Below are positions 1 to 64,000 of a stretch of DNA of 64,000 bases, piece after piece. Made by a program: the position numbers and the translations under genes. Under the pieces are notes generated by a model. The model saw nothing but the letters and a program-made list of their open reading frames with translations, made no database searches and had not been told where the DNA came from. The stretch comes from an uncultured Sphaerochaeta sp. (GTDB taxonomy: Bacteria > Spirochaetota > Spirochaetia > Sphaerochaetales > Sphaerochaetaceae), in the NCBI RefSeq assembly GCF_963677075.1, contig NZ_OY781873.1, forward strand, positions 434,001 through 498,000, read 5' to 3'. Position 1 is the first letter of the stretch. Every line of letters begins with the position of its first letter.

Positions 1-795
<795 letters not shown>

Positions 796-847
796 ATATC
801 ATTCTTCCAATCCCTGCGCTAATAACTTTCAAAAATCCTCTTCTCTC

Positions 848-921
848 TGGAGGCAAGGGGATTCGAACCCCTGACCCTCGGCTTGCAAAGCCGATGCTCT
901 AGCCAGCTGAGCTATGCCCCC
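848..921 (-). tRNA. tRNA-Ala (UGC)
   Basis: A full cloverleaf reads on the minus strand. The acceptor arms GGGGGCA and TGCCTCC pair, the anticodon loop is CTTTGCAAG with anticodon UGC, and the T loop has TTCGAAT. CCA is not encoded; the discriminator A is followed by GAG. It lies in the 16S-23S spacer of the left rrn operon, so it is transcribed with the rRNA. Confidence 0.97.
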
Positions 922-986
922 GCTGAAGCCTATGCACCATCACACAAGGAAGAGATGAGAACAGGAAATCCACGCCCCCTTCAGGG

Positions 987-2727
<1,741 letters not shown>

Positions 2728-2920
2728 CTCAAGGGTTGCTTCCTTCCTATTCTCATCTCTTCCCTGCGCTCTGCTTTCATAAATCTTCCCGCTCCCCCTC
2801 TCGGGAGGCGCTCGGTCAACTTACCCGATTTGCCGCCTGTCCGTCAAGGCCCTTGTGAGCCTTTTTTCCAAAGCTCCCTGTGAAGCTTTTCCGGCGGCCG
2901 GCGTAGGCCGACAAGAAGCG

Positions 2921-2949
2921 ACTATACAGGACTTCCCAAGTACTGTCCA
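2921..2949 (-). promoter_or_regulatory. rrn promoter, left operon
   Basis: On the minus strand a -35 TGGACA (2949-2944) and a -10 TATAGT (2926-2921) are separated by exactly 17 nt. The discriminator after the -10 starts CGCTTC, and the predicted start is near 2914. AT-rich sequence upstream could act as an UP element. Confidence 0.7.
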
Positions 2950-3027
2950 GTAGGTTTGTGAAATTCATGTGAGAAATCAAAAATCATCACTATTTCCCAA
3001 GTATATTACGTATTGATACACCTATTT

Positions 3028-3052
3028 ATGTCATTTCAAGGTGAAATGACAT
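3028..3052. repeat. Perfect 25-bp inverted repeat
   Basis: Two 11-bp arms, ATGTCATTTCA and TGAAATGACAT, flank a 3-nt centre (AGG). The repeat sits between the 3' end of the MFS gene and the left rrn promoter. Neither strand has a T-run after it, so it is a poor intrinsic terminator. A protein-binding site or a U-less terminator are both possible. Confidence 0.6.
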
Positions 3053-3084
3053 GGTTAAATATGTGAAAAAAATATTTGAAATTC

Positions 3085-4266
3085 TTATTGAAATTCCATT
3101 TTATTGGTTTTCGATTCCCCCATAAAAACAAGAAAAGAGACTAACAAACCGTATAAAGCAATAAAGAGAATAATGTGCATGATGCTGACGAGAGAACCAA
3201 GCAACAAGAACACAAGCATCGCATGCAGATCTGTAGCTAGGCTGATAAAAGAATGAATGGTCGATCGCCCTTGGATTTCAATACTCTGCTGAATCATATT
3301 CTCTTGGATCACACCGGCTGAAGAGAGAAAGAAATAGAAGAGAAAATAGAAAGGGAGGAAGAAAACCTGGCCAAACAAAGCAAAAAGCAAGAGGGAAATT
3401 CCACCAGCTATACACAACAATACAGTCATATTTGCTCGTTTACCAGAAAAATATCGAGCAAAAAATGCTCCTAGAGACTCCAACAAGTATCTACCCCCGG
3501 TCCAGAATCCAACATGCGTTGCAATTAAACCATAGGAGGATGCTACCAAGGGATCATATTCATCCAGGATACCAGGCAAGGAGATTGGAATAATCAGGAG
3601 AAGTACCATATACACAACACTGCGTTTCTTGCAAATGTGGCTAAGCGCCTCTTTCAGCAGGTATAATGAGGAGTGTTGCTTCCGTCCCTCTTTATAGAGA
3701 TTCACCTCATTACTCCCCATTGCAATACCTGTTGCTGCAAGGTTGGCAACCACTGAGAAAAGCAGCACCACAGGAAATCCAAAGCGATGTGCTACAAATC
3801 CACCTGTAAAACAGGAAAGAGCCACTGCAACTGAGGCAGAGCCAGTGCCTCTCGCATAGGTCATTTCAAAGTCCTCTTGTCTACCAGCCAGCTTCAAGGT
3901 ATCAAAGAGCAGCGCCTCCTCAGCCCCAGAGGAAAAAGCTTCAGCTGTCCCCCATGCAAGAAACCCCAGAGCATATACAAAGAATAATGGAGGGAGAACC
4001 AACCAGATGGTAAAACAGAGTGTTCTCAGCACCCCTGAGATTATCAAGAGATACCTACGATTCCAACGATCTGCAAGCACCCCACTGGGAATTTCCAGGA
4101 GCACCACAGGAATCGACCAAATTGCGAGTAAAAGGGATATTTGGGACAAGGAAAGCCCCGCCTTACTGAACAGTAAGGGATACACTGGATAAACCAGAAG
4201 CAGATTCTGCATTCCTTTGTACCAAATGAACCGTATTGATCCCATATGGTACAAATCGTAACACAT
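3085..4266 (-). CDS. MFS transporter
   Basis: This encodes a 393-residue polytopic membrane protein of the major facilitator superfamily, probably a proton-coupled exporter of unknown substrate. The best marker is the loop 2-3 motif GVLADRWNRR at residues 62-71, followed by about 12 hydrophobic segments; the length is normal. It is the only gene between the two rrn operons and starts 25 nt after the distal 5S gene. No clear terminator separates them, so readthrough from rRNA transcription is possible. No good Shine-Dalgarno precedes either the first ATG or the ATG eight codons in (4245), so the start is uncertain. Composition is more AT-rich than the neighbours. Confidence 0.85.
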   Translation of the reverse strand: MCYDLYHMGSIRFIWYKGMQNLLLVYPVYPLLFSKAGLSLSQISLLLAIWSIPVVLLEIPSGVLADRWNRRYLLIISGVLRTLCFTIWLVLPPLFFVYALGFLAWGTAEAFSSGAEEALLFDTLKLAGRQEDFEMTYARGTGSASVAVALSCFTGGFVAHRFGFPVVLLFSVVANLAATGIAMGSNEVNLYKEGRKQHSSLYLLKEALSHICKKRSVVYMVLLLIIPISLPGILDEYDPLVASSYGLIATHVGFWTGGRYLLESLGAFFARYFSGKRANMTVLLCIAGGISLLLFALFGQVFFLPFYFLFYFFLSSAGVIQENMIQQSIEIQGRSTIHSFISLATDLHAMLVFLLLGSLVSIMHIILFIALYGLLVSFLVFMGESKTNKMEFQ

Positions 4267-4290
4267 TTCTGTATATTGAAAAAAGAAAAA

Positions 4291-4404
<114 letters not shown>

Positions 4405-4493
4405 CAATTCCAACACTTGGTTGCAGGTCTTCACATGCAACGAGTCTTGGCAGTCCAATAAAACTGTAAGAACAAGCAAAAAAGCAAAAAAGG

Positions 4494-4609
<116 letters not shown>

Positions 4610-4661
4610 GGCCAACGCCTGGGAGCGCGAGGGATCTCGCACGACCGGCCTTGGCAGCCCT

Positions 4662-4679
4662 GGGATTGGAATAATGATA

Positions 4680-4688
<9 letters not shown>
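4662..4688 (-). other. 23S processing stem, 3' arm
   Basis: This 27-nt segment is complementary to 7611-7637 with one mismatch. Together they would form the long helix that brings the two ends of the 23S precursor together, the usual substrate of RNase III. The mature 23S ends lie inside the helix. Confidence 0.75.
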
Positions 4689-7610
<2,922 letters not shown>

Positions 7611-7618
<8 letters not shown>

Positions 7619-7637
7619 ATATCATTCTTCCAATCCC
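7611..7637 (-). other. 23S processing stem, 5' arm
   Basis: This is the partner of 4662-4688. On the minus strand it lies just upstream of, and overlaps, the 5' end of the 23S. The same sequence up to position 821 exists in the left operon. Confidence 0.75.
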
Positions 7638-7706
7638 TGCGCTATATTGATCTGCTATTCCTAGCAAATGCACTGTAAAAAAACCAGTTGCCTGAGCAAC
7701 TGAAAA

Positions 7707-7780
7707 TGGGACTGATAAGACTTGAACTTATGACCTCGTGCTTATCAGGCACGCGCTCTAACCACCTGAGCTACAGTCCC
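7707..7780 (-). tRNA. tRNA-Ile (GAU)
   Basis: A cloverleaf reads on the minus strand with acceptor arms GGGACTG and CAGTCCC, anticodon loop CTGATAA with anticodon GAU, T-loop TTCAAGT and discriminator A. CCA is not encoded. It is the spacer tRNA of the right rrn operon. A short hairpin (CAGTTGC-CTGA-GCAACTG, 7685-7702) follows it, before the 23S processing stem. Confidence 0.97.
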
Positions 7781-7835
7781 GTATAACGAACATATCAGAG
7801 AAGAGAAGAAAAGAAAAGAAAAGGAAGCAATAGAG

Positions 7836-9576
<1,741 letters not shown>

Positions 9577-9709
9577 TAAAGCTTCCTAACCCGCTTGATC
9601 AACGGCCGTAAACGGCAATCATCTCGCGGTATATCTTCTCTTCTCTTCTCTCATATGTCTGTCAAAAATCTGCTCGCTTACGACTTAGTGTCGTTTAGCG
9701 TGCTCCGAT

Positions 9710-9739
9710 AACATAGCAAAAGACCTCTCATAGTGTCAA
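9710..9739 (-). promoter_or_regulatory. rrn promoter, right operon
   Basis: On the minus strand a perfect -35 TTGACA (9739-9734) is followed after 18 nt by a -10 TATGTT (9715-9710). It differs from the left operon's promoter in both boxes and in spacer length, so the two operons may be controlled differently. Confidence 0.6.
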
Positions 9740-9768
9740 GCGTTCTATTCAAAGATTTTTCACAATTC

Positions 9769-10557
9769 TTACTGCCGCTTGGCAAGCAGAGCATCAACTA
9801 TCTCGGCAAACCCTTCTCCACCTTCACTTTCTGCGACAAATGTCGGTAAATACTGCATCGATTCGGCCCGTTTTTTTATATTCCCAACCCCAAAACTCAC
9901 TGGAAAACGGGAAAACATCACCTGATCATTAGGGGCATCCCCACAATAACAACCGGTATCAAGCATTTCCTGCTCATTGAGATCAAGCACCTGAGCAAAA
10001 AAAGCTTTTGAGCCTTCGTATTTATTAAAAGAACCAAACCAAGCATTCACATGTATTGAACTGACGGCTGTACCAGCCCCCATGTCCTTACAGATCTCAA
10101 CAATTTTCGCAATTCCATCCTCAGATAGAAACGGGGGTTCACTTCCATGATCAAAAGCCACATCGAATATTCGTGCAAATTGATCGCTGGACACCTTGGC
10201 TCCATCGACAGAGGAAAGCACCCGCTGAATCATCGCCTGTACTCGTTCCTGATACCCTTCCTGAACAATTGAAGGATGTATAAAATGGCGAATCGCGCCG
10301 TTCTCACGATAGAGGCAGACAGCCCCACTTTCGCTCAACACCGCCTCCACCGGCCATTGGCGGAGATAGGTATCTCCCCAACCAGCTGAACCACCAGTTA
10401 CACAGATGGTCCGGATTCCCTCTTCCTCAAGTCTATACAAAGCCTCCAAGGCAGCCGGACGCAATTTTCCATTGGTAGTGATGGTGTCATCAACATCGGT
10501 CAGCAGGAATCTTATCTTTCTTGCTATCGTTTGTGAAAGATTTTCTAAAGGTTGCAT
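9769..10557 (-). CDS. HAD-superfamily phosphatase (Cof/type IIB-like)
   Basis: This encodes a cytosolic HAD hydrolase of 262 residues, likely a sugar-phosphate or related phosphatase; the substrate is not predictable. Motif I is DVDDT, with D21 as the expected nucleophile and D23 as acid/base. Motif II is near VTGGS and motif IV is GDAPND. The large middle insert fits a type II cap, as in mannosyl-3-phosphoglycerate or sucrose-6-phosphate phosphatases. It is the last gene of the thrS-M32-pgsA group. Its frame could start at a TTG overlapping the pgsA stop (10563), but I chose the ATG two codons in. Confidence 0.8.
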   Translation of the reverse strand: MQPLENLSQTIARKIRFLLTDVDDTITTNGKLRPAALEALYRLEEEGIRTICVTGGSAGWGDTYLRQWPVEAVLSESGAVCLYRENGAIRHFIHPSIVQEGYQERVQAMIQRVLSSVDGAKVSSDQFARIFDVAFDHGSEPPFLSEDGIAKIVEICKDMGAGTAVSSIHVNAWFGSFNKYEGSKAFFAQVLDLNEQEMLDTGCYCGDAPNDQVMFSRFPVSFGVGNIKKRAESMQYLPTFVAESEGGEGFAEIVDALLAKRQ

Positions 10558-10559
10558 AC

Positions 10560-11156
10560 TCAACGACTCATGGAGGAGAGACTACCATCACGGATAATAG
10601 CCTTGATATAGGTCAGGAAGGACATTACAGCAGCAAAGGCTGCCAACACGAAAACCCCTGTGACTACAGGACGCATCATCTGGATCAAGGAGGAATCACC
10701 AACCCAGTTACCCAACGCAATGTAGAGGATGCCTAAAGCCCCACTTACCGCATACAGTACTGCCTTGCTCTTCCCCCAGATATTTGCAGCGACTGGCTTT
10801 CCTTTTCCCATCATCAACATCCTGACAAACAGGATGGAGAATTCACGCCACATAATCAGGATAAAGGTCCAAAGAGGCATGATGCCTGCTCCAGAGAGGC
10901 AGACAAAGTACGTCAGCCTACTGAAAGTGTCAGCAAAGGGGTCCATCACCTTACCTAAGTCAGTCACTAAATTCTTGCTTCTTGCTATCTGACCATCCAA
11001 GAGATCGGTCAGCTCAGTCAGTGCCCAAAGGACAAGTGTAAGTATGGATGCAGCATCCTGGAAGGAAGGTCCGAACCATGAGCCAAGATGAAATGCAATG
11101 AAGAACAGCGGCGCCATAATCAGCCGCGACACAGTAAGCTTATTCGGAATATTCAT
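10560..11156 (-). CDS. pgsA: CDP-alcohol phosphatidyltransferase (phosphatidylglycerophosphate synthase)
   Basis: This membrane enzyme transfers a phosphatidyl group from CDP-diacylglycerol to an alcohol, most likely glycerol 3-phosphate, making phosphatidylglycerophosphate. The family motif DG-x2-AR-x8-G-x3-D-x3-D is intact, with D54, G55, A58, R59, G68, D72 and D76. Several transmembrane helices fill its 198 residues, a normal size. The start has a good Shine-Dalgarno (GAGAGG) and lies 12 nt after the M32 peptidase gene. Other CDP-alcohol transferases (for example phosphatidylserine or inositol-phosphate types) share the motif, so the acceptor is inferred. Confidence 0.85.
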   Translation of the reverse strand: MNIPNKLTVSRLIMAPLFFIAFHLGSWFGPSFQDAASILTLVLWALTELTDLLDGQIARSKNLVTDLGKVMDPFADTFSRLTYFVCLSGAGIMPLWTFILIMWREFSILFVRMLMMGKGKPVAANIWGKSKAVLYAVSGALGILYIALGNWVGDSSLIQMMRPVVTGVFVLAAFAAVMSFLTYIKAIIRDGSLSSMSR

Positions 11157-11168
11157 ACGGACCTCTCA

Positions 11169-12665
11169 TTAGCCGAACAAGCGGCTGAATTTGTCTTCAA
11201 GGTAGCTTGTGAACAAACTCGCGTCAAGACCTCTGTTGGTTACCTTCTCCAGCGTTTCAAGGCCGGTATTGACCGCTCCCCGTTCATAGATTGAAGTTTT
11301 TAGATAATCACTGATGGCCTTCAGATCTCCACTTTGCAATAAGGAAGAAACAGGCAGATCTTCTTTCATTTTCTCCCAAATCTGTGCTCCATAGAGATTT
11401 CCCAGGGCATAGGTTGGGAAATACCCGAAATCACCACTACTCCAATGGACATCCTGCAGCACCCCTTCCTTGATCGTTGCAGGCGTGAAACCCAAGAGTG
11501 AGCGGTGTTCCTCATTCCATGCTTCAGGAACCTCTTCAATGGAGATATCTCCATTGATAATCATCTGTTCCAGATTAAAGCGAAGCATGACATGCAGGCT
11601 GTAGCTGACCTCGTCAGCATTTACCCTGATAGGAGTTCTCTCCACTTTGTTGATTGCACGAACAAACTGGTCCAGGGAAACCCCTGCAGTTTGTGCAGGA
11701 AATAGCTCTTTGAACCGGGGATAGTAGTACAGCCAGAACTCAGGACTCTTTGCGATCATGTTTTCCCAAAGCCTGCTCTGCGATTCATGCATTCCAAGAG
11801 AAGCCCCAGAAGCCAAGCTGGTCCCCTTCAGGATTAAACTCGAGGCACCCATCTCATACAAAGCATGACCACCCTCATGAACAGTGGAACTAAAACTGTC
11901 CATCACCGAAGGATCAGTATAGCGGGTGGTGATCCGAATATCATCAGAACCGATGGTAGTGGTAAATGGATGCACTGAGACGGCACAACTTCCCCTCTGG
12001 AAGTCAAATTGCATTGCCTTCAACACTTCATTCGCAAATATCTGTTGCTGTTCAATTGGGTATGTACCATAGAGAAATCCTGTATCCACGCTCTTTGAGG
12101 CAAGCCGGTCCACCAGCGAGATCAAAGGAGCCTTAATCTCAGTAAAAAGCTTGGCGACCTGGTCGGTCCTCATCCCCTCCTCAAACTCCTGGAGCAATCC
12201 ATCATAGAGACACCCTCCCTCCTGTTTGAGCAATGCAGCTTTCTCTCGTACCAATGCAACCATTGATGCTAGATCACCAGAAAAGAGCGACCAGGAGCCT
12301 GCCTGACGGGCTGCAACCCAACTGTTATGTGCTCTTGCCCCTTGTTCAGATATTGAACGCACCAAGGAAGCAGGGAGTTTCTTCATTTTTTCATACTCCC
12401 GTCTCCTGATCCTGATCAGCCCACGTTCCACATCCGATGCATCATTCATTCCCTCAAGATGTGCCAACACATCCCCCATTTCTGAGGAACTTGCCAAGTC
12501 GTGCCGGAGCTGGGCAAGATAACCCAGTTGTACCGACCGCTCTTCCAATCCAAGTGGGGAGAGTGAAATTTCCTGGTCCCAGGATAGCGTTGCTTCCATA
12601 TGATCTATCAATACAATCTGGCGATCGAGTTCAACCAAACGCTTATATGCTTCTCTCTGTGTCAT
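11169..12665 (-). CDS. Metallocarboxypeptidase, M32 (Taq) family
   Basis: This is a cytosolic zinc carboxypeptidase of 498 residues, the usual size for family M32, which trims C-terminal residues from peptides. The zinc site HEGGH lies at residues 263-267, and the downstream HESQSRLWE motif near 292-300 gives the third ligand. The chosen ATG has a strong Shine-Dalgarno (GGAGG, 6 nt away); a start four codons earlier has none. A hairpin without a T-run (12687-12708) separates it from thrS. It probably shares transcription with pgsA and the HAD gene. Confidence 0.92.
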   Translation of the reverse strand: MTQREAYKRLVELDRQIVLIDHMEATLSWDQEISLSPLGLEERSVQLGYLAQLRHDLASSSEMGDVLAHLEGMNDASDVERGLIRIRRREYEKMKKLPASLVRSISEQGARAHNSWVAARQAGSWSLFSGDLASMVALVREKAALLKQEGGCLYDGLLQEFEEGMRTDQVAKLFTEIKAPLISLVDRLASKSVDTGFLYGTYPIEQQQIFANEVLKAMQFDFQRGSCAVSVHPFTTTIGSDDIRITTRYTDPSVMDSFSSTVHEGGHALYEMGASSLILKGTSLASGASLGMHESQSRLWENMIAKSPEFWLYYYPRFKELFPAQTAGVSLDQFVRAINKVERTPIRVNADEVSYSLHVMLRFNLEQMIINGDISIEEVPEAWNEEHRSLLGFTPATIKEGVLQDVHWSSGDFGYFPTYALGNLYGAQIWEKMKEDLPVSSLLQSGDLKAISDYLKTSIYERGAVNTGLETLEKVTNRGLDASLFTSYLEDKFSRLFG

Positions 12666-12686
12666 TGATACCTCCAACTGAAATCG

Positions 12687-12708
12687 AGAGCCGGAGTTAT
12701 CCGGCTCT
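12687..12708 (-). other. Hairpin between thrS and the M32 gene
   Basis: Nine-bp arms AGAGCCGGA and TCCGGCTCT enclose a GTTA loop. No T-run follows on the minus strand, so it is more likely an mRNA-stabilising or weak attenuating hairpin than a full terminator. Confidence 0.5.
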
Positions 12709-12730
12709 CTGTGTTACATGCTCTTCTGTA

Positions 12731-14476
12731 CTACAGCTGTTCCTTGCTTTCAACCTTCTCTCTCACCATGTCGATGAAAGCTTGGGTTGTAAGGCCATTC
12801 TCCTGCTTACCGCTTCTCAGGCGTACAGAAACTTGGTCATTCTCCATCTCACGTTCGCCAATGACCACCATGTACGGTATCTTCAGCTTCTGTGCGTTAC
12901 GGATTTTCGCATTCATCCTGTCATCCCCAAGATCAGCAGAGACACGGAAACCTTCGCTGCGGAGTCTCTTCTCCAAGCTCTTTGCATAGTCAAAGAATGT
13001 CTCGCCGACAGGAATGAGCTTGATCTGCTCAGGAGCAAGCCAGGGTGGGAAGGCTCCTGCATAGTGCTCGATAAGCACTCCGAAGAACCGCTCAATGGAA
13101 CCAAGGAGAGCACGGTGGATCATGTACGGACGCTTCTCAACACCATCCTTGTCCACAAAGGTCATATCAAACCGTTCAGGTTCATTGAAATCGAACTGCA
13201 CTGTGGAAAGCTGCCACTCGCGGCCGATTGCATCCTTGATCTTCAGATCAATCTTCGGACCATAGAACGCGCCGCCTCCCTCATCAACCTCATATGCCAA
13301 CCCTTCTGTCTCTATGGCTTTCCGGAGAGCCTCGGTTGCATCAGCCCAACGCTGCGGGTCCCCTACTGCCTTCTCAGGCATCGTGGAAAGGTATGCATTG
13401 ATCTCCGTAAAACCAAAGGAGTGCAACATATGCAGCGAGAACCTGAGTACCTCCAGGATCTCGTCGTTCATCTGGTCCGGGGTGACAAACAGGTGTGCAT
13501 CATCCTGGGTGAATCCGCGTACACGCATAAGCCCATGCATTGCACCGGCCTTTTCATAGCGATACACCGTACCCAGCTCAGCCCATCTGAAAGGCAGATC
13601 GCGATAGGAGTGCTTACTGTTCTTGTAAATCATGATATGGAACGGACAGTTCATTGGTTTCACATAGTAATCACTCTTGTCCATCTCCATGGGAGGGTAC
13701 ATCCCTTCCTTGTAGAAACCGAGGTGACCACTGGTCTCCCAGAGCCAGGAACGTCCAAGATGGGGGGTATATACCATCTCATACCCATTGGCATAGTGCT
13801 CTTTGCGCCAGAAATCTTCGATAGCCTGCCTGATACGGGCGCCCATTGGATGCCAGTAGACAAGACCTGGGCCTGCTTCCTCATGTAAGCTGAACAGATC
13901 AAGTTCCTTACCAAGCTTACGGTGGTCCCGTTTCTCAACATCCTCAAGATGTTTCAGATAGAGACGAAGCTCCTTGGAATTTGACCAAGCCGTTCCATAG
14001 ATACGGGTCAGCATGGGGTTGGTTTCCTTGCCTCTCCAGTAAGCGCCAGCAATACTCATCAATTTGAAAGCATCACCCTTAAGATCCTTGGTGGAATCCA
14101 CATGGGGACCACGACAGAGGTCGGTGAAACCACCTTGGTTGTAAAGGCTTACTTCCTCATCCTCTGGGATTGCCTCAAGCAATTCCAACTTGTACTTCTG
14201 CCCTGCAAAGCGTTGCTTTGCTTCATTGCGGCTGACCACCGTCCTTACAAACGGCTTATCTTCCTTGATGATCGCACGCATACGCTCTGAAATCTCATCA
14301 AGGTCCTCAGTGACCAACTGTCTGGGCAGGTCAAAATCATAATAGAATCCATTATCGATCGAAGGACCGATAGCTATCTGTGCATCAGGGAACATCTCAA
14401 GCACTGCTTCGGCCATCACGTGTGCCATTGAATGCCGTATCTTGGAGAGTTTCTCTCCTACTTCTACCGTTGCCAT
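12731..14476 (-). CDS. thrS: Threonyl-tRNA synthetase
   Basis: This charges tRNA-Thr with threonine. The protein has 581 residues, about 60 fewer than the E. coli enzyme. It begins directly in the N2 editing domain (HSMAH at 16-20 gives the HxxxH motif; C and H of LCRGPH complete the site), so the N-terminal TGS domain is missing. The class II core follows with zinc ligands in MNCPFH, QDDAHLF and YMIHRALLG, and a C-terminal anticodon-binding domain. The start has a Shine-Dalgarno (GAGGAG). It sits directly downstream of a threonine T-box riboswitch. Confidence 0.96.
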   Translation of the reverse strand: MATVEVGEKLSKIRHSMAHVMAEAVLEMFPDAQIAIGPSIDNGFYYDFDLPRQLVTEDLDEISERMRAIIKEDKPFVRTVVSRNEAKQRFAGQKYKLELLEAIPEDEEVSLYNQGGFTDLCRGPHVDSTKDLKGDAFKLMSIAGAYWRGKETNPMLTRIYGTAWSNSKELRLYLKHLEDVEKRDHRKLGKELDLFSLHEEAGPGLVYWHPMGARIRQAIEDFWRKEHYANGYEMVYTPHLGRSWLWETSGHLGFYKEGMYPPMEMDKSDYYVKPMNCPFHIMIYKNSKHSYRDLPFRWAELGTVYRYEKAGAMHGLMRVRGFTQDDAHLFVTPDQMNDEILEVLRFSLHMLHSFGFTEINAYLSTMPEKAVGDPQRWADATEALRKAIETEGLAYEVDEGGGAFYGPKIDLKIKDAIGREWQLSTVQFDFNEPERFDMTFVDKDGVEKRPYMIHRALLGSIERFFGVLIEHYAGAFPPWLAPEQIKLIPVGETFFDYAKSLEKRLRSEGFRVSADLGDDRMNAKIRNAQKLKIPYMVVIGEREMENDQVSVRLRSGKQENGLTTQAFIDMVREKVESKEQL

Positions 14477-14505
14477 ACTATCTCCTCATTTCTCATCATT
14501 CCCAT

Positions 14506-14579
14506 AAAAAAAGCCTTCATGCCCTCAACCCTACCGGGTGGCATGTTCCACTCCCGGCAAGGACGAAGACATGAAAGCT
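14506..14579 (-). terminator. T-box-controlled intrinsic terminator
   Basis: A 15-bp stem (with G-U pairs) forms between 14579-14565 and 14526-14512 and is followed by seven T residues (14512-14506) on the minus strand. An inner hairpin (CCGGGAGTGG / CCACCCGG) fills the loop. The 5' arm is also needed for the antiterminator, so the two structures exclude each other. It would also stop transcripts arriving from the hydrogenase operon. Confidence 0.85.
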
Positions 14580-14800
14580 CTCATGTTCCGCGGTTCCACC
14601 TTGCTTCCCTTCCCGGCTTTCTCTCCGGGAAAGACACTCATTGCACCTGTCTCGCCAGGTATGCGGCACAGCCTACTAGCAAATACGTTCGACCTGCAGC
14701 TCAAAAGGGGTTTTCATCGGGCGCTATCCAGACCTCTCTCAACCAAGGAAGTCCTCTCTGTGGATCCGCTGCCGGCTACTCGTCTTTCTCATCGCCTTGT
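14506..14800 (-). promoter_or_regulatory. T-box riboswitch (threonine), thrS leader
   Basis: The leader carries the conserved T-box AAGGTGGAACCGCGG (14602-14588) and a short ACATGA/TCATGT hairpin, with TCCTT closing the antiterminator. A Stem I-like region has GACGAGTA and GGTTGAGAGAGG elements. The specifier is ACC, a threonine codon, at 14711-14709, in the context GATGAAA-ACC-CCTTTTGAGC. Uncharged tRNA-Thr would bind the specifier and the UGGA bulge, favouring antitermination and thrS expression. A -10 TATAGT lies at 14806-14801; its -35 is unclear. Confidence 0.9.
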
Positions 14801-14830
14801 ACTATAGAATGCTCACATCGAAGCAATTAG

Positions 14831-15310
14831 TCAAGTCCAAAGAGCTTCACAAATGATCTTCGCAGCACGCTCCAACAAAAGCTGGTCATCTTCAGAGAAA
14901 CGTCCTTTTTGGGCACTATCTACATCCAAGACACCTACCACATCACCACTACTACTGACCAAGGGCACCACCAATTCACTCATGGAAGCACTGTCGCAGG
15001 CAATGTGGCCTGGGAAGGTGTGTACATCGGCCACCCGTACACTCTCTTTCGTACGTGCAGCCAATCCACATACTCCACGATCCAGGTTGATATCAGTACA
15101 GGCAACTTTTCCTTGAAAAGGTCCGAGCACCAGGGACTTACGGTCTTCTCTCATCAAATAGAACCCTACCCAGTTGATGTTCTCCAGCTGCTGGTTAAGC
15201 AATGCTGAAACATTACAGAGATGACAGTATCGTCTTTCCGTACTCCCATCCCACCCATCAGTTATTGCAGTAAGTTGATCAAGGAATGAACTGTCTGTAG
15301 TTACATGCAT
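14831..15310 (-). CDS. msrC: Free methionine-(R)-sulfoxide reductase (GAF domain)
   Basis: This 159-residue cytosolic GAF-domain enzyme reduces free methionine-R-sulfoxide to methionine. All three family cysteines are present: C71 (KVAC), C81 (GVCG) and C105 (HIAC), together with NWVGFYL near 46-52 and FPGHIACD. It starts 4 nt after the hydrogenase gene with a Shine-Dalgarno (GGAG), so it is probably the last gene of the hydrogenase operon, where oxidative repair makes sense. No terminator follows before the T-box leader of thrS. Confidence 0.92.
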   Translation of the reverse strand: MHVTTDSSFLDQLTAITDGWDGSTERRYCHLCNVSALLNQQLENINWVGFYLMREDRKSLVLGPFQGKVACTDINLDRGVCGLAARTKESVRVADVHTFPGHIACDSASMSELVVPLVSSSGDVVGVLDVDSAQKGRFSEDDQLLLERAAKIICEALWT

Positions 15311-15314
15311 ATAA

Positions 15315-16787
15315 TTACTCCTTGGGCTTCAGTATGGCACGCATCGCTTCTACGGGGCTAGAGGCTTTATTGCCTCCCCTGAGCCGTATTGCAACCGAAG
15401 GCTTTGCTACCACTCCTGGTCCGTTGATACACCCCCCTTCACAACACATAACCTCGACCAAGTCGGCATCCACCGGTCTTCTCTCCCAGGTTTTCATCAC
15501 ACGGGCCATTTTCCTGTCTATCCCGTTTACCTGGAAAAGCGATATCTCATCCCCTACAGCCACACGCTTGCTCACACAGGAAGCAACGCCACCGGAGAGG
15601 GCAAATTCTCTGCAATCCTCAAAGAGGGAGACATCTTCAAGATCAGTCCCCTCCATCTCACGTACATCAATTCCCTTTGCAACAAAGAGAGATGCCAGTT
15701 CACTGAAGGTCAATACTCCATCAATAGTGCCAAGAGATGCCGCCTCATCCTTTTTCGCAAGACAGGGTCCGATAAAGACCACACTCGTTTCCTCACACCT
15801 CTCCTTGGCAAGAGCTGCTGTATATGCCATTGGAGACAGTGCAGCGGAACGACGGCTTCCAAGGAAGGGTAGATGCTTATCCACCAGATTCATATATGCT
15901 GGGCAACAGCTCGTGGTCATAAACCCGGTTCCTTCCTTCTTCCTGGTTGCCAGTTCATCAGCCTCATGCAAGCATGTTTCATGGGCTCCTTCACTGACCT
16001 CAATCACCGTTTTGAATCCAGTGGCAAGCAGCGCATGTTTGATTTGGGCAAGTGTCCCCGGAAACTGTCCTTCAATCGCCGGAGCAATGATCGCCGTCAT
16101 ATGGTCTTTTTTCTTGAGTTTTTTTGCTACCGTCATAATCGACGAACGTTCCACAATGGCCCCAAAAGGACAGCTCATTGCACACTTTCCACAGCTGATA
16201 CACCTATCCCAATCAATTTCCACATAGCCATATTCATTCTTCTTCACTGCATCGACAGGACAAGCCTGCTCACATGGTACGGGAATATGCACAACTGCAT
16301 GAAAGGGACATACCTCCATGCACTTTCCACAGCGGATACACCGGCTCTCATCAATATGGGCCTTGCCACCTGAGAACGTGATACAGTCCTTGGGACAATT
16401 GGCAAGACAGGGACGGGCAAAACATCCACGACATGCATCACTGATCATGTACCGGTCGGGAGGACAGGAAGAGCAGGCAGTACTGATTGTCGTCAGCAGA
16501 GGGGCAAGAGGCTTATCTTCCTCCATGATCTCCCTCACATAGGAGGAGAGACTTTTCATCTCATCATCTTCAGTCTCGATATTAAAACCCAGGAACGCCA
16601 TAATACGGTAGCGAACCATTGCCCGCTCCTTGTAGATACAACACCTGGTAGGAATACGCTGCTTTGGAATGAGTTGAATGGGAATCTTATCCACGTTCTG
16701 GGTCAACGTATCCTGAAAGAATTGCTTGAGCACCTCAGTGTGCACCTGTCTCTTGATCGTCGTATATTGGTTATTCAATTCAAGCAT
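15315..16787 (-). CDS. [FeFe] hydrogenase with N-terminal ferredoxin-type domains (group B-like)
   Basis: The protein (490 residues) has a cysteine-rich N-terminal half holding several [4Fe-4S] sites, including C150/153/156/160 and C196/199/202/206 plus extra clusters at C105-C135 and C172/C176. The H-cluster domain follows with L1 TSCCPAYM (292-299), L2 GPCLAKKDE (340-348; C342) and L3 EVMCCEGGC (445-453; C449, C453). These loop variants resemble monomeric group B enzymes more than the classic TSCCPGW/MPCxxKxxE type. The likely reaction is reversible proton reduction or H2 oxidation with ferredoxin-type partners. The start has a strong Shine-Dalgarno and overlaps the preceding gene by 8 nt. 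Maturation genes (hydEFG) are not in the window. Confidence 0.9.
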   Translation of the reverse strand: MLELNNQYTTIKRQVHTEVLKQFFQDTLTQNVDKIPIQLIPKQRIPTRCCIYKERAMVRYRIMAFLGFNIETEDDEMKSLSSYVREIMEEDKPLAPLLTTISTACSSCPPDRYMISDACRGCFARPCLANCPKDCITFSGGKAHIDESRCIRCGKCMEVCPFHAVVHIPVPCEQACPVDAVKKNEYGYVEIDWDRCISCGKCAMSCPFGAIVERSSIMTVAKKLKKKDHMTAIIAPAIEGQFPGTLAQIKHALLATGFKTVIEVSEGAHETCLHEADELATRKKEGTGFMTTSCCPAYMNLVDKHLPFLGSRRSAALSPMAYTAALAKERCEETSVVFIGPCLAKKDEAASLGTIDGVLTFSELASLFVAKGIDVREMEGTDLEDVSLFEDCREFALSGGVASCVSKRVAVGDEISLFQVNGIDRKMARVMKTWERRPVDADLVEVMCCEGGCINGPGVVAKPSVAIRLRGGNKASSPVEAMRAILKPKE

Positions 16788-17046
16788 GAACGACCTCCAG
16801 CAATGCTTTGCATAGCTTTTCCTGCGTCATCTCACCAAACACTTTTCCATCAATCTCTACATAGGGAGGCCTTACCTCCATTGAATCATCCTTGCACCCG
16901 CCAATGCAGGAGATTCCCTGGATGTCACACCCAGCCAGTACAACAGGATCCAAAAAGTCCTGGTAAAGCAGTAGATCGGCTCCACCTTGTACAAAACATG
17001 CAGTCCCCACACAAATCCTGACACTCACCTTCTCTTTCTTTCCCAT
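16780..17046 (-). CDS. Thioredoxin-fold [2Fe-2S] protein (NuoE/HndA-like)
   Basis: This small 88-residue protein has the cysteine pattern of the NuoE C-terminal domain (CVGTAC...GISCIGGC), which binds a [2Fe-2S] cluster. It likely passes electrons to or from the hydrogenase encoded immediately downstream, which it overlaps by 8 nt. I chose the second in-frame ATG because its spacing to AGGAG is better. Only the thioredoxin-like part is present; the N-terminal helical region of full NuoE is absent. Confidence 0.82.
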   Translation of the reverse strand: MGKKEKVSVRICVGTACFVQGGADLLLYQDFLDPVVLAGCDIQGISCIGGCKDDSMEVRPPYVEIDGKVFGEMTQEKLCKALLEVVHA

Positions 17047-17057
17047 GACCATATCTC

Positions 17058-18251
17058 CTACATATACTCCAAAGAGGTCTCTTTCAAATAATTGTCTTCC
17101 AAAGCCCGTTGCAACCTTCCAATCAAGGTCCTGCGTATCCCAATCTCCACAGGGATACTGGGATCCTGGTGCGCTTCATTGATTTTCGTCCCAACAATAA
17201 AGTGTACTTGATCACTCTCTTGCATCACCTGTATAAACTTCTTCACTGCATCGTTGGGTAGCGTATATGCTGGTTTCTTCTGCTCCAGTGCTGTGGCTAC
17301 CTTACTCAGGGTCAACATCCCCTCAGTCACCAGATCCAACCCTTCCATCATGGAACAGGGAGGCACTTGTGGTGACCAACAGCTCATATCCACCTTCAGC
17401 TGACGATTCAGGACCCTGCTGACAATCTGTGCGGTAGTACCCCCACTGACGATCCGCTTCCCCTCAAATCTCTGGATTTTCTCAACCAGTAAAGGATCCT
17501 GTTCCTGCTTGAAAGGAGGTCCAGTCACTACCAGCGTTCTCCTGGGTTTTCTCACATATACGACCATGCAGGTAATGTCGTCCTTTGCACTTAAACGATC
17601 CAATCTGTGGGCATGCGATACAACTTCCCGCGCCAGGTCATGGCTGGAAATATCCGGGTCCCTTTCAATCACCTGCTGGGCAAATGACCGGACCCCCTCT
17701 AGACGCCAGCCCAAGGGAAGTGACTTTCCCATCCCCGCCTGTGTAACTCCATCGCTGAAGATCAAGAGACGGCTTCCAACCGAGAGCTTGAGGTGAGAGT
17801 GTCCCAGCATCTCCTGCTTGAACGCCCCATCCCTTCTGAGATCAATCTTCTCTCGTTCCCACTGTACAGGAGTACACCCCTGGAACATAAGTGCTGAAGG
17901 ATTGTCATACTCGACAAGGTTCACCAGTACTTCATCAGTATTGCTTCTCCTCAGATCTGCAATGGTAAACGTAGCATAGCTAATCTTCCTCTCCTTGCAC
18001 ACAGGAAGAGTATTCATGATGATTTTTGCCGAACGCGTCAGATCCATGGGACTGAAGCTGAGCTTGTGGGCCATACGGGCAGTAAGGCTTGCCAATACAT
18101 TTGCCTTCACCCCACTGCCAAGACCATCACTGAGGGTACAGACAATCTGGGCCGATGCATCCTGCCTGGATAGAAGGAATACGTCTCCCCCAATTTTCTG
18201 ACCGTGCTTGTAGATTTGTGCATAATCCACATCAATGAATACGTCGTTCAT
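17058..18251 (-). CDS. SpoIIE-family protein phosphatase (hydrogenase-linked)
   Basis: This encodes a 397-residue PP2C-type serine phosphatase of the SpoIIE/RsbU class. Metal-binding aspartates are visible in LSDGLGSG (about 41-48), IFSDGVTQAG (about 164-173) and SAKDDITCMVV (about 221-231). A C-terminal region of about 150 residues (from VVTGPPFK on) is unlike the catalytic domain and has no function I can name. The gene overlaps the PAS-hydrogenase gene by 4 nt (ATGA). Such pairs are known next to sensory [FeFe] hydrogenases in Clostridia and Thermotogae, so a role in transmitting a redox or H2 signal is inferred. No partner kinase or anti-sigma factor is nearby. Confidence 0.85.
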   Translation of the reverse strand: MNDVFIDVDYAQIYKHGQKIGGDVFLLSRQDASAQIVCTLSDGLGSGVKANVLASLTARMAHKLSFSPMDLTRSAKIIMNTLPVCKERKISYATFTIADLRRSNTDEVLVNLVEYDNPSALMFQGCTPVQWEREKIDLRRDGAFKQEMLGHSHLKLSVGSRLLIFSDGVTQAGMGKSLPLGWRLEGVRSFAQQVIERDPDISSHDLAREVVSHAHRLDRLSAKDDITCMVVYVRKPRRTLVVTGPPFKQEQDPLLVEKIQRFEGKRIVSGGTTAQIVSRVLNRQLKVDMSCWSPQVPPCSMMEGLDLVTEGMLTLSKVATALEQKKPAYTLPNDAVKKFIQVMQESDQVHFIVGTKINEAHQDPSIPVEIGIRRTLIGRLQRALEDNYLKETSLEYM

Positions 18252-20056
18252 GATCCTTCCTGCATATATCCATCCCGCTCCCCGCTCGGGGGAACCTTGA
18301 AGGCATCGATAAGGCTATTAAGCATGATCTCAGTCTCTGCTGCATTCTCCCCAAGCAAGGATGCAATCTGTTGGACGGTCTCCAAGCTTCTCTGGATAAC
18401 ATCCTCAGCTTTCTTCACCACGGTCTCACGACGCACGGTTGGGGTGGTGATGTCTTCGAACAAAGCTCCTACCAGATGCTGTTTCTCAACTGAGAAGAAC
18501 GTCACCTTGAGAAACGTATCCTTGTAATGGAGTCGGTACTGCTGTACCGAGGGAGAGGTGAACTGGTTGTTGAATTTCTCGTAAAACGGGACAAAACGCT
18601 TAACAGGCAATCCGAAGACCAGGTTCAACTGGGATGGTTCCAAAGGGAAATCAATATCTCCGAACAGTTTAAGGAAGTTGCTGTTGCAGTCGACAATCTG
18701 GAGTTGGTCATCCACAATCACCACTCCCACGGGGATGGTCCTGAGCAGTACATCCATCTTGCTTTGGGCTTCCTTCCTCATCTTGGTTACACACATCTCC
18801 ATCTCAGCCATTCCATCAAGATAGGCAATGGCCATCTCCCGGCAGCTGTTGTAACCACACCCCCCACAATTCAACTCATCAGAGACATCCCTTTTCCCCA
18901 ACAGCTTGAGTGCTTGGTCAATTTCTTCTTCACTATGAGGAGAAACAAAACTCGATACAGGCCTCTCTGCCTCAGCAGTATGTTTCTCGATCAGGGAATA
19001 GCCTTGTTCAAGAAGCTTCGCAACAAATGCTGCATCCCCATCAAATACAGGACCTTGATCGGTGATCCGATTACGGGTATAGCGTGAGCTCAGGCTCTTC
19101 TTTGAAGCAGAGGAACGCCCCTGGTTGCTCACCGGTCCATTGATGCAACCACCTTCGCAGGCCAGGAGTTCAAGGAAGGCTGTATTCCCTCCTTCCTTTT
19201 CCATACCAGACAAAGTCCCTATTACCTGATTCATACCACTGATGGCAACAGCATGGGTCTGGAAGGGATCACTGCCCCACTTCAATGAGGCTATCATCCC
19301 ACCCTCTACAGGGTAGAGCGTCGACTTACCAGCACGACAGGGAACTAAGGATGGAACAATGGAAGGAGCAAGGGAAATCTCTCTCTCAATCTGTTCCAAG
19401 TCAATATGCTCAGCAAGGAGCCAGGCATTGAGTTCCTCATAGGTCAAGGCAAAGTCCGGGTAACCTGGACTCTGGTCGGCCTCCACCTTTTTAGCGATAC
19501 AGGGACCGATGAAGACCACTCCAATCTCTTCTCCATAGAGCGCCCGCAAATAGGCGCTGTGGCACTGCAATGGGGAGGGCACCTTGCTGAGTTGGTCTAC
19601 CAATGAGGGATAGTACTTTTTTACCGTCTGGACCACCGTTGGGCAGGCTGTGGAAATCCATGGGCAGTTCCCCTCATGGGATTCTGCATACATCTCAATT
19701 GCCTGGTTCACCAGATGAGCCCCGATGGCTGTCTCACTTACCCCACTAAAGCCCAGACGAGTAAGCGCCACCACCAAGCTATCGGTGCTGAAGGGGAATT
19801 CTGCTGCACTGGAAGGGGCTAGAGAACAAAAGATCTTTCTTCCGCTCTGGACAAACTGGCGAACCCTTGCCAAATCACCACGGATTTTTTTTGCATGGGA
19901 TGGACAGATATCAACACAGTGCCCGCAATAGATGCATCGGTCCTTCACCACTACTGCTGAGCCATCCTTCACCTGGATGGCTTTTACAGGACAGCCGCGT
20001 ACACACTTGTAACAGTCACGACACTCGGTCAACTCTGTATATATAGGATGGATCAT
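18248..20056 (-). CDS. Sensory [FeFe] hydrogenase with C-terminal PAS domain (HydS-like, group C)
   Basis: The protein has 602 residues. Two [4Fe-4S] ferredoxin motifs open it (C12/15/18/22 and C41/44/47/51). A hydrogenase domain follows with L1 STACPT (C138), L2 GPCIAKK (C186) and L3 ACEGGC (C300, C304). The L1 loop has one cysteine, where catalytic enzymes have TSCCP. A further cluster motif C397/C400/C405/C422 precedes a PAS domain at about 430-540. This layout matches putative sensory hydrogenases: H2 or redox state at the metal sites would alter the PAS domain. There is no fused kinase; the adjacent SpoIIE-type phosphatase is the likely output. Confidence 0.88.
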   Translation of the reverse strand: MIHPIYTELTECRDCYKCVRGCPVKAIQVKDGSAVVVKDRCIYCGHCVDICPSHAKKIRGDLARVRQFVQSGRKIFCSLAPSSAAEFPFSTDSLVVALTRLGFSGVSETAIGAHLVNQAIEMYAESHEGNCPWISTACPTVVQTVKKYYPSLVDQLSKVPSPLQCHSAYLRALYGEEIGVVFIGPCIAKKVEADQSPGYPDFALTYEELNAWLLAEHIDLEQIEREISLAPSIVPSLVPCRAGKSTLYPVEGGMIASLKWGSDPFQTHAVAISGMNQVIGTLSGMEKEGGNTAFLELLACEGGCINGPVSNQGRSSASKKSLSSRYTRNRITDQGPVFDGDAAFVAKLLEQGYSLIEKHTAEAERPVSSFVSPHSEEEIDQALKLLGKRDVSDELNCGGCGYNSCREMAIAYLDGMAEMEMCVTKMRKEAQSKMDVLLRTIPVGVVIVDDQLQIVDCNSNFLKLFGDIDFPLEPSQLNLVFGLPVKRFVPFYEKFNNQFTSPSVQQYRLHYKDTFLKVTFFSVEKQHLVGALFEDITTPTVRRETVVKKAEDVIQRSLETVQQIASLLGENAAETEIMLNSLIDAFKVPPSGERDGYMQEGS

Positions 20057-20313
20057 TGCATCCCTTCCCGCTCTTTCAGTTCATGCACAACCAACTGAAC
20101 CACCTCATCGGCAGGGAGCCCTTGATACGTTGTATCTGCGATTCGGATATTCGGACCTTTTGAGCAATCTCCCATGCATAAATGTCCTATCAAATCCACA
20201 CGATCTGCAGTCCCAGACTCCTGAAGGTAGGACTCCAATGCTGCAAGCGTCTGAGAATTACCCCGAGCGAAGCAAGAGCTTCCCATGCACAGCTCCACGA
20301 CCAGTTTCTTCAT
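20053..20313 (-). CDS. Thioredoxin-fold [2Fe-2S] protein (NuoE-like), first gene of hydrogenase operon
   Basis: This 86-residue protein has cysteine pairs CMGSSC and HLCMGDC, as in the [2Fe-2S] thioredoxin-like ferredoxins associated with NuoE and HndA. It overlaps the sensory hydrogenase gene by 4 nt and probably delivers electrons to it. The chosen ATG has a Shine-Dalgarno GAGG 6 nt away; an ATG four codons earlier has a weaker site. It resembles the second small [2Fe-2S] gene of the operon in size and layout, so each hydrogenase has its own small electron-transfer partner. Confidence 0.8.
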   Translation of the reverse strand: MKKLVVELCMGSSCFARGNSQTLAALESYLQESGTADRVDLIGHLCMGDCSKGPNIRIADTTYQGLPADEVVQLVVHELKEREGMQ

Positions 20314-20344
20314 CAATGACCTCATTATCTAATCTCTTGTCGCC

Positions 20345-20374
20345 ATGGTAGCGAAGAAACAACCCGAGAGTCAA
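20345..20374 (-). promoter_or_regulatory. Hydrogenase operon promoter
   Basis: On the minus strand a -35 TTGACT (20374-20369), an 18-nt spacer and a -10 TACCAT (20350-20345) precede the first gene, giving a 5' leader of about 24 nt. AT-rich sequence with two palindromes lies upstream (20414-20454). Confidence 0.55.
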
Positions 20375-20413
20375 CGATAATTTGATTGAAAGAGTTTTAT
20401 TATTAAGGTGATA

Positions 20414-20454
20414 TGGTATTTTAATCACATAATACCATTTATAATGCATTATAA
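20414..20454. promoter_or_regulatory. Two palindromes upstream of the hydrogenase promoter
   Basis: TGGTATT and AATACCA (20414-20420 and 20431-20437) form one inverted repeat with a 10-nt centre. TTATAATG-CATTATAA (20439-20454) is a perfect 16-bp palindrome. They lie about 40-80 bp upstream of the -35 box and could bind a regulator. They do not match the classic Rex operator well. Confidence 0.45.
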
Positions 20455-20473
20455 TATTCTTATATTCACATTA

Positions 20474-20502
20474 AAAAGGGGTATCCTTACGATACCCCTT
20501 TT
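20474..20502 (-). terminator. Intrinsic terminator after rex
   Basis: A perfect 12-bp stem (AAAAGGGGTATC / GATACCCCTTTT) with a 5-nt loop lies 17 nt past the rex stop, and the T-rich arm extends the run on the minus strand. It ends the ispH-rex transcript before the hydrogenase promoter. Confidence 0.88.
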
Positions 20503-20518
20503 AAACGTACACTAGATA

Positions 20519-21190
20519 TTACCAATCATCCACTTCGCTACTTAGATCCTTCTTACTCATCTTTTGCCGCACCTTGGCAGAGAGAACTGCGAAACTTGTA
20601 GCCAGATCGGTTCGTTGAACCACGACATCCTCAGGAAGTTTCAAATCCTTGGGTGCAAAATTCCAAATAGCCAACAACCCACACTCCATGAGCAGCTCAG
20701 CTGTCTCTTGGGCTTGATCGGCAGGAACAGCAAGGACCCCGATATTTACATGATGCCGATCAATGTATTCCTTGACCTTGCTCAAAGGAAAGACAGGAAC
20801 ATCCCCAAGCCAAGTCTCCCACTTATTGGGATCAACATCGAATGCTGCCACGATCTTGAGTCCATAGCTCTCAAACCCCTCATAGCGAGCAAGAGCGGAG
20901 CCCAGATGGCCGGCACCCACTACGATTGCATCGGTAGCATTGTCCCACCCCAAGGTTTGGATTATTGCCTCAATAAGCTTGACAACAGCAAAACCTACCT
21001 TGGGTTTACCCTCGATTCCGGTACAGGAAATGTCCTTACGCACTTGGATTGGTTTCAATCCAAGTTCTTCGGCCAAGGTGGTAGCGCTGACCATCTCCAT
21101 TCCTTGCTCCCGGTACCCCTGCAAAAGTCTAAGGTAGGAGGGAAGCCTCTTGATGGTGGGAATTGGTATTCCCCGATAACCTGTTTCCAT
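20519..21190 (-). CDS. rex: Redox-sensing transcriptional repressor Rex
   Basis: Rex is a DNA-binding repressor that leaves its operators when NADH rises relative to NAD+. The 223-residue protein has an N-terminal winged helix (LPSYLRLLQ, then a recognition region around KPIQVRKDIS) and a Rossmann fold with GAGHLGSAL at 92-100. The C-terminal helix used for domain swapping is present. It follows ispH by 3 nt with a good Shine-Dalgarno. Its position beside the hydrogenase operon makes that operon an obvious candidate target, although I see no consensus operator there. Confidence 0.95.
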   Translation of the reverse strand: METGYRGIPIPTIKRLPSYLRLLQGYREQGMEMVSATTLAEELGLKPIQVRKDISCTGIEGKPKVGFAVVKLIEAIIQTLGWDNATDAIVVGAGHLGSALARYEGFESYGLKIVAAFDVDPNKWETWLGDVPVFPLSKVKEYIDRHHVNIGVLAVPADQAQETAELLMECGLLAIWNFAPKDLKLPEDVVVQRTDLATSFAVLSAKVRQKMSKKDLSSEVDDW

Positions 21191-21193
21191 GTA

Positions 21194-22051
21194 TCACTCC
21201 TGTTGCAACTTATCGATTACGCGTTGGATCACCAGAGAGGGGGTTGATGCCCCTGCTGTTATACCCAGTATATCATAGCTGCACATATCATCGGTAATTT
21301 CTGTTTCATTCTCTATATGCCAAGCCATCTTTCCCTTTTCTCGTACCAATTGGTAGAGCGCCTTGGTGTTTGCACTCTCCTTACCACCTATCACCACCAC
21401 TGCATCACATGCATTAGCCAGCTCAAGGGTAGCCTGCCGACGATTGATGGAACTGGGACAGACCTCATTGGCAAAGAGCATCGTACACCCATACTGCTCC
21501 CATTCCCTTAGGGTTTTTTGAATGGTATCCCACAATCCCTGATCAAACGTTGTCTGTACAAACACCACATAGGATTTTCCTGGTTCCGGGGTACCAACAT
21601 CATCAGGACCAGAAATCAGAATGGTATCGCAGACCTTCCCTTCCAACTGAACCCCTCGCATGGCGAGCGTCTCTGGATGACCAGGGTGCCCAACAATCAA
21701 GATGGTATGTGTAGGTGCATATGCAGAAATCCTCGAAAGGTTATGCTTTACCACCGGACATGTCGCATCAACCAAGTCAAACCCGGCTTTCACAAAAGAA
21801 AATCGCACCCTATCAGGCACACCGTGTGCACGCAGTACAACCAATCCGGGCTCATGACCCTCTGCTCCTGTAATAACCTGCATCCCCTGATCAGCGAAAA
21901 AGGCACACGTGTCATCGTTATGAATAAGCTTACCCAAGGAATATACAGGCTTGTGGGCATCTTTTGCATCCTGCAATGCAGAGGTAGCAAGGTCCAAGGC
22001 CCTGGAGACCCCTTTGCAATATCCCATGGTTCTGGAAAGTATCAGTTTCAT
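21194..22051 (-). CDS. ispH: 4-hydroxy-3-methylbut-2-enyl diphosphate reductase
   Basis: IspH performs the last step of the MEP isoprenoid pathway, reducing HMBPP to IPP and DMAPP. The three [4Fe-4S] cysteines are in place at C12 (GYCKGV), C98 (DATCPVV) and C198 (EVCPSS). The diphosphate-binding histidines are in RAHG (H76) and GHPGHPE (122, 125), with the catalytic glutamate E127. Length is normal (285 residues). It is co-transcribed with rex. Its promoter places the start codon almost at the transcription start. Confidence 0.96.
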   Translation of the reverse strand: MKLILSRTMGYCKGVSRALDLATSALQDAKDAHKPVYSLGKLIHNDDTCAFFADQGMQVITGAEGHEPGLVVLRAHGVPDRVRFSFVKAGFDLVDATCPVVKHNLSRISAYAPTHTILIVGHPGHPETLAMRGVQLEGKVCDTILISGPDDVGTPEPGKSYVVFVQTTFDQGLWDTIQKTLREWEQYGCTMLFANEVCPSSINRRQATLELANACDAVVVIGGKESANTKALYQLVREKGKMAWHIENETEITDDMCSYDILGITAGASTPSLVIQRVIDKLQQE

Positions 22052-22059
22052 ATACCCCC

Positions 22060-22088
22060 ATTATGACAAGAACGCTGCCACATGGTAA
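22060..22088 (-). promoter_or_regulatory. ispH promoter, leaderless type
   Basis: On the minus strand a -35 TTACCA (22088-22083), a 17-nt spacer and a -10 CATAAT (22065-22060) are followed by only 8 nt before the ispH ATG, implying a 5' leader of 0-2 nt. Confidence 0.65.
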
Positions 22089-22124
22089 GAGTGCGGCAGC
22101 GTATGACTTGCAAGAAGAGACAGG

Positions 22125-23318
22125 TTACTCTGCTTTCTTCTCTTTTTTCTTTGCTTGAGCATTGCTGATCCAGTAAAGCATCGCAGGAGCAAGCAGGTTG
22201 GATGAGTAGGTTCCAAAGAGGATACCAAAGCCCATCTTCACTGCAAAGAGCTGGATGTCACCGGTAGCAAAGATTGCGAGCGGGATGATAGCGATCAAGG
22301 TGGTGACTGCACTCATTACCGTTCTACTCAATGACTGTGTAACACTATGGTCGATATTCACACTCAACGAAGCATCTGGTGCCAATGCCACATTCTCACG
22401 GATACGATCGAAGATAACGATTGTATTGTTCAGAGAGTAACCAATGATGGTCAGCAGCGCTGCAACAGTGATACCAGAGAACTCAAAGCGGAAGAGCGTA
22501 ATTACCGTAAGCATCATCAAGATATCATGCACAAGTGCGATCAAGGATGACACTGCATAAGCAAAACGGAACCTGACCCAGATATAGAGGAGGATCAAGG
22601 CCATTGCAACCACGATGGCGAGGATGGAGCTGGAGAGCAATGTTGCACTGAACTTCGGTCCAATGTAATCACTCTGGAGAACCACAACATTACCAGCACC
22701 GAATGCAGCATTCAATGCATTCTTCACTTCGGTTTCCATGGAATCCTGAGTTGCACCATCCTTGATGCCGAGACGGACCTGGAATGTCTGACTTCCATCC
22801 ACTCCAACGGTCTGTACACGTACATTACCCAGTGAATCCAAAGCAGAACGTACATCTTCAATGTTTGTATTTCCACTGGTCTGGAAGTTCAGCTTGGTAG
22901 GTTCAGCAGAGAGAGTTGCAGGGAATCCATACCCACTGAGGATCTGAGCTGTTTCCAATGACCCGTTAACTACTGCCACATTGATGTTCTGTACTGCACC
23001 AAGTACAGTTGCAAGATCCTGTGCAGTTGGATATTCGGAAGCACTGAAGTTTGTACTGGAAACCCCTTCATCACCGCGAACTTCAAGATTAAGGCCAGAA
23101 CCAGAGACAGCAAGGACTGCATCCTTGTTCCCAGTATAGGTAACTTCCAATCCAATGGGAGCTATCTGAATTCTCTGGCTCAATCCACTTTCAAAATCAA
23201 CACCCAGGTTAAAACCACCCAACACAGCGAAGGATATACCTCCGGCGAGCAGGAGGACTACAGCCAAAGCCCAGGCGTACCAGCGAAGCTTGATAACAGG
23301 AATATCTTTCTTAAGCAT
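22125..23318 (-). CDS. secF: Protein translocase subunit SecF
   Basis: SecF works with SecD and YajC to pull secreted proteins through SecYEG using the proton gradient. The 397-residue protein has an N-terminal transmembrane helix, a long extracytoplasmic region to about residue 210, then five helices with the conserved region around SLIALVHDILMMLTVITLF. It is about 90 residues longer than E. coli SecF, mostly in the extracytoplasmic part. The ATG begins right after the secD stop codon, so the two are translationally coupled. The tail is lysine-rich. Confidence 0.95.
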   Translation of the reverse strand: MLKKDIPVIKLRWYAWALAVVLLLAGGISFAVLGGFNLGVDFESGLSQRIQIAPIGLEVTYTGNKDAVLAVSGSGLNLEVRGDEGVSSTNFSASEYPTAQDLATVLGAVQNINVAVVNGSLETAQILSGYGFPATLSAEPTKLNFQTSGNTNIEDVRSALDSLGNVRVQTVGVDGSQTFQVRLGIKDGATQDSMETEVKNALNAAFGAGNVVVLQSDYIGPKFSATLLSSSILAIVVAMALILLYIWVRFRFAYAVSSLIALVHDILMMLTVITLFRFEFSGITVAALLTIIGYSLNNTIVIFDRIRENVALAPDASLSVNIDHSVTQSLSRTVMSAVTTLIAIIPLAIFATGDIQLFAVKMGFGILFGTYSSNLLAPAMLYWISNAQAKKKEKKAE

Positions 23319-25046
23319 TTAGTTTTTCCTCCAGCTGATGTGTAGCTTCTTGCCCTCACGTTGGGCGACGGTCGCATCAAAGATAAGATGCGAAATAAAC
23401 AATGCAGTAAATACCGAGCTCACAATACCGATAGCAAGGGTATTCGCAAAGCCCTTGACTGCACTACTTCCAAGCTGGGAGAGTACCAGAGCTGCAATGA
23501 TTGTGGTTATGTTTGCATCCATGACAGTCCAGAATGCTTTATCAAATCCTGCCTTGATTGCGGCAACATCACTCTTGCCCAACCTTCGCTCTTCCTTGAT
23601 ACGCTCAAAGATGATGACATTGGTATCAACAGCCATACCCAAGGTAAGGATAAGACCGGCAACACTGGTCAAGGTCAACGTGAAATTGAAAGCAGAGAGA
23701 ACACTGATCATGAAGAACAAGTTCAGCAACAATGCGAGGTTTGCCACAAGGCCACTGACGTGGTAGTAGGCGAACATCAGAATGATTACCAGAGCAAGTC
23801 CAACAGCAATGGCCTTCAAACCAGCCGATACAGCATCTTCACCAAGGGTGGCACCAACAGCCTGCTGGCTGCTGACAATCAGCTCAATGGGAAGCGCAGC
23901 GGTGCGCAGAACAATTGCAAGGTCAGCTGCTTCCTCAGCATCGAACCCGGAAATCTGAACGTTGCTCCTGATCCCTTCATTGATGGTGGCCATGGCTTTA
24001 ACCTTGCCATCCATCACAACTGCCATGGTATCCCCAACGTGGGTAGATGTGAGCTTGTAGAAGATATCGCCACCAAGGCTGTCCAACTGGAAGTTGACCA
24101 CTGGTCGACCGGTGATCCCATCGGTTGCGGTGGTTGCACTCTCAAGGTGGATTCCATCAAGGCCGATCTCATCCTCTACTACTACATAGCTTTGCAATTC
24201 ATCGATACCATACTCGTCACTGACATAGTAACCTGTAGCAATCTTACCAGCAGGTAAGAAGTCAGGCTGCTTCAGTGCACCAGTATCGGTATAAACCTCA
24301 GAAGGATTCTCGGCGTAGAAAGCATTCAACTCAGCGGTAAGGGTGGTGTCTACGATCTTGAAGACGAGGGAACCCTTACCACGGAGGAAGGAGTTAACAC
24401 GCTCTGGGTCTGCAGCACCTGGAATCTCAATGAGAATCTGGTCATCACCTTGTAAACGGATGACAGGCTCACTGACACCAAACTGGTCAATTCGTTTCTC
24501 GAGAATTTCGATATCCTGGCGAATTGCCTCAGAAATCTCACCCGAAGATGCAGTCTTGCCAATCTTATCCTCATAGGAAGCAACATCAGCCTCCAAGAGA
24601 ATACTCATACCACCTTCAAGGTCTAAGCCAAGCTGCAGTGCTTTGTTTCCCAAAGCCTTCAGATCAAGCAAGGACGTGCGGTAATAGGACTCAGCTGAAT
24701 CGAACATATCCTGTTCGTTATAGAACCCAGCAAACAATGCTTCAAGAGTCCAATTACGGGGAACTGAACGCTTCATGGCTTTGTAATTTTCCTTCGCGTA
24801 ATCCTTTAGATAGGAGAACTCAGAAGGCAGGGTTGCCTGTGGGTCCTCAGCGACCAACTCCTTGAGCGAGCGGAGATCGCGTGAAGCCTGTCCACGGGAA
24901 TACTCCTTAATCTGTACATTTGAGCCTGTTGCAAGTTCCTTGGTGTCCTGCGGTACGAATCCATACCAAGCAATCGTGGGATAGAGGAAGAACCCGCACA
25001 ACAAGACGACCACCAGAACGACCACCAGACGACTCCGTTTTTTCAT
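23319..25046 (-). CDS. secD: Protein translocase subunit SecD
   Basis: SecD is a membrane partner of SecF. The protein (575 residues) has an N-terminal transmembrane helix, a periplasmic P1 region containing LGLDLEGGMSILLEAD (about 139-154) and IEIPGAADPERV, and a C-terminal six-helix domain with the TLGMAVDTNVIIFERIKEE motif near 490-508. These are the standard SecD signatures. The start has a Shine-Dalgarno (GGAGAG). It is the middle gene of yajC-secD-secF. Confidence 0.96.
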   Translation of the reverse strand: MKKRSRLVVVLVVVLLCGFFLYPTIAWYGFVPQDTKELATGSNVQIKEYSRGQASRDLRSLKELVAEDPQATLPSEFSYLKDYAKENYKAMKRSVPRNWTLEALFAGFYNEQDMFDSAESYYRTSLLDLKALGNKALQLGLDLEGGMSILLEADVASYEDKIGKTASSGEISEAIRQDIEILEKRIDQFGVSEPVIRLQGDDQILIEIPGAADPERVNSFLRGKGSLVFKIVDTTLTAELNAFYAENPSEVYTDTGALKQPDFLPAGKIATGYYVSDEYGIDELQSYVVVEDEIGLDGIHLESATTATDGITGRPVVNFQLDSLGGDIFYKLTSTHVGDTMAVVMDGKVKAMATINEGIRSNVQISGFDAEEAADLAIVLRTAALPIELIVSSQQAVGATLGEDAVSAGLKAIAVGLALVIILMFAYYHVSGLVANLALLLNLFFMISVLSAFNFTLTLTSVAGLILTLGMAVDTNVIIFERIKEERRLGKSDVAAIKAGFDKAFWTVMDANITTIIAALVLSQLGSSAVKGFANTLAIGIVSSVFTALFISHLIFDATVAQREGKKLHISWRKN

Positions 25047-25073
25047 GATACTCTCCAGATGTCTTTTATAGAA

Positions 25074-25526
25074 TTATTTGTCTTTCTTCTCAGCTTCAGC
25101 TTCAGCAGGGACTTCCTCAACGGGAGCCTCAACACTCTTCTCAGGAGCAGATACCTGCTCTTCTTTTTTGCTCTTCTTCTTGCTGGAAGCAGTTGCACCA
25201 TCGCCCTTTCTGTTTACGATGCTGCTGATAGCATTTCTGGAGAACTCCATACGCGTGTTGTCGTCAACCTTGACCACCACGGTAGTCTCTTTCACCGCAA
25301 CAACGGTTCCATGAATTCCACCAATCGAGACAACCTTATCCCCCTTCTTAATAGAGGCGAGCATCTCCTTGGTTTCCTTGTCCCGCTTCTTTTGCGGACG
25401 GATAATCAAGAAATAGAAGATAACAATGATGAGACCGAACGTAACAAAGGTCGTCATCATCGAACCGGTTGAACCTGCGGCGCCGGCCGTTTCAGGGGCT
25501 GCCATAGCACTAATCAATGAAAGCAT
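25074..25526 (-). CDS. yajC: Preprotein translocase subunit YajC
   Basis: YajC is a small bitopic membrane protein that associates with SecDF. The 150-residue product has one transmembrane segment (about 25-42) followed by RPQKKRDKE and a conserved region ending near VVVKVDDNTRMEFSR. The C-terminal 45 residues are an acidic and lysine-rich low-complexity tail (repeated E, A, P, K), longer than in E. coli. It is the first gene of the operon, 27 nt before secD. Confidence 0.94.
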   Translation of the reverse strand: MLSLISAMAAPETAGAAGSTGSMMTTFVTFGLIIVIFYFLIIRPQKKRDKETKEMLASIKKGDKVVSIGGIHGTVVAVKETTVVVKVDDNTRMEFSRNAISSIVNRKGDGATASSKKKSKKEEQVSAPEKSVEAPVEEVPAEAEAEKKDK

Positions 25527-25607
25527 TGGTAATCCTCACTTTGCATAAAATCGGATGCAGAAAAGAGGCGGAAGAAAACTTCGCATCCAATTTTCCAAGT
25601 ATCGATT

Positions 25608-25637
25608 AAAGTAGCACGTTCGCTATCCACTAGTCAA
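25608..25637 (-). promoter_or_regulatory. yajC-secDF promoter (candidate)
   Basis: A minus-strand -35 TTGACT (25637-25632) and an 18-nt spacer lead to a weak -10 TACTTT (25613-25608). The leader is about 75 nt and ends with a GAGG Shine-Dalgarno. Confidence 0.45.
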
Positions 25638-25665
25638 GTTTCAGTATCAGAAGCCATAAGACGGC

Positions 25666-25694
25666 AAAAAGGGTCGCCGGAAAGCGACCCCTTT
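25666..25694 (-). terminator. Intrinsic terminator after groL
   Basis: A GGGTCGC/GCGACCC stem, extended by A-T pairs, with a 6-nt loop is followed by TTTTT on the minus strand, 15 nt past the groL stop codon. Confidence 0.9.
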
Positions 25695-25708
25695 TGCAGT
25701 GCGCAGGA

Positions 25709-27355
<1,647 letters not shown>

Positions 27356-27455
27356 TTAAAGAATATGTGGTGCGATTACACATAGCAGACCTCTTTAGGC
27401 CTACCGACATGTAAAATACAAAGAAAAATGCGGAGAAGCAAGTAAAAAATACAGA

Positions 27456-28334
27456 TTACCCAATTATCAGGGTAAGTGACATGCCAAACAGGGCTGAGGC
27501 CACATTGCTCAGTAGGTTAACCACATCATTATCGACCCAACGGATCCCTCTCTCAAGTGGAAGGATTCTTCCATCCACTACTGCATGCTCGGTAATGCGG
27601 TCACTCACCTCATCATAGTAGTGAGCCTGAACAGTAGCACCTAGTACACTATCGAGCAAACACCCAAAAAAGGAACTTAATGCGATTACTGAAACATAGA
27701 GAGCACTCTTACCTGTGACAGGCAGGAAACACCCCCAGACACAAAGAGCAACCAGTATTGCTCCCAATAATCCACTGGCAAGACCCAGCGGACTGACCGC
27801 ACCGCTGAGGCCCGGAGTCATAGGTCGCCCAGTAATGATGGAAACTGGCTTGGTTTTGGAGAGGATTCCGACCTCACTTGCGAAGGTATCGCTTGCAGCC
27901 TCCCCTACCGAAGAGCCAAACATTACCAGGAAGGGGATGGAAGGATTCAAGGCATAGAGCAGAGCACTGACCAATGCCATCAATCCATTGGCATAAACCT
28001 GGGAAGCGTCACGCCTACCACCCTTCTTATGGATTTTCATCACATCGAAGACCAGCGCACGCTTTGCAATCTTACCCAATACCCCAGCAGAAAGGAAGAA
28101 AAGCAACAAGGTTGCCAGTGCACCGAAACCAAGAATCCAAGTAGTGCCAAACCCAACCAAGAAAGCAGCCACAGCTCCACCAGGGGTGAGTTGTTTGGCA
28201 AAATAACTTGCTGTTGCCACCACGGCCATGATACCCACCAACAACCAGAAGGCAGGAGGGAGTGCGAAGAAGAAGGTATTGAAGTGCGATGCCAGTGACC
28301 CACTAGGGGGAACCAGGTTCGCGTATTCACTCAT
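27456..28334 (-). CDS. DUF92 membrane protein, possible prenyl-phosphate kinase (VTE6-like)
   Basis: This is a 292-residue protein with about six to seven transmembrane helices and the DUF92 signatures GRRDASQVYANG and SVGEAASDTFASEVG. Plant VTE6, a phytyl-phosphate kinase, belongs to this family. The gene overlaps the polyprenol kinase-like gene by 4 nt (ATGA). The pair would phosphorylate an isoprenoid alcohol twice, giving a diphosphate. Function in bacteria is inferred from the plant pathway and the gene order; the substrate is unknown. Confidence 0.82.
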   Translation of the reverse strand: MSEYANLVPPSGSLASHFNTFFFALPPAFWLLVGIMAVVATASYFAKQLTPGGAVAAFLVGFGTTWILGFGALATLLLFFLSAGVLGKIAKRALVFDVMKIHKKGGRRDASQVYANGLMALVSALLYALNPSIPFLVMFGSSVGEAASDTFASEVGILSKTKPVSIITGRPMTPGLSGAVSPLGLASGLLGAILVALCVWGCFLPVTGKSALYVSVIALSSFFGCLLDSVLGATVQAHYYDEVSDRITEHAVVDGRILPLERGIRWVDNDVVNLLSNVASALFGMSLTLIIG

Positions 28335-28999
28335 AAGAACACCCCAAGAAGGAGCACTACCACAAATGGTACGGTGATATTATCCAGACCAAGAGGAGTT
28401 ACTGCCTCCATCACCGCAGCAGAAAGCCCGATCAGCAGAGAGATTCCAAGGACAGCGGAAAAAGAGAGAGCAGAGAAAAAGCCCAATCCAATGAGAGCAA
28501 CCAAGGTACTTACAGAAGCCATGGTTATCGTACCTGCCCAGCTCTTGACCATACCGGGGACCGGTAACTTTTTCTTTCCCCATTTGGTACCCACCAGGGC
28601 AGCCAATCCATCACCATAACCCATGACGAACACAGCAATGCTACAAGCCAAGCTGGAAACAACTCCCTGATATTGCAACACAACCAAGATCAGGAGGGTG
28701 ATGGGGAAGTAAATCAGCCCATAATTTCGTTTCTTGTCATCCATTCCAAGGGCTTTACCCCAATCCAGGAAGGTAAACAAGCTGTTAAGGATAATGAAGA
28801 GAATTGGGCCGATGAGGGCATAGGAAATTGAAGTGAAAAAATTCACTTCAATGAACCACCAATTCGAAACACCAATATGCACAAACTTTCGCATCGCCTC
28901 ACTGGAGAGAGAAGCATACCGCCTCAAGAGGATCCCTACCAAGATGACGAGCGCTAAAAAGGGAAATGACAATGCCAACCCAAGTATATTGCTATTCAT
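28331..28999 (-). CDS. Polyprenol/diacylglycerol kinase-like membrane protein (VTE5-like)
   Basis: This encodes a membrane protein of the dolichol kinase/phytol kinase/CDP-diacylglycerol synthase-like superfamily. Family features are RKFVHIGVSNWW near the N-terminus and GYGDGLAALVGTKWGKKK in the middle. I placed the start at the ATG at 28999 (222 residues) because a candidate promoter ends 7 nt before it and the protein then begins with its first membrane helix. Longer starts exist up to 29065 (GTG, 244 residues) but lack a Shine-Dalgarno. It pairs with the DUF92 gene. Confidence 0.78.
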   Translation of the reverse strand: MNSNILGLALSFPFLALVILVGILLRRYASLSSEAMRKFVHIGVSNWWFIEVNFFTSISYALIGPILFIILNSLFTFLDWGKALGMDDKKRNYGLIYFPITLLILVVLQYQGVVSSLACSIAVFVMGYGDGLAALVGTKWGKKKLPVPGMVKSWAGTITMASVSTLVALIGLGFFSALSFSAVLGISLLIGLSAAVMEAVTPLGLDNITVPFVVVLLLGVFL

Positions 29000-29006
29000 A
29001 ACCGAC

Positions 29007-29035
29007 ATCATGCTAAGAATGTTCAATAAATGCAA
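29007..29035 (-). promoter_or_regulatory. Promoter of the polyprenol kinase gene, leaderless type (weak)
   Basis: A -35 TTGCAT (29035-29030), a 17-nt spacer and a -10 CATGAT (29012-29007) leave 7 nt before the ATG at 28999. Both boxes are only moderate matches. Confidence 0.4.
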
Positions 29036-29086
29036 GAACCCACCGGCTGACATAGGGCAATTCACGCTTTTGGGTGAGTGTGATAA

Positions 29087-29115
29087 TTGACAGCCAAAAT
29101 GGGCCGTGATACCGT
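29087..29115 (+). promoter_or_regulatory. Promoter of the RRM gene
   Basis: A perfect -35 TTGACA (29087-29092), 17-nt spacer and -10 TACCGT (29110-29115) precede a leader of about 150 nt. Such a long leader on an RNA-binding protein gene could itself be a regulatory target. Confidence 0.5.
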
Positions 29116-29270
29116 TTGATTGCTTTCGTTTTTGTGTTGCAGCTGATACGTAATTCCTAATGTTCGCACGCGTGCGTTACTGAATCGCTCCCGCAGACAG
29201 GTAAGAGTTAAAGACTGCGCCACATGAAGCAATATTGAATGACAGGCGCTGCCTGTGAAGGATGCTTTGA

Positions 29271-29549
29271 ATGGCAAAGAAAATTTATGTCGGAAACATG
29301 AGTTACCGGACAACCGAAGAAGAACTTCGGGACCTGTTCGCACAGTACGGTACTGTACTCAGTGCCAATATCATCATTGACCGCGAAACCCGACGCCCCA
29401 AAGGGTTCGCCTTCGTGGAAATGGAAGAGGATGCATCTGCCGATGCTGCGATTTCCGAGCTGGATGGCAAGGATTTCGGTGGGCGAAACCTTCGTGTGAA
29501 TGAAGCAATCGCAAAACCCAGACCGGCACACGGCAGTTATCGCCACTAA
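29271..29549 (+). CDS. Small RNA-binding protein with one RRM domain
   Basis: The product is a single RNA recognition motif of 92 residues with RNP2 IYVGNM (5-10) and RNP1 KGFAFVEM (44-51). Stand-alone RRM proteins in bacteria are often cold-induced and act as RNA chaperones. The start has AAGGA upstream. It is monocistronic, with its own promoter and a strong terminator. The RNA target is unknown. Confidence 0.92.
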   Translation: MAKKIYVGNMSYRTTEEELRDLFAQYGTVLSANIIIDRETRRPKGFAFVEMEEDASADAAISELDGKDFGGRNLRVNEAIAKPRPAHGSYRH

Positions 29550-29575
29550 ACCAACCACCATGATTCAGTAACGGG

Positions 29576-29602
29576 AACGGAGCCAAGATGGCTCCGTTTT
29601 TT
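29576..29602 (+). terminator. Intrinsic terminator after the RRM gene
   Basis: The stem AACGGAGCC / GGCTCCGTT with a 5-nt loop is followed by TTTTTT on the plus strand. Confidence 0.92.
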
Positions 29603-29835
29603 CAGTCTGGCAGGTTCTCGCCGATAAACGTGAATCGTTTATAAGTTTTTCCTTCACGTGTAATATCAGAGATAAACATCTGGTAGGGACGAACCCACAA
29701 GTAATCGCTATCCTTAGGGCGGTAGAGCACCATGGTGGTAAGCGATTCACTTTCTATGACCGTATCCACCACCTGGTACAGCCCACCCTTGAAATGCCGA
29801 TACCAACCCTTTTGTATTTCCTGGGGGATTACCAT
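29602..29835 (-). CDS. DUF1653 family protein
   Basis: This 77-residue protein matches the DUF1653 pattern: GWYRHFKGGLYQV near the start, then an acidic residue region, LWVRPYQMF and a C-terminal KRFTFIGE. The family is small, cytosolic and of unknown function. It overlaps the preceding DUF2207 gene by 7 nt, so it is probably the last gene of the lemA-DUF2207-DUF1653 unit. Its stop codon abuts the terminator of the convergent RRM gene. Confidence 0.85.
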   Translation of the reverse strand: MVIPQEIQKGWYRHFKGGLYQVVDTVIESESLTTMVLYRPKDSDYLWVRPYQMFISDITREGKTYKRFTFIGENLPD

Positions 29836-31691
29836 GCCCCACCGCCTCCGCCGCCAAAACCTCCACCGGAGAATCCACCCGATCCAAATGAGGATCGTAC
29901 AGGGGACCTGGAGCCACTCTTTGCCTGGGCATATACTGCTTTTTCCATAACGCTGGTATGCATCCTATGGCTCAGCGCACTATAGAACAATGCATTTCTG
30001 ATCGGTCGGTTCCCAACATACCACTGGGGTTCTGCAAGCGCAATTTTCGCGAACTTCTTTGCCCAGACATCTTCCAGCCCAAGTACGACGGCATAGCTGA
30101 GTACGTGGTAGAACAGTGAAGGATCACTGTCGATCATCATTTTCAGCTTGTCCATTTCCACCTTGCTGATGAATTCTCGATATCCCACAATCTCCTCAAG
30201 CTTCTTCTGTGCATATGCACTACGTTTTCCCGTTACAATGGCAAGGAAGCCAAGATACCCAGGAAAGGCCACGAGGAAAAACGCCATGACAAGCGAGTAA
30301 ATTGTTCCATGTCCGAATACTGGGTTCATGAATAGAAAGGCGAAAGTGAAGAGGAAGAGTGCCGAAACACCCAAGAGGAAAAACTTGAATCCCTTCTTGA
30401 AAGCGGAAGAAGTCTCCCAGATGGCATCCAGTCGACTGGCAACCAAAGCAAACGTGCCAAGGCTGAAGAACCCAACAACCAAGAACACCACCGTTTCAGC
30501 ACCAATATAGGAAATGGTAGAGGAAATTGCTATCAACACCACGGAAAGAGCGCCATAAAGCATGGCTGCAATACGCTTTCTTTCAGCCTTGCCATCCTTG
30601 AGTTCCCGCTCTCCCTTGAAATAGGCACGTACTTCAGTCTTTGCCTTCTCAAGATCTTTACTGAATGAGCTCTTCTCCAACTGCTTGAGCGTTACTTCTG
30701 TACCATCACCACAGGCAAACAAAGCAGAGAATAGGTGTTTCTCGTGAGCCTTGATGGTATCAGGTTCCTTGATCTTGGTGAAGGTGAACTCCTTCTTGCC
30801 GAGTTCGCTGATGGTCAGGCAACCTTGGTCAGCCCAATAGAAAATCATACTGGTAAGATCTTTGTTATCCACAACCCCATCAGCCAAGTAGCCCACTTGC
30901 ATGGGCGAGAGATCCTCGGGAGGGTCGAAACGAACCACCGGGATAAAGAGCTCCTCTTTGCCATAGCGGCGGAAGAGAAGCGTGGCATGCACGGAGGCAG
31001 CAAGGGAGACCAGCAGTGCAATGATTGAGGCGGGAATGGTGAAATCAATAAAAGGGCGTACATCGGAATAGTACCCTTCCTCCATTTGCACACGCAGGGT
31101 AAGTGCTTCTCCTGGGTACAGGTCCTCAGCCTCCCCTGTTATGGTCTTTCCATCAGCACTGACCACGAAGCTCCCACGCTGTGCAGTGGTGCCATATACC
31201 CCTCCGGTGAGGAATACCATGGAAGGATCAATAGGCTTGGGAAAGTTCACCGTAAAAGAGACATGCTCAATGGGAGCTTGCCACCCTACTCCTACAATAT
31301 TGTAGTAGAACTCATCATATTCATCGTTTCTGTCATCGCCGATGGCGTAGTCATACCTGATCTGGTACTCCTGAATACCTGTGACTGTCCTGTCCTCAGA
31401 GCCGAGGCGGAATGTGGCATATCCAGAGGATACCGAATCCTTGATGATCGGCACGTTTGCTTCCAGATTGGTAAGCTTGACTCTCTGTCGGCCAAAGAGA
31501 ACCGGAATTTCCCTGAAGATGCCATGTCTGGGAGATGAGAAATCGACAACAATGTGTTCCTGCATTGCATAACTATTGTCCAACCTCACATCAACTTCCA
31601 ATGCATACGAATCAAATTGATAGTCCTGTGCAGACAACGCGGTAAGACTTAGAACAAGAACAAAAAGTATCAGGAGTGTTTTCTTTGCCAT
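29829..31691 (-). CDS. DUF2207 membrane protein
   Basis: The product (620 residues) has a signal peptide (about 1-21), an extracytoplasmic beta-rich DUF2207 domain to about residue 220, a transmembrane helix, a cytoplasmic region, and further helices near 360-480. The C-terminus is glycine- and serine-rich (SGGFSGGGFGGGGGG, then AW), typical of these proteins. Function is unknown; DUF2207 genes are regularly found next to lemA, as here, with a 1-nt junction between the two. Confidence 0.86.
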   Translation of the reverse strand: MAKKTLLILFVLVLSLTALSAQDYQFDSYALEVDVRLDNSYAMQEHIVVDFSSPRHGIFREIPVLFGRQRVKLTNLEANVPIIKDSVSSGYATFRLGSEDRTVTGIQEYQIRYDYAIGDDRNDEYDEFYYNIVGVGWQAPIEHVSFTVNFPKPIDPSMVFLTGGVYGTTAQRGSFVVSADGKTITGEAEDLYPGEALTLRVQMEEGYYSDVRPFIDFTIPASIIALLVSLAASVHATLLFRRYGKEELFIPVVRFDPPEDLSPMQVGYLADGVVDNKDLTSMIFYWADQGCLTISELGKKEFTFTKIKEPDTIKAHEKHLFSALFACGDGTEVTLKQLEKSSFSKDLEKAKTEVRAYFKGERELKDGKAERKRIAAMLYGALSVVLIAISSTISYIGAETVVFLVVGFFSLGTFALVASRLDAIWETSSAFKKGFKFFLLGVSALFLFTFAFLFMNPVFGHGTIYSLVMAFFLVAFPGYLGFLAIVTGKRSAYAQKKLEEIVGYREFISKVEMDKLKMMIDSDPSLFYHVLSYAVVLGLEDVWAKKFAKIALAEPQWYVGNRPIRNALFYSALSHRMHTSVMEKAVYAQAKSGSRSPVRSSFGSGGFSGGGFGGGGGGAW

Positions 31692-32242
31692 TAAAACTTC
31701 ACCTCTACACGAGAACGGGCCTCCTCCTCGATTTCCAGATAGGGTTTCTTGGAGAAATGGGCCATCGAGGCGATGATTGAAGAAGGAAATACCTCGCAGA
31801 TGGTATTCAATTGCTTGATAATTGCATTGTAATACTTACGGGCACTCAACAACTGCTCTTCAATCTTCTGCAACTGGGCTTGGAGATCCAGGAAGCCTTG
31901 GTTAGCCTTCAGATCTGGATATGCCTCACTGAGTGCAAACAGTGATTTAAGGGTGGAACTGAAGGCATTATTTGCCTCATTCTTGTCTACCATCCCTGAT
32001 GCATTCATCGCCATATTCCTGGCCTCAATAACCTTAGTAAAGGTCTCTTCCTCATGCTTTGCGTACCCCTTAACCGTCTCCACAAGGTTGGGAACCAAGT
32101 CATAGCGTTGTTTCAGATGAGCATCAATTGCTGATTCTGCCTCTTCAGCCTGGTTGCGAAGCCGGACATACCGGTTATAGACACTAATCCCATAGAGGGC
32201 AAGCAGAAGCACCAATACAATCAAGATATAGACAATTATCAT
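31691..32242 (-). CDS. lemA: LemA family protein
   Basis: LemA proteins have one N-terminal transmembrane helix (about 3-20) and a helical-bundle domain. The 183-residue product carries the family signature YDLVPNLVETVKGYAKHEEE (about 52-71). The gene has a strong Shine-Dalgarno (GGGAGG) and directly precedes the DUF2207 gene. The family's molecular role is not settled; a link to membrane stress has been proposed. It is transcribed divergently from argR. Confidence 0.92.
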   Translation of the reverse strand: MIIVYILIVLVLLLALYGISVYNRYVRLRNQAEEAESAIDAHLKQRYDLVPNLVETVKGYAKHEEETFTKVIEARNMAMNASGMVDKNEANNAFSSTLKSLFALSEAYPDLKANQGFLDLQAQLQKIEEQLLSARKYYNAIIKQLNTICEVFPSSIIASMAHFSKKPYLEIEEEARSRVEVKF

Positions 32243-32329
32243 ACAATCCTCCCTTTACTCCATACTATTGTGTAGCATGCTATAAGCGAGGTCGCCGGTC
32301 AAGAGTTCGACAAAAAGAAGCCATGAAGC

Positions 32330-32385
32330 TTGCAAAGGAGTCAATAGTACTGTATCTTTATTCGTGTAAAACGCATAAATATTCC
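32330..32385 (+). promoter_or_regulatory. argR promoter with possible ARG box
   Basis: A -35 TTGCAA (32330-32335), 17-nt spacer and -10 TATCTT (32353-32358) precede argR. At 32372-32385, just past the predicted start, CGCAT-AAAT-ATTCC resembles half-sites of the ARG box (TGAAT...ATTCA). Binding there would repress argR. Confidence 0.5.
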
Positions 32386-32405
32386 ATTCCAGGAGAATCC
32401 AAACC

Positions 32406-32876
32406 ATGAGGGAACGACACAACCGGTTGGCGGTCGTCAAGGAACTTATCAAGAACAATAGGATCGACAACCAGGATACGCTGCTGGAGATGCTGAAAAC
32501 CGAGGGATATACAGTCACACAGGCCACACTATCCCGCGACTTGAAGATGCTCAAAGTCGGAAAAATTTCCGATGGTTGGTCCGGCTACTACTACAGCTTG
32601 CCGGAAAACGACCTGATCAGTGAATCAGAGAAAAGCTACATCCAAGATGTACGAAGAGGAATCCTGTCTATTGAATTTTCAGGAAACTTCGGCGTTATCA
32701 AGACCAGACCGGGACATGCCAATTCGGTCGGTATTGCCTTGGACGTGTTGGCAATCCCTGAGATCCTTGGAACCTTGGCCGGTGATGACACCATATTTGT
32801 CATCCTCCGAGAGGGAATGACCAAGGAAGATCTGCAAGAGAGCTTCAAGACACGCATCCCCGACATAGAAGAGTAA
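32406..32876 (+). CDS. argR: Arginine repressor ArgR
   Basis: ArgR is a hexameric, arginine-responsive DNA-binding protein. The 156-residue product has an N-terminal winged helix with TQATLSRDLKML (38-49) and a C-terminal oligomerisation/arginine domain with GTLAGDDTIFVI near 120-131. The start has a strong Shine-Dalgarno (AGGAG). No arginine metabolic gene is adjacent; the downstream gene is pgi, separated by a hairpin. Regulation of arginine catabolism or synthesis elsewhere is likely. Confidence 0.95.
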   Translation: MRERHNRLAVVKELIKNNRIDNQDTLLEMLKTEGYTVTQATLSRDLKMLKVGKISDGWSGYYYSLPENDLISESEKSYIQDVRRGILSIEFSGNFGVIKTRPGHANSVGIALDVLAIPEILGTLAGDDTIFVILREGMTKEDLQESFKTRIPDIEE

Positions 32877-32893
32877 TTACACCTTGTTCAGAT

Positions 32894-32922
32894 ACGCCCC
32901 TCCGCATACAATGGAGGGGCGT
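32894..32922 (+). terminator. Hairpin between argR and pgi
   Basis: Perfect 10-bp arms ACGCCCCTCC and GGAGGGGCGT with a 9-nt loop lie just after argR. The tail TCATCT is poor in T, so it may only partly terminate. Confidence 0.65.
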
Positions 32923-32948
32923 TCATCTACCATAAGGAGCGAACAGAT

Positions 32949-34520
32949 ATGACATACAAGAATCTCGATACAAGCACTTCATTCCAAGCGCTGAAGAACC
33001 TGGAGGCAAGTGACCTGACACAAATCCTGCATCCAGAGCGCATCAAATCCTACCAAGTCAATGCCAGCGAAAAATTGGTTTATAATTATGCAGCCATGCC
33101 CGTTGACGAGAACCATCTTTCAGCCCTCCAGCAGCTGAGTGACGAACTCCAGCTTACCGAGAAATACCAAGCACTCGTTGATGGCGAAGTCATGAATACC
33201 GGGGAGAAAAGACTCGTACTACACCATCTCACCCGTGGTCAGGTAGGAAAAACGGTAGAGGCAGACGGTGAAGACAAAGGGGCATTCTACGAAGAGCAGC
33301 TTTCCAGGATCAAGACCTTTTCCGATGCAGTTCGCAGTGGGAAAATCGTCGGTTCAACAGGAAAACGATTCACCACGGTAGTGCAGATAGGAATCGGGGG
33401 AAGCGACCTGGGACCAAGAGCCATCTATCTGGCATTGAAAGGCTGGTGCACCCGGGAAGGAATTGAGCAATTGGACGCGCAGTTCATCAGTAATGTCGAC
33501 CCCGATGACGCCCAGGCTGTAATCGATCAACTGGACCTGGAACGTACACTCTTCATCCTGGTGTCCAAGAGCGGGACAACGCTTGAAACCCTGACCAACA
33601 GGGATTTGGTCATTGAAGCCATCAAGAAGAGCGGTATCAACGGTATCAATCCTTCCGATCATATGGTTGCTGTGACCAGCAAGAGCAGTCCCCTTGCATC
33701 CTCATCCTCTGTCCTCGATGCCTTCTTCATCGATGACTACATCGGAGGAAGGTACAGTTCCACCAGCGCAGTGGGTGCCGTCATTCTCTCCCTTGCTTAT
33801 GGCTTTGAAACGGTTAGGATGTTCCTCGATGGTGCCCACCAAGGTGACATGGCAGCTCGCTCGCCCAAGATCACAGAGAATGCTGCACTTCTTGATGCTC
33901 TACTCGGTGTCTACCTGCGCAATGTACTTCACTATCCCAGCACTGCCATTCTGCCCTATTCACAGGCATTGAGTCGTTTCCCGGCTCACCTGCAACAGCT
34001 GGATATGGAGAGCAACGGGAAACACGTAAACAGAGATGGAGAAAAGCTCTCCTATCCCACCGGTCCGGTTATCTTTGGGGAACCAGGAACCAATGGGCAG
34101 CACTCCTTCTACCAATTGCTTCACCAAGGGACTGATATCGTTCCCCTGCAGTTCATCGGATTCTCTACATCTCAATATGAGAAAGACATCCTGGTAGAAG
34201 GATCGAGCAGCCAAGAGAAGCTCAATGCCAATCTCGTTGCTCAGATTGTTGCCTTCGCCCGTGGAAAGGATGATGCAAATCCGAACAAACAGTTCTGTGG
34301 AAACCGGCCAAGTAGCTTGCTCTTTGCAAAACAGCTTGATCCTGTAGTCCTCGGCTCCTTGTTGGCACACTATGAGAACAAGGTAATGTTCCAAGGCTTT
34401 ATCTGGAATCTTAATAGCTTTGACCAGGAAGGGGTACAGTTGGGCAAGGTACTCGCAACCAAGGTACTCAATGGATGCGAAGGTGATGAGGTCCTCAAGG
34501 CTTTCACAGACCTTCTCTAG
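32949..34520 (+). CDS. pgi: Glucose-6-phosphate isomerase
   Basis: This interconverts glucose 6-phosphate and fructose 6-phosphate in glycolysis. The 523-residue protein has the sugar-phosphate motif VSKSGTTLET at 205-214, an earlier GIGGSDLGPRA (148-158) and the catalytic-glutamate region LDMESNGKHV. It is about 25 residues shorter than the E. coli enzyme. The start has AAGGAG nearby. With PFK and other genes in the window it suggests a sugar-fermenting life style. Confidence 0.96.
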   Translation: MTYKNLDTSTSFQALKNLEASDLTQILHPERIKSYQVNASEKLVYNYAAMPVDENHLSALQQLSDELQLTEKYQALVDGEVMNTGEKRLVLHHLTRGQVGKTVEADGEDKGAFYEEQLSRIKTFSDAVRSGKIVGSTGKRFTTVVQIGIGGSDLGPRAIYLALKGWCTREGIEQLDAQFISNVDPDDAQAVIDQLDLERTLFILVSKSGTTLETLTNRDLVIEAIKKSGINGINPSDHMVAVTSKSSPLASSSSVLDAFFIDDYIGGRYSSTSAVGAVILSLAYGFETVRMFLDGAHQGDMAARSPKITENAALLDALLGVYLRNVLHYPSTAILPYSQALSRFPAHLQQLDMESNGKHVNRDGEKLSYPTGPVIFGEPGTNGQHSFYQLLHQGTDIVPLQFIGFSTSQYEKDILVEGSSSQEKLNANLVAQIVAFARGKDDANPNKQFCGNRPSSLLFAKQLDPVVLGSLLAHYENKVMFQGFIWNLNSFDQEGVQLGKVLATKVLNGCEGDEVLKAFTDLL

Positions 34521-34534
34521 TACGTTTCCTTTTC

Positions 34535-34552
34535 GGCCCCCGTTTGGGGGCC
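34535..34552 (+). terminator. Hairpin terminator after pgi
   Basis: GGCCCCC/GGGGGCC with a GTTT loop follows 15 nt after the pgi stop; the tail TCATTATT has few T residues. Confidence 0.65.
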
Positions 34553-34585
34553 TCATTATTCTCCACACTTCTTCATCCAACCTGC

Positions 34586-34631
34586 TTGCCTTTCAGAAAG
34601 GAGATAGGTATTATTGTTAGCAACCTAACAA
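34586..34631 (+). promoter_or_regulatory. marR promoter with palindromic operator
   Basis: A -35 TTGCCT (34586-34591), 17-nt spacer and -10 TATTAT (34609-34614) form a good promoter. An 18-bp palindrome TTGTTAG-CAAC-CTAACAA (34614-34631) overlaps the last base of the -10 and the transcription start. MarR proteins bind palindromes of this size, so this is probably the operator for autorepression of the marR-ABC operon. Confidence 0.78.
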
Positions 34632-34644
34632 AAGAGACAGGCGA

Positions 34645-35115
34645 TTGAAAGAAGAACCACGACATATTGGACATACCATAAAAACACTCTCACACCTCCT
34701 CCATCGGAGTATGACGAAGCTGCTGAAACTCGAAGAAGAGTCCAGCGGCTCTGTTGTGCAGAGTCATCTTCTAGGATACTTCGCTCATCATCAGAAAAAG
34801 CGAATGTTGCAAAGCGAACTACAGCAGCATTTGGGTATTCGCCGTTCAACCATGACCAATATTCTCAAGGGAATGGAGAGGGACGGATTGATCGTGCGGG
34901 AAGAATCGGAAGAAGATAAACGACAGAAGTGGGTTGTTTTGACAGATTTGGCGGAACAGAAGTGTGCAGAACACTTTCATCTGGTACAAGAGTTCGAGCT
35001 GGCCATGAGGCAAGACCTCAATGAGGAACAACTGCAGCAGTTCTTCACAATCGCAGATACAATCAGAAGGAATTTGGAAACAATATGTTTACAGAACTAC
35101 GAAAACAAACAGTAG
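34645..35115 (+). CDS. MarR-family transcriptional regulator
   Basis: This 156-residue winged-helix regulator has the MarR core: LQSELQQHLGIRRSTMTNIL (recognition helices), then the wing GLIVREESEEDKRQKWVVLT. It starts at TTG, with only a modest Shine-Dalgarno. It overlaps the first ABC gene by 31 nt, so it almost certainly controls the exporter, opening the operon when a ligand (possibly a drug or bile-like compound) is bound. The ligand is unknown. Confidence 0.9.
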   Translation: MKEEPRHIGHTIKTLSHLLHRSMTKLLKLEEESSGSVVQSHLLGYFAHHQKKRMLQSELQQHLGIRRSTMTNILKGMERDGLIVREESEEDKRQKWVVLTDLAEQKCAEHFHLVQEFELAMRQDLNEEQLQQFFTIADTIRRNLETICLQNYENKQ

Positions 35116-36815
35116 GATATCGACGCTCTACCATCCTTACCATGGTCTTTGTTACCTTGGAAGTGATCATGGATGTCATCATCCCTTTTCTCATGGCATT
35201 CCTCATAGACCGCGGTATTGATGCAGGAAATTTTAATGAAATCCTCAAATGGGGTTTTTTGCTCCTTCTTTGTGCATCAATTGCGCTGCTTTTTGGGGTA
35301 CTCTCAGGTCATTATGCTGCAGAGGCATCTACGGGCTTTGCGAAGAATGTACGTAGAAAGCTCTATCATCACACACAAGATTTCTCATTTGCCAATATCG
35401 ACAAGTTCTCCACCAGCAGTTTGGTAACCCGTCTCACCACCGATGTCACCAATGTACAGCGTGCTTATCAGATGCTTATCCGTATCGCAGTACGTAGCCC
35501 GGGGATGCTGGTATTTGCCTTCTTCATGGCAGTATCCATCAACAGGACCCTGAGCTTGGTGTACCTTGTTGCACTCCCCCTGCTGGGTATCGGTCTCTTT
35601 TTCCTGATCAGGGCCGCCTATCCCATTTTCACCCGGGTATTCAAGACATATGATCGGCTCAATACCGTGGTTCAGGAGAATATCAGGGGGATCAGGGTGG
35701 TTAAGTCGTTTGTCAGGGAAGCGCATGAAGTAAAGAAATTTGAAGTGGTTTCTTCCGATATCTATGATGACTTCAGCAAGGCTGAGAAGATCATTGCCTT
35801 CAACAGTCCCCTGATGCAGGGAATGATGTACCTCAGCCTGCTCTCGATCAGCTATATTGCAGCCCGCTTGATTGTCGCCTCCTCGATGACGGCAGGTGAG
35901 CTGATGAGCTTCATCACCTACACATCCCAGATTCTTATGAGCCTGATGATGTTCTCCATGGTTGTAGTCATGATTACCATAAGCAGAGCCTCAGCAGTAC
36001 GGATCGAGGAAGTGCTCACCGAAAAGAGCGACCTAACCGAGAAGAAGGATGCCATTACCTCAGTCGCTGATGGGTCAATTACCTTTTCCCATGTAGACTT
36101 CAGCTATACCAAGACCAAGGAAAAGCGATGTCTCTACGATATCAACCTCGATATCGGAAGTGGACAGACCATTGGTATCCTTGGTCCAACTGGTAGTGCA
36201 AAAAGTTCCCTCGTCCAGTTGATCCCGCGCCTCTATGACACCTTCAGTGGATCAGTAAAGGTTGGAGGAGTGGATGTAAGAGACTATGCGCTGGAGACTC
36301 TCAGGAAAGAGGTCGGTATGGTACTGCAGAAGAATCTTCTTTTCAGTGGAACAATTGCAGAAAATCTCCGCTGGGGGAATGAGCATGCGAGTGATGAGGA
36401 GCTTAGGTGGGCTTGCCGTATTGCCCAAGCAGATGGATTCATCCAGCAGTTCCCCAAGGGTTATGACACCTATATTGAACAAGATGGTTCCAATGTTTCT
36501 GGAGGGCAGAAGCAGAGGTTGTGTATCGCAAGAGCATTGCTCAAGCATCCAAAGATTCTCATCTTTGACGACTCAACCAGTGCTGTCGATACCAAGACAG
36601 ATGCCGCTATAAGGGAGAGCTTGCTCAGAGAGCTTCCAGAAACCACGAAGATCATCATTGCTCAGCGAGTAACTTCGGTAATGGATGCTGACAGGATCAT
36701 CATGCTCGATGACGGAAGAATACATGATACAGGTACCCATCAAGAACTGATGGATCGTTGTTCACGTTATAAAGAGATGTATTGCAGCCAGATGCACAAG
36801 GAGGAACGAGCATGA
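35085..36815 (+). CDS. Heterodimeric ABC exporter, subunit with degenerate ATP site
   Basis: The protein has a six-helix exporter domain (1-325) and a nucleotide-binding domain; 576 residues in all. Walker A is GPTGSAKSS (367-375), with alanine where glycine is usual. The signature VSGGQ (471-475) is normal. The Walker B end is FDD, giving aspartate D496 in place of the catalytic glutamate, and the H-loop is Q527 instead of histidine. These are marks of the non-hydrolysing site in heterodimers such as TM287/288 or BmrCD. The partner is the next gene, overlapping by 4 nt. Confidence 0.92.
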   Translation: MFTELRKQTVGYRRSTILTMVFVTLEVIMDVIIPFLMAFLIDRGIDAGNFNEILKWGFLLLLCASIALLFGVLSGHYAAEASTGFAKNVRRKLYHHTQDFSFANIDKFSTSSLVTRLTTDVTNVQRAYQMLIRIAVRSPGMLVFAFFMAVSINRTLSLVYLVALPLLGIGLFFLIRAAYPIFTRVFKTYDRLNTVVQENIRGIRVVKSFVREAHEVKKFEVVSSDIYDDFSKAEKIIAFNSPLMQGMMYLSLLSISYIAARLIVASSMTAGELMSFITYTSQILMSLMMFSMVVVMITISRASAVRIEEVLTEKSDLTEKKDAITSVADGSITFSHVDFSYTKTKEKRCLYDINLDIGSGQTIGILGPTGSAKSSLVQLIPRLYDTFSGSVKVGGVDVRDYALETLRKEVGMVLQKNLLFSGTIAENLRWGNEHASDEELRWACRIAQADGFIQQFPKGYDTYIEQDGSNVSGGQKQRLCIARALLKHPKILIFDDSTSAVDTKTDAAIRESLLRELPETTKIIIAQRVTSVMDADRIIMLDDGRIHDTGTHQELMDRCSRYKEMYCSQMHKEERA

Positions 36816-38677
36816 ACAAACCCCACTCCAAGATGCCAAAGTTTGACTGGCCAACCCTGAAACGTCTCTTCACCTACATCTTTGTACCGTATAAACTGCG
36901 TTTCCTTGTTGTCCTATGCTGTATCCTTGTCAGTGCACTTGCTTCAGTTGCAGGTTCCTTGTTCCTGCGCCTCCTGATCGATACCTATATCGTACCAATG
37001 GCACAGAACCCTGAAACAGCTTCTTTCACACCGCTGATACAGGCGCTTCTGGTGATGGCAACGATATATGCTGCAGGTGTCATTGCTACCTTTATGTACA
37101 ACCGTTTGATGATCACCATTGCCCAGGGAACACTAAAGACCCTTCGTGATGGGATGTTCACCCATATGCAGAAGCTTTCGATTCGGTTCTTTGACACACA
37201 ATCCCACGGAGACCTGATGAGTCTCTATACCAACGACACCGATACGCTCAGGCAGATGGTGAGTCAATCAATACCTAACTTCGTCAACTCGATCATCACA
37301 GTGCTGGCTATTTTCTTTGCCATGCTGTTTACCAGCTGGCAGCTGACCTTGGTTGTTTTATTCTCACTTGCAATCATGCTACGCATCTCCTCCTTTGTTG
37401 CAGGCAAAAGCGGTGCATACTTTATTGAACAGCAGAAGGCTATCGGGAAAACCAATGGGTATATAGAAGAGATGATCAACGGACAGAAGATCATTAAGGT
37501 TTTCACCTATGAAGAGAAGGCAAAAGAGCATTTTGATGCATTGAATGATGAGCTTAATAACCACGCATTCAACGCCAACCGTTTTGCCAACATCCTCATG
37601 CCGATCATGGGCAATATCAGTTACATCCAGTACGTATTGGTCGCAATTGCCGGGGGCATGTTGGCGATTCACGGCATTGGAGCATTGACCCTTGGCATTA
37701 TCGCTGCCTTCCTCCAACTGAGCAGAACGATCAATATGCCGATCAACCAGATGGCCAACCAGTTGAATGCCGTTGTAATGGCACTTGCAGGTACCAAGCG
37801 TATCTTTGCGCTGCTCGATGAGGAAACCGAAGGTGATGAGGGATATATCACCCTGGTCAATCTTTCCGATACAGGGGAAGAGACTGAAGAGAGAACTGAA
37901 CGTTGGGCATGGAAAGATACTCGAACAGGAACGCTCACTGAGTTACAAGGTCGGGTCTCGCTCACTGATGTAGACTTTGGATACACAGAGGAGACCTTGG
38001 TACTCAAGAATATCACCATACACGCAGAACCTGGGCAGAAGATTGCCTTGGTCGGTGCTACCGGAGCAGGAAAGACGACCATCACCAACCTGATCAATCG
38101 CTTCTACGATCTTGCGGATGGGAAAATTCGCTATGATGGCATCAACATCAACAAGATATGCAAGGCTGACCTACGTCGTTCCTTGGGGGTAGTTCTTCAG
38201 GATGTACATCTGTTCAGTGGAACGGTCATGGACAATATTCGCTACGGCAACCTGGAAGCAAGTGATGATGAGGTGATCAAGGCAGCAAAACTGGCCAATG
38301 CAGACTCCTTCATCGCACACCTCCCGCAAGGGTATCAAACCCAGCTCAGTGGGGATGGGTCCACGCTCTCCCAAGGACAGCGACAGCTGATCTCCATTGC
38401 ACGTGCCATTGTGGCAGACCCCCCAGTATTGGTACTTGATGAGGCAACAAGCAGCATCGATACCCATACAGAAGAGGTAGTCCAGAAAGGGATGGATGCA
38501 CTGATGGAAGGCAGGACGGTCTTTGTCATTGCCCACCGCCTTTCAACCATCCACAACGCGGATCTTATCATGGTGCTGCAAATGGGAGAGATCATCGAGA
38601 AGGGAACCCACGCAGAGCTGATGGCTCTTAAAGGTCAATACTACCGTCTCTATACCGGTGTTTTTGAACTGGAGTAA
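36812..38677 (+). CDS. Heterodimeric ABC exporter, subunit with canonical ATP site
   Basis: This is the second half of the exporter, 621 residues. Walker A GATGAGKTT (415-423), Walker B VLVLDE (539-544, E544) and H-loop H575 are all canonical. Its own signature is LSQGQ (519-523) rather than LSGGQ, as expected because it faces the partner's degenerate site. An acidic stretch of about 40 residues (335-375) links the two domains. I chose the ATG with an AGGAGG Shine-Dalgarno, which overlaps the previous stop (ATGA). Likely substrates are drugs or lipids; not determinable here. Confidence 0.93.
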   Translation: MNKPHSKMPKFDWPTLKRLFTYIFVPYKLRFLVVLCCILVSALASVAGSLFLRLLIDTYIVPMAQNPETASFTPLIQALLVMATIYAAGVIATFMYNRLMITIAQGTLKTLRDGMFTHMQKLSIRFFDTQSHGDLMSLYTNDTDTLRQMVSQSIPNFVNSIITVLAIFFAMLFTSWQLTLVVLFSLAIMLRISSFVAGKSGAYFIEQQKAIGKTNGYIEEMINGQKIIKVFTYEEKAKEHFDALNDELNNHAFNANRFANILMPIMGNISYIQYVLVAIAGGMLAIHGIGALTLGIIAAFLQLSRTINMPINQMANQLNAVVMALAGTKRIFALLDEETEGDEGYITLVNLSDTGEETEERTERWAWKDTRTGTLTELQGRVSLTDVDFGYTEETLVLKNITIHAEPGQKIALVGATGAGKTTITNLINRFYDLADGKIRYDGININKICKADLRRSLGVVLQDVHLFSGTVMDNIRYGNLEASDDEVIKAAKLANADSFIAHLPQGYQTQLSGDGSTLSQGQRQLISIARAIVADPPVLVLDEATSSIDTHTEEVVQKGMDALMEGRTVFVIAHRLSTIHNADLIMVLQMGEIIEKGTHAELMALKGQYYRLYTGVFELE

Positions 38678-39594
38678 GTCACCAGGACAATACCTGATAC
38701 CACCAAGGGGAGTGCCAAAAGATACTGCAAACGGAAAATGGACTCCCCTAAAAGCAGTGCAGAGAGGAAGGTTCCTACCACGGGTATAAGAAAGTTGAAG
38801 ACTGTGATGGAACTGACCTTGTTGTGCTTGAGCAGGGTCGTCCAGATAGAGAAGGCAACTGCACTTAGCGAGGCCATATAGAGTAGCAGGACATATCCAC
38901 CAAAACTGCTGGTGGGAAAGGATGCTCCCTGTGACAACGCTAGCGCAAGCAAGATAAGTCCACCAAGGAAGAGCTGCATACTGGTAAGCAGCACTGGATC
39001 AATTTTCCTGCTCACTCGTTTGCTGTACAGCGCACTTGCACTGGTAAGGAAAGCAGCAATTACCACAAATCCCTCCCCTTTCAAAGAAAATGTAATTCCT
39101 AGATTGGGCTCAAAGTTGACCATGACCACCGAGATAAATCCCAAGAGAATTCCCAATCCCTTTCGCATACTGATATGGTCATTTGCATATACCCAGTGCG
39201 CAAGCAATGCACTGAAGAAGACTGATGAGGAGTTCAGGATCGAACTCTTGGCACCAGTGGTATAGGATACCCCGATATAGAAGAAAGCATAATGGATAGT
39301 TGTCTGTAACAAGCCAAGCATAAGAATCTGGATCCAGGCCTTACCGTCCAAGGTTCTAAATTGTTGTTTCTCCCCCTGCTGGAAGTATCTGAAGAGAAGG
39401 ACCAGGAGTCCTGCAAAGGTAAATCGCAACCCTGCAAAAGCCATTTTTGCAGCAGTGTCATCAGGACCAACCAGAAACAGCTCATATCCCAACTTGATTG
39501 AAGGATAGGCGCTACCCCAAAGCATTGCACAGAGACTTGCAAGCAGAGAGGCCACCAAGGGACGGCTTAATGGGGACGGTTTCATTGATTGCAT
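38650..39594 (-). CDS. EamA/DMT-superfamily transporter
   Basis: A 314-residue protein with ten hydrophobic helices in two EamA repeats, including the repeat ends TTIHYAFFYIGVSYTTGAKSS... and VAFSIWTTLLKHNKVSS. DMT transporters carry small metabolites such as amino acids or sugars. Its 3' end overlaps the convergent ABC gene by 28 nt. The start has GGAG 8 nt away and overlaps the upstream HAD gene by 13 nt, so the two are co-transcribed. Confidence 0.85.
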   Translation of the reverse strand: MQSMKPSPLSRPLVASLLASLCAMLWGSAYPSIKLGYELFLVGPDDTAAKMAFAGLRFTFAGLLVLLFRYFQQGEKQQFRTLDGKAWIQILMLGLLQTTIHYAFFYIGVSYTTGAKSSILNSSSVFFSALLAHWVYANDHISMRKGLGILLGFISVVMVNFEPNLGITFSLKGEGFVVIAAFLTSASALYSKRVSRKIDPVLLTSMQLFLGGLILLALALSQGASFPTSSFGGYVLLLYMASLSAVAFSIWTTLLKHNKVSSITVFNFLIPVVGTFLSALLLGESIFRLQYLLALPLVVSGIVLVTYSSSKTPV

Positions 39595-40313
39595 GGGGGA
39601 ATCTCCTTGAAAAAGGTAGCCAGGTCCTCAAGGGACCCGGTGCGATAACTGGCAATATCCTTGTTCTTGTTGTTTATCAAGTAGTCAGTAACCAGATAGG
39701 CCTCCATGCCCAACTCTCGGGCAACCATATCCTCTTCAACATCGTTACCGACCATGAGACAAGAGGAAGCTTCCTTGCCAAGGGTCTGCAGTATCTGACG
39801 ATAGTAGCCGAGATTTGGCTTTGCATAGTGAAAGTCTTCATAGGTAGTTACGAGTGAGAATTGCGAGGATACAAGATAAGCCCAACCAAGGCGAGCCTCT
39901 GTTGCCTGCCAGGGGAAGAGAGGATTGGTTGCAAGCACCACAGTATATCCCTTTCTCTTGACCTCCTGCACGATTTCCCTTGCCAATAAGGAGGGAGATG
40001 CATGTCTACGTAGAAGACCAAACTCATGCTCATAGAATGGGGCGAACCGCTCATTGAATTCAGCAGCCGCAATGCCACTTGCCTCTTCAAACACTTGGTC
40101 GAACCGTTCCTTGTTGGACAGGGATCCATCATTCAAGACCATGGCGGTAATACCTCGCTGTAATGCAGCCAAGAGCAACTCAGGGGAATACCCGAGCTCT
40201 TGTCCTTTTATTACAAAACGAGAGAAGTAATCCTGGATGAATTGATCTTGATCAAGTGGCAGCAAGGTTCCATCAAGATCAAAGAGTATTGTATTGATAG
40301 GTTGTCTTGTCAT
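39582..40313 (-). CDS. HAD-family hydrolase
   Basis: A cytosolic haloacid-dehalogenase-type phosphatase of 243 residues. Motif I FDLDGTLLP (11-19) supplies the two catalytic aspartates. Motif II lies in VVLATNP, motif III near HYAKPN and motif IV in MVGNDVEED. A small helical cap after motif I makes it subclass I, similar to phosphoglycolate or related phosphatases. It is followed by the DMT transporter gene. Its promoter lies so close to the ATG that the mRNA should be almost leaderless. Confidence 0.87.
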   Translation of the reverse strand: MTRQPINTILFDLDGTLLPLDQDQFIQDYFSRFVIKGQELGYSPELLLAALQRGITAMVLNDGSLSNKERFDQVFEEASGIAAAEFNERFAPFYEHEFGLLRRHASPSLLAREIVQEVKRKGYTVVLATNPLFPWQATEARLGWAYLVSSQFSLVTTYEDFHYAKPNLGYYRQILQTLGKEASSCLMVGNDVEEDMVARELGMEAYLVTDYLINNKNKDIASYRTGSLEDLATFFKEIPPCNQ

Positions 40314-40322
40314 TGTTCGCAG

Positions 40323-40351
40323 ATGATACGCTCTTTACCAGAAGGCGTCAA
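40323..40351 (-). promoter_or_regulatory. HAD gene promoter, near-leaderless type
   Basis: On the minus strand -35 TTGACG (40351-40346), 17-nt spacer and -10 TATCAT (40328-40323), each one base off consensus, leave 9 nt before the ATG; the leader would be about 3 nt. Confidence 0.72.
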
Positions 40352-40358
40352 TGAATAT

Positions 40359-40397
40359 AAAAACCCCCCAGGGAAAAGGAGGTTAAACCCTAGGGGG
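40359..40397 (-). terminator. Intrinsic terminator of the candidate small RNA
   Basis: Arms at 40364-40373 and 40388-40397 pair in nine of ten positions and are followed by TTTTT on the minus strand. The 14-nt loop exposes TAACCTCC on the RNA, which is complementary to Shine-Dalgarno sequences. Confidence 0.75.
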
Positions 40398-40475
40398 AAC
40401 AAAAGGAGGTTAGAAAAAATCCGATTTCGTTGCTAACCGACCCAACGGGTGCAGAAGCATGTCGTTCTCTTTCTG
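40359..40475 (-). ncRNA. Candidate small RNA with two anti-Shine-Dalgarno motifs
   Basis: A transcript of about 117 nt is bounded by a promoter (-35 TTGATT 40511-40506, 18-nt spacer, -10 TATTGT 40487-40482) and an intrinsic terminator. It contains TAACCTCCTTTT twice (40412-40401 and 40385-40374); the second copy spans the terminator loop. An upstream GGTTAG/CTAACC hairpin spans 40438-40408. A 16-codon reading frame (40460-40410) with weak ribosome binding also fits, so a leader peptide is an alternative, but the next gene has its own strong promoter. Confidence 0.5.
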
Positions 40476-40727
40476 AGTCAGACAATAGTACATAACTAAT
40501 ATTTTAATCAAGAGGGTTTTTGAAGTTTTTACATTTTTTTAACTTTCTTTTTAATTACTGGATAGAAAGTTATGTCATAAACCTGCACAATTTCTAAAAA
40601 TTATCCAAGGTTTGTAAAAATTCTTTACATATTGTCTTGAAAATCTGTTGCATGGAACACATCTTGCGTTGGAGCATAAAAAAGGGAAGCCCCTGAAAGC
40701 CTCCCTCTTTTCCTGCCGGTTTTCGCC
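40398..40727. other. Intergenic region, AT-rich, no protein gene
   Basis: This region holds the body of the candidate small RNA, the PFK terminator (40678-40705) and AT-rich sequence. A plus-strand GG-N10-GC pattern (TGGAACACATCTTGC, 40653-40667) resembles a sigma-54 promoter but has no gene behind it. Confidence 0.6.
40678..40705 (-). terminator. Intrinsic terminator after PFK
   Basis: GGGAGGC/GCTTCCC arms (one G-U pair) with an 8-nt loop are followed by TTTTTT on the minus strand, 22 nt past the stop codon. Confidence 0.85.
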
Positions 40728-42065
40728 CTAGTCGAAATTGAAGTTCTTCATTGACATCGGCTGGCGGGTATTTTCCAGTACATCCCTCCACAAGGAACCT
40801 TCCAGATCCACATGGTTGCGGCTGGAAACCGCCAAGCTGATAGGTAGGTGAACGAATCGATTATGAAGCAGTCCGATCAAGGCCTGGGTCTTCCCTGCCA
40901 TTGCTGCGTGTACGGCATGAGCACCGAGACGAGCACAGTAAATGGAATCATAGGAATCAGCAGAAGCACTACGAATGATGTAGGAAGGATCAATGTACTT
41001 CACATTGGTCTCAATGCCCTCATTCTTGAAATACTCAATGATCTTATCCTTCAGGAACACCCCAATATCATGGTACTTAACATTCCCAGAGGCATCTTTC
41101 TCTCCAGTTTCAGGAACCAAGTCCTGTCCTGCCCCTTCACTGACCAGGATAACCGCATGTCCGCGGTCAAGGACTCTTCTCCTGAGATGCTCGAGCAATC
41201 CATTGGGTCCATACAGGTCAAACGGGTTCTCGGGAATCAGACAGAAGTTTACATCACTCTGTGCAAGGGCTGTCTGGGCGGCGATAAAGCCAGACTCACG
41301 GCCCATCACCTTAACCAAGCCAATACCGTGAATGGAGTTCTTCGCTTCCACGTGGGCACTACGCACTACAGGAACAGCCATCTGGACAGCAGTGTCCACT
41401 CCAAAGGAGCTCTGGATGAATGAGAGATCATTGTCGATGGTCTTCGGAATTCCAATGATTGAAATCTTCAATCCTCGTTTCTTGACCTCTTCATAAATTT
41501 CCCATGCACCTCTGAGCGTACCATCTCCTCCGACGGTTACCAGAATATTGATATTCAGCCGCTCCAAGGAGTCGACAATCTCTTCAACCTGCTTGCCACC
41601 ACCACGAGCAGAGCCAAGAATGGTCCCTCCTTTCTCCTGTATGTCATCAACAACATCCGGATCAAGGGGGATCAAAGGCCAGGGGCTGTTCTCGAGCAAG
41701 CCCTGATAACCAAACTGGATACCACTGATCCTCCTGACCCCATAGCGATACCAAAAACAACGAACCACAGCCCTGATAACATTATTCAAACCTGGGCAGA
41801 TACCACCACAGGTGGCAATAGCCGCATGTACATGGGCAGGGTTGAAGTAGATTTTGGAGCGTGGACCGGCAAGCTCTACCGTCTCCTCATGGCGAGGGAC
41901 TGGATGGCCATCCTTATCAATATCAGTATCGATGCCATAGAGAATATGGTCACTATCATCCACATAATCAGCCTGCCCATCATTCTGGGATGTACTCATG
42001 ATAATCGGGGAGGAAATCTTTGCTACTCCCAAACTAGGTATGGAAAAATCCATCTTCTTATTCAT
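40728..42065 (-). CDS. pfk: 6-phosphofructokinase, long form
   Basis: This phosphorylates fructose 6-phosphate in glycolysis. The 445-residue protein is about 125 residues longer than E. coli PfkA, with an N-terminal extension, as in plant and trypanosomatid ATP-PFKs and treponemal homologues. The active site reads GGDGT, where glycine at the second-to-last position favours ATP over PPi, and PKTIDND, with lysine as in PPi enzymes. This G/K combination is known from ATP-dependent long-form enzymes, so ATP is the likely donor. Its start overlaps the stop of the ModE-like gene (TAATG). Confidence 0.9.
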   Translation of the reverse strand: MNKKMDFSIPSLGVAKISSPIIMSTSQNDGQADYVDDSDHILYGIDTDIDKDGHPVPRHEETVELAGPRSKIYFNPAHVHAAIATCGGICPGLNNVIRAVVRCFWYRYGVRRISGIQFGYQGLLENSPWPLIPLDPDVVDDIQEKGGTILGSARGGGKQVEEIVDSLERLNINILVTVGGDGTLRGAWEIYEEVKKRGLKISIIGIPKTIDNDLSFIQSSFGVDTAVQMAVPVVRSAHVEAKNSIHGIGLVKVMGRESGFIAAQTALAQSDVNFCLIPENPFDLYGPNGLLEHLRRRVLDRGHAVILVSEGAGQDLVPETGEKDASGNVKYHDIGVFLKDKIIEYFKNEGIETNVKYIDPSYIIRSASADSYDSIYCARLGAHAVHAAMAGKTQALIGLLHNRFVHLPISLAVSSRNHVDLEGSLWRDVLENTRQPMSMKNFNFD

Positions 42066-42445
42066 TAGACCTCGCCTCCATGTTCATCATACTCTTCAAG
42101 CAACGAACCCAATTCTTCCTTGAACCTGGAAAAAGGAGAGGAAAGACTCCCTTTGGCCCGCTTGTTGAATTCTCGATATAGTGCAAGAAACTGTACAGCA
42201 AACTCCGTCAGTGTCGCACCTTCACGGTTGGCTCCACCTTTTCGTCGATTGAGGACGGGAACGCCAAGACCCTTTTCCAGGTTTTGGACCATGGCAAAGG
42301 CCTTGGAGTAGGAAATGCCCAAAGCAGAGGCAGCCTTCCTCAACGAGTTCTGCTGCTCAACTTGCTCGAGCAACCACAGCACCCCGATTCCCATGAATTT
42401 GTTGCCTTCCTCATCGACGAGGTAGAGCTTCGCTTTTAGTTCCAT
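42065..42445 (-). CDS. ModE N-terminal-like winged-helix regulator
   Basis: A 126-residue DNA-binding protein with the LysR/ModE-type helix-turn-helix: SLRKAASALGISYSKAFAMV (34-53), then NLEKGLGVPVLNRRKGG. The molybdate-binding (MOP/TOBE) domains of full ModE are absent, so the signal it responds to is unknown. The gene overlaps the aminotransferase gene by 10 nt and PFK by 1 nt, so the three form one operon. Confidence 0.82.
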   Translation of the reverse strand: MELKAKLYLVDEEGNKFMGIGVLWLLEQVEQQNSLRKAASALGISYSKAFAMVQNLEKGLGVPVLNRRKGGANREGATLTEFAVQFLALYREFNKRAKGSLSSPFSRFKEELGSLLEEYDEHGGEV

Positions 42446-43734
42446 GCCTCTCCTGCCGCTTGGTACACGATATCCACCAGTTCAGCTATTCTATCACATT
42501 CTACTGAACAATAGGCGAGTCTTAGGGTAACATCGGCAATATTGATGCATCCAACCTGATATTTATCAAGTAAATGCCTACGTAGTTGCTCTGCACTTCC
42601 CTTGCAATCAAATGCCATGAAGTACCCACTGTTGAACGGATGAGGTTTGAGTAAATCGTTACCTTCATGCTTCTTCAAGGCTTCCTTGAGCGTACGGTAG
42701 CGTCTCTCCATCTCCACCTTGGCTGCCAACTTATCAGATTCATACTGCGCTCCAGAACGCATCGCCTTGAGCAGTAAACTCTGACCTGGGCGGTCACAGT
42801 TGGAAACGGTACTTCTAATGATACCCAACGTCTTCTTGTTCAAGGCATCATAGTGTTCTTCACTTAGGTCCTTGCTTCCATAGGTAATGAATCCAATGCG
42901 AAAACCCCAGACCATATCTTCCTTGGTGGCAGCATCACACTTGACAGCAAGAATATTTGGATGGGCATCACAAAGCAGAGAGAACAAGCTCTCAGTGGCC
43001 GAGTCATCCTCAAAGAAGAGGCCAAAGTAGGCATCATCACTGAGTACCATCAGCTGCATGCCCTCTTCAGCAAGCGAAACAAGGGTGTCTGCGATAGCCT
43101 GCATCTCATGCTTGGTTGGGGTATATCCGGTCGGGTTGTTGGGGAAGTTGAGTAGAATTCGTGCCTTCTTATCGGGTATTCCGGCCAATACTTCCCGCAT
43201 ACCATCCACATTGAAGCCACCTTCAGCAGTATAGAGGTCGAAGGTCTTGATGGAAGCTCCTGTTTGATGGGCAAAGATCAGCTCATAGTTATCCCAGGCA
43301 AGGTTGGGAATCACCAAGGTGTCTCCATCCTGGACAAAAAGCTGAGCCATCATCTGCAGCCCATGTGTCAGTCCAGCGGTTACAGCCGGAAGGCTGAAGG
43401 TCTTTCCTTGCAGGGTTGGATTCTTGACCAACATCTGTTCTTTCCATAAAGCCCTGAGAGCGGGATCCCCGCCACCTGGTGCATAGGAAAACAATTCGGA
43501 GGGCTTGAAGGCGTTATCAGTAAACTGATGATAAATGTCCGTCAAATACATCGGTTGCCCACCGGATGTAGCCATCCCGATGGTGGCATTGAACCGAGTG
43601 GCTTTTTTGCCGGCTTCGGCGCTTTGGGCGACGATCCCCTTGGGGAAAAACATCCTTCGTCCTACGTCGGAGAGCATTGCGTCCACGATAGTTCCCTGCA
43701 ACGTCTCATTCAGTTCTTTTGCTAGTACATGCAT
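42436..43734 (-). CDS. PLP-dependent aminotransferase, class I/II
   Basis: A fold-type I aminotransferase of 432 residues. The substrate-binding NFPNNPTGYTP (about 199-209) is clear, the cofactor aspartate/tyrosine region is SDDAYFG (about 239-245), and the likely PLP lysine is in DAATKEDMVWGFRIGF. Its N-terminal 90 residues are longer than in AspC, so it belongs to a less studied subgroup. Start chosen at the ATG with a GGAGG Shine-Dalgarno 7 nt away. Amino acid specificity cannot be told from sequence. Confidence 0.87.
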   Translation of the reverse strand: MHVLAKELNETLQGTIVDAMLSDVGRRMFFPKGIVAQSAEAGKKATRFNATIGMATSGGQPMYLTDIYHQFTDNAFKPSELFSYAPGGGDPALRALWKEQMLVKNPTLQGKTFSLPAVTAGLTHGLQMMAQLFVQDGDTLVIPNLAWDNYELIFAHQTGASIKTFDLYTAEGGFNVDGMREVLAGIPDKKARILLNFPNNPTGYTPTKHEMQAIADTLVSLAEEGMQLMVLSDDAYFGLFFEDDSATESLFSLLCDAHPNILAVKCDAATKEDMVWGFRIGFITYGSKDLSEEHYDALNKKTLGIIRSTVSNCDRPGQSLLLKAMRSGAQYESDKLAAKVEMERRYRTLKEALKKHEGNDLLKPHPFNSGYFMAFDCKGSAEQLRRHLLDKYQVGCINIADVTLRLAYCSVECDRIAELVDIVYQAAGEAWN

Positions 43735-43796
43735 ATTCTGTCCTCCAGTCATGGGTATGTATATACGTTTTCTGGAGAAATGTCACTAAAACGACC

Positions 43797-45902
43797 CTAA
43801 AAAGAGAATTCGCCTTGCATTTCTTCCCTCTTCTTCTCTTCTCCTCCCAACATGGCAAGGAAGGTTGGCTCATCCACAATGGTTATCCCGATTTCCTGTG
43901 CCTTCTTGAGCTTGCTGCCCCCTCCACTACCGGCAAGCAGGTGGGTTGTCTTGCTTGTAACAGCACTGACCGTTCTCCCACCCCGCTTAAGTACTTCATC
44001 CATTGCCTTGGATCGAGGATTGAAGTGTTCGAAGGAACCGGTAACGCACCACACCTGGCCAGAAAAGCTTTCATTCACCAAGGCATGTGCATCTTCCTTC
44101 TCCTCCATTGCCAAGCCGAAACTCGCCAACGCAGCAATACGCTCCTGCATCGTGGGATCATTCAATGCATCAATATAGAGCTTTGCACTCTTCTCCCCGA
44201 TCTGCTTGATGCTGGTAAGCCGCTCCATATCCTGACGCCTGGCTACATCAAGGAGCTTTTCCATGCTGTCCAGACCAGACTCAATCAAGATTTGGGCACC
44301 TTTTTTGCCAAGCTCAGGGATGCCCAAGGAGATAAGCACCTGGGTGAAGCTCCTTTTTTTGGATTCTTCAACACCCTTTTCAAGCAGGAGAATCTTCTTC
44401 TCCCCAAAACCACTCAACTCACCAAGGACCTTTCTATAATCAATCCGGTAGATATCCGGGATATCCTGCAAGACTCCTTGCTCAATAAGAACAGCTGCCG
44501 TCTCAGGACCGAAGTTGTCGATATCCATTCCCCCCTTGGAGATAAAAAACTCTATACGACCCCGTACCTGCGCAGGGCACTGGGGGTTGGGACAAAAGGT
44601 ATGTGCTCCCTTCTCCACCAATCCCGTACCGCATACAGGGCAGAAGGGATCCATCGTATAGACTCCCTCAGAGTTCTCATTCTTCTCAATCACCCGCTCT
44701 ACAGCTGGAATGACATCCCCTCTACGGGAAATCTCCACCACATCCCCAAGTGCCAATTCCAACATATTGATGTAATCCTGGTTGTGGAGTGTGATATTGC
44801 TGATGGTGGAACCAGCAACCTGAACAGGCTTTACCCGTGCAACCGGGGTGACCCGTCCCGTTCTCCCAACCTGCAGATCGATGGAAAGCAAGGTTGTCTG
44901 AGCCTGTGGAGATTCAAACTTGTAAGCCATTGCCCATCGTGGATGATGGGCTGTATAACCGAGTTGAGAACGGACCTCAAGTTCATTTACCTTGGCCACC
45001 AGGCCGTCTATTTCATACCCGAGTGAAGCACGTCTGTTGGTATGGTGCTGAATATAGGTGGCGATATCATCATAGCTGCCACCAAATCCATCCAGATGTG
45101 CCTCTTGTAGATGTGCCTTTGCCCTCTCTGCAGATTTGGTAAAGTAACCGAAGTTTGGATTCACCCGAAAACCATAGTGAACCAGCCTGCTGAGAATGGA
45201 GAGATGATCCTTGATCTCAGTCTCACCATCCCAGAAGCCTTCATAGACAAATATCTGGAGGGGAACTTTTGCAACCTCACTGCTCTTGATCCTTCTGATA
45301 GTCCCGGCAGCAAGGTTTCTTGGATTTGCATAGGGAACCTCCATCTGGGAGTTGATCGTTTCAAACTTGTCTTTCGGAAGATAGACCTCACCCCTAACAG
45401 CCACAGTCACCGATTCACTCAACCGCAATGGAATGGAAGCAATGGTCTTCACATTGGCCGTTACATCATTACCAATGGTCCCATTGCCTCGAGTTACAGC
45501 CCGTACCAGATACCCTTCCTCGTAATAGAGCACAATGGAAATGCCATCAATCTTCTCCTCGATGACAATCCCAAGATCACGGGAAACCTTTGTTTCCGTT
45601 CGCTCAATCCAGGAAAGCAGCTCACTATCGGCATACACCTTGTCAAGGCTCAGCACCGGGATGGTGTGTTGCACTTCGGGAAACGTTGCATCCAGATCAC
45701 TGCCAACCCTCTGGGTGGGGGAATCTGGAAAACGCAGGGAGGGATACTGACTCTCCAAATTCTGTAACCGGTCGAAGAGACGGTCATACTCTGTATCGCT
45801 TACCACGGGCTGGTTATCAACATAGTATGCCCTCTGGTAGCGTGAAAGCTGTTCTATCAGGGAACGAACCTCATCGAGGTGTGATGATTCATGGGTATTC
45901 AT
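43797..45902 (-). CDS. ligA: NAD-dependent DNA ligase
   Basis: LigA seals nicks during replication and repair using NAD+. The 701-residue protein has the NAD-binding Ia domain, the adenylation motif EEKIDGIS (the lysine of KxDG), an OB fold, a four-cysteine zinc finger (CPVC...CPNPQC), helix-hairpin-helix repeats and a C-terminal BRCT domain with GSFEHFNPRSKAMDEVLK. The chosen ATG lies 7 nt after a -10 box and has no Shine-Dalgarno, implying a leaderless mRNA. It is transcribed divergently from the xanthine dehydrogenase-like genes. Confidence 0.96.
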   Translation of the reverse strand: MNTHESSHLDEVRSLIEQLSRYQRAYYVDNQPVVSDTEYDRLFDRLQNLESQYPSLRFPDSPTQRVGSDLDATFPEVQHTIPVLSLDKVYADSELLSWIERTETKVSRDLGIVIEEKIDGISIVLYYEEGYLVRAVTRGNGTIGNDVTANVKTIASIPLRLSESVTVAVRGEVYLPKDKFETINSQMEVPYANPRNLAAGTIRRIKSSEVAKVPLQIFVYEGFWDGETEIKDHLSILSRLVHYGFRVNPNFGYFTKSAERAKAHLQEAHLDGFGGSYDDIATYIQHHTNRRASLGYEIDGLVAKVNELEVRSQLGYTAHHPRWAMAYKFESPQAQTTLLSIDLQVGRTGRVTPVARVKPVQVAGSTISNITLHNQDYINMLELALGDVVEISRRGDVIPAVERVIEKNENSEGVYTMDPFCPVCGTGLVEKGAHTFCPNPQCPAQVRGRIEFFISKGGMDIDNFGPETAAVLIEQGVLQDIPDIYRIDYRKVLGELSGFGEKKILLLEKGVEESKKRSFTQVLISLGIPELGKKGAQILIESGLDSMEKLLDVARRQDMERLTSIKQIGEKSAKLYIDALNDPTMQERIAALASFGLAMEEKEDAHALVNESFSGQVWCVTGSFEHFNPRSKAMDEVLKRGGRTVSAVTSKTTHLLAGSGGGSKLKKAQEIGITIVDEPTFLAMLGGEEKKREEMQGEFSF

Positions 45903-45909
45903 AGCCCTA

Positions 45910-45938
45910 ATTGTACGGCTTGCACCCTTGCCTTGCAA
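45910..45938 (-). promoter_or_regulatory. ligA promoter, leaderless type
   Basis: A -35 TTGCAA (45938-45933), 17-nt spacer and -10 TACAAT (45915-45910) on the minus strand leave 7 nt before the ligA ATG. Confidence 0.65.
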
Positions 45939-45960
45939 GCGGAGTAGGTGGTTTCTCTCA

Positions 45961-45989
45961 TTGCCCTCGAGGGCGGGACATGGTATCTT
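45961..45989 (+). promoter_or_regulatory. Promoter of the xanthine dehydrogenase-like operon
   Basis: A -35 TTGCCC (45961-45966), 17-nt spacer and -10 TATCTT (45984-45989) lie upstream of the large-subunit gene, which has a normal leader with AGAGGA. Confidence 0.5.
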
Positions 45990-46013
45990 TCATACTCGAG
46001 AGAGGAACATCGC

Positions 46014-47972
46014 ATGACAGAAAAACGATCATCGACAGGCAAGGTGACCACCCTCCACGGCTACATCGTCACCTCATCGGTCGATGCCGGCCGAATAGAG
46101 GAAATCTCACTACCTACATTGGACAACAACTTTGTACTGGTCACCACCAGGGATATCCCGGGAACAAACCGCGTGCGCGTGTTGGATGCATCCACCCCCC
46201 TGCTCACCTCCTCGGTCATCTCGTATTATCACCAACCCATTCTTGCACTCTTTGGATACGATACTGAGTCTGTCCAACTTAAAAGCAAGGAGATCAATAT
46301 CTCTTACCAACTTCCCAGTGGCGAGGAGACTTCCCCACCAGTGGAAACAAAACCCTTCTCCTTCCAATTCGGCAACCTGGAGGAAGCCATCAAGGAAGAT
46401 GGGCTGGAAGTGCTTGAGCGTACCTATCACTATAGTGGGAGCAATTATGAGAGCAATACTCTCTCGCGTATCAGTGTAGTGCTTGAGGATGACATCCTGC
46501 ATATCACCACGCCTACCCAGTGGCCTAGCCATGTCAGGGAGACCGTAAGTGATGTTACCGGCATTCCCAAACGCCGCATTGTAATCCATCGCGAACCGTT
46601 CTTTGCCCCACATGATGAGATGCTCATCACACCGAGCACCATGTGTGCCATAGCATCCATTGCCTGCCTGAAAGGCAACTGCCCGGTCGAGATGCTCATC
46701 AATGCAGAGAGCATACGCCCAGACCTTACCATCAAACGAAAGACCTGGTTCTTCAGCGACGGTCGAACCCAAGCTGAATCAATTGAGGCAGTAGTCGACC
46801 AAGGGAGTGTTTCGTTGTTCAGTGATGAGATGGCCAATCAACTGATTGCCGGCTTGGTACCGCTGTATAGCCTGATGTCGCTAAGCATATCCATTACATT
46901 CAACACCTCTCGAAAAAGACCAGCCCACTTCTTTGGGGATCTGGGTTACAGTGATGCACTCTGCTCAACAGAATCCCACTATAGTGCCCTGGCAAAACTC
47001 AGCGGGTACAATCCCCTCACCTGGCGGTTGAAATTTGCTTCAGAGAGTACCTCGCACAGCCAGGTCATCCGTTCAGATAAATATGCGAAACTCAAGGAAC
47101 TCATAACCACAGTAAGCGACTCCAGCGACTTCCAGAGGAAAAACGCCGCTTATGAGATGCAGGCCCAGATGCGTGTTAAACTCTCGACCTTCTTCAACTA
47201 CAGCAGAGGGGTTGCGCTCGCCTGTGGAGCTGGAATAAGCGGATTCAGCAGTGAATGCCGTTCCCTACCACACCAACCTGTACAGATCACCCTCAACCCA
47301 AACAACAAGGTCGAAGTGAATACCTCTTTCTATACCATCGGATCAAGCGCAGAGATCTGGAAGCAGATCATCAGTGAGGAACTACAGGTTTCAAAAAGTG
47401 ACATCACCTTTGTAGAGGAACAAAAAGAGATGCTTGACAGTGGTCCTTCTGTACTGACCGCAAATAGTGGGAGAATGCCGCAACAGATTCAGAAAGCTTG
47501 TAATCAGATCAAGGAGAAACGATTTGTCCAGCCCCTTCCTATCTGTGAAAGTGTGCTCTCTCCGAAACAACCAGGGATGAAAGGATCCATGTTTCTCAGC
47601 AATAGCTGGGTGGCAACTGCCTTGGAATTGGAGATTGACTCGGTCACCTTGCAGCCTCTGGTAAGAAGGGTTTGGTGTGCAGTATCCCTCTCCAGGGTTT
47701 TTGATGAACAGAGCCTAAGAAGCAAGATCCGCCACACAATCGTCACTACACTCAGGGAGGCAGGAGCACTCTTGAGCCATAGCGATACATTCAATATTGA
47801 AATCACCATAAAAGATGAGGGTCAACAGATCTCTTCTTCAATCACCAGTGCTTTGAAAGGAGTAATCACCAGCGCGTTTATCTCAGCCCTTGAACAAGCC
47901 CTTGGTTATCCGGTCGGGAAAATCCCCGTAGACGGAGAGACATTGCTTGAGGCACTCAGAGGTAATGTATGA
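46014..47972 (+). CDS. Degenerate xanthine dehydrogenase-like large (molybdopterin) subunit
   Basis: The protein (652 residues) follows the layout of the molybdenum subunit of xanthine dehydrogenase/aldehyde oxidase proteins. The segment TPTQWPSHVRETVSD...IPKRRIVIH aligns with the Moco-domain region that normally leads into GGGFGGK. Here that motif is missing (EPFFAPHDEM stands in its place), and the C-terminal catalytic GxGE is also absent. Molybdenum chemistry is therefore doubtful. It is translated with the two following FeS and FAD subunit genes (4-nt overlap). Start chosen at the ATG with a Shine-Dalgarno. Confidence 0.72.
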   Translation: MTEKRSSTGKVTTLHGYIVTSSVDAGRIEEISLPTLDNNFVLVTTRDIPGTNRVRVLDASTPLLTSSVISYYHQPILALFGYDTESVQLKSKEINISYQLPSGEETSPPVETKPFSFQFGNLEEAIKEDGLEVLERTYHYSGSNYESNTLSRISVVLEDDILHITTPTQWPSHVRETVSDVTGIPKRRIVIHREPFFAPHDEMLITPSTMCAIASIACLKGNCPVEMLINAESIRPDLTIKRKTWFFSDGRTQAESIEAVVDQGSVSLFSDEMANQLIAGLVPLYSLMSLSISITFNTSRKRPAHFFGDLGYSDALCSTESHYSALAKLSGYNPLTWRLKFASESTSHSQVIRSDKYAKLKELITTVSDSSDFQRKNAAYEMQAQMRVKLSTFFNYSRGVALACGAGISGFSSECRSLPHQPVQITLNPNNKVEVNTSFYTIGSSAEIWKQIISEELQVSKSDITFVEEQKEMLDSGPSVLTANSGRMPQQIQKACNQIKEKRFVQPLPICESVLSPKQPGMKGSMFLSNSWVATALELEIDSVTLQPLVRRVWCAVSLSRVFDEQSLRSKIRHTIVTTLREAGALLSHSDTFNIEITIKDEGQQISSSITSALKGVITSAFISALEQALGYPVGKIPVDGETLLEALRGNV

Positions 47973-48520
47973 AGATAGAATGTACTATAGACGGGAAAGC
48001 TCTCTCCCTGTCAGTCAACTCAAACAAGCCACTCTCACTTATTCTTATGGAGGATGTAGGGATAACCAGCATCAATAGCCACTGCAGAGGGAAGGCCTGC
48101 GGAAACTGCATCGTCCTTCTCAATGACGAGGCAACACTCTCCTGCGTCATTCCTGCATTCCGCCTCAGGGAGGCGACAGTCAGGACCTTTGACAGTTACC
48201 AGAAAACACGTCTCTACCGAGACATTGAGCGTGCCTACAAGGCCACAGGAAATACCCCGTGTCCCAATTGTTTTGCATCCAAGACCTTGATCATTGAATC
48301 CATATTGCAAGAGATGACCAACAGCACGCGCAACCGCACATTTGGAAGAAACAACCTACCCATTGCTGGAGGTCAAAATGATGAGGCTCCCTTGGACAAG
48401 GAAGCAATTATCCAAGAACTCAGTCTGAATACATGCCAGTGTATGGATATGGCTGAATTACTACAAATTGTTGAGATAGCCCTCACCTATAGGAGGCGTA
48501 AACGTGTACGAAGGCATTAG
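47969..48520 (+). CDS. [2Fe-2S] subunit of a xanthine dehydrogenase-like complex
   Basis: This 183-residue protein has the plant-type [2Fe-2S] motif C-x4-C-x2-C-x11-C (CRGKACGNC, then C) and a second cluster region with CPNC and CQCM. The spacing between the two halves of the second site is about 54 residues, longer than the usual 31 or so. Both clusters should still form. It would carry electrons between the large subunit and the FAD subunit. It overlaps both neighbours. Confidence 0.85.
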   Translation: MKIECTIDGKALSLSVNSNKPLSLILMEDVGITSINSHCRGKACGNCIVLLNDEATLSCVIPAFRLREATVRTFDSYQKTRLYRDIERAYKATGNTPCPNCFASKTLIIESILQEMTNSTRNRTFGRNNLPIAGGQNDEAPLDKEAIIQELSLNTCQCMDMAELLQIVEIALTYRRRKRVRRH

Positions 48521-49391
48521 GTCTCCTGTCATCCATACCCCCAAGACATTGAGCGAATTTGCAACCATAGCCCATCGCTATCCCCAAGCTGTCATCTGGG
48601 GAGGGGGAACGTATCTGATGAGCCAGAGGGACTATTATCCTAGCGAGATCAAGGATGGTATCATCAATCTTGATGAGCTTGAGGAGCTCAAACGCATCAC
48701 TAGAAATGACCGTTTCGTTGAAATCGGGGCAATGGTCACTGCAAGTCAGTTGCTGTATGCAGGAAAATTGGTCCTCCCTGAGATTCTCCAGAAAACCCTG
48801 CAAAGCCAAGCCTCCCAGATTGTGAGAAAACAGACAACCATAGGGGGAAGCCTCTGTGTCCCTGATATTCGCTTTGGGTTGTCAACGACTCTTGCCATTC
48901 TCGACGCAAACGCCGAGGTAAAATACTACCAAGGGGGAAAGGCAACGACCCATTGGATCCCGATTGCCAAGCTCTACGACAAAGATGGGAAGCTGTTGCT
49001 CGGCCCACAGAAAGCCCTGCTGACAAGAATTCGCATTGGGCTCGAATATGGCGATTTCCAACGGTTCATTATCGTTGAAGACCCTATCCGGAATACTGAC
49101 GAATGTGTTATAGTTGCGTTTCAAGCAACCCGTGCACAAAATACCATTTCCAAGGTACAGTTTTGCACGACGTTCCCAAACAAGGCCTATCATATCAGCA
49201 AGGACCTTGTTTCGAAATTGTCGGGGCAGACCCTCCCGATTCATCCAGAACGGGTCAATACGCTCTCCTATGAGCTGGTATCTGAATTAAGAAAAATGCA
49301 TGGAGCGATAAGCGAACTACAGCTTGAGCGTGCCAGGAGAATCTTCGAATCCTTCCTGCACGAACTCAACGCCCAGACGCTCTCCTCCTGA
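48504..49391 (+). CDS. FAD-binding subunit of a xanthine dehydrogenase-like complex
   Basis: A 295-residue protein of the molybdopterin-dehydrogenase FAD-binding family. Typical motifs are IWGGGTYL (about 32-39), a usual FAD loop, and QIVRKQTTIGGSLC (about 107-120). It begins at GTG with a perfect AGGAGG Shine-Dalgarno 7 nt upstream and overlaps the FeS gene by 17 nt. The presence of intact FAD and FeS subunits suggests that electron transfer is retained even though the large subunit is degenerate. Confidence 0.87.
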   Translation: MYEGIRSPVIHTPKTLSEFATIAHRYPQAVIWGGGTYLMSQRDYYPSEIKDGIINLDELEELKRITRNDRFVEIGAMVTASQLLYAGKLVLPEILQKTLQSQASQIVRKQTTIGGSLCVPDIRFGLSTTLAILDANAEVKYYQGGKATTHWIPIAKLYDKDGKLLLGPQKALLTRIRIGLEYGDFQRFIIVEDPIRNTDECVIVAFQATRAQNTISKVQFCTTFPNKAYHISKDLVSKLSGQTLPIHPERVNTLSYELVSELRKMHGAISELQLERARRIFESFLHELNAQTLSS

Positions 49392-49409
49392 TGCTTGGAG
49401 CATATGTAC

Positions 49410-52400
49410 ATGGCTGAGTCTGAAATAGTATCCACCGAGATGCAGAGTACCTTCATTCACCTGCACAACCATACCGATTTTTCCCTGCTCGATGGAGCAG
49501 CCCCGATCCCCCGCTACATGGAAAAAGCCAAAGAATTGGGGATGAAGAGCCTGGCCATCACTGATCATGGGAACATGTTCGGAGCACTACGGTTCTATTA
49601 CGCTGCAAAGGATGCAGGGATCAACCCCATCATAGGGTGTGAGTTCTACAGTAATCCAAAGGATCATACAGAGCGCCCTCTTCCAGGGGGGAAAAAGCCC
49701 AACCAGTACCACCTTATCCTGCTTGCAATGAATGAGAAGGGATACCATAACCTGATGGAACTCAACTCGATTTCCTATACTGAAGGGTTCTACTTCAAAC
49801 CCCGAATTGATGACGAGTTACTCATCAAGCATAATGAAGGCTTGATCTGCCTCTCAGCCTGCCTTGGCGGTGAGATTCTGCAACATCTGCTCAACGACCA
49901 GTATGACCTGGCAAAGGAGAGGGCACAGTGGTTTGCCTCTGTCTTCGATGATGGACGGTACTACCTGGAGATGCAGGACCACGGACTGCCTGAACAGAAG
50001 AAAACCAATCCATTGCTGAAACAGATCAGTGATGAGACCGGTATCCCCCTGGTTTGCACCAATGACATCCATTACATTGAAAAGAGTGATGCAAACGCTC
50101 AGGATCTCCTACTCTGTGTTGGCACAAACTCCAAGAAGAATGACCCGAACCGGATGCGTTTTCCCAACCAGGAATTCTATATGAAGAGTGAGCAGGAGAT
50201 GAGTGAGCTCTTCAGTTGGTGTCCTGAGGCAATCGAGAATACACTCCAGATTGCAGAGCGATGCAACCTGGAGATTCACTTCCCCGGACCCCTGCTTCCA
50301 AACTTCGAAGTTCCTCCCGAGTTCAGTGATACAGCCGACTATCTTCGCCACCTCTCCAACGAAGGTTTGAGATCACACTATGATACCATCACTGAAGAAC
50401 TCCAGAAACGTCTTGATTACGAACTCGATATCATCACCAAGATGCAGTTCGAAGGGTATTTCCTTATCGTCATGGACTACATCCAGTGGGCAAAGAACCA
50501 CGACATCCCCGTAGGCCCAGGGCGAGGCTCTGGTGCGGGTTCCCTTGTGGCTTACTCACTGGGAATAACTGATGTCGATCCAATCAAATACAACCTGCTG
50601 TTTGAACGATTCCTCAACCCGGAACGGGTAAGTATGCCGGACTTCGATATTGACTTCTGCTACGAGAGAAGGCAGGAAGTCATCAATTATGTCACCGAGC
50701 ACTACGGAACCGAACGAGTTGCCCAGATTGCCACCTTCGGTACCTTGAAAGCAAAGGCTGTAGTGAAGGATGTTGCCAGGGTACTGGATATTCCTTTCGA
50801 GGAATCGAACAACATCTGCAAACTCATTCCTGACGACCCGAAGATGAATCTGACAAAAGCCTTCGAGCAGAACAACGATCTGGTAGAGCTGGAGAAGAAG
50901 GGAGGGGTCTATGCTGAACTCTTCGATGCAGCACGCCGTCTTGAAGGTCTGAACCGGCACACATCCACCCATGCGGCAGGGGTGGTCATAGGCAAGGAGA
51001 ACCTACTCAACTATGTCCCCCTCTACCGTGACGCGAAGACCGGAGCCATCTCCACCCAGTACTCAATGGACCTCATTGAGGAGTGTGGGTTGGTAAAGAT
51101 GGACTTCCTGGGACTCAAGACACTCACTTTGGTTAAACATACCGAGGACTTGATCAAGAAAAAGGATCCCACCTTCAATGCAAGTGAGATCGACGAACAA
51201 GATGAGAAGACCTTTGCCATGCTTGGTAGAGGTGAGAGCAACGCAGTATTCCAGTTTGAAAGCCAAGGAATGCAGAACATCCTCAAGGAAGCAAAACCCA
51301 ACGATATAGAGGACCTGGTTGCCTTGAATGCACTCTACCGTCCTGGCCCAATGGCTTATATCCCGCAGTTCATCAACTGCAAACTCGGCAAACAACCCAT
51401 TACCTATGCGAACCCTGAACTGGAAGAAGAACTGAAAACCACCTACGGTGTCATCGTCTACCAGGAACAGGTAATGAAGGTGGCCCAGATTATCGCTGGG
51501 TACTCTCTCGGCAATGCTGATATTCTCAGGCGTATCATGGGTAAGAAGAAAGTTGCTGCCTTGGAAAAGGAGAAGGTAAAGTTCATTGAAGGGGCAAAGG
51601 CACTTGGAAGAACTGAGCAACATGCCATTGAGATCTTTGAGATGCTGGAACCCTTTGCAGGCTATGGATTCAATAAGAGCCATGCGGTTGCCTACTCGGT
51701 GGTGGCCTACCAGACAGCATACCTGAAAGCAAACTACCCTGCTGAATTCTGGGCTGCCAACCTCACCAATGAGATGGGAAGTCCAGATAAGTTCAGCGAA
51801 TATTTGCAAGTTGCAAAGGATAACGGGCTGGATATCCTCCCTCCATCGATCAACTACTCCGACAAACATTTCTCTGTTGTTGAGGGAAAGATTGTGTATG
51901 GACTCGCAGGCATCAAGAATGTGGGGGAAGGAATCGTTGAACTTATCGTAAAGGAGAGGGAAGAGAGCGGACCCTACAAGGACTTGCTTGACTTCCTTAC
52001 CCGCCTGGAAACCAAGGCGATGAATACCAAACTCCTTGAATCACTGATCAAGGCAGGGGCATTCGATACACTGGGAACCAACCGCCCCACCCTGCTTGAG
52101 AATCTCAGTGATGCCATCACCTATGTACAGAAACGAAAAGAAGCAACTGCATTCGGGCAGATTTCTCTCTTCGATGAGGAGACCGAAGCAGCCATGGAGA
52201 CGTTTTCCATGCGTGAGGTGCCTGACTGGAACCTACCTGAAAAATTGGAGATGGAAAAAGGACTGCTCGGGTTCTATATCTCTGGGCACCCACTGGATGC
52301 ATTCAACCAGGCAATTGCACAGCGGGTGACTGTCAATACCGCAAAACTGGAACAGGTTCCCTTTGGCCGTCCGGTCAACATTATAGCCATGGTTACAGGA

Positions 52401-52877
52401 ATCAGGCCATTCACCACCCAAAAGGGCAGTGTCATGGGATTCTTGCAGCTCACCGACAAGAATGCAACCTTTGATGCAACGCTTTTCCCAAAGACCTATG
52501 AACAGTATCGGGACATTCTCAAAGTGGATGGGATCTATGGATTTGTAGGGAAGTTCGACAACTCCCGGGGCAATGACAAGATCTCCTATCTTATCGAGCA
52601 GATACTCGTTGACCCAACCCAGCTTGCCCCTGTGGCGGTAAGCAGATGCCATATTGAACTGGAGAAATCCTTCTGCAACAATGAACATATCACACAGCTC
52701 AGGGACCTCTGCCTCTCCTATGGCGGGTCCTGCTCTCTCCTGCTCCACTTCAAGGAAGAGGGACAGGAGTCACCTCTCAGTGTTGCCTGTGGAAGAGAGT
52801 TCAGTGTGCGCTACTGTGATGAATTGGTAGAAGCAACCAAGGAAAATCCTGCTATCTTGCATATTTGGTTCGACTAA
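49410..52877 (+). CDS. dnaE: DNA polymerase III alpha subunit
   Basis: DnaE is the replicative polymerase. The 1,155-residue protein starts with a PHP domain (HLHNHTDFSLLDGA, DHGNM), followed by the polymerase palm with the catalytic MPDFDIDF and a second aspartate region, then an HhH and OB region. The PHP metal ligands are mostly present, so proofreading-type activity is possible. I chose the ATG at 49410, with GGAG 9 nt upstream, over in-frame TTG/ATG codons slightly earlier. It begins 18 nt after the FAD-subunit gene. Confidence 0.96.
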   Translation: MAESEIVSTEMQSTFIHLHNHTDFSLLDGAAPIPRYMEKAKELGMKSLAITDHGNMFGALRFYYAAKDAGINPIIGCEFYSNPKDHTERPLPGGKKPNQYHLILLAMNEKGYHNLMELNSISYTEGFYFKPRIDDELLIKHNEGLICLSACLGGEILQHLLNDQYDLAKERAQWFASVFDDGRYYLEMQDHGLPEQKKTNPLLKQISDETGIPLVCTNDIHYIEKSDANAQDLLLCVGTNSKKNDPNRMRFPNQEFYMKSEQEMSELFSWCPEAIENTLQIAERCNLEIHFPGPLLPNFEVPPEFSDTADYLRHLSNEGLRSHYDTITEELQKRLDYELDIITKMQFEGYFLIVMDYIQWAKNHDIPVGPGRGSGAGSLVAYSLGITDVDPIKYNLLFERFLNPERVSMPDFDIDFCYERRQEVINYVTEHYGTERVAQIATFGTLKAKAVVKDVARVLDIPFEESNNICKLIPDDPKMNLTKAFEQNNDLVELEKKGGVYAELFDAARRLEGLNRHTSTHAAGVVIGKENLLNYVPLYRDAKTGAISTQYSMDLIEECGLVKMDFLGLKTLTLVKHTEDLIKKKDPTFNASEIDEQDEKTFAMLGRGESNAVFQFESQGMQNILKEAKPNDIEDLVALNALYRPGPMAYIPQFINCKLGKQPITYANPELEEELKTTYGVIVYQEQVMKVAQIIAGYSLGNADILRRIMGKKKVAALEKEKVKFIEGAKALGRTEQHAIEIFEMLEPFAGYGFNKSHAVAYSVVAYQTAYLKANYPAEFWAANLTNEMGSPDKFSEYLQVAKDNGLDILPPSINYSDKHFSVVEGKIVYGLAGIKNVGEGIVELIVKEREESGPYKDLLDFLTRLETKAMNTKLLESLIKAGAFDTLGTNRPTLLENLSDAITYVQKRKEATAFGQISLFDEETEAAMETFSMREVPDWNLPEKLEMEKGLLGFYISGHPLDAFNQAIAQRVTVNTAKLEQVPFGRPVNIIAMVTGIRPFTTQKGSVMGFLQLTDKNATFDATLFPKTYEQYRDILKVDGIYGFVGKFDNSRGNDKISYLIEQILVDPTQLAPVAVSRCHIELEKSFCNNEHITQLRDLCLSYGGSCSLLLHFKEEGQESPLSVACGREFSVRYCDELVEATKENPAILHIWFD

Positions 52878-52917
52878 CGCTAAAAAGTTCGGTATCTTAC
52901 TAAGGTGGAGGAATGCG

Positions 52918-53571
52918 ATGAACCAAACCTATTATGAAAGCGGCATGAGTACAGCAGGCGGGGGAAATATCTTGATGAGCATTGCCTCGATTGCTGCAAC
53001 CCTGCTCTCATTCTACTCCTTGCTGATCTGGCTCAGGATCATCCTTACCTGGATCAGGGTACCTGGACAGACACAGGAAAACCCGCTTGCCTACTACATA
53101 GGCAAGGTAGTTGATCCCTATCTCTCATGGTTTAGGGGGATATCCAGCCTTAGGCGCAGTCATATCGACCTTACCCCACTGGTTGCCTTGGCTGTCCTAT
53201 CTGTAGTGCAGTCAATGCTCCGCTTCTACGGTGCATATGGAACCATTACCATTGGTATGGTTGTTGCGCTAATCATCCAGACACTCTGGTCGTACCTACT
53301 CAGTCCCATTTTCTGGTTCTTGATCATCCTCTTGGGCTTCCGGCTCTTTTTCTGCTACAAACGAAGTGCAAAAACCATCAGTTACATCACCATGCTGGAC
53401 TCACTGATCGGTGGTGTCCTGAACTGGGTCCAGAGATTGTTCTACCCAAAGCGCACGATCAACGACCGTCAGCTTGTCACTACAGCCCTGGTTTTCTTCA
53501 TCGTCCTCAATATTGCTGCATCCTTTGCAATCAGGTTCCTTGTTAACTTCTTTGGGAATCTCTCCTTCTAA
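52918..53571 (+). CDS. YggT family membrane protein
   Basis: A 217-residue protein with two YggT-type units, each with paired hydrophobic helices (LIWLRIILTWIRVPGQ near 37-52 and LLGFRLFFCYKRS near 138-150). YggT proteins help osmotic tolerance or cell-division-related membrane processes in some bacteria, but the mechanism is not known. The ATG has a GGAGG Shine-Dalgarno. It lies between dnaE and recG. Confidence 0.85.
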   Translation: MNQTYYESGMSTAGGGNILMSIASIAATLLSFYSLLIWLRIILTWIRVPGQTQENPLAYYIGKVVDPYLSWFRGISSLRRSHIDLTPLVALAVLSVVQSMLRFYGAYGTITIGMVVALIIQTLWSYLLSPIFWFLIILLGFRLFFCYKRSAKTISYITMLDSLIGGVLNWVQRLFYPKRTINDRQLVTTALVFFIVLNIAASFAIRFLVNFFGNLSF

Positions 53572-53574
53572 GCC

Positions 53575-55662
53575 ATGGAGTATTTGAGGAACCTGCATCA
53601 GCCCATCACCACCTTGAGTGGGGTGGGCCCTGCTGCAAAGACCTCATATGCTGAACTGGGGATTACCACTTTCAGTGATCTCTTATTGCTCTCTCCAAGG
53701 ACATGGGAAGACAGAAGCCGTATCCAACCCTTGGGAGGCATCCAGGACAACCAGATGGCAAACACCCTGGTGGAAGTACTCTCTCACTCGTACTTTGGGT
53801 TGAGGAGTGGCAAGAAGCGGACCCTTAAAATTATCGTACGTGATGTCTCCGGCCTAGGTGATGGTCGTTTGAGCTTGCTCTGTTTTGGCCGTAACTTCCT
53901 GGAAAAGACCATCAGGATTGGAAGGATCTACTACCTCTATGGGAATGTGAGCTGGCATCGCGGGGAGCTGCAGTGCTCCCAGTTCGAACTCTACCCAGCT
54001 ACCGAGGATGGCGACTTTCCAGCGCAGTTCGGCAAGATACTTCCCATTTATCCGCTGAGAGGGTCCTTAAGCCAACGTCTGATCAGAAAGAATGTACAGG
54101 AGATCTTGAGACGCATACACCACTTCCAAGAAGAATTGCCTGAAACATTGATAGAGAAATACCAACTGCTCTCCACTGACGAGGCTATTCGTAGCTATCA
54201 CTTCCCCCCAACAATTGAACTCCTGAAGCAGGCACGAAGAACCCTCGCATTGACTGAACTCTTCTACCTTCAGTTGATAGCTCGCAGGCACAAGGGTCTG
54301 CAACAACGACTCGTCAACCAAGGCCAGGGCATCCCTACCAAGCTTGAACTACACTTCATGGAGAAACTCCCCTTCAGTCTCACCAAAGACCAGATGACCA
54401 GCTTGAAGGAGATCAGGGAAGATCTTGATGGGGAGCTGCCGATGAACCGGCTGCTCCAAGGAGATGTGGGCAGTGGAAAGACCCTAGTTGCCTGGATCAG
54501 TGCCCTGCATGTACTCTCCCATGGAGCGCAGGTAGCGTTTATGGCTCCCACAGAGTTGTTGGCTCGTCAGCATGCAGAGTCAGCAGCAAGCCTGCTTGGA
54601 GAGCTGGGTATCCGGCTGGCCTTCCTCACCGGTTCAGTAAAGAGCAAGGAAAGGCGACTACTGCTTAAGGCAATTGCAGAAGGAGAGGTAGATATCATCA
54701 TCGGAACCCATGCGCTCTTCTCTGCCGAGGTCAGTTTCAAGAACCTGGCCTATGTAATCATCGATGAGCAGCACAGATTCGGGGTGGAACAACGGCTTGC
54801 ATTGACCCAGAAAGGCACGGTTCCTGACGTGTTGCTGATGACAGCCACCCCTATTCCCCGCACCCTCTCCCTTACCGTATTCGGGAATCTCAATGTTTCC
54901 ACCTTAAGAACCATGCCACCAGGAAGGAAGCCGGTGATCACCCACCTGGTCAATGAACAGAGCAGGAGGAGGATGTATGCATCGGTAGGGGTCGAGTTCA
55001 AACGTGGCCACCAGGCATATTTCGTTTACCCGAGAATTGACGACAGTGGGCAGAGTGAACTAAGGGATGTCATTTCCATGTATGATTTCCTCAAGCAATC
55101 TTACCCTGATGTTCCCTCAGCCCTGATCCACAGCAAACTGGACGAGGAAGAGAAAGTCACCATCCTCAAGGACTACCAAGCCGGAAAGCTTGGCTATCTG
55201 GTCTCCACCAGTGTTGTTGAGGTCGGGATCGACATACCCAATGCAACCTGCATGATCATCGAACATGCCGAGCGATTCGGGCTCTCTGCCCTTCACCAGC
55301 TCAGGGGAAGGGTTGGCCGTTCCCAGTTGCAGTCCTACTGTTTTCTCGTTTTCTCAAATGAGTTGACCGATGAAGCAAAACAACGGCTCAAGGTAATGAA
55401 GGAGTCGAACGACGGCTTCTACATAGCAGAGCAAGACCTCTTGATCAGGGGACCAGGGGAACTGACAGGAACCAAACAGTCTGGCTACCTCAAGCTCTCC
55501 TACGCATCCCTGACGGAGGACCTCCCCCTTATCGAGATAGCACGAGAAGAAGCTGACCAGATCCTTGCCTCCGACCCAGGGTTCTTGGCCCCCTCTCTCA
55601 CGGTGATCAGGGAAGTGCTTCGCCAAGCTCCTCCCTTCAGCGCTGAAGGAAGTGAGGCGTAA
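53575..55662 (+). CDS. recG: ATP-dependent DNA helicase RecG
   Basis: RecG remodels stalled replication forks and branched DNA. The 695-residue protein has an N-terminal wedge/OB domain, then helicase motifs: Walker A GDVGSGKT (about 298-305), a DEQH box (IIDEQHRFGVEQR), ATPIPRT, and the RecG-specific C-terminal GRVGRSQLQSYCFL. The start is 3 nt after the yggT stop, with no good Shine-Dalgarno, so coupling to the upstream gene is likely. Confidence 0.96.
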   Translation: MEYLRNLHQPITTLSGVGPAAKTSYAELGITTFSDLLLLSPRTWEDRSRIQPLGGIQDNQMANTLVEVLSHSYFGLRSGKKRTLKIIVRDVSGLGDGRLSLLCFGRNFLEKTIRIGRIYYLYGNVSWHRGELQCSQFELYPATEDGDFPAQFGKILPIYPLRGSLSQRLIRKNVQEILRRIHHFQEELPETLIEKYQLLSTDEAIRSYHFPPTIELLKQARRTLALTELFYLQLIARRHKGLQQRLVNQGQGIPTKLELHFMEKLPFSLTKDQMTSLKEIREDLDGELPMNRLLQGDVGSGKTLVAWISALHVLSHGAQVAFMAPTELLARQHAESAASLLGELGIRLAFLTGSVKSKERRLLLKAIAEGEVDIIIGTHALFSAEVSFKNLAYVIIDEQHRFGVEQRLALTQKGTVPDVLLMTATPIPRTLSLTVFGNLNVSTLRTMPPGRKPVITHLVNEQSRRRMYASVGVEFKRGHQAYFVYPRIDDSGQSELRDVISMYDFLKQSYPDVPSALIHSKLDEEEKVTILKDYQAGKLGYLVSTSVVEVGIDIPNATCMIIEHAERFGLSALHQLRGRVGRSQLQSYCFLVFSNELTDEAKQRLKVMKESNDGFYIAEQDLLIRGPGELTGTKQSGYLKLSYASLTEDLPLIEIAREEADQILASDPGFLAPSLTVIREVLRQAPPFSAEGSEA

Positions 55663-55713
55663 CTTGCACATTTCACCACAATTACCTATCATCAGTCCCA
55701 TGAGGCACAGAAT

Positions 55714-56274
55714 ATGAGAATTACCGGAGGAATGTATCGGGGAAGGACAGTCGCATGTCCACCAGGGGTCATCAGACCAGCCATGGATATGATGAGAGAA
55801 TCTCTCTTCTCCATCCTGGGAAGTCTGGAAGAGAAAACTTGGCTGGATTTATTCACCGGAAGTGGTTGCGTCGGAATCGAGGCAGCAAGCCGGGGTGCAA
55901 GACTGGTACACTTGGTCGAGAAAGACCGACAAAAAAAGGCCACCATCATGGATAACATCAGCATGGTAGAGAGCGAAATCAAGCTCTTCATGGCCGATGT
56001 ACGACGTTTCATTCCTACCGCGAAAATGCAGTATGACATTGTGTATGCAGATCCTCCTTTTCCCATGCAGGGCAAGGTCGATCTGGCAAAGGCTGTTGAT
56101 AAGCAGAAGCTCCTTACCCCTGGAGGATTGTTCATCATTCACTACCCATCCGAAGAGAAGAAACAGTGGCCAGAGACGGTAGGTTCCTTGGTTTGTTATG
56201 ATGAGCGTAAATATGGAAGAAGTACCCTACGCTTCTATCGAAACACCCAAGACAAGGACCTAACAGATGTATGA
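55714..56274 (+). CDS. rsmD: 16S rRNA (guanine966-N2)-methyltransferase RsmD
   Basis: This modifies G966 of 16S rRNA using S-adenosylmethionine. The 186-residue protein shows MRITGGMYRGR at the start, the SAM motif DLFTGSGCVGIEA (45-57) and the catalytic YADPPF (near 110-115). It overlaps the thioesterase gene by 8 nt. Length and motifs are typical of the family. Confidence 0.94.
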   Translation: MRITGGMYRGRTVACPPGVIRPAMDMMRESLFSILGSLEEKTWLDLFTGSGCVGIEAASRGARLVHLVEKDRQKKATIMDNISMVESEIKLFMADVRRFIPTAKMQYDIVYADPPFPMQGKVDLAKAVDKQKLLTPGGLFIIHYPSEEKKQWPETVGSLVCYDERKYGRSTLRFYRNTQDKDLTDV

Positions 56275-57097
56275 TGAACTGATTACGATTGATGAAAAAA
56301 ACGTGGCACACAGCTCCTTCGCCACGTACAGCTATGAGACCGATTGTTTCACTGATGCTCGTCTTGCCTTCTATTTTCAGGTAGTACAGGAAGCAGCCGG
56401 GACCCATGCAGCAAGCAGAGGGTGCTCGATTCCTGAGATGCATAAAGAGGGCAAGACCTGGGTGATTACCCGCAGTCAGATGGAAGTATTCCGCTATACT
56501 CGTTGGCCCGAAGTACTGAGGGTGGAAACCTGGGCACAGGACCCGATCAGGTTGCATCTGCCCCGTGTTGTCAGAGCATTCGATGCTGAGGGAAAGCTGC
56601 TGTTCATTGCCAAGACCTTTTGGGCAATTCTTGATCTGGAACGAGGCAGGCCATGCAGACCCAAGGACATGTCCCTACGCATCGGCCTTCCCCCATCTGA
56701 GGATACAGAACACTCAGTGGATATGCGTCTTGAGAACAATCGTCATGGGGAAGAAGAGCCTCTTCATCGATTGACTGTCCATACCCCCAAGATCACCTAT
56801 CTTGATACTGACCGGAATCTGCATGTGAACAACATATCCTATCTCACTTGGGCCTTGGAGAGCCTTCCCTCCGCCTTCCGAAACCGCTGTAAGGTCGCAG
56901 AAGTAGATGTTTCGTATCTCCGACAGACCTTTCTTGAAAATGCAGTTGTCGTATACACCGAGAGCAAGGATCCTGATGCACTGCAGAAGGATACCCCACT
57001 GTTGCACCATAGGATTATCAGGAAAGAGGAAGACGGGAGTGAGACCGTGGTTTGGGCAGGTTCCACAAGGTGGAAGAAGCGGAAAGACCTTAGATAA
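56267..57097 (+). CDS. Acyl-ACP thioesterase
   Basis: A double hot-dog thioesterase of 276 residues that releases fatty acids from acyl carrier protein. The catalytic region DTDRNLHVNNISYLTW (about 183-198) carries the conserved N-x-H-V-N-N pattern, and the first hot-dog domain begins with the TYSYETDCF strand. It overlaps rsmD (8 nt) and its 3' end overlaps the convergent glycosidase-like gene by 8 nt. Chain-length preference is not predictable. Confidence 0.9.
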   Translation: MYDELITIDEKNVAHSSFATYSYETDCFTDARLAFYFQVVQEAAGTHAASRGCSIPEMHKEGKTWVITRSQMEVFRYTRWPEVLRVETWAQDPIRLHLPRVVRAFDAEGKLLFIAKTFWAILDLERGRPCRPKDMSLRIGLPPSEDTEHSVDMRLENNRHGEEEPLHRLTVHTPKITYLDTDRNLHVNNISYLTWALESLPSAFRNRCKVAEVDVSYLRQTFLENAVVVYTESKDPDALQKDTPLLHHRIIRKEEDGSETVVWAGSTRWKKRKDLR

Positions 57098-58106
57098 AGA
57101 CCTTCCGCAGGGAAGGGTCCTTGCCCAAGAGCAAACCAATGGACTCCCTAACAGGATAATAGCCATGCTTGGAATTGGCACTGTAGTAGCAATACCAGCA
57201 GGCCTCTTCCTTCTTATAGTGTACATCACAGCTGACAATGTACCGACTGGCCCAACCCATCTGGGGAGGTACCAGAAGCGGTGAGCGATAGGACGGCCTG
57301 AAAGTCACCCCATCGCTACTTTCCAGTTGTATCAGCACAGAAGCCGTCTTTGCCTGCTTCTTGTCCCAATACATTGCACACTCAAAACCGATATATCCGT
57401 CCTCTGCACGAAATACCTTGATGCTTCCTACCGCCATGCTCCGATAGGGATCATCAGGATCCGGGGAGAGCAGTGGTTCTCCCTCGTTCGCAAGAGCATA
57501 TGGCCCCTCAATGGTTGAGGAGATTGCAAGCGCAAAATGGCGACTGGTCTTCTGTTTGGTATCAGGAAGCAAAAGATGGGAAGAGCCAAAGTACAGCCGA
57601 TACCCCGCCCCATTCTTGATAATCTGCGGCCGTGAGATCCGCGGCTTCTTCAATCCATCTGAGGAAAAAGGAACATCTCTACTATCCAGGATGATCTTTG
57701 GCTCACTGAAAAGAATCAAGTCAGAGGAAGAGCACATTTCAAATCGACTATACCGTACTTTCTCTTGCTCTCTTCGTTTCAGCCTTCCCTTCTTCAGGTT
57801 CGGTAAGGAAGCATTATGTTTTTCGTAGATAAGGTAATACACCCCATTCTCTTGGTATATTGAGGGAGAGTGTCCCCGCAAGGCAACCATCTTCCTTGGT
57901 TCCCAGCTTATCCCATTCTCACTGATGAAGTGTTCAATTCCCACCCAGGTATGGCCAAAAAGATGCCATTTCCCATCAGGGCTTTCCTCCGGAAACAAGA
58001 AGAATGGGTCACAGAGCCTCGGCATGTACCAGCGGCTCCTGATGACCGGTTCATCACTGAATGGGTACCAAGATAATCTTGAGAACGTAGAGAGGGACTG
58101 GTTCAT
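57090..58106 (-). CDS. Five-bladed beta-propeller glycosidase-like protein
   Basis: This 338-residue protein has the short WYxPRLCDPFFLF start and blade repeats typical of GH43/GH32/GH130-like proteins (CDPFFLFPEE, RGHSPSIYQENGVYYLIYEK, SRPQIIKNGAGYRLYFGSS, GFECAMYWDK). No signal peptide is evident, so it is probably cytosolic. I cannot assign the catalytic acids with confidence, and it could be a phosphorylase rather than a hydrolase. It follows the small membrane protein gene by 4 nt. Confidence 0.7.
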   Translation of the reverse strand: MNQSLSTFSRLSWYPFSDEPVIRSRWYMPRLCDPFFLFPEESPDGKWHLFGHTWVGIEHFISENGISWEPRKMVALRGHSPSIYQENGVYYLIYEKHNASLPNLKKGRLKRREQEKVRYSRFEMCSSSDLILFSEPKIILDSRDVPFSSDGLKKPRISRPQIIKNGAGYRLYFGSSHLLLPDTKQKTSRHFALAISSTIEGPYALANEGEPLLSPDPDDPYRSMAVGSIKVFRAEDGYIGFECAMYWDKKQAKTASVLIQLESSDGVTFRPSYRSPLLVPPQMGWASRYIVSCDVHYKKEEACWYCYYSANSKHGYYPVRESIGLLLGKDPSLRKVFI

Positions 58107-58110
58107 GGTC

Positions 58111-58398
58111 TCAGTCCTCTCTGCGCTTTGGCTTTCTCTTTCTATTGAAAAGTGGGCTGAGGTTATCCTCCAGATTGAACTTGTTGTTCATCCACTTGAT
58201 GATTCTCGAGTACACCCAGAAACTCCCTCCTATACTTACCAGGAAGGTAAGACCCAACCAGAGAGGAATCAGGGAACTGTTCGGGTCGACAAAGCGGGTG
58301 ATGAGTACAAAGCAGATGATAAAAAGAACCATCATCAGTACAATGTTCAGTACGGTTGCTGCCAACATAAACCAAACGGTGTTCATTTTCTTAGACAT
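58111..58398 (-). CDS. Small two-helix membrane protein
   Basis: I do not recognise this 95-residue protein. It has two hydrophobic helices (about 7-33 and 44-65) followed by a basic tail ending RKRKPKRRED. It starts at an ATG with AGGAAG upstream and overlaps the lspA stop by 8 nt, so it is probably co-transcribed with lspA. Confidence 0.75.
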   Translation of the reverse strand: MSKKMNTVWFMLAATVLNIVLMMVLFIICFVLITRFVDPNSSLIPLWLGLTFLVSIGGSFWVYSRIIKWMNNKFNLEDNLSPLFNRKRKPKRRED

Positions 58399-58921
58399 TG
58401 TTATCTTCCTTCGTTTCAGAGCTTTCAAGGAGCAGACTAGCGGCAAGGAGGATTCCACTGACAACCAGTGAAGCGTCAGCAATGTTCCAGGTTGGCCATC
58501 GCTCAAACCCAAGGAATCCATAGACCTTTACGCTGATAAAATCCACTACCCGAAAACCCCTAAAAATTCGGTCGATCAAATTCCCCGTTCCGCCACCCAA
58601 GAAGAGTGCAAGCACCCACCTCTGAAAAACGGAAAGATGAATCTTCCGTGAAAAGTATACTACACATACCGCTATAACCAAAAGCACTGGCACGATGATG
58701 AAGAACAGCAACTTAACAGCAACCGGAAGCCCATCCCCCATACTGAAAGCAATAGCAGTATTGCGTACATGTACAATCGCAAGGAAATCACCAAGATAGC
58801 GAAACCCTATCGTGTTCTCTGGGATGGTGGCGACCACCCATGCCTTGCTGAGCTGGTCCGAGATAATAATAAAAACGGTGAGCATGAGTGGGATGAATCT
58901 GCTGGTATCTTTCTGTGCCAT
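58391..58921 (-). CDS. lspA: Lipoprotein signal peptidase
   Basis: LspA is an inner-membrane aspartic protease that removes signal peptides from prolipoproteins. The 176-residue protein has four transmembrane segments and both catalytic-aspartate motifs, GGGTGNLIDRI and WNIADA. The start is the ATG 7 nt after a -10 box with no Shine-Dalgarno, so its mRNA should be leaderless. The promoter lies within the 3' end of the Nif3-like gene. Confidence 0.94.
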   Translation of the reverse strand: MAQKDTSRFIPLMLTVFIIISDQLSKAWVVATIPENTIGFRYLGDFLAIVHVRNTAIAFSMGDGLPVAVKLLFFIIVPVLLVIAVCVVYFSRKIHLSVFQRWVLALFLGGGTGNLIDRIFRGFRVVDFISVKVYGFLGFERWPTWNIADASLVVSGILLAASLLLESSETKEDNNV

Positions 58922-58928
58922 GGTGTTG

Positions 58929-58957
58929 ACTATACTATAAGCCAGTGGGGTTGGCAA
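58929..58957 (-). promoter_or_regulatory. lspA promoter, leaderless type
   Basis: On the minus strand -35 TTGCCA (58957-58952), 17-nt spacer and -10 TATAGT (58934-58929) leave 7 nt before the lspA ATG. A second TATAGT overlaps it by one base upstream. The -35 lies inside the end of the Nif3-like gene. Confidence 0.75.
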
Positions 58958-59687
58958 TAAAACAAACCTCAAGGTCGAACGTATCCCTTATATGTTCTGA
59001 GAGCGCCTGAACCCCGAAAATTTCCGTTTGGTAGTGTCCTCCACCAATAACCGTGATACCAGATTCCTGTGCATCGTGGTAGATTTGATGTTCCACTTCC
59101 CCGGTGATAAAACAGTCCAGTCCATCAGTGAGAGCCGCATACACATCACTGCTTGCCCCTCCACTGACGATACCCACCGTTGTAATGGAATCCTTACCGA
59201 ATGGAAGCACCACTGGGTTCTCAAACCCAAGCTGTTCAGCAATCCACCTGGGATCTCTCCCTTCTTTGAGAACACCCTTGTACCCCAACAGGGTACCTTT
59301 ATAGGGAGCAAAGGGCTCAATATCCTGCAAGCCCAGCTTTTCAGCCATGACCACATTGTTTCCCACTTCCGGGTGTGCATCGAGGGGAAGATGAGCTGCA
59401 TACAGGTCCAGATCCCCTTTCAGCAACGTACTGATACGCGTATGGTGTGATCCCGTAATTGGCAGAGGGGTTCCCCAGTAGAGCCCATGGTGCACAACAA
59501 GCAGATCAGCTCCCTCTGTTATGGCTTTCTCAAAGGTAGCTTGGCAGGCATCAACGGCAAAGGCCACCTTACGGACCTCTTTATCCACTCCTCCCACAAC
59601 CAAACCGTTGAGGGATCGGTCCAAACCCTCAAAAGAACCAAGTCCCAGATATGTATCAAGATAGGTAACAAGTTTGCTTCGTTTCAT
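58935..59687 (-). CDS. Nif3-like dinuclear metal-centre protein
   Basis: A 250-residue NIF3/YbgI-family protein, known to form hexameric toroids with a dinuclear metal site. Metal-binding motifs include LLVVHHGLYWG (near 54-64) and the C-terminal GGGHYQTE. Its role is poorly defined, with hydrolase activity reported in some homologues. Start chosen at the ATG 6 nt after a TATACT box; upstream codons have no Shine-Dalgarno. Confidence 0.9.
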   Translation of the reverse strand: MKRSKLVTYLDTYLGLGSFEGLDRSLNGLVVGGVDKEVRKVAFAVDACQATFEKAITEGADLLVVHHGLYWGTPLPITGSHHTRISTLLKGDLDLYAAHLPLDAHPEVGNNVVMAEKLGLQDIEPFAPYKGTLLGYKGVLKEGRDPRWIAEQLGFENPVVLPFGKDSITTVGIVSGGASSDVYAALTDGLDCFITGEVEHQIYHDAQESGITVIGGGHYQTEIFGVQALSEHIRDTFDLEVCFIANPTGL

Positions 59688-59693
59688 GAGCCT

Positions 59694-59722
59694 AGTATAT
59701 AGAGTTGACACCTTTTGTTCCA
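59694..59722 (-). promoter_or_regulatory. Nif3 promoter, leaderless type (weak -35)
   Basis: -10 TATACT (59699-59694) lies 6 nt before the ATG. The -35 at 17-nt spacing, TGGAAC (59722-59717), matches consensus in only three positions. Confidence 0.45.
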
Positions 59723-59733
59723 CCACCTATAGT
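59705..59733 (+). promoter_or_regulatory. Lon-like protease promoter, leaderless type
   Basis: A perfect -35 TTGACA (59705-59710), 17-nt spacer and -10 TATAGT (59728-59733) end 6 nt before the ATG at 59740, so transcription should start at or beside the start codon. It overlaps the divergent Nif3 promoter. Confidence 0.82.
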
Positions 59734-59739
59734 TCCTTC

Positions 59740-61776
59740 ATGACCGATACCAAAAAGCGGGTTCATCCGCTCACCTATGAAGAAGCTTCCTTCGATTTTG
59801 ATCCATTGCTTATCAGTGAATGCCGAGCCTTGGGCAGCAAGGAACATATCGTTGGCCAGCCAAGGGCTCTTCGTAGCCTGGAGATTGGGCTCAGTCTACA
59901 GAAATGTGGATACAACATCTTTGTAAGCGGAGAAGCCACAAGCGGGAGACATGAGGCGGTACGGTACTGTGTCGAGCACCAGAGAAACAATATCGATGCT
60001 ATCAGGGACATTGTCTATGTGTGCAACTTCAAGCAGCCAGACAGCCCCTCTGCCCTCACATTCCGCCCAGGGGAAGGAGAACGCTTCTGTGATGCATGTA
60101 GTGCATTCAATCAGGAACTGCTCTCCCTTACCCAAGACAGCGACCACTTTCTCGAGAAAGCAGAGCATCTTGTAGACCAGCTGGAGCAACAGTTCCCCGA
60201 CAATCGGCAACTCTCCTCATACTTTGCCCATCTCAAGGCAGACCTTGCCCGAGAAGCTCTCCATATCCAGCACCTTGATCAAGAGATGCTCAAGAGTGAC
60301 CCGATAGCACGGAAGTACCAAGCCAATCTGCTGGTCAATCACGCACAGACGAGACAACGGCCCCTGATCATCGAGTCCTACCCTACCTTCGATAACCTTT
60401 TTGGGTCAGTGGACACAGATGAGAAAATACCCCATCTCAGTCTGCATGCAGGATCTCTGCTTGAGGCAGCAGGTGGATTCATCGTCATAGAGGCAGAAAA
60501 ACTCCTTGGAGAGAGTGGCCTATGGGAATCACTCAAACGGTATCTCGATGCAAACGCCCTGGCTTATGAGGCAGGGCTTGTCACCAAGGGGGAGCTGAAA
60601 AGCAAGATGATCAGGCCCCAGGTGGTCCCTCTCCCGATCAAGGTCATTCTGATCGGTAGCGAAGAGGTTTATGATATGCTCTCTGATGAGGATGAGCGAT
60701 TCCTGACGCTCTTCAAGATCTGCGCACAGTTCGATTATTCGATGAAACTCTCCAAGGAGGCAATTGCCCAGAGCATCTGGGCCTTGGATGCCTATGCAAA
60801 GAGCCATCACATGCTCCCTCTTGAAGATAGCGCCTTTGGCCAGTTGCTTCGGTACTCCTGCTGGTATGTGGAGTCCCGCACCCATCTGACAACGCACTTC
60901 TCATCACTGTATGATGTCATTGAGGAAGCTCACTGGTGGGCGAAGCACCATAACCAGGCATCCATCGACGGGGAGCTCATTCTCCGTGTAAATGAGGAGC
61001 GGGGATACATCAACGGCATCAGCGAGAGCAAGATCAATGAAGAGATTCTCAGTGGTGATATGATCATCAGCCTCTCCGGCACAAAAGTCGGGGTAGTCAA
61101 CGGCTTGGCCGTCATGGACCGTGGCAGTGCTTCCTTTGGAACCCCTACGGTCATATCCTGTACGGCCAGCCCAGGAAATGAAGGTATTGTTAATATTGAA
61201 CATGAAGCCGGACTCAGCGGGGAAATTCATGACAAGGGTCTCCTGATCCTGGAGGGATACCTACGCAAGCATTATGCCCGTACCTTCCCACTCTCCATTT
61301 ACGCCGGCATCGCCTTCGAGCAATCCTATGCAGAGGTTGATGGAGATAGTGCATCCTCCAGCGAACTGCTTGCCTTGCTCTCTGCAATCGGAGAGCTGCC
61401 TGTCCGCCAGGATATCGCAGTGACCGGGTCGGTCAATCAAATGGGCTTGATCCAGCCTGTTGGAGGAATCAACGAAAAGATTGAGGGATTCTTCCGTACT
61501 TGTTTGGCAACAGGGCTCACCGGAAAACAGGGAGTAATCATTCCAAAGCAAAATGTCCGCAATCTTATCCTTCCCTATGAGGTACTGAACGCCATCAAGG
61601 AGAAGCAATTCTTCATCTATCCGGTCAGTACCATAGATGAAGCGATGCAGATACTCACCGGAAGGAGTGTCGGTGTTCGCAATGCAAAGGGCAACTGGAG
61701 TACAGGGAATTTCAACTTTGATATTGAAGATAAGCTGAAACGAATGTATGTAGCAGTTACATCCAACCGGGGCTAG
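59740..61776 (+). CDS. Lon-like protease with degenerate ATPase site (LonC-type)
   Basis: A 678-residue S16-family protein. The protease domain at the C-terminus has the catalytic serine in DGDSAS (S537) and lysine in GGINEK (K580). The AAA+-like N-terminal part has a broken Walker A (GEATSGR, 64-70, with R for K) and IVIEAE in place of a normal Walker B, with a long coiled insert (about 130-200). This fits ATP-independent LonC/TTC1975-like proteases. It starts right at the predicted transcription start. Substrates are unknown. Confidence 0.88.
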   Translation: MTDTKKRVHPLTYEEASFDFDPLLISECRALGSKEHIVGQPRALRSLEIGLSLQKCGYNIFVSGEATSGRHEAVRYCVEHQRNNIDAIRDIVYVCNFKQPDSPSALTFRPGEGERFCDACSAFNQELLSLTQDSDHFLEKAEHLVDQLEQQFPDNRQLSSYFAHLKADLAREALHIQHLDQEMLKSDPIARKYQANLLVNHAQTRQRPLIIESYPTFDNLFGSVDTDEKIPHLSLHAGSLLEAAGGFIVIEAEKLLGESGLWESLKRYLDANALAYEAGLVTKGELKSKMIRPQVVPLPIKVILIGSEEVYDMLSDEDERFLTLFKICAQFDYSMKLSKEAIAQSIWALDAYAKSHHMLPLEDSAFGQLLRYSCWYVESRTHLTTHFSSLYDVIEEAHWWAKHHNQASIDGELILRVNEERGYINGISESKINEEILSGDMIISLSGTKVGVVNGLAVMDRGSASFGTPTVISCTASPGNEGIVNIEHEAGLSGEIHDKGLLILEGYLRKHYARTFPLSIYAGIAFEQSYAEVDGDSASSSELLALLSAIGELPVRQDIAVTGSVNQMGLIQPVGGINEKIEGFFRTCLATGLTGKQGVIIPKQNVRNLILPYEVLNAIKEKQFFIYPVSTIDEAMQILTGRSVGVRNAKGNWSTGNFNFDIEDKLKRMYVAVTSNRG

Positions 61777-62554
61777 TGATCTGGTACCAACTGCAGAGCA
61801 TAATCCCTGTGGCTACCGCTACATTCAGGGAACCCTTGGTTCCTCCCATCGGGAGGGTCAATCGTCCAAGGGAGGCTTCACTTGCCTTCAGCAAGGAGGG
61901 ACTGACACCCAGCTCCTCCCCACCGATAATTCCTACCCCTTCCCTCGGAAAGGGAAACTGGGAGAGTTCCGTGCCACCTGTCTCCAAAGCAAAGAGGGGA
62001 AGGGATTGTATCCGCTGCAGCACTACGTCCTCAGGCAGGACCTCATGGTCCACTGTAGCAATACATCCTCTGCTGGTTTTTATCGTACGGGGGTGGTCGA
62101 GCCTCGCACACCCTTCGACCAAATAGATTTTCTGCACTCCAAAGGAGTCTGCACTACGGAATATGGATCCAATATTATAAGGAGAGCGAAGGCGGTCGAG
62201 CACCAGGATATGGGGAAGGATATGGCGAGCTGACACATCAAGCGCTCCCTGATCATCGGTAAGGTCCCAATCGGAGGGTTCACTTCCCAAGACACCAAGG
62301 AGAAAATAGTGGATATCCTCGAGAAGGATTGCCAAATCTCTTCCTTGGACAAAGGGAACTCTTCTTATCAGCGAACGTAACTGCTTTCTTTGTTCCTCAT
62401 CCAACACCTCAGCAAACTGCTGCTCTTCAGAGAGCGTGAGCAGTCCATACAGATACGAGGTGTCCATCTCCTGGGACAACTGATGAAACAGGCTTGCGCA
62501 TTTTCTTACACAAGTCCGACTTTTCAGGCTTCTAAGCTTCTTCAGTGTGATCAT
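61757..62554 (-). CDS. TrmH-family (SpoU) RNA 2'-O-methyltransferase
   Basis: A 265-residue SPOUT methyltransferase. Motif 1 is LDRLRSPYNIGSIFRSADSFG, motif 2 GEELGVS and motif 3 GGTKGSLNVAVATG, which form the knotted SAM site. The N-terminal 100 residues are helical and without a clear match. Target (tRNA or rRNA) is unknown. It overlaps rsmI by 23 nt (start with AGGAA) and the convergent Lon-like gene by 20 nt. Confidence 0.9.
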   Translation of the reverse strand: MITLKKLRSLKSRTCVRKCASLFHQLSQEMDTSYLYGLLTLSEEQQFAEVLDEEQRKQLRSLIRRVPFVQGRDLAILLEDIHYFLLGVLGSEPSDWDLTDDQGALDVSARHILPHILVLDRLRSPYNIGSIFRSADSFGVQKIYLVEGCARLDHPRTIKTSRGCIATVDHEVLPEDVVLQRIQSLPLFALETGGTELSQFPFPREGVGIIGGEELGVSPSLLKASEASLGRLTLPMGGTKGSLNVAVATGIMLCSWYQITSPGWM

Positions 62555-63239
62555 CACGTTCCTGTGCCTGGGAGGGCGCAACCAACAAGGCGAACTCTCC
62601 CTTGATCGAAGGCTTTGCACCAAGTATTTCCATCACCTGGGAGGCAGTTCCCTGCAAGAACTCCTCAAACTTCTTGGTCATTTCCCTTCCCAATACAATC
62701 TGACGTTCCCCATCCAGCTCAGCCAGCTCACCAAGGGTCTTGAGAATTCTAAAGGGCGACTCATAGATGATGAACGCCTCATCACGGCTGAGCAACTCCT
62801 CCAGACGTTTCTTTCTTCGTCCCTTCTTTGGGCTGAGAAATCCTTCAAAGGTGAATGTTTTTCCTACATACCCAGCCACACTGACAAGAGCCGATTGTGC
62901 AGAGACACCAGGAATAGGGACAACAGGAAAGCCAGCCTGGCGAACAGTACTGACCACACGCGCTCCCGGGTCACTGATACCCGGGGTGCCCGCATCACTG
63001 ACAAAGGCAACATCCTTACCTTCTGCCAATAAGCCTACGATGCCTTTTGCAGAGTTGGTCTCATTGTGTGCATGACAGGCAATCAGACGCTTGCTGATCC
63101 CCCAATGGGTCAACAGCTGCTGTGTATGCCGGGTGTCCTCACAGGCGATTATCTCAACGCCTTTAAGCGTCTCAACTGCCCTGTAGGTAATATCATCTAG
63201 GTTTCCAATGGGTGTTGCCACCATATACAAGGTACTCAT
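62532..63239 (-). CDS. rsmI: 16S rRNA (cytidine1402-2'-O)-methyltransferase RsmI
   Basis: This methylates C1402 in the decoding centre. The 235-residue protein begins LYMVATPIGNLDDIT (3-17), contains the DAGTPGISDPG SAM region (about 83-93) and the ACEDTRHT motif. The length is somewhat short of E. coli RsmI (286), mainly at the C-terminus. The ATG has no Shine-Dalgarno and lies 6 nt after a -10 box, so a leaderless mRNA is implied. Confidence 0.94.
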   Translation of the reverse strand: MSTLYMVATPIGNLDDITYRAVETLKGVEIIACEDTRHTQQLLTHWGISKRLIACHAHNETNSAKGIVGLLAEGKDVAFVSDAGTPGISDPGARVVSTVRQAGFPVVPIPGVSAQSALVSVAGYVGKTFTFEGFLSPKKGRRKKRLEELLSRDEAFIIYESPFRILKTLGELAELDGERQIVLGREMTKKFEEFLQGTASQVMEILGAKPSIKGEFALLVAPSQAQERDDHTEEA

Positions 63240-63245
63240 GGATGC

Positions 63246-63274
63246 AGTCTACACGCTCTTAGTACCCCTTACAA
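63246..63274 (-). promoter_or_regulatory. rsmI promoter, leaderless type
   Basis: On the minus strand -35 TTGTAA (63274-63269), 17-nt spacer and -10 TAGACT (63251-63246) are followed by 6 nt before the ATG. Confidence 0.6.
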
Positions 63275-63330
63275 GCCAATGGGGATGGTAGTATTGGCCA
63301 TAGGAGTTGGCATAATTTACCAAACTTGGT
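63275..63330. promoter_or_regulatory. Inverted repeats upstream of pspA
   Basis: GCCAAT (63275-63280) pairs with ATTGGC (63293-63298), and ACCAAACTTGGT (63319-63330) is a palindrome. They lie about 80-140 bp upstream of the sigma-54 start, where an enhancer-binding activator such as PspF would bind. Confidence 0.4.
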
Positions 63331-63385
63331 GGCAATACAGTGAATATGCAATGATTTTCTATGGATAATTCCCATATTATCAAAG

Positions 63386-63401
63386 TTGGCACGCCTTATG
63401 C
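63386..63401 (+). promoter_or_regulatory. Sigma-54 promoter of pspA
   Basis: TTGGCACG-N5-TGC has the invariant GG (63388-63389) and GC (63400-63401) exactly 10 nt apart. It matches the sigma-54 consensus at nearly every position. The start is predicted near 63413, giving a leader of about 47 nt. Confidence 0.85.
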
Positions 63402-63459
63402 ATAGTAGTCTACGTACAAACAAACGCAAACAACAGCCACCTAGTGGCGAAAGGAGACA

Positions 63460-64000
63460 ATGATGCAGATGTTCAAGAGAATCGCCGATATCTTCAATTC
63501 CCACGTAAACAGTGCTTTGGATAAACTCGAAGACCCGGCAAAGATGATCAACCTGATGATCACAGAACTTGAGGAAACCCAGAGCAAGGCTCGTTCTTCA
63601 ATGGCAGCAAGAAAAGCTGAGCAGGTAAGTCTGGAGCGCGAGAAGGCAGAGTTGGAGAAGTCGCTTCTTCGTTGGGATGACCGTGCCAAACTGGCTATCA
63701 CCAATGGCAGGGAAGACCTCGCCCGTGAAGCCTTGATCGAAAAGAATAATGCAAAAGCAAGAATCAAGCGTATCGAAGAGCTTGAAACAAACCTGCAGAC
63801 CATTCTTGCCAGTCAGAGTAGCCAGCTCACCCAGATTGCTGACAAGCTCAAGGAAGTGAAAGACAAGCAACAGATCCTTGTCCAGAGAGCAAGAAGCGCA
63901 AAGGAAAAGAAGCAGGTTGCTGAAACCCTGAAGAGCAGCGACAGTACTGACTTGGCTCGCAAGTTCAGTGAACTGGAGAGCAAGATCGAGCGTATGGAAG
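63460..64000 (+). CDS. pspA: Phage-shock protein A (PspA/IM30 family), cut by window edge
   Basis: PspA coats and stabilises the cytoplasmic membrane under stress. The visible 180 residues start MMQMFKRIADIFNSHVNSAL, with the amphipathic N-terminal helix, and continue as coiled coil (DLAREALIEKNNAKARI, KLKEVKDKQQ). The coding sequence runs off the right edge. The start has AGGAGA just upstream. Its promoter is of the sigma-54 type, as in E. coli pspA. No pspF gene is visible. Confidence 0.94.
   Translation, partial: MMQMFKRIADIFNSHVNSALDKLEDPAKMINLMITELEETQSKARSSMAARKAEQVSLEREKAELEKSLLRWDDRAKLAITNGREDLAREALIEKNNAKARIKRIEELETNLQTILASQSSQLTQIADKLKEVKDKQQILVQRARSAKEKKQVAETLKSSDSTDLARKFSELESKIERME

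Follow-up and report, generated by a model that had tools for sequence, protein, structure and literature searches.

In an uncultured Sphaerochaeta sp., a 64,000-nt stretch of DNA (the window) raises the question of how genes are started when a promoter runs directly into the start codon. An earlier note listed eight genes in the window with a sigma-70-type -10 box 6–9 nt before the ATG, a -35 element 17 nt further up and no convincing Shine-Dalgarno (SD) sequence, and suggested that initiation of this type is regular and not fortuitous. Leaderless initiation very probably explains seven of the eight, i.e., the -10 box abuts the ATG and a bare 5' AUG would be translated without an SD. RNA polymerase would begin the mRNA on the A of the ATG or 1–3 letters earlier, and the ribosome would likely initiate there directly. 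Promoter activity, the exact transcription start and the translation mode are all inferred here from sequence.

All eight boxes were found on re-reading at the distances claimed, each with a 17-nt spacer to its -35 (Table 1), and seven promoters scored far above background in a model trained without the window. The 6–9 nt range needs narrowing; the core of the class lies at 6–7 nt, and the 8–9 nt of ispH and the HAD-hydrolase gene form the tail of the genome-wide distances (from box start to ATG, 14–15 nt in these two genes and 12–13 nt in the other six). Absence of a convincing SD was borne out for seven genes (duplex +0.8 to -5.9) and not for ispH, where an SD-like GGGGG adjoins the ATG (duplex -7.8). 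The ispH promoter is marginal in score, its -35-like TTACCA falls inside a hairpin, and its membership of the class is doubtful. Two further -35 elements, TGGAAC of nif3, which is weak, and TTGCAT of the polyprenol kinase gene, agree with TTGACA at only three of six positions. Pfam matches were Peptidase_A8 for lspA and LonB-like AAA plus Lon_C for the Lon-like protein; the Pfam scan of the polyprenol kinase protein gave no match, so its name is that of the earlier note.

Table 1. Promoter elements and start codons of the eight window genes, with the 16S rRNA; log-odds are from the held-out model and distance is from the -10 box to the ATG.
Feature	Span	Strand	-35	-10	Distance (nt)	ATG (first base)	Log-odds	Remark
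ispH, candidate	22051..22088	-	TTACCA (-35-like) 22083-22088	CATAAT 22060-22065	8	22051	2.6	marginal
Polyprenol kinase gene	28999..29035	-	TTGCAT 29030-29035	CATGAT 29007-29012	7	28999	4.8	promoter
HAD-hydrolase gene	40313..40351	-	TTGACG 40346-40351	TATCAT 40323-40328	9	40313	7.6	near-leaderless, predicted
ligA	45902..45938	-	TTGCAA 45933-45938	TACAAT 45910-45915	7	45902	7.7	leaderless, predicted
lspA	58921..58957	-	TTGCCA 58952-58957	TATAGT 58929-58934	7	58921	9.0	leaderless, predicted
nif3	59687..59722	-	TGGAAC 59717-59722	TATACT 59694-59699	6	59687	5.6	leaderless, predicted
Lon-like protease gene	59705..59742	+	TTGACA 59705-59710	TATAGT 59728-59733	6	59740	8.2	leaderless, predicted; automatic start caller gave 59686
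rsmI	63239..63274	-	TTGTAA 63269-63274	TAGACT 63246-63251	6	63239	6.5	leaderless, predicted
16S rRNA	1072..2611	-						3' end GGATCACCTCCTT, intact, normal anti-Shine-Dalgarno

The class was sized in a 1.2-Mb sample of the genome outside the window, containing 526 unit-opening genes. A count of TAnnnT boxes, which is independent of any model, found 41 of these genes with a box beginning exactly 12 nt before the start and 20 at 13 nt, with 5–14 at each other distance from 9 to 23 nt; among operon-internal genes (window included) only 2/398 had the box at -12. An unconstrained motif fit on all 526 genes converged on the SD motif, and the final promoter model was therefore fitted to the 208 genes without an SD. 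This model, trained on own-genome genes that it also counted, with the window, the relatives and E. coli held out, gave log-odds > 4 at 12–15 nt to 63/526 unit-opening genes (shuffles: mean 5.8, maximum 11) and to 4/374 operon-internal genes (2.25 in shuffles), a class of 12% of unit-opening genes with background still included. Thus about one in eight unit-opening genes has promoter-like sequence that places the predicted mRNA 5' end at the start codon or at most about three letters off. The learnt -35 consensus was T 0.83, T 0.78, G 0.82, and C or T stood at -1 in 36/41 peak genes compared with 278/465 (p 3e-4), so that the hallmarks of the class are a -10 ending 6–7 nt before the ATG, a -35 at 17 nt, no SD and a pyrimidine at -1. 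The pyrimidine is indirect support for the 5' ends predicted at the start codon or a few nt from it. Outside the window 68 genes exceed log-odds 6; a Pfam scan of 30 of them revealed no functional theme, the 29 that matched being of mixed functions.

Start-proximal promoters and SDs seldom occurred together. An SD (duplex -6 or stronger) preceded one of the 58 peak genes, as against 59% of the remaining unit-opening genes, and a promoter with log-odds > 5 near the start was found in 51/208 genes without an SD and 0/277 with one. Among the latter, the interval 9–23 nt from the start held no promoter at log-odds > 5 and five at > 4, and promoters further up, at 24–45 nt, were found in 72/277. 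The anti-SD of the 16S rRNA is intact, so SD-led and leaderless modes can coexist, and by these counts leaderless-type initiation is one of two standing modes predicted in the genome.

That AT-rich upstream DNA might yield -10-like boxes near an ATG at random frequency has its best case in a loose consensus rule akin to that of the earlier note. The rule took 7/49 called window starts, and shuffles averaged 1.6 and reached 8 (200 shuffles), which makes it weak in the window by itself; genome-wide, its 62/526 unit-opening genes were merely two-fold above the shuffled 31.3. The model took 6/49 called window starts against a shuffle mean of 0.27 (maximum 3), a count that includes gene 4245, which is absent from the earlier list, and omits the Lon-like and polyprenol kinase genes because their automatic starts were miscalled. 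The positional peak, the shuffles scored with the model, the near-empty operon-internal genes, the orthologues described below, the out-of-frame ATGs (6/967, compared with 49/475 called ATG starts) and E. coli K-12 (1/156 at 12–14 nt, compared with 58/526 in the source genome) all oppose chance, which we consider scarcely credible as an explanation and refuted for the class; an isolated weak promoter like that of ispH may yet be fortuitous. On these counts the proposal of a regular initiation mode passes the sequence comparison that was suggested with it. The window itself is no special cluster of leaderless-type genes: with alternative starts allowed it holds nine genes at log-odds > 4, compared with 6.5 per 64 kb elsewhere, and its further candidates 4245 and 43677 score 4.1 and 4.4, the latter looking like an internal ATG.

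The peak at 12–14 nt recurred in all six held-out spirochaete genomes (13/162, 11/174, 10/81, 9/87, 7/100 and 9/78), the contrast with operon-internal genes being weaker in the genus relative with the first of these counts (G263, 4/146). Orthologues of the window genes were scored with the final model, since redone counts replaced those of a first matrix, built from the TAnnnT genes, that penalised CATAAT-type boxes hard. Scores above threshold were found in 11/11 rsmI orthologues, in 22/24 Lon-like orthologues drawn from the retrieved loci, in 24/38 for nif3 (16/28 below 60% identity), in 21/42 for ligA (10/30 below 60%) and, for lspA, in 11/11 at 60% identity or more and 5/25 below it (one near-identical entry, L182, included). 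The recG control gave 2/78, and decoy distances of 22–25 gave up to five orthologues for nif3 and up to four for the Lon-like gene. The remaining three genes were read by eye with the first matrix. In three genus relatives (L275, L276 and L277) an identical TATCAT stands 6 nt before the ATG of the HAD gene. The box of the polyprenol kinase gene is weak, as had been noted, yet it is conserved, with CATGAT, CATCAT or TATAGT 6–7 nt before the corresponding ATG in 10/10 relatives (first-matrix scores 4.7–7.5). For ispH, CATAAT or CATACT was present in eight of 12 relatives inspected, two outlying relatives had clear boxes 6 nt before the ATG, and three had GGAGG adjoining it. Box and ATG are thus often kept together, in many relatives and not in all, and two nif3 orthologues (L190 and L191) appear to have changed between leaderless and SD-led starts.

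Two further explanations accept the promoters and dispute what they do. If the start codons were misassigned, the true starts would lie downstream with an SD and the promoters would yield ordinary short leaders; automatic and promoter-linked starts do disagree in 30 of 103 strong cases, and the caller itself agreed with 33/36 annotated E. coli starts. Against this, several of the proteins have Pfam domains that start close to residue 1 (Nif3 1–245, rsmI 3–201), within the genus the N-termini of most nif3, lon, rsmI and lspA orthologues align at shift 0, and in many ligA orthologues the box stays 6–7 nt before an ATG displaced by 4–5 codons, following it through the start shifts, so we regard misassignment as very improbable. 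Somewhat less remote, and still unlikely, is that the ATG-proximal promoters, though real, play a secondary part, most mRNA beginning upstream and being translated through some unrecognised signal, for instance S1 binding or an unstructured leader. S1 domains occur in the genome, and lspA, separated from the upstream nif3 by 13 nt and with its -35 within the nif3 3' end, could be co-transcribed; lspA, and possibly others, may indeed also be transcribed as part of a longer upstream mRNA. A secondary promoter, however, needs no register such as the box locked 6–7 nt from the ATG with a pyrimidine at -1, nor does this reading suit nif3 and the Lon-like gene, where the two starts are only 52 bp apart and, within that interval, both promoters run right up to the ATG they serve. 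Leaderless initiation at the seven genes is therefore the reading we prefer.

The whole signal is a promoter of about 35 nt ending at the ATG, which lets divergent genes sit close together, with their promoters either interlocked or arranged around one -35. The nif3 and Lon-like promoters are interlocked, and their start separation is 51–54 bp in 20/27 locus entries (duplicates included). The other arrangement, one common -35 (TTGnCAA) between two divergent leaderless-type starts, was found in 62/391 Spirochaetia genomes and in neither of two controls; in these pairs the -35 reads TTGnCAA or TTGCAA and the start codons are 62–68 bp apart. A loose form of the pattern matched four times in the source sample (1.0 per Markov shuffle) and seven times in six relatives (0.2), with no match in the named loci (0.2) or E. 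coli (0.2); four of the 11 matches are not flanked by an ATG in both directions and are probably fortuitous. Both-sided leaderless divergent pairs as such showed no excess in the source genome (11, with 10.1 expected). Their spacing is unusual, eight of 20 pairs within 40–120 bp falling at 63–68 bp (p 5e-5 if spacings are taken as uniform, for an interval picked after looking). Some divergent neighbours thus appear to use a single promoter element for two leaderless-type starts. We are evenly divided over whether this amounts to a minimal two-way gene switch of the Spirochaetia, in which a symmetric -35 with a -10 and an ATG on each side would drive two divergent leaderless genes, polymerase taking one direction at a time; the nif3/Lon-like pair would then be an older, interlocked version in which any one initiation event serves either the protease or the nif3-lspA unit, never both.

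A spirochaete group would in this way join the known leaderless lineages, with genes readable from DNA by a clear rule: box, 6–7 nt, ATG, pyrimidine at -1. Switches between leaderless and SD-led starts among orthologues would permit direct tests of selection for leaderless initiation, and a shared -35 unit would constitute a compact promoter working in two directions.

Leaderless genes as such are familiar; they have been predicted for Spirochaetes and, in Leptospira, which belongs to a different class of the phylum from Sphaerochaeta, they have been mapped. Zheng et al. 2011 (PMC3160421) described bacterial leaderless genes with TANNNT about 12 bp upstream, in 6/18 Spirochaetes genomes at an average of 3.9% of genes, and their main text does not name Sphaerochaeta. 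The same box stands at the same distance here, beyond chance and without an SD, as in leaderless genes generally (ispH departs as to the SD), whereas the Sphaerochaeta signal also includes a -35 at 17 nt, concerns 12% of unit-opening genes and comes with conservation among orthologues. In Leptospira interrogans, dRNA-seq found leaders shorter than 10 nt in about 440 genes and a transcription start at the translation start in 184 (30 °C) and 170 (37 °C) genes (PMC5243855); starts are thus mapped at the ATG in that spirochaete, whereas the Sphaerochaeta class is read from DNA. That study states that it identified no motifs besides sigma-54, in contrast to the clear sigma-70-type motif in Sphaerochaeta. 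In Deinococcus-Thermus a -10 lying a few bp ahead of the ORF drives leaderless mRNA and is reported as sufficient, other sequence mattering weakly (PMC12340547); the -10 adjoins the ORF in Sphaerochaeta too, but the -35 there has a strongly conserved TTG, which speaks against its being dispensable or absent. The interlocked promoters and the shared -35 units appear to be new, the literature searched having offered no parallel. Nearest are the E. coli bidirectional promoters of Warman et al. 2026 (PMC12825309), where polymerase can bind in either orientation and a -10 is shared, the starts being separated most often by 18 bp, though spacings of 10 and 23 bp are common too. A short pseudo-symmetrical element with two divergent transcripts, predicted in the spirochaetes, is common to both systems; the spirochaete pairs differ in sharing the -35 and in the wider spacing of their start codons, and nif3 and the Lon-like gene differ again, each keeping its own -10 and -35 within the interlocked 52 bp.

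Leaderless-type promoter sequences, in which the -10 box ends 6-9 nt before the ATG and the -35 lies seventeen nt further upstream, were observed at genes lacking a Shine-Dalgarno (SD) sequence, and their geometry is conserved in many relatives. The host genome (3.26 Mb, single contig; window at 434001-498000) was sampled as sixty stretches of 20 kb, all outside the window. Genes were called with a dicodon model blind to SD and promoter (1123 genes including those of the window), and this caller recovered 33 of 36 annotated E. coli starts. Genes with a divergent gap of at least 40 bp, or a same-strand gap above 60, were treated as unit-opening, giving 526 outside the window. The promoter model was trained solely on SD-less genes from outside the window, and other genomes were scanned with the same model, base composition alone being adjusted. 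In the genome-wide counts below, distances run from the start of the box to the start codon.

Among the unit-opening genes, TAnnnT started 12 nt before the start codon in 41 and 13 nt before it in 20, against 5-14 per position at the remaining distances within 9-23 nt and 11-23 at 24-39 nt. Model log-odds exceeded 4 in 32, 19, 7 and 5 genes at 12, 13, 14 and 15 nt, with 0-3 per position at 16-23 nt and 2-12 at 24-45 nt. The earlier note had argued for a regular mode of initiation rather than chance, and this withstood comparison with randomised sequence: 63 of these 526 genes were observed with such a promoter at 12-15 nt; 40 shuffles gave a mean of 5.8 and a maximum of 11. Operon-internal genes yielded 4/374 vs 2.25 shuffled, and at log-odds above 5 out-of-frame ATGs reached 6/967 vs 49/475 for called ATG starts. 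At this threshold, genes with a good SD carried a promoter at 9-23 nt in 0/277 cases and at 24-45 nt in 72/277, whereas SD-less genes carried one at 12-15 nt in 51/208 and at 24-45 nt in 11/208. Lowering the threshold to 4 placed a promoter at 9-23 nt in 5/277 good-SD genes. Two distinct modes thus emerge, separated by a gap. The base at -1 was C or T in 36 of the 41 TAnnnT genes and 53 of 58 model-picked genes, as expected if transcription begins on the following A. With alternative starts allowed, 97 genes in the 1.2 Mb outside the window exceeded log-odds 5, and decoy distances gave 23 over the whole sample; extrapolation from the sampled 1.2 Mb suggests about 200 leaderless-type genes in the whole genome. 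The window itself is not enriched, with 9 genes above log-odds 4 vs a mean of 6.5 per 64 kb elsewhere.

All eight sites of the earlier note have the box-to-ATG distances it reported, with the -35 at 17 nt. Promoter-model scores were 9.0 for lspA, 8.2 for the Lon-like gene, 7.7 for ligA, 7.6 for HAD, 6.5 for rsmI, 5.6 for nif3, 4.8 for the polyprenol kinase and 2.6 for ispH. Pfam backs the LspA, Nif3, LonB-like, LigA, IspH (LytB), HAD and RsmI-type methylase identities, and gave no match for the protein that the earlier note named polyprenol kinase. The lspA -35 lies within the final nif3 codons and its -10 comes straight after the nif3 stop, so that protein and promoter share this stretch. Reading by eye showed that a GC-rich hairpin with T's after it is conserved just upstream of ispH; it resembles a terminator for the preceding gene, and the proposed -35 overlaps it.

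Coordinates of features in the window and in fetched stretches of the host genome
Feature	Position	Strand	Detail
rRNA region	window 1-9460	minus	two tandem rRNA operons; spacer tRNA-Ala in one, tRNA-Ile in the other; two consecutive 5S genes
MFS-type transporter gene	window 3085-4245		between the two rRNA operons
ispH upstream hairpin	window 22066-22102	minus	
Polyprenol kinase start	window 28999		ATG
rsmD	window 55714		
lspA promoter	window 58929-58957		
nif3/Lon-like promoters	window 59685-59742	both	interlocked
Lon-like start	window 59740		ATG; upstream TTGACA-17-TATAGT-6
Shared -35 site	L015 15479/15543		
Shared -35 site	L045 8354/8422		
Shared -35 site	L047 9031/9098		
Shared -35 site	L062 9618/9684		

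By RecG-type protein, the nearest relatives are Sphaerochaeta and Sphaerochaetaceae assemblies (L182 100%, L179 98%, L180 93%, S. halotolerans L181 92%). Orthologues scored above log-odds 4 in 11/11 cases for rsmI, 22/24 for Lon-like, 24/38 for nif3, 21/42 for ligA and 16/36 for lspA, each set counting one near-identical entry wherever L182 has the gene; decoys for these five sets gave 0-3 at distances 17-20 and 0-5 at 22-25. The recG control gave 2/78 and rsmD 10/62. In ligA relatives whose N-terminus lies four or five codons later, the box is still 6-7 nt from the ATG. An identical TATCAT precedes the HAD ATG by 6 nt in three genus relatives, and a box 6-7 nt upstream of the corresponding polyprenol kinase ATG is kept in 10/10 relatives read by eye. 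For ispH, CATAAT or CATACT lies near the ATG in 8/12 relatives read; two outlying relatives have a clear box 6 nt from the ATG and three have GGAGG adjoining it. Several orthologues of rsmD (L190-L193, L238 and L256) have boxes 6-7 nt before the ATG and the window copy has none, a pattern in which the leaderless mode seems to come and go among relatives.

The nif3 and Lon-like starts lie on opposite strands, 52 bp apart, with the plus-strand layout CAT, 6 nt, AGTATA, 5 nt, TTGACA, 6 nt, GTTCCA, 5 nt, TATAGT, 6 nt, ATG. A spacing of 51-54 bp was found in 20 of 27 locus entries (including the host genome, two genomes fetched twice and one, L079, from outside the family); three of these (L081, L089, L093) have a nif3 promoter scoring just 3.2. 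In L190 and L191 the usual nif3 -10 is absent, a TAGGAGG SD precedes an ATG six codons upstream and the opposite Lon-like promoter is intact; this appears to be a natural switch from a leaderless to an SD-led start. Spacing is 25 bp in both switchers and 128, 283, 77, 74 and 86 bp in the other five entries.

Called divergent pairs pooled from seven genomes included 22 that were leaderless on both sides, and in 8 of these the starts were 63-68 bp apart. In each of the eight the two -35 hexamers overlap over 5-6 bp, four pairs reading TTGnCAA, three TTGCAA and one TGGTCAA. The strict pattern CAT N6 ANNNTA N15-17 TTGNCAA N15-17 TANNNT N6 ATG occurred in 62/391 Spirochaetia genomes and 27/133 genera, the 62 genomes not being mutually independent. 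Its backward control was zero in every row among the matches listed, and once the distance to each start codon was widened from 6 to 12 nt it was found in 0/391 genomes. Of the strict-pattern sites 20 were fetched, and each is flanked in both directions by an ORF of 78 codons or longer. Pfam was run on 20 of the 40 flanking proteins and matched 18; the pairings vary widely, with RsgA, seryl-tRNA synthetase and signal peptidase among the proteins matched. The host genome has no strict match; its similar sites, where two divergent leaderless-type promoters have a single symmetric -35 in common, differ in spacing or are centred on TTGCAA or TGGTCAA. A loose pattern had no match in the 1.35 Mb of named loci fetched.

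Six further spirochaetes were scanned, one from the same genus, one from the same family and four from other families. Promoters at 12-14 nt were found in 13/162, 11/174, 10/81, 9/87, 7/100 and 9/78 unit-opening genes, with a trough of 0.8-1.8 at 16-23 nt, and in 4/146, 0/108, 0/49, 2/64, 1/42 and 0/62 operon-internal genes. The corresponding count was 58/526 in the host genome and 1/156 in E. coli K-12 (300 kb).

The 16S rRNA in the window has a normal anti-SD. We infer that sigma-70 polymerase would start on the A of the ATG where the box ends 6-7 nt away, and 1-3 nt before it where the box is 8-9 nt away. A ribosome with initiator tRNA already bound would initiate on the 5'-terminal AUG, as PMC10783764 describes for leaderless mRNAs as a class. 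Among the matches listed from open-licence literature on leaderless genes or transcription starts in spirochaetes, there was no Sphaerochaeta start map; likewise, no title or opening of an abstract among the matches listed, PMC12825309 included, concerned divergent or leaderless genes whose -35 elements coincide or overlap. Across bacteria, including 6/18 Spirochaetes genomes, leaderless genes whose box lies about 12 bp upstream have been predicted in a study whose main text does not name Sphaerochaeta (PMC3160421), and leaderless mRNAs have been mapped experimentally in Leptospira (PMC5243855).
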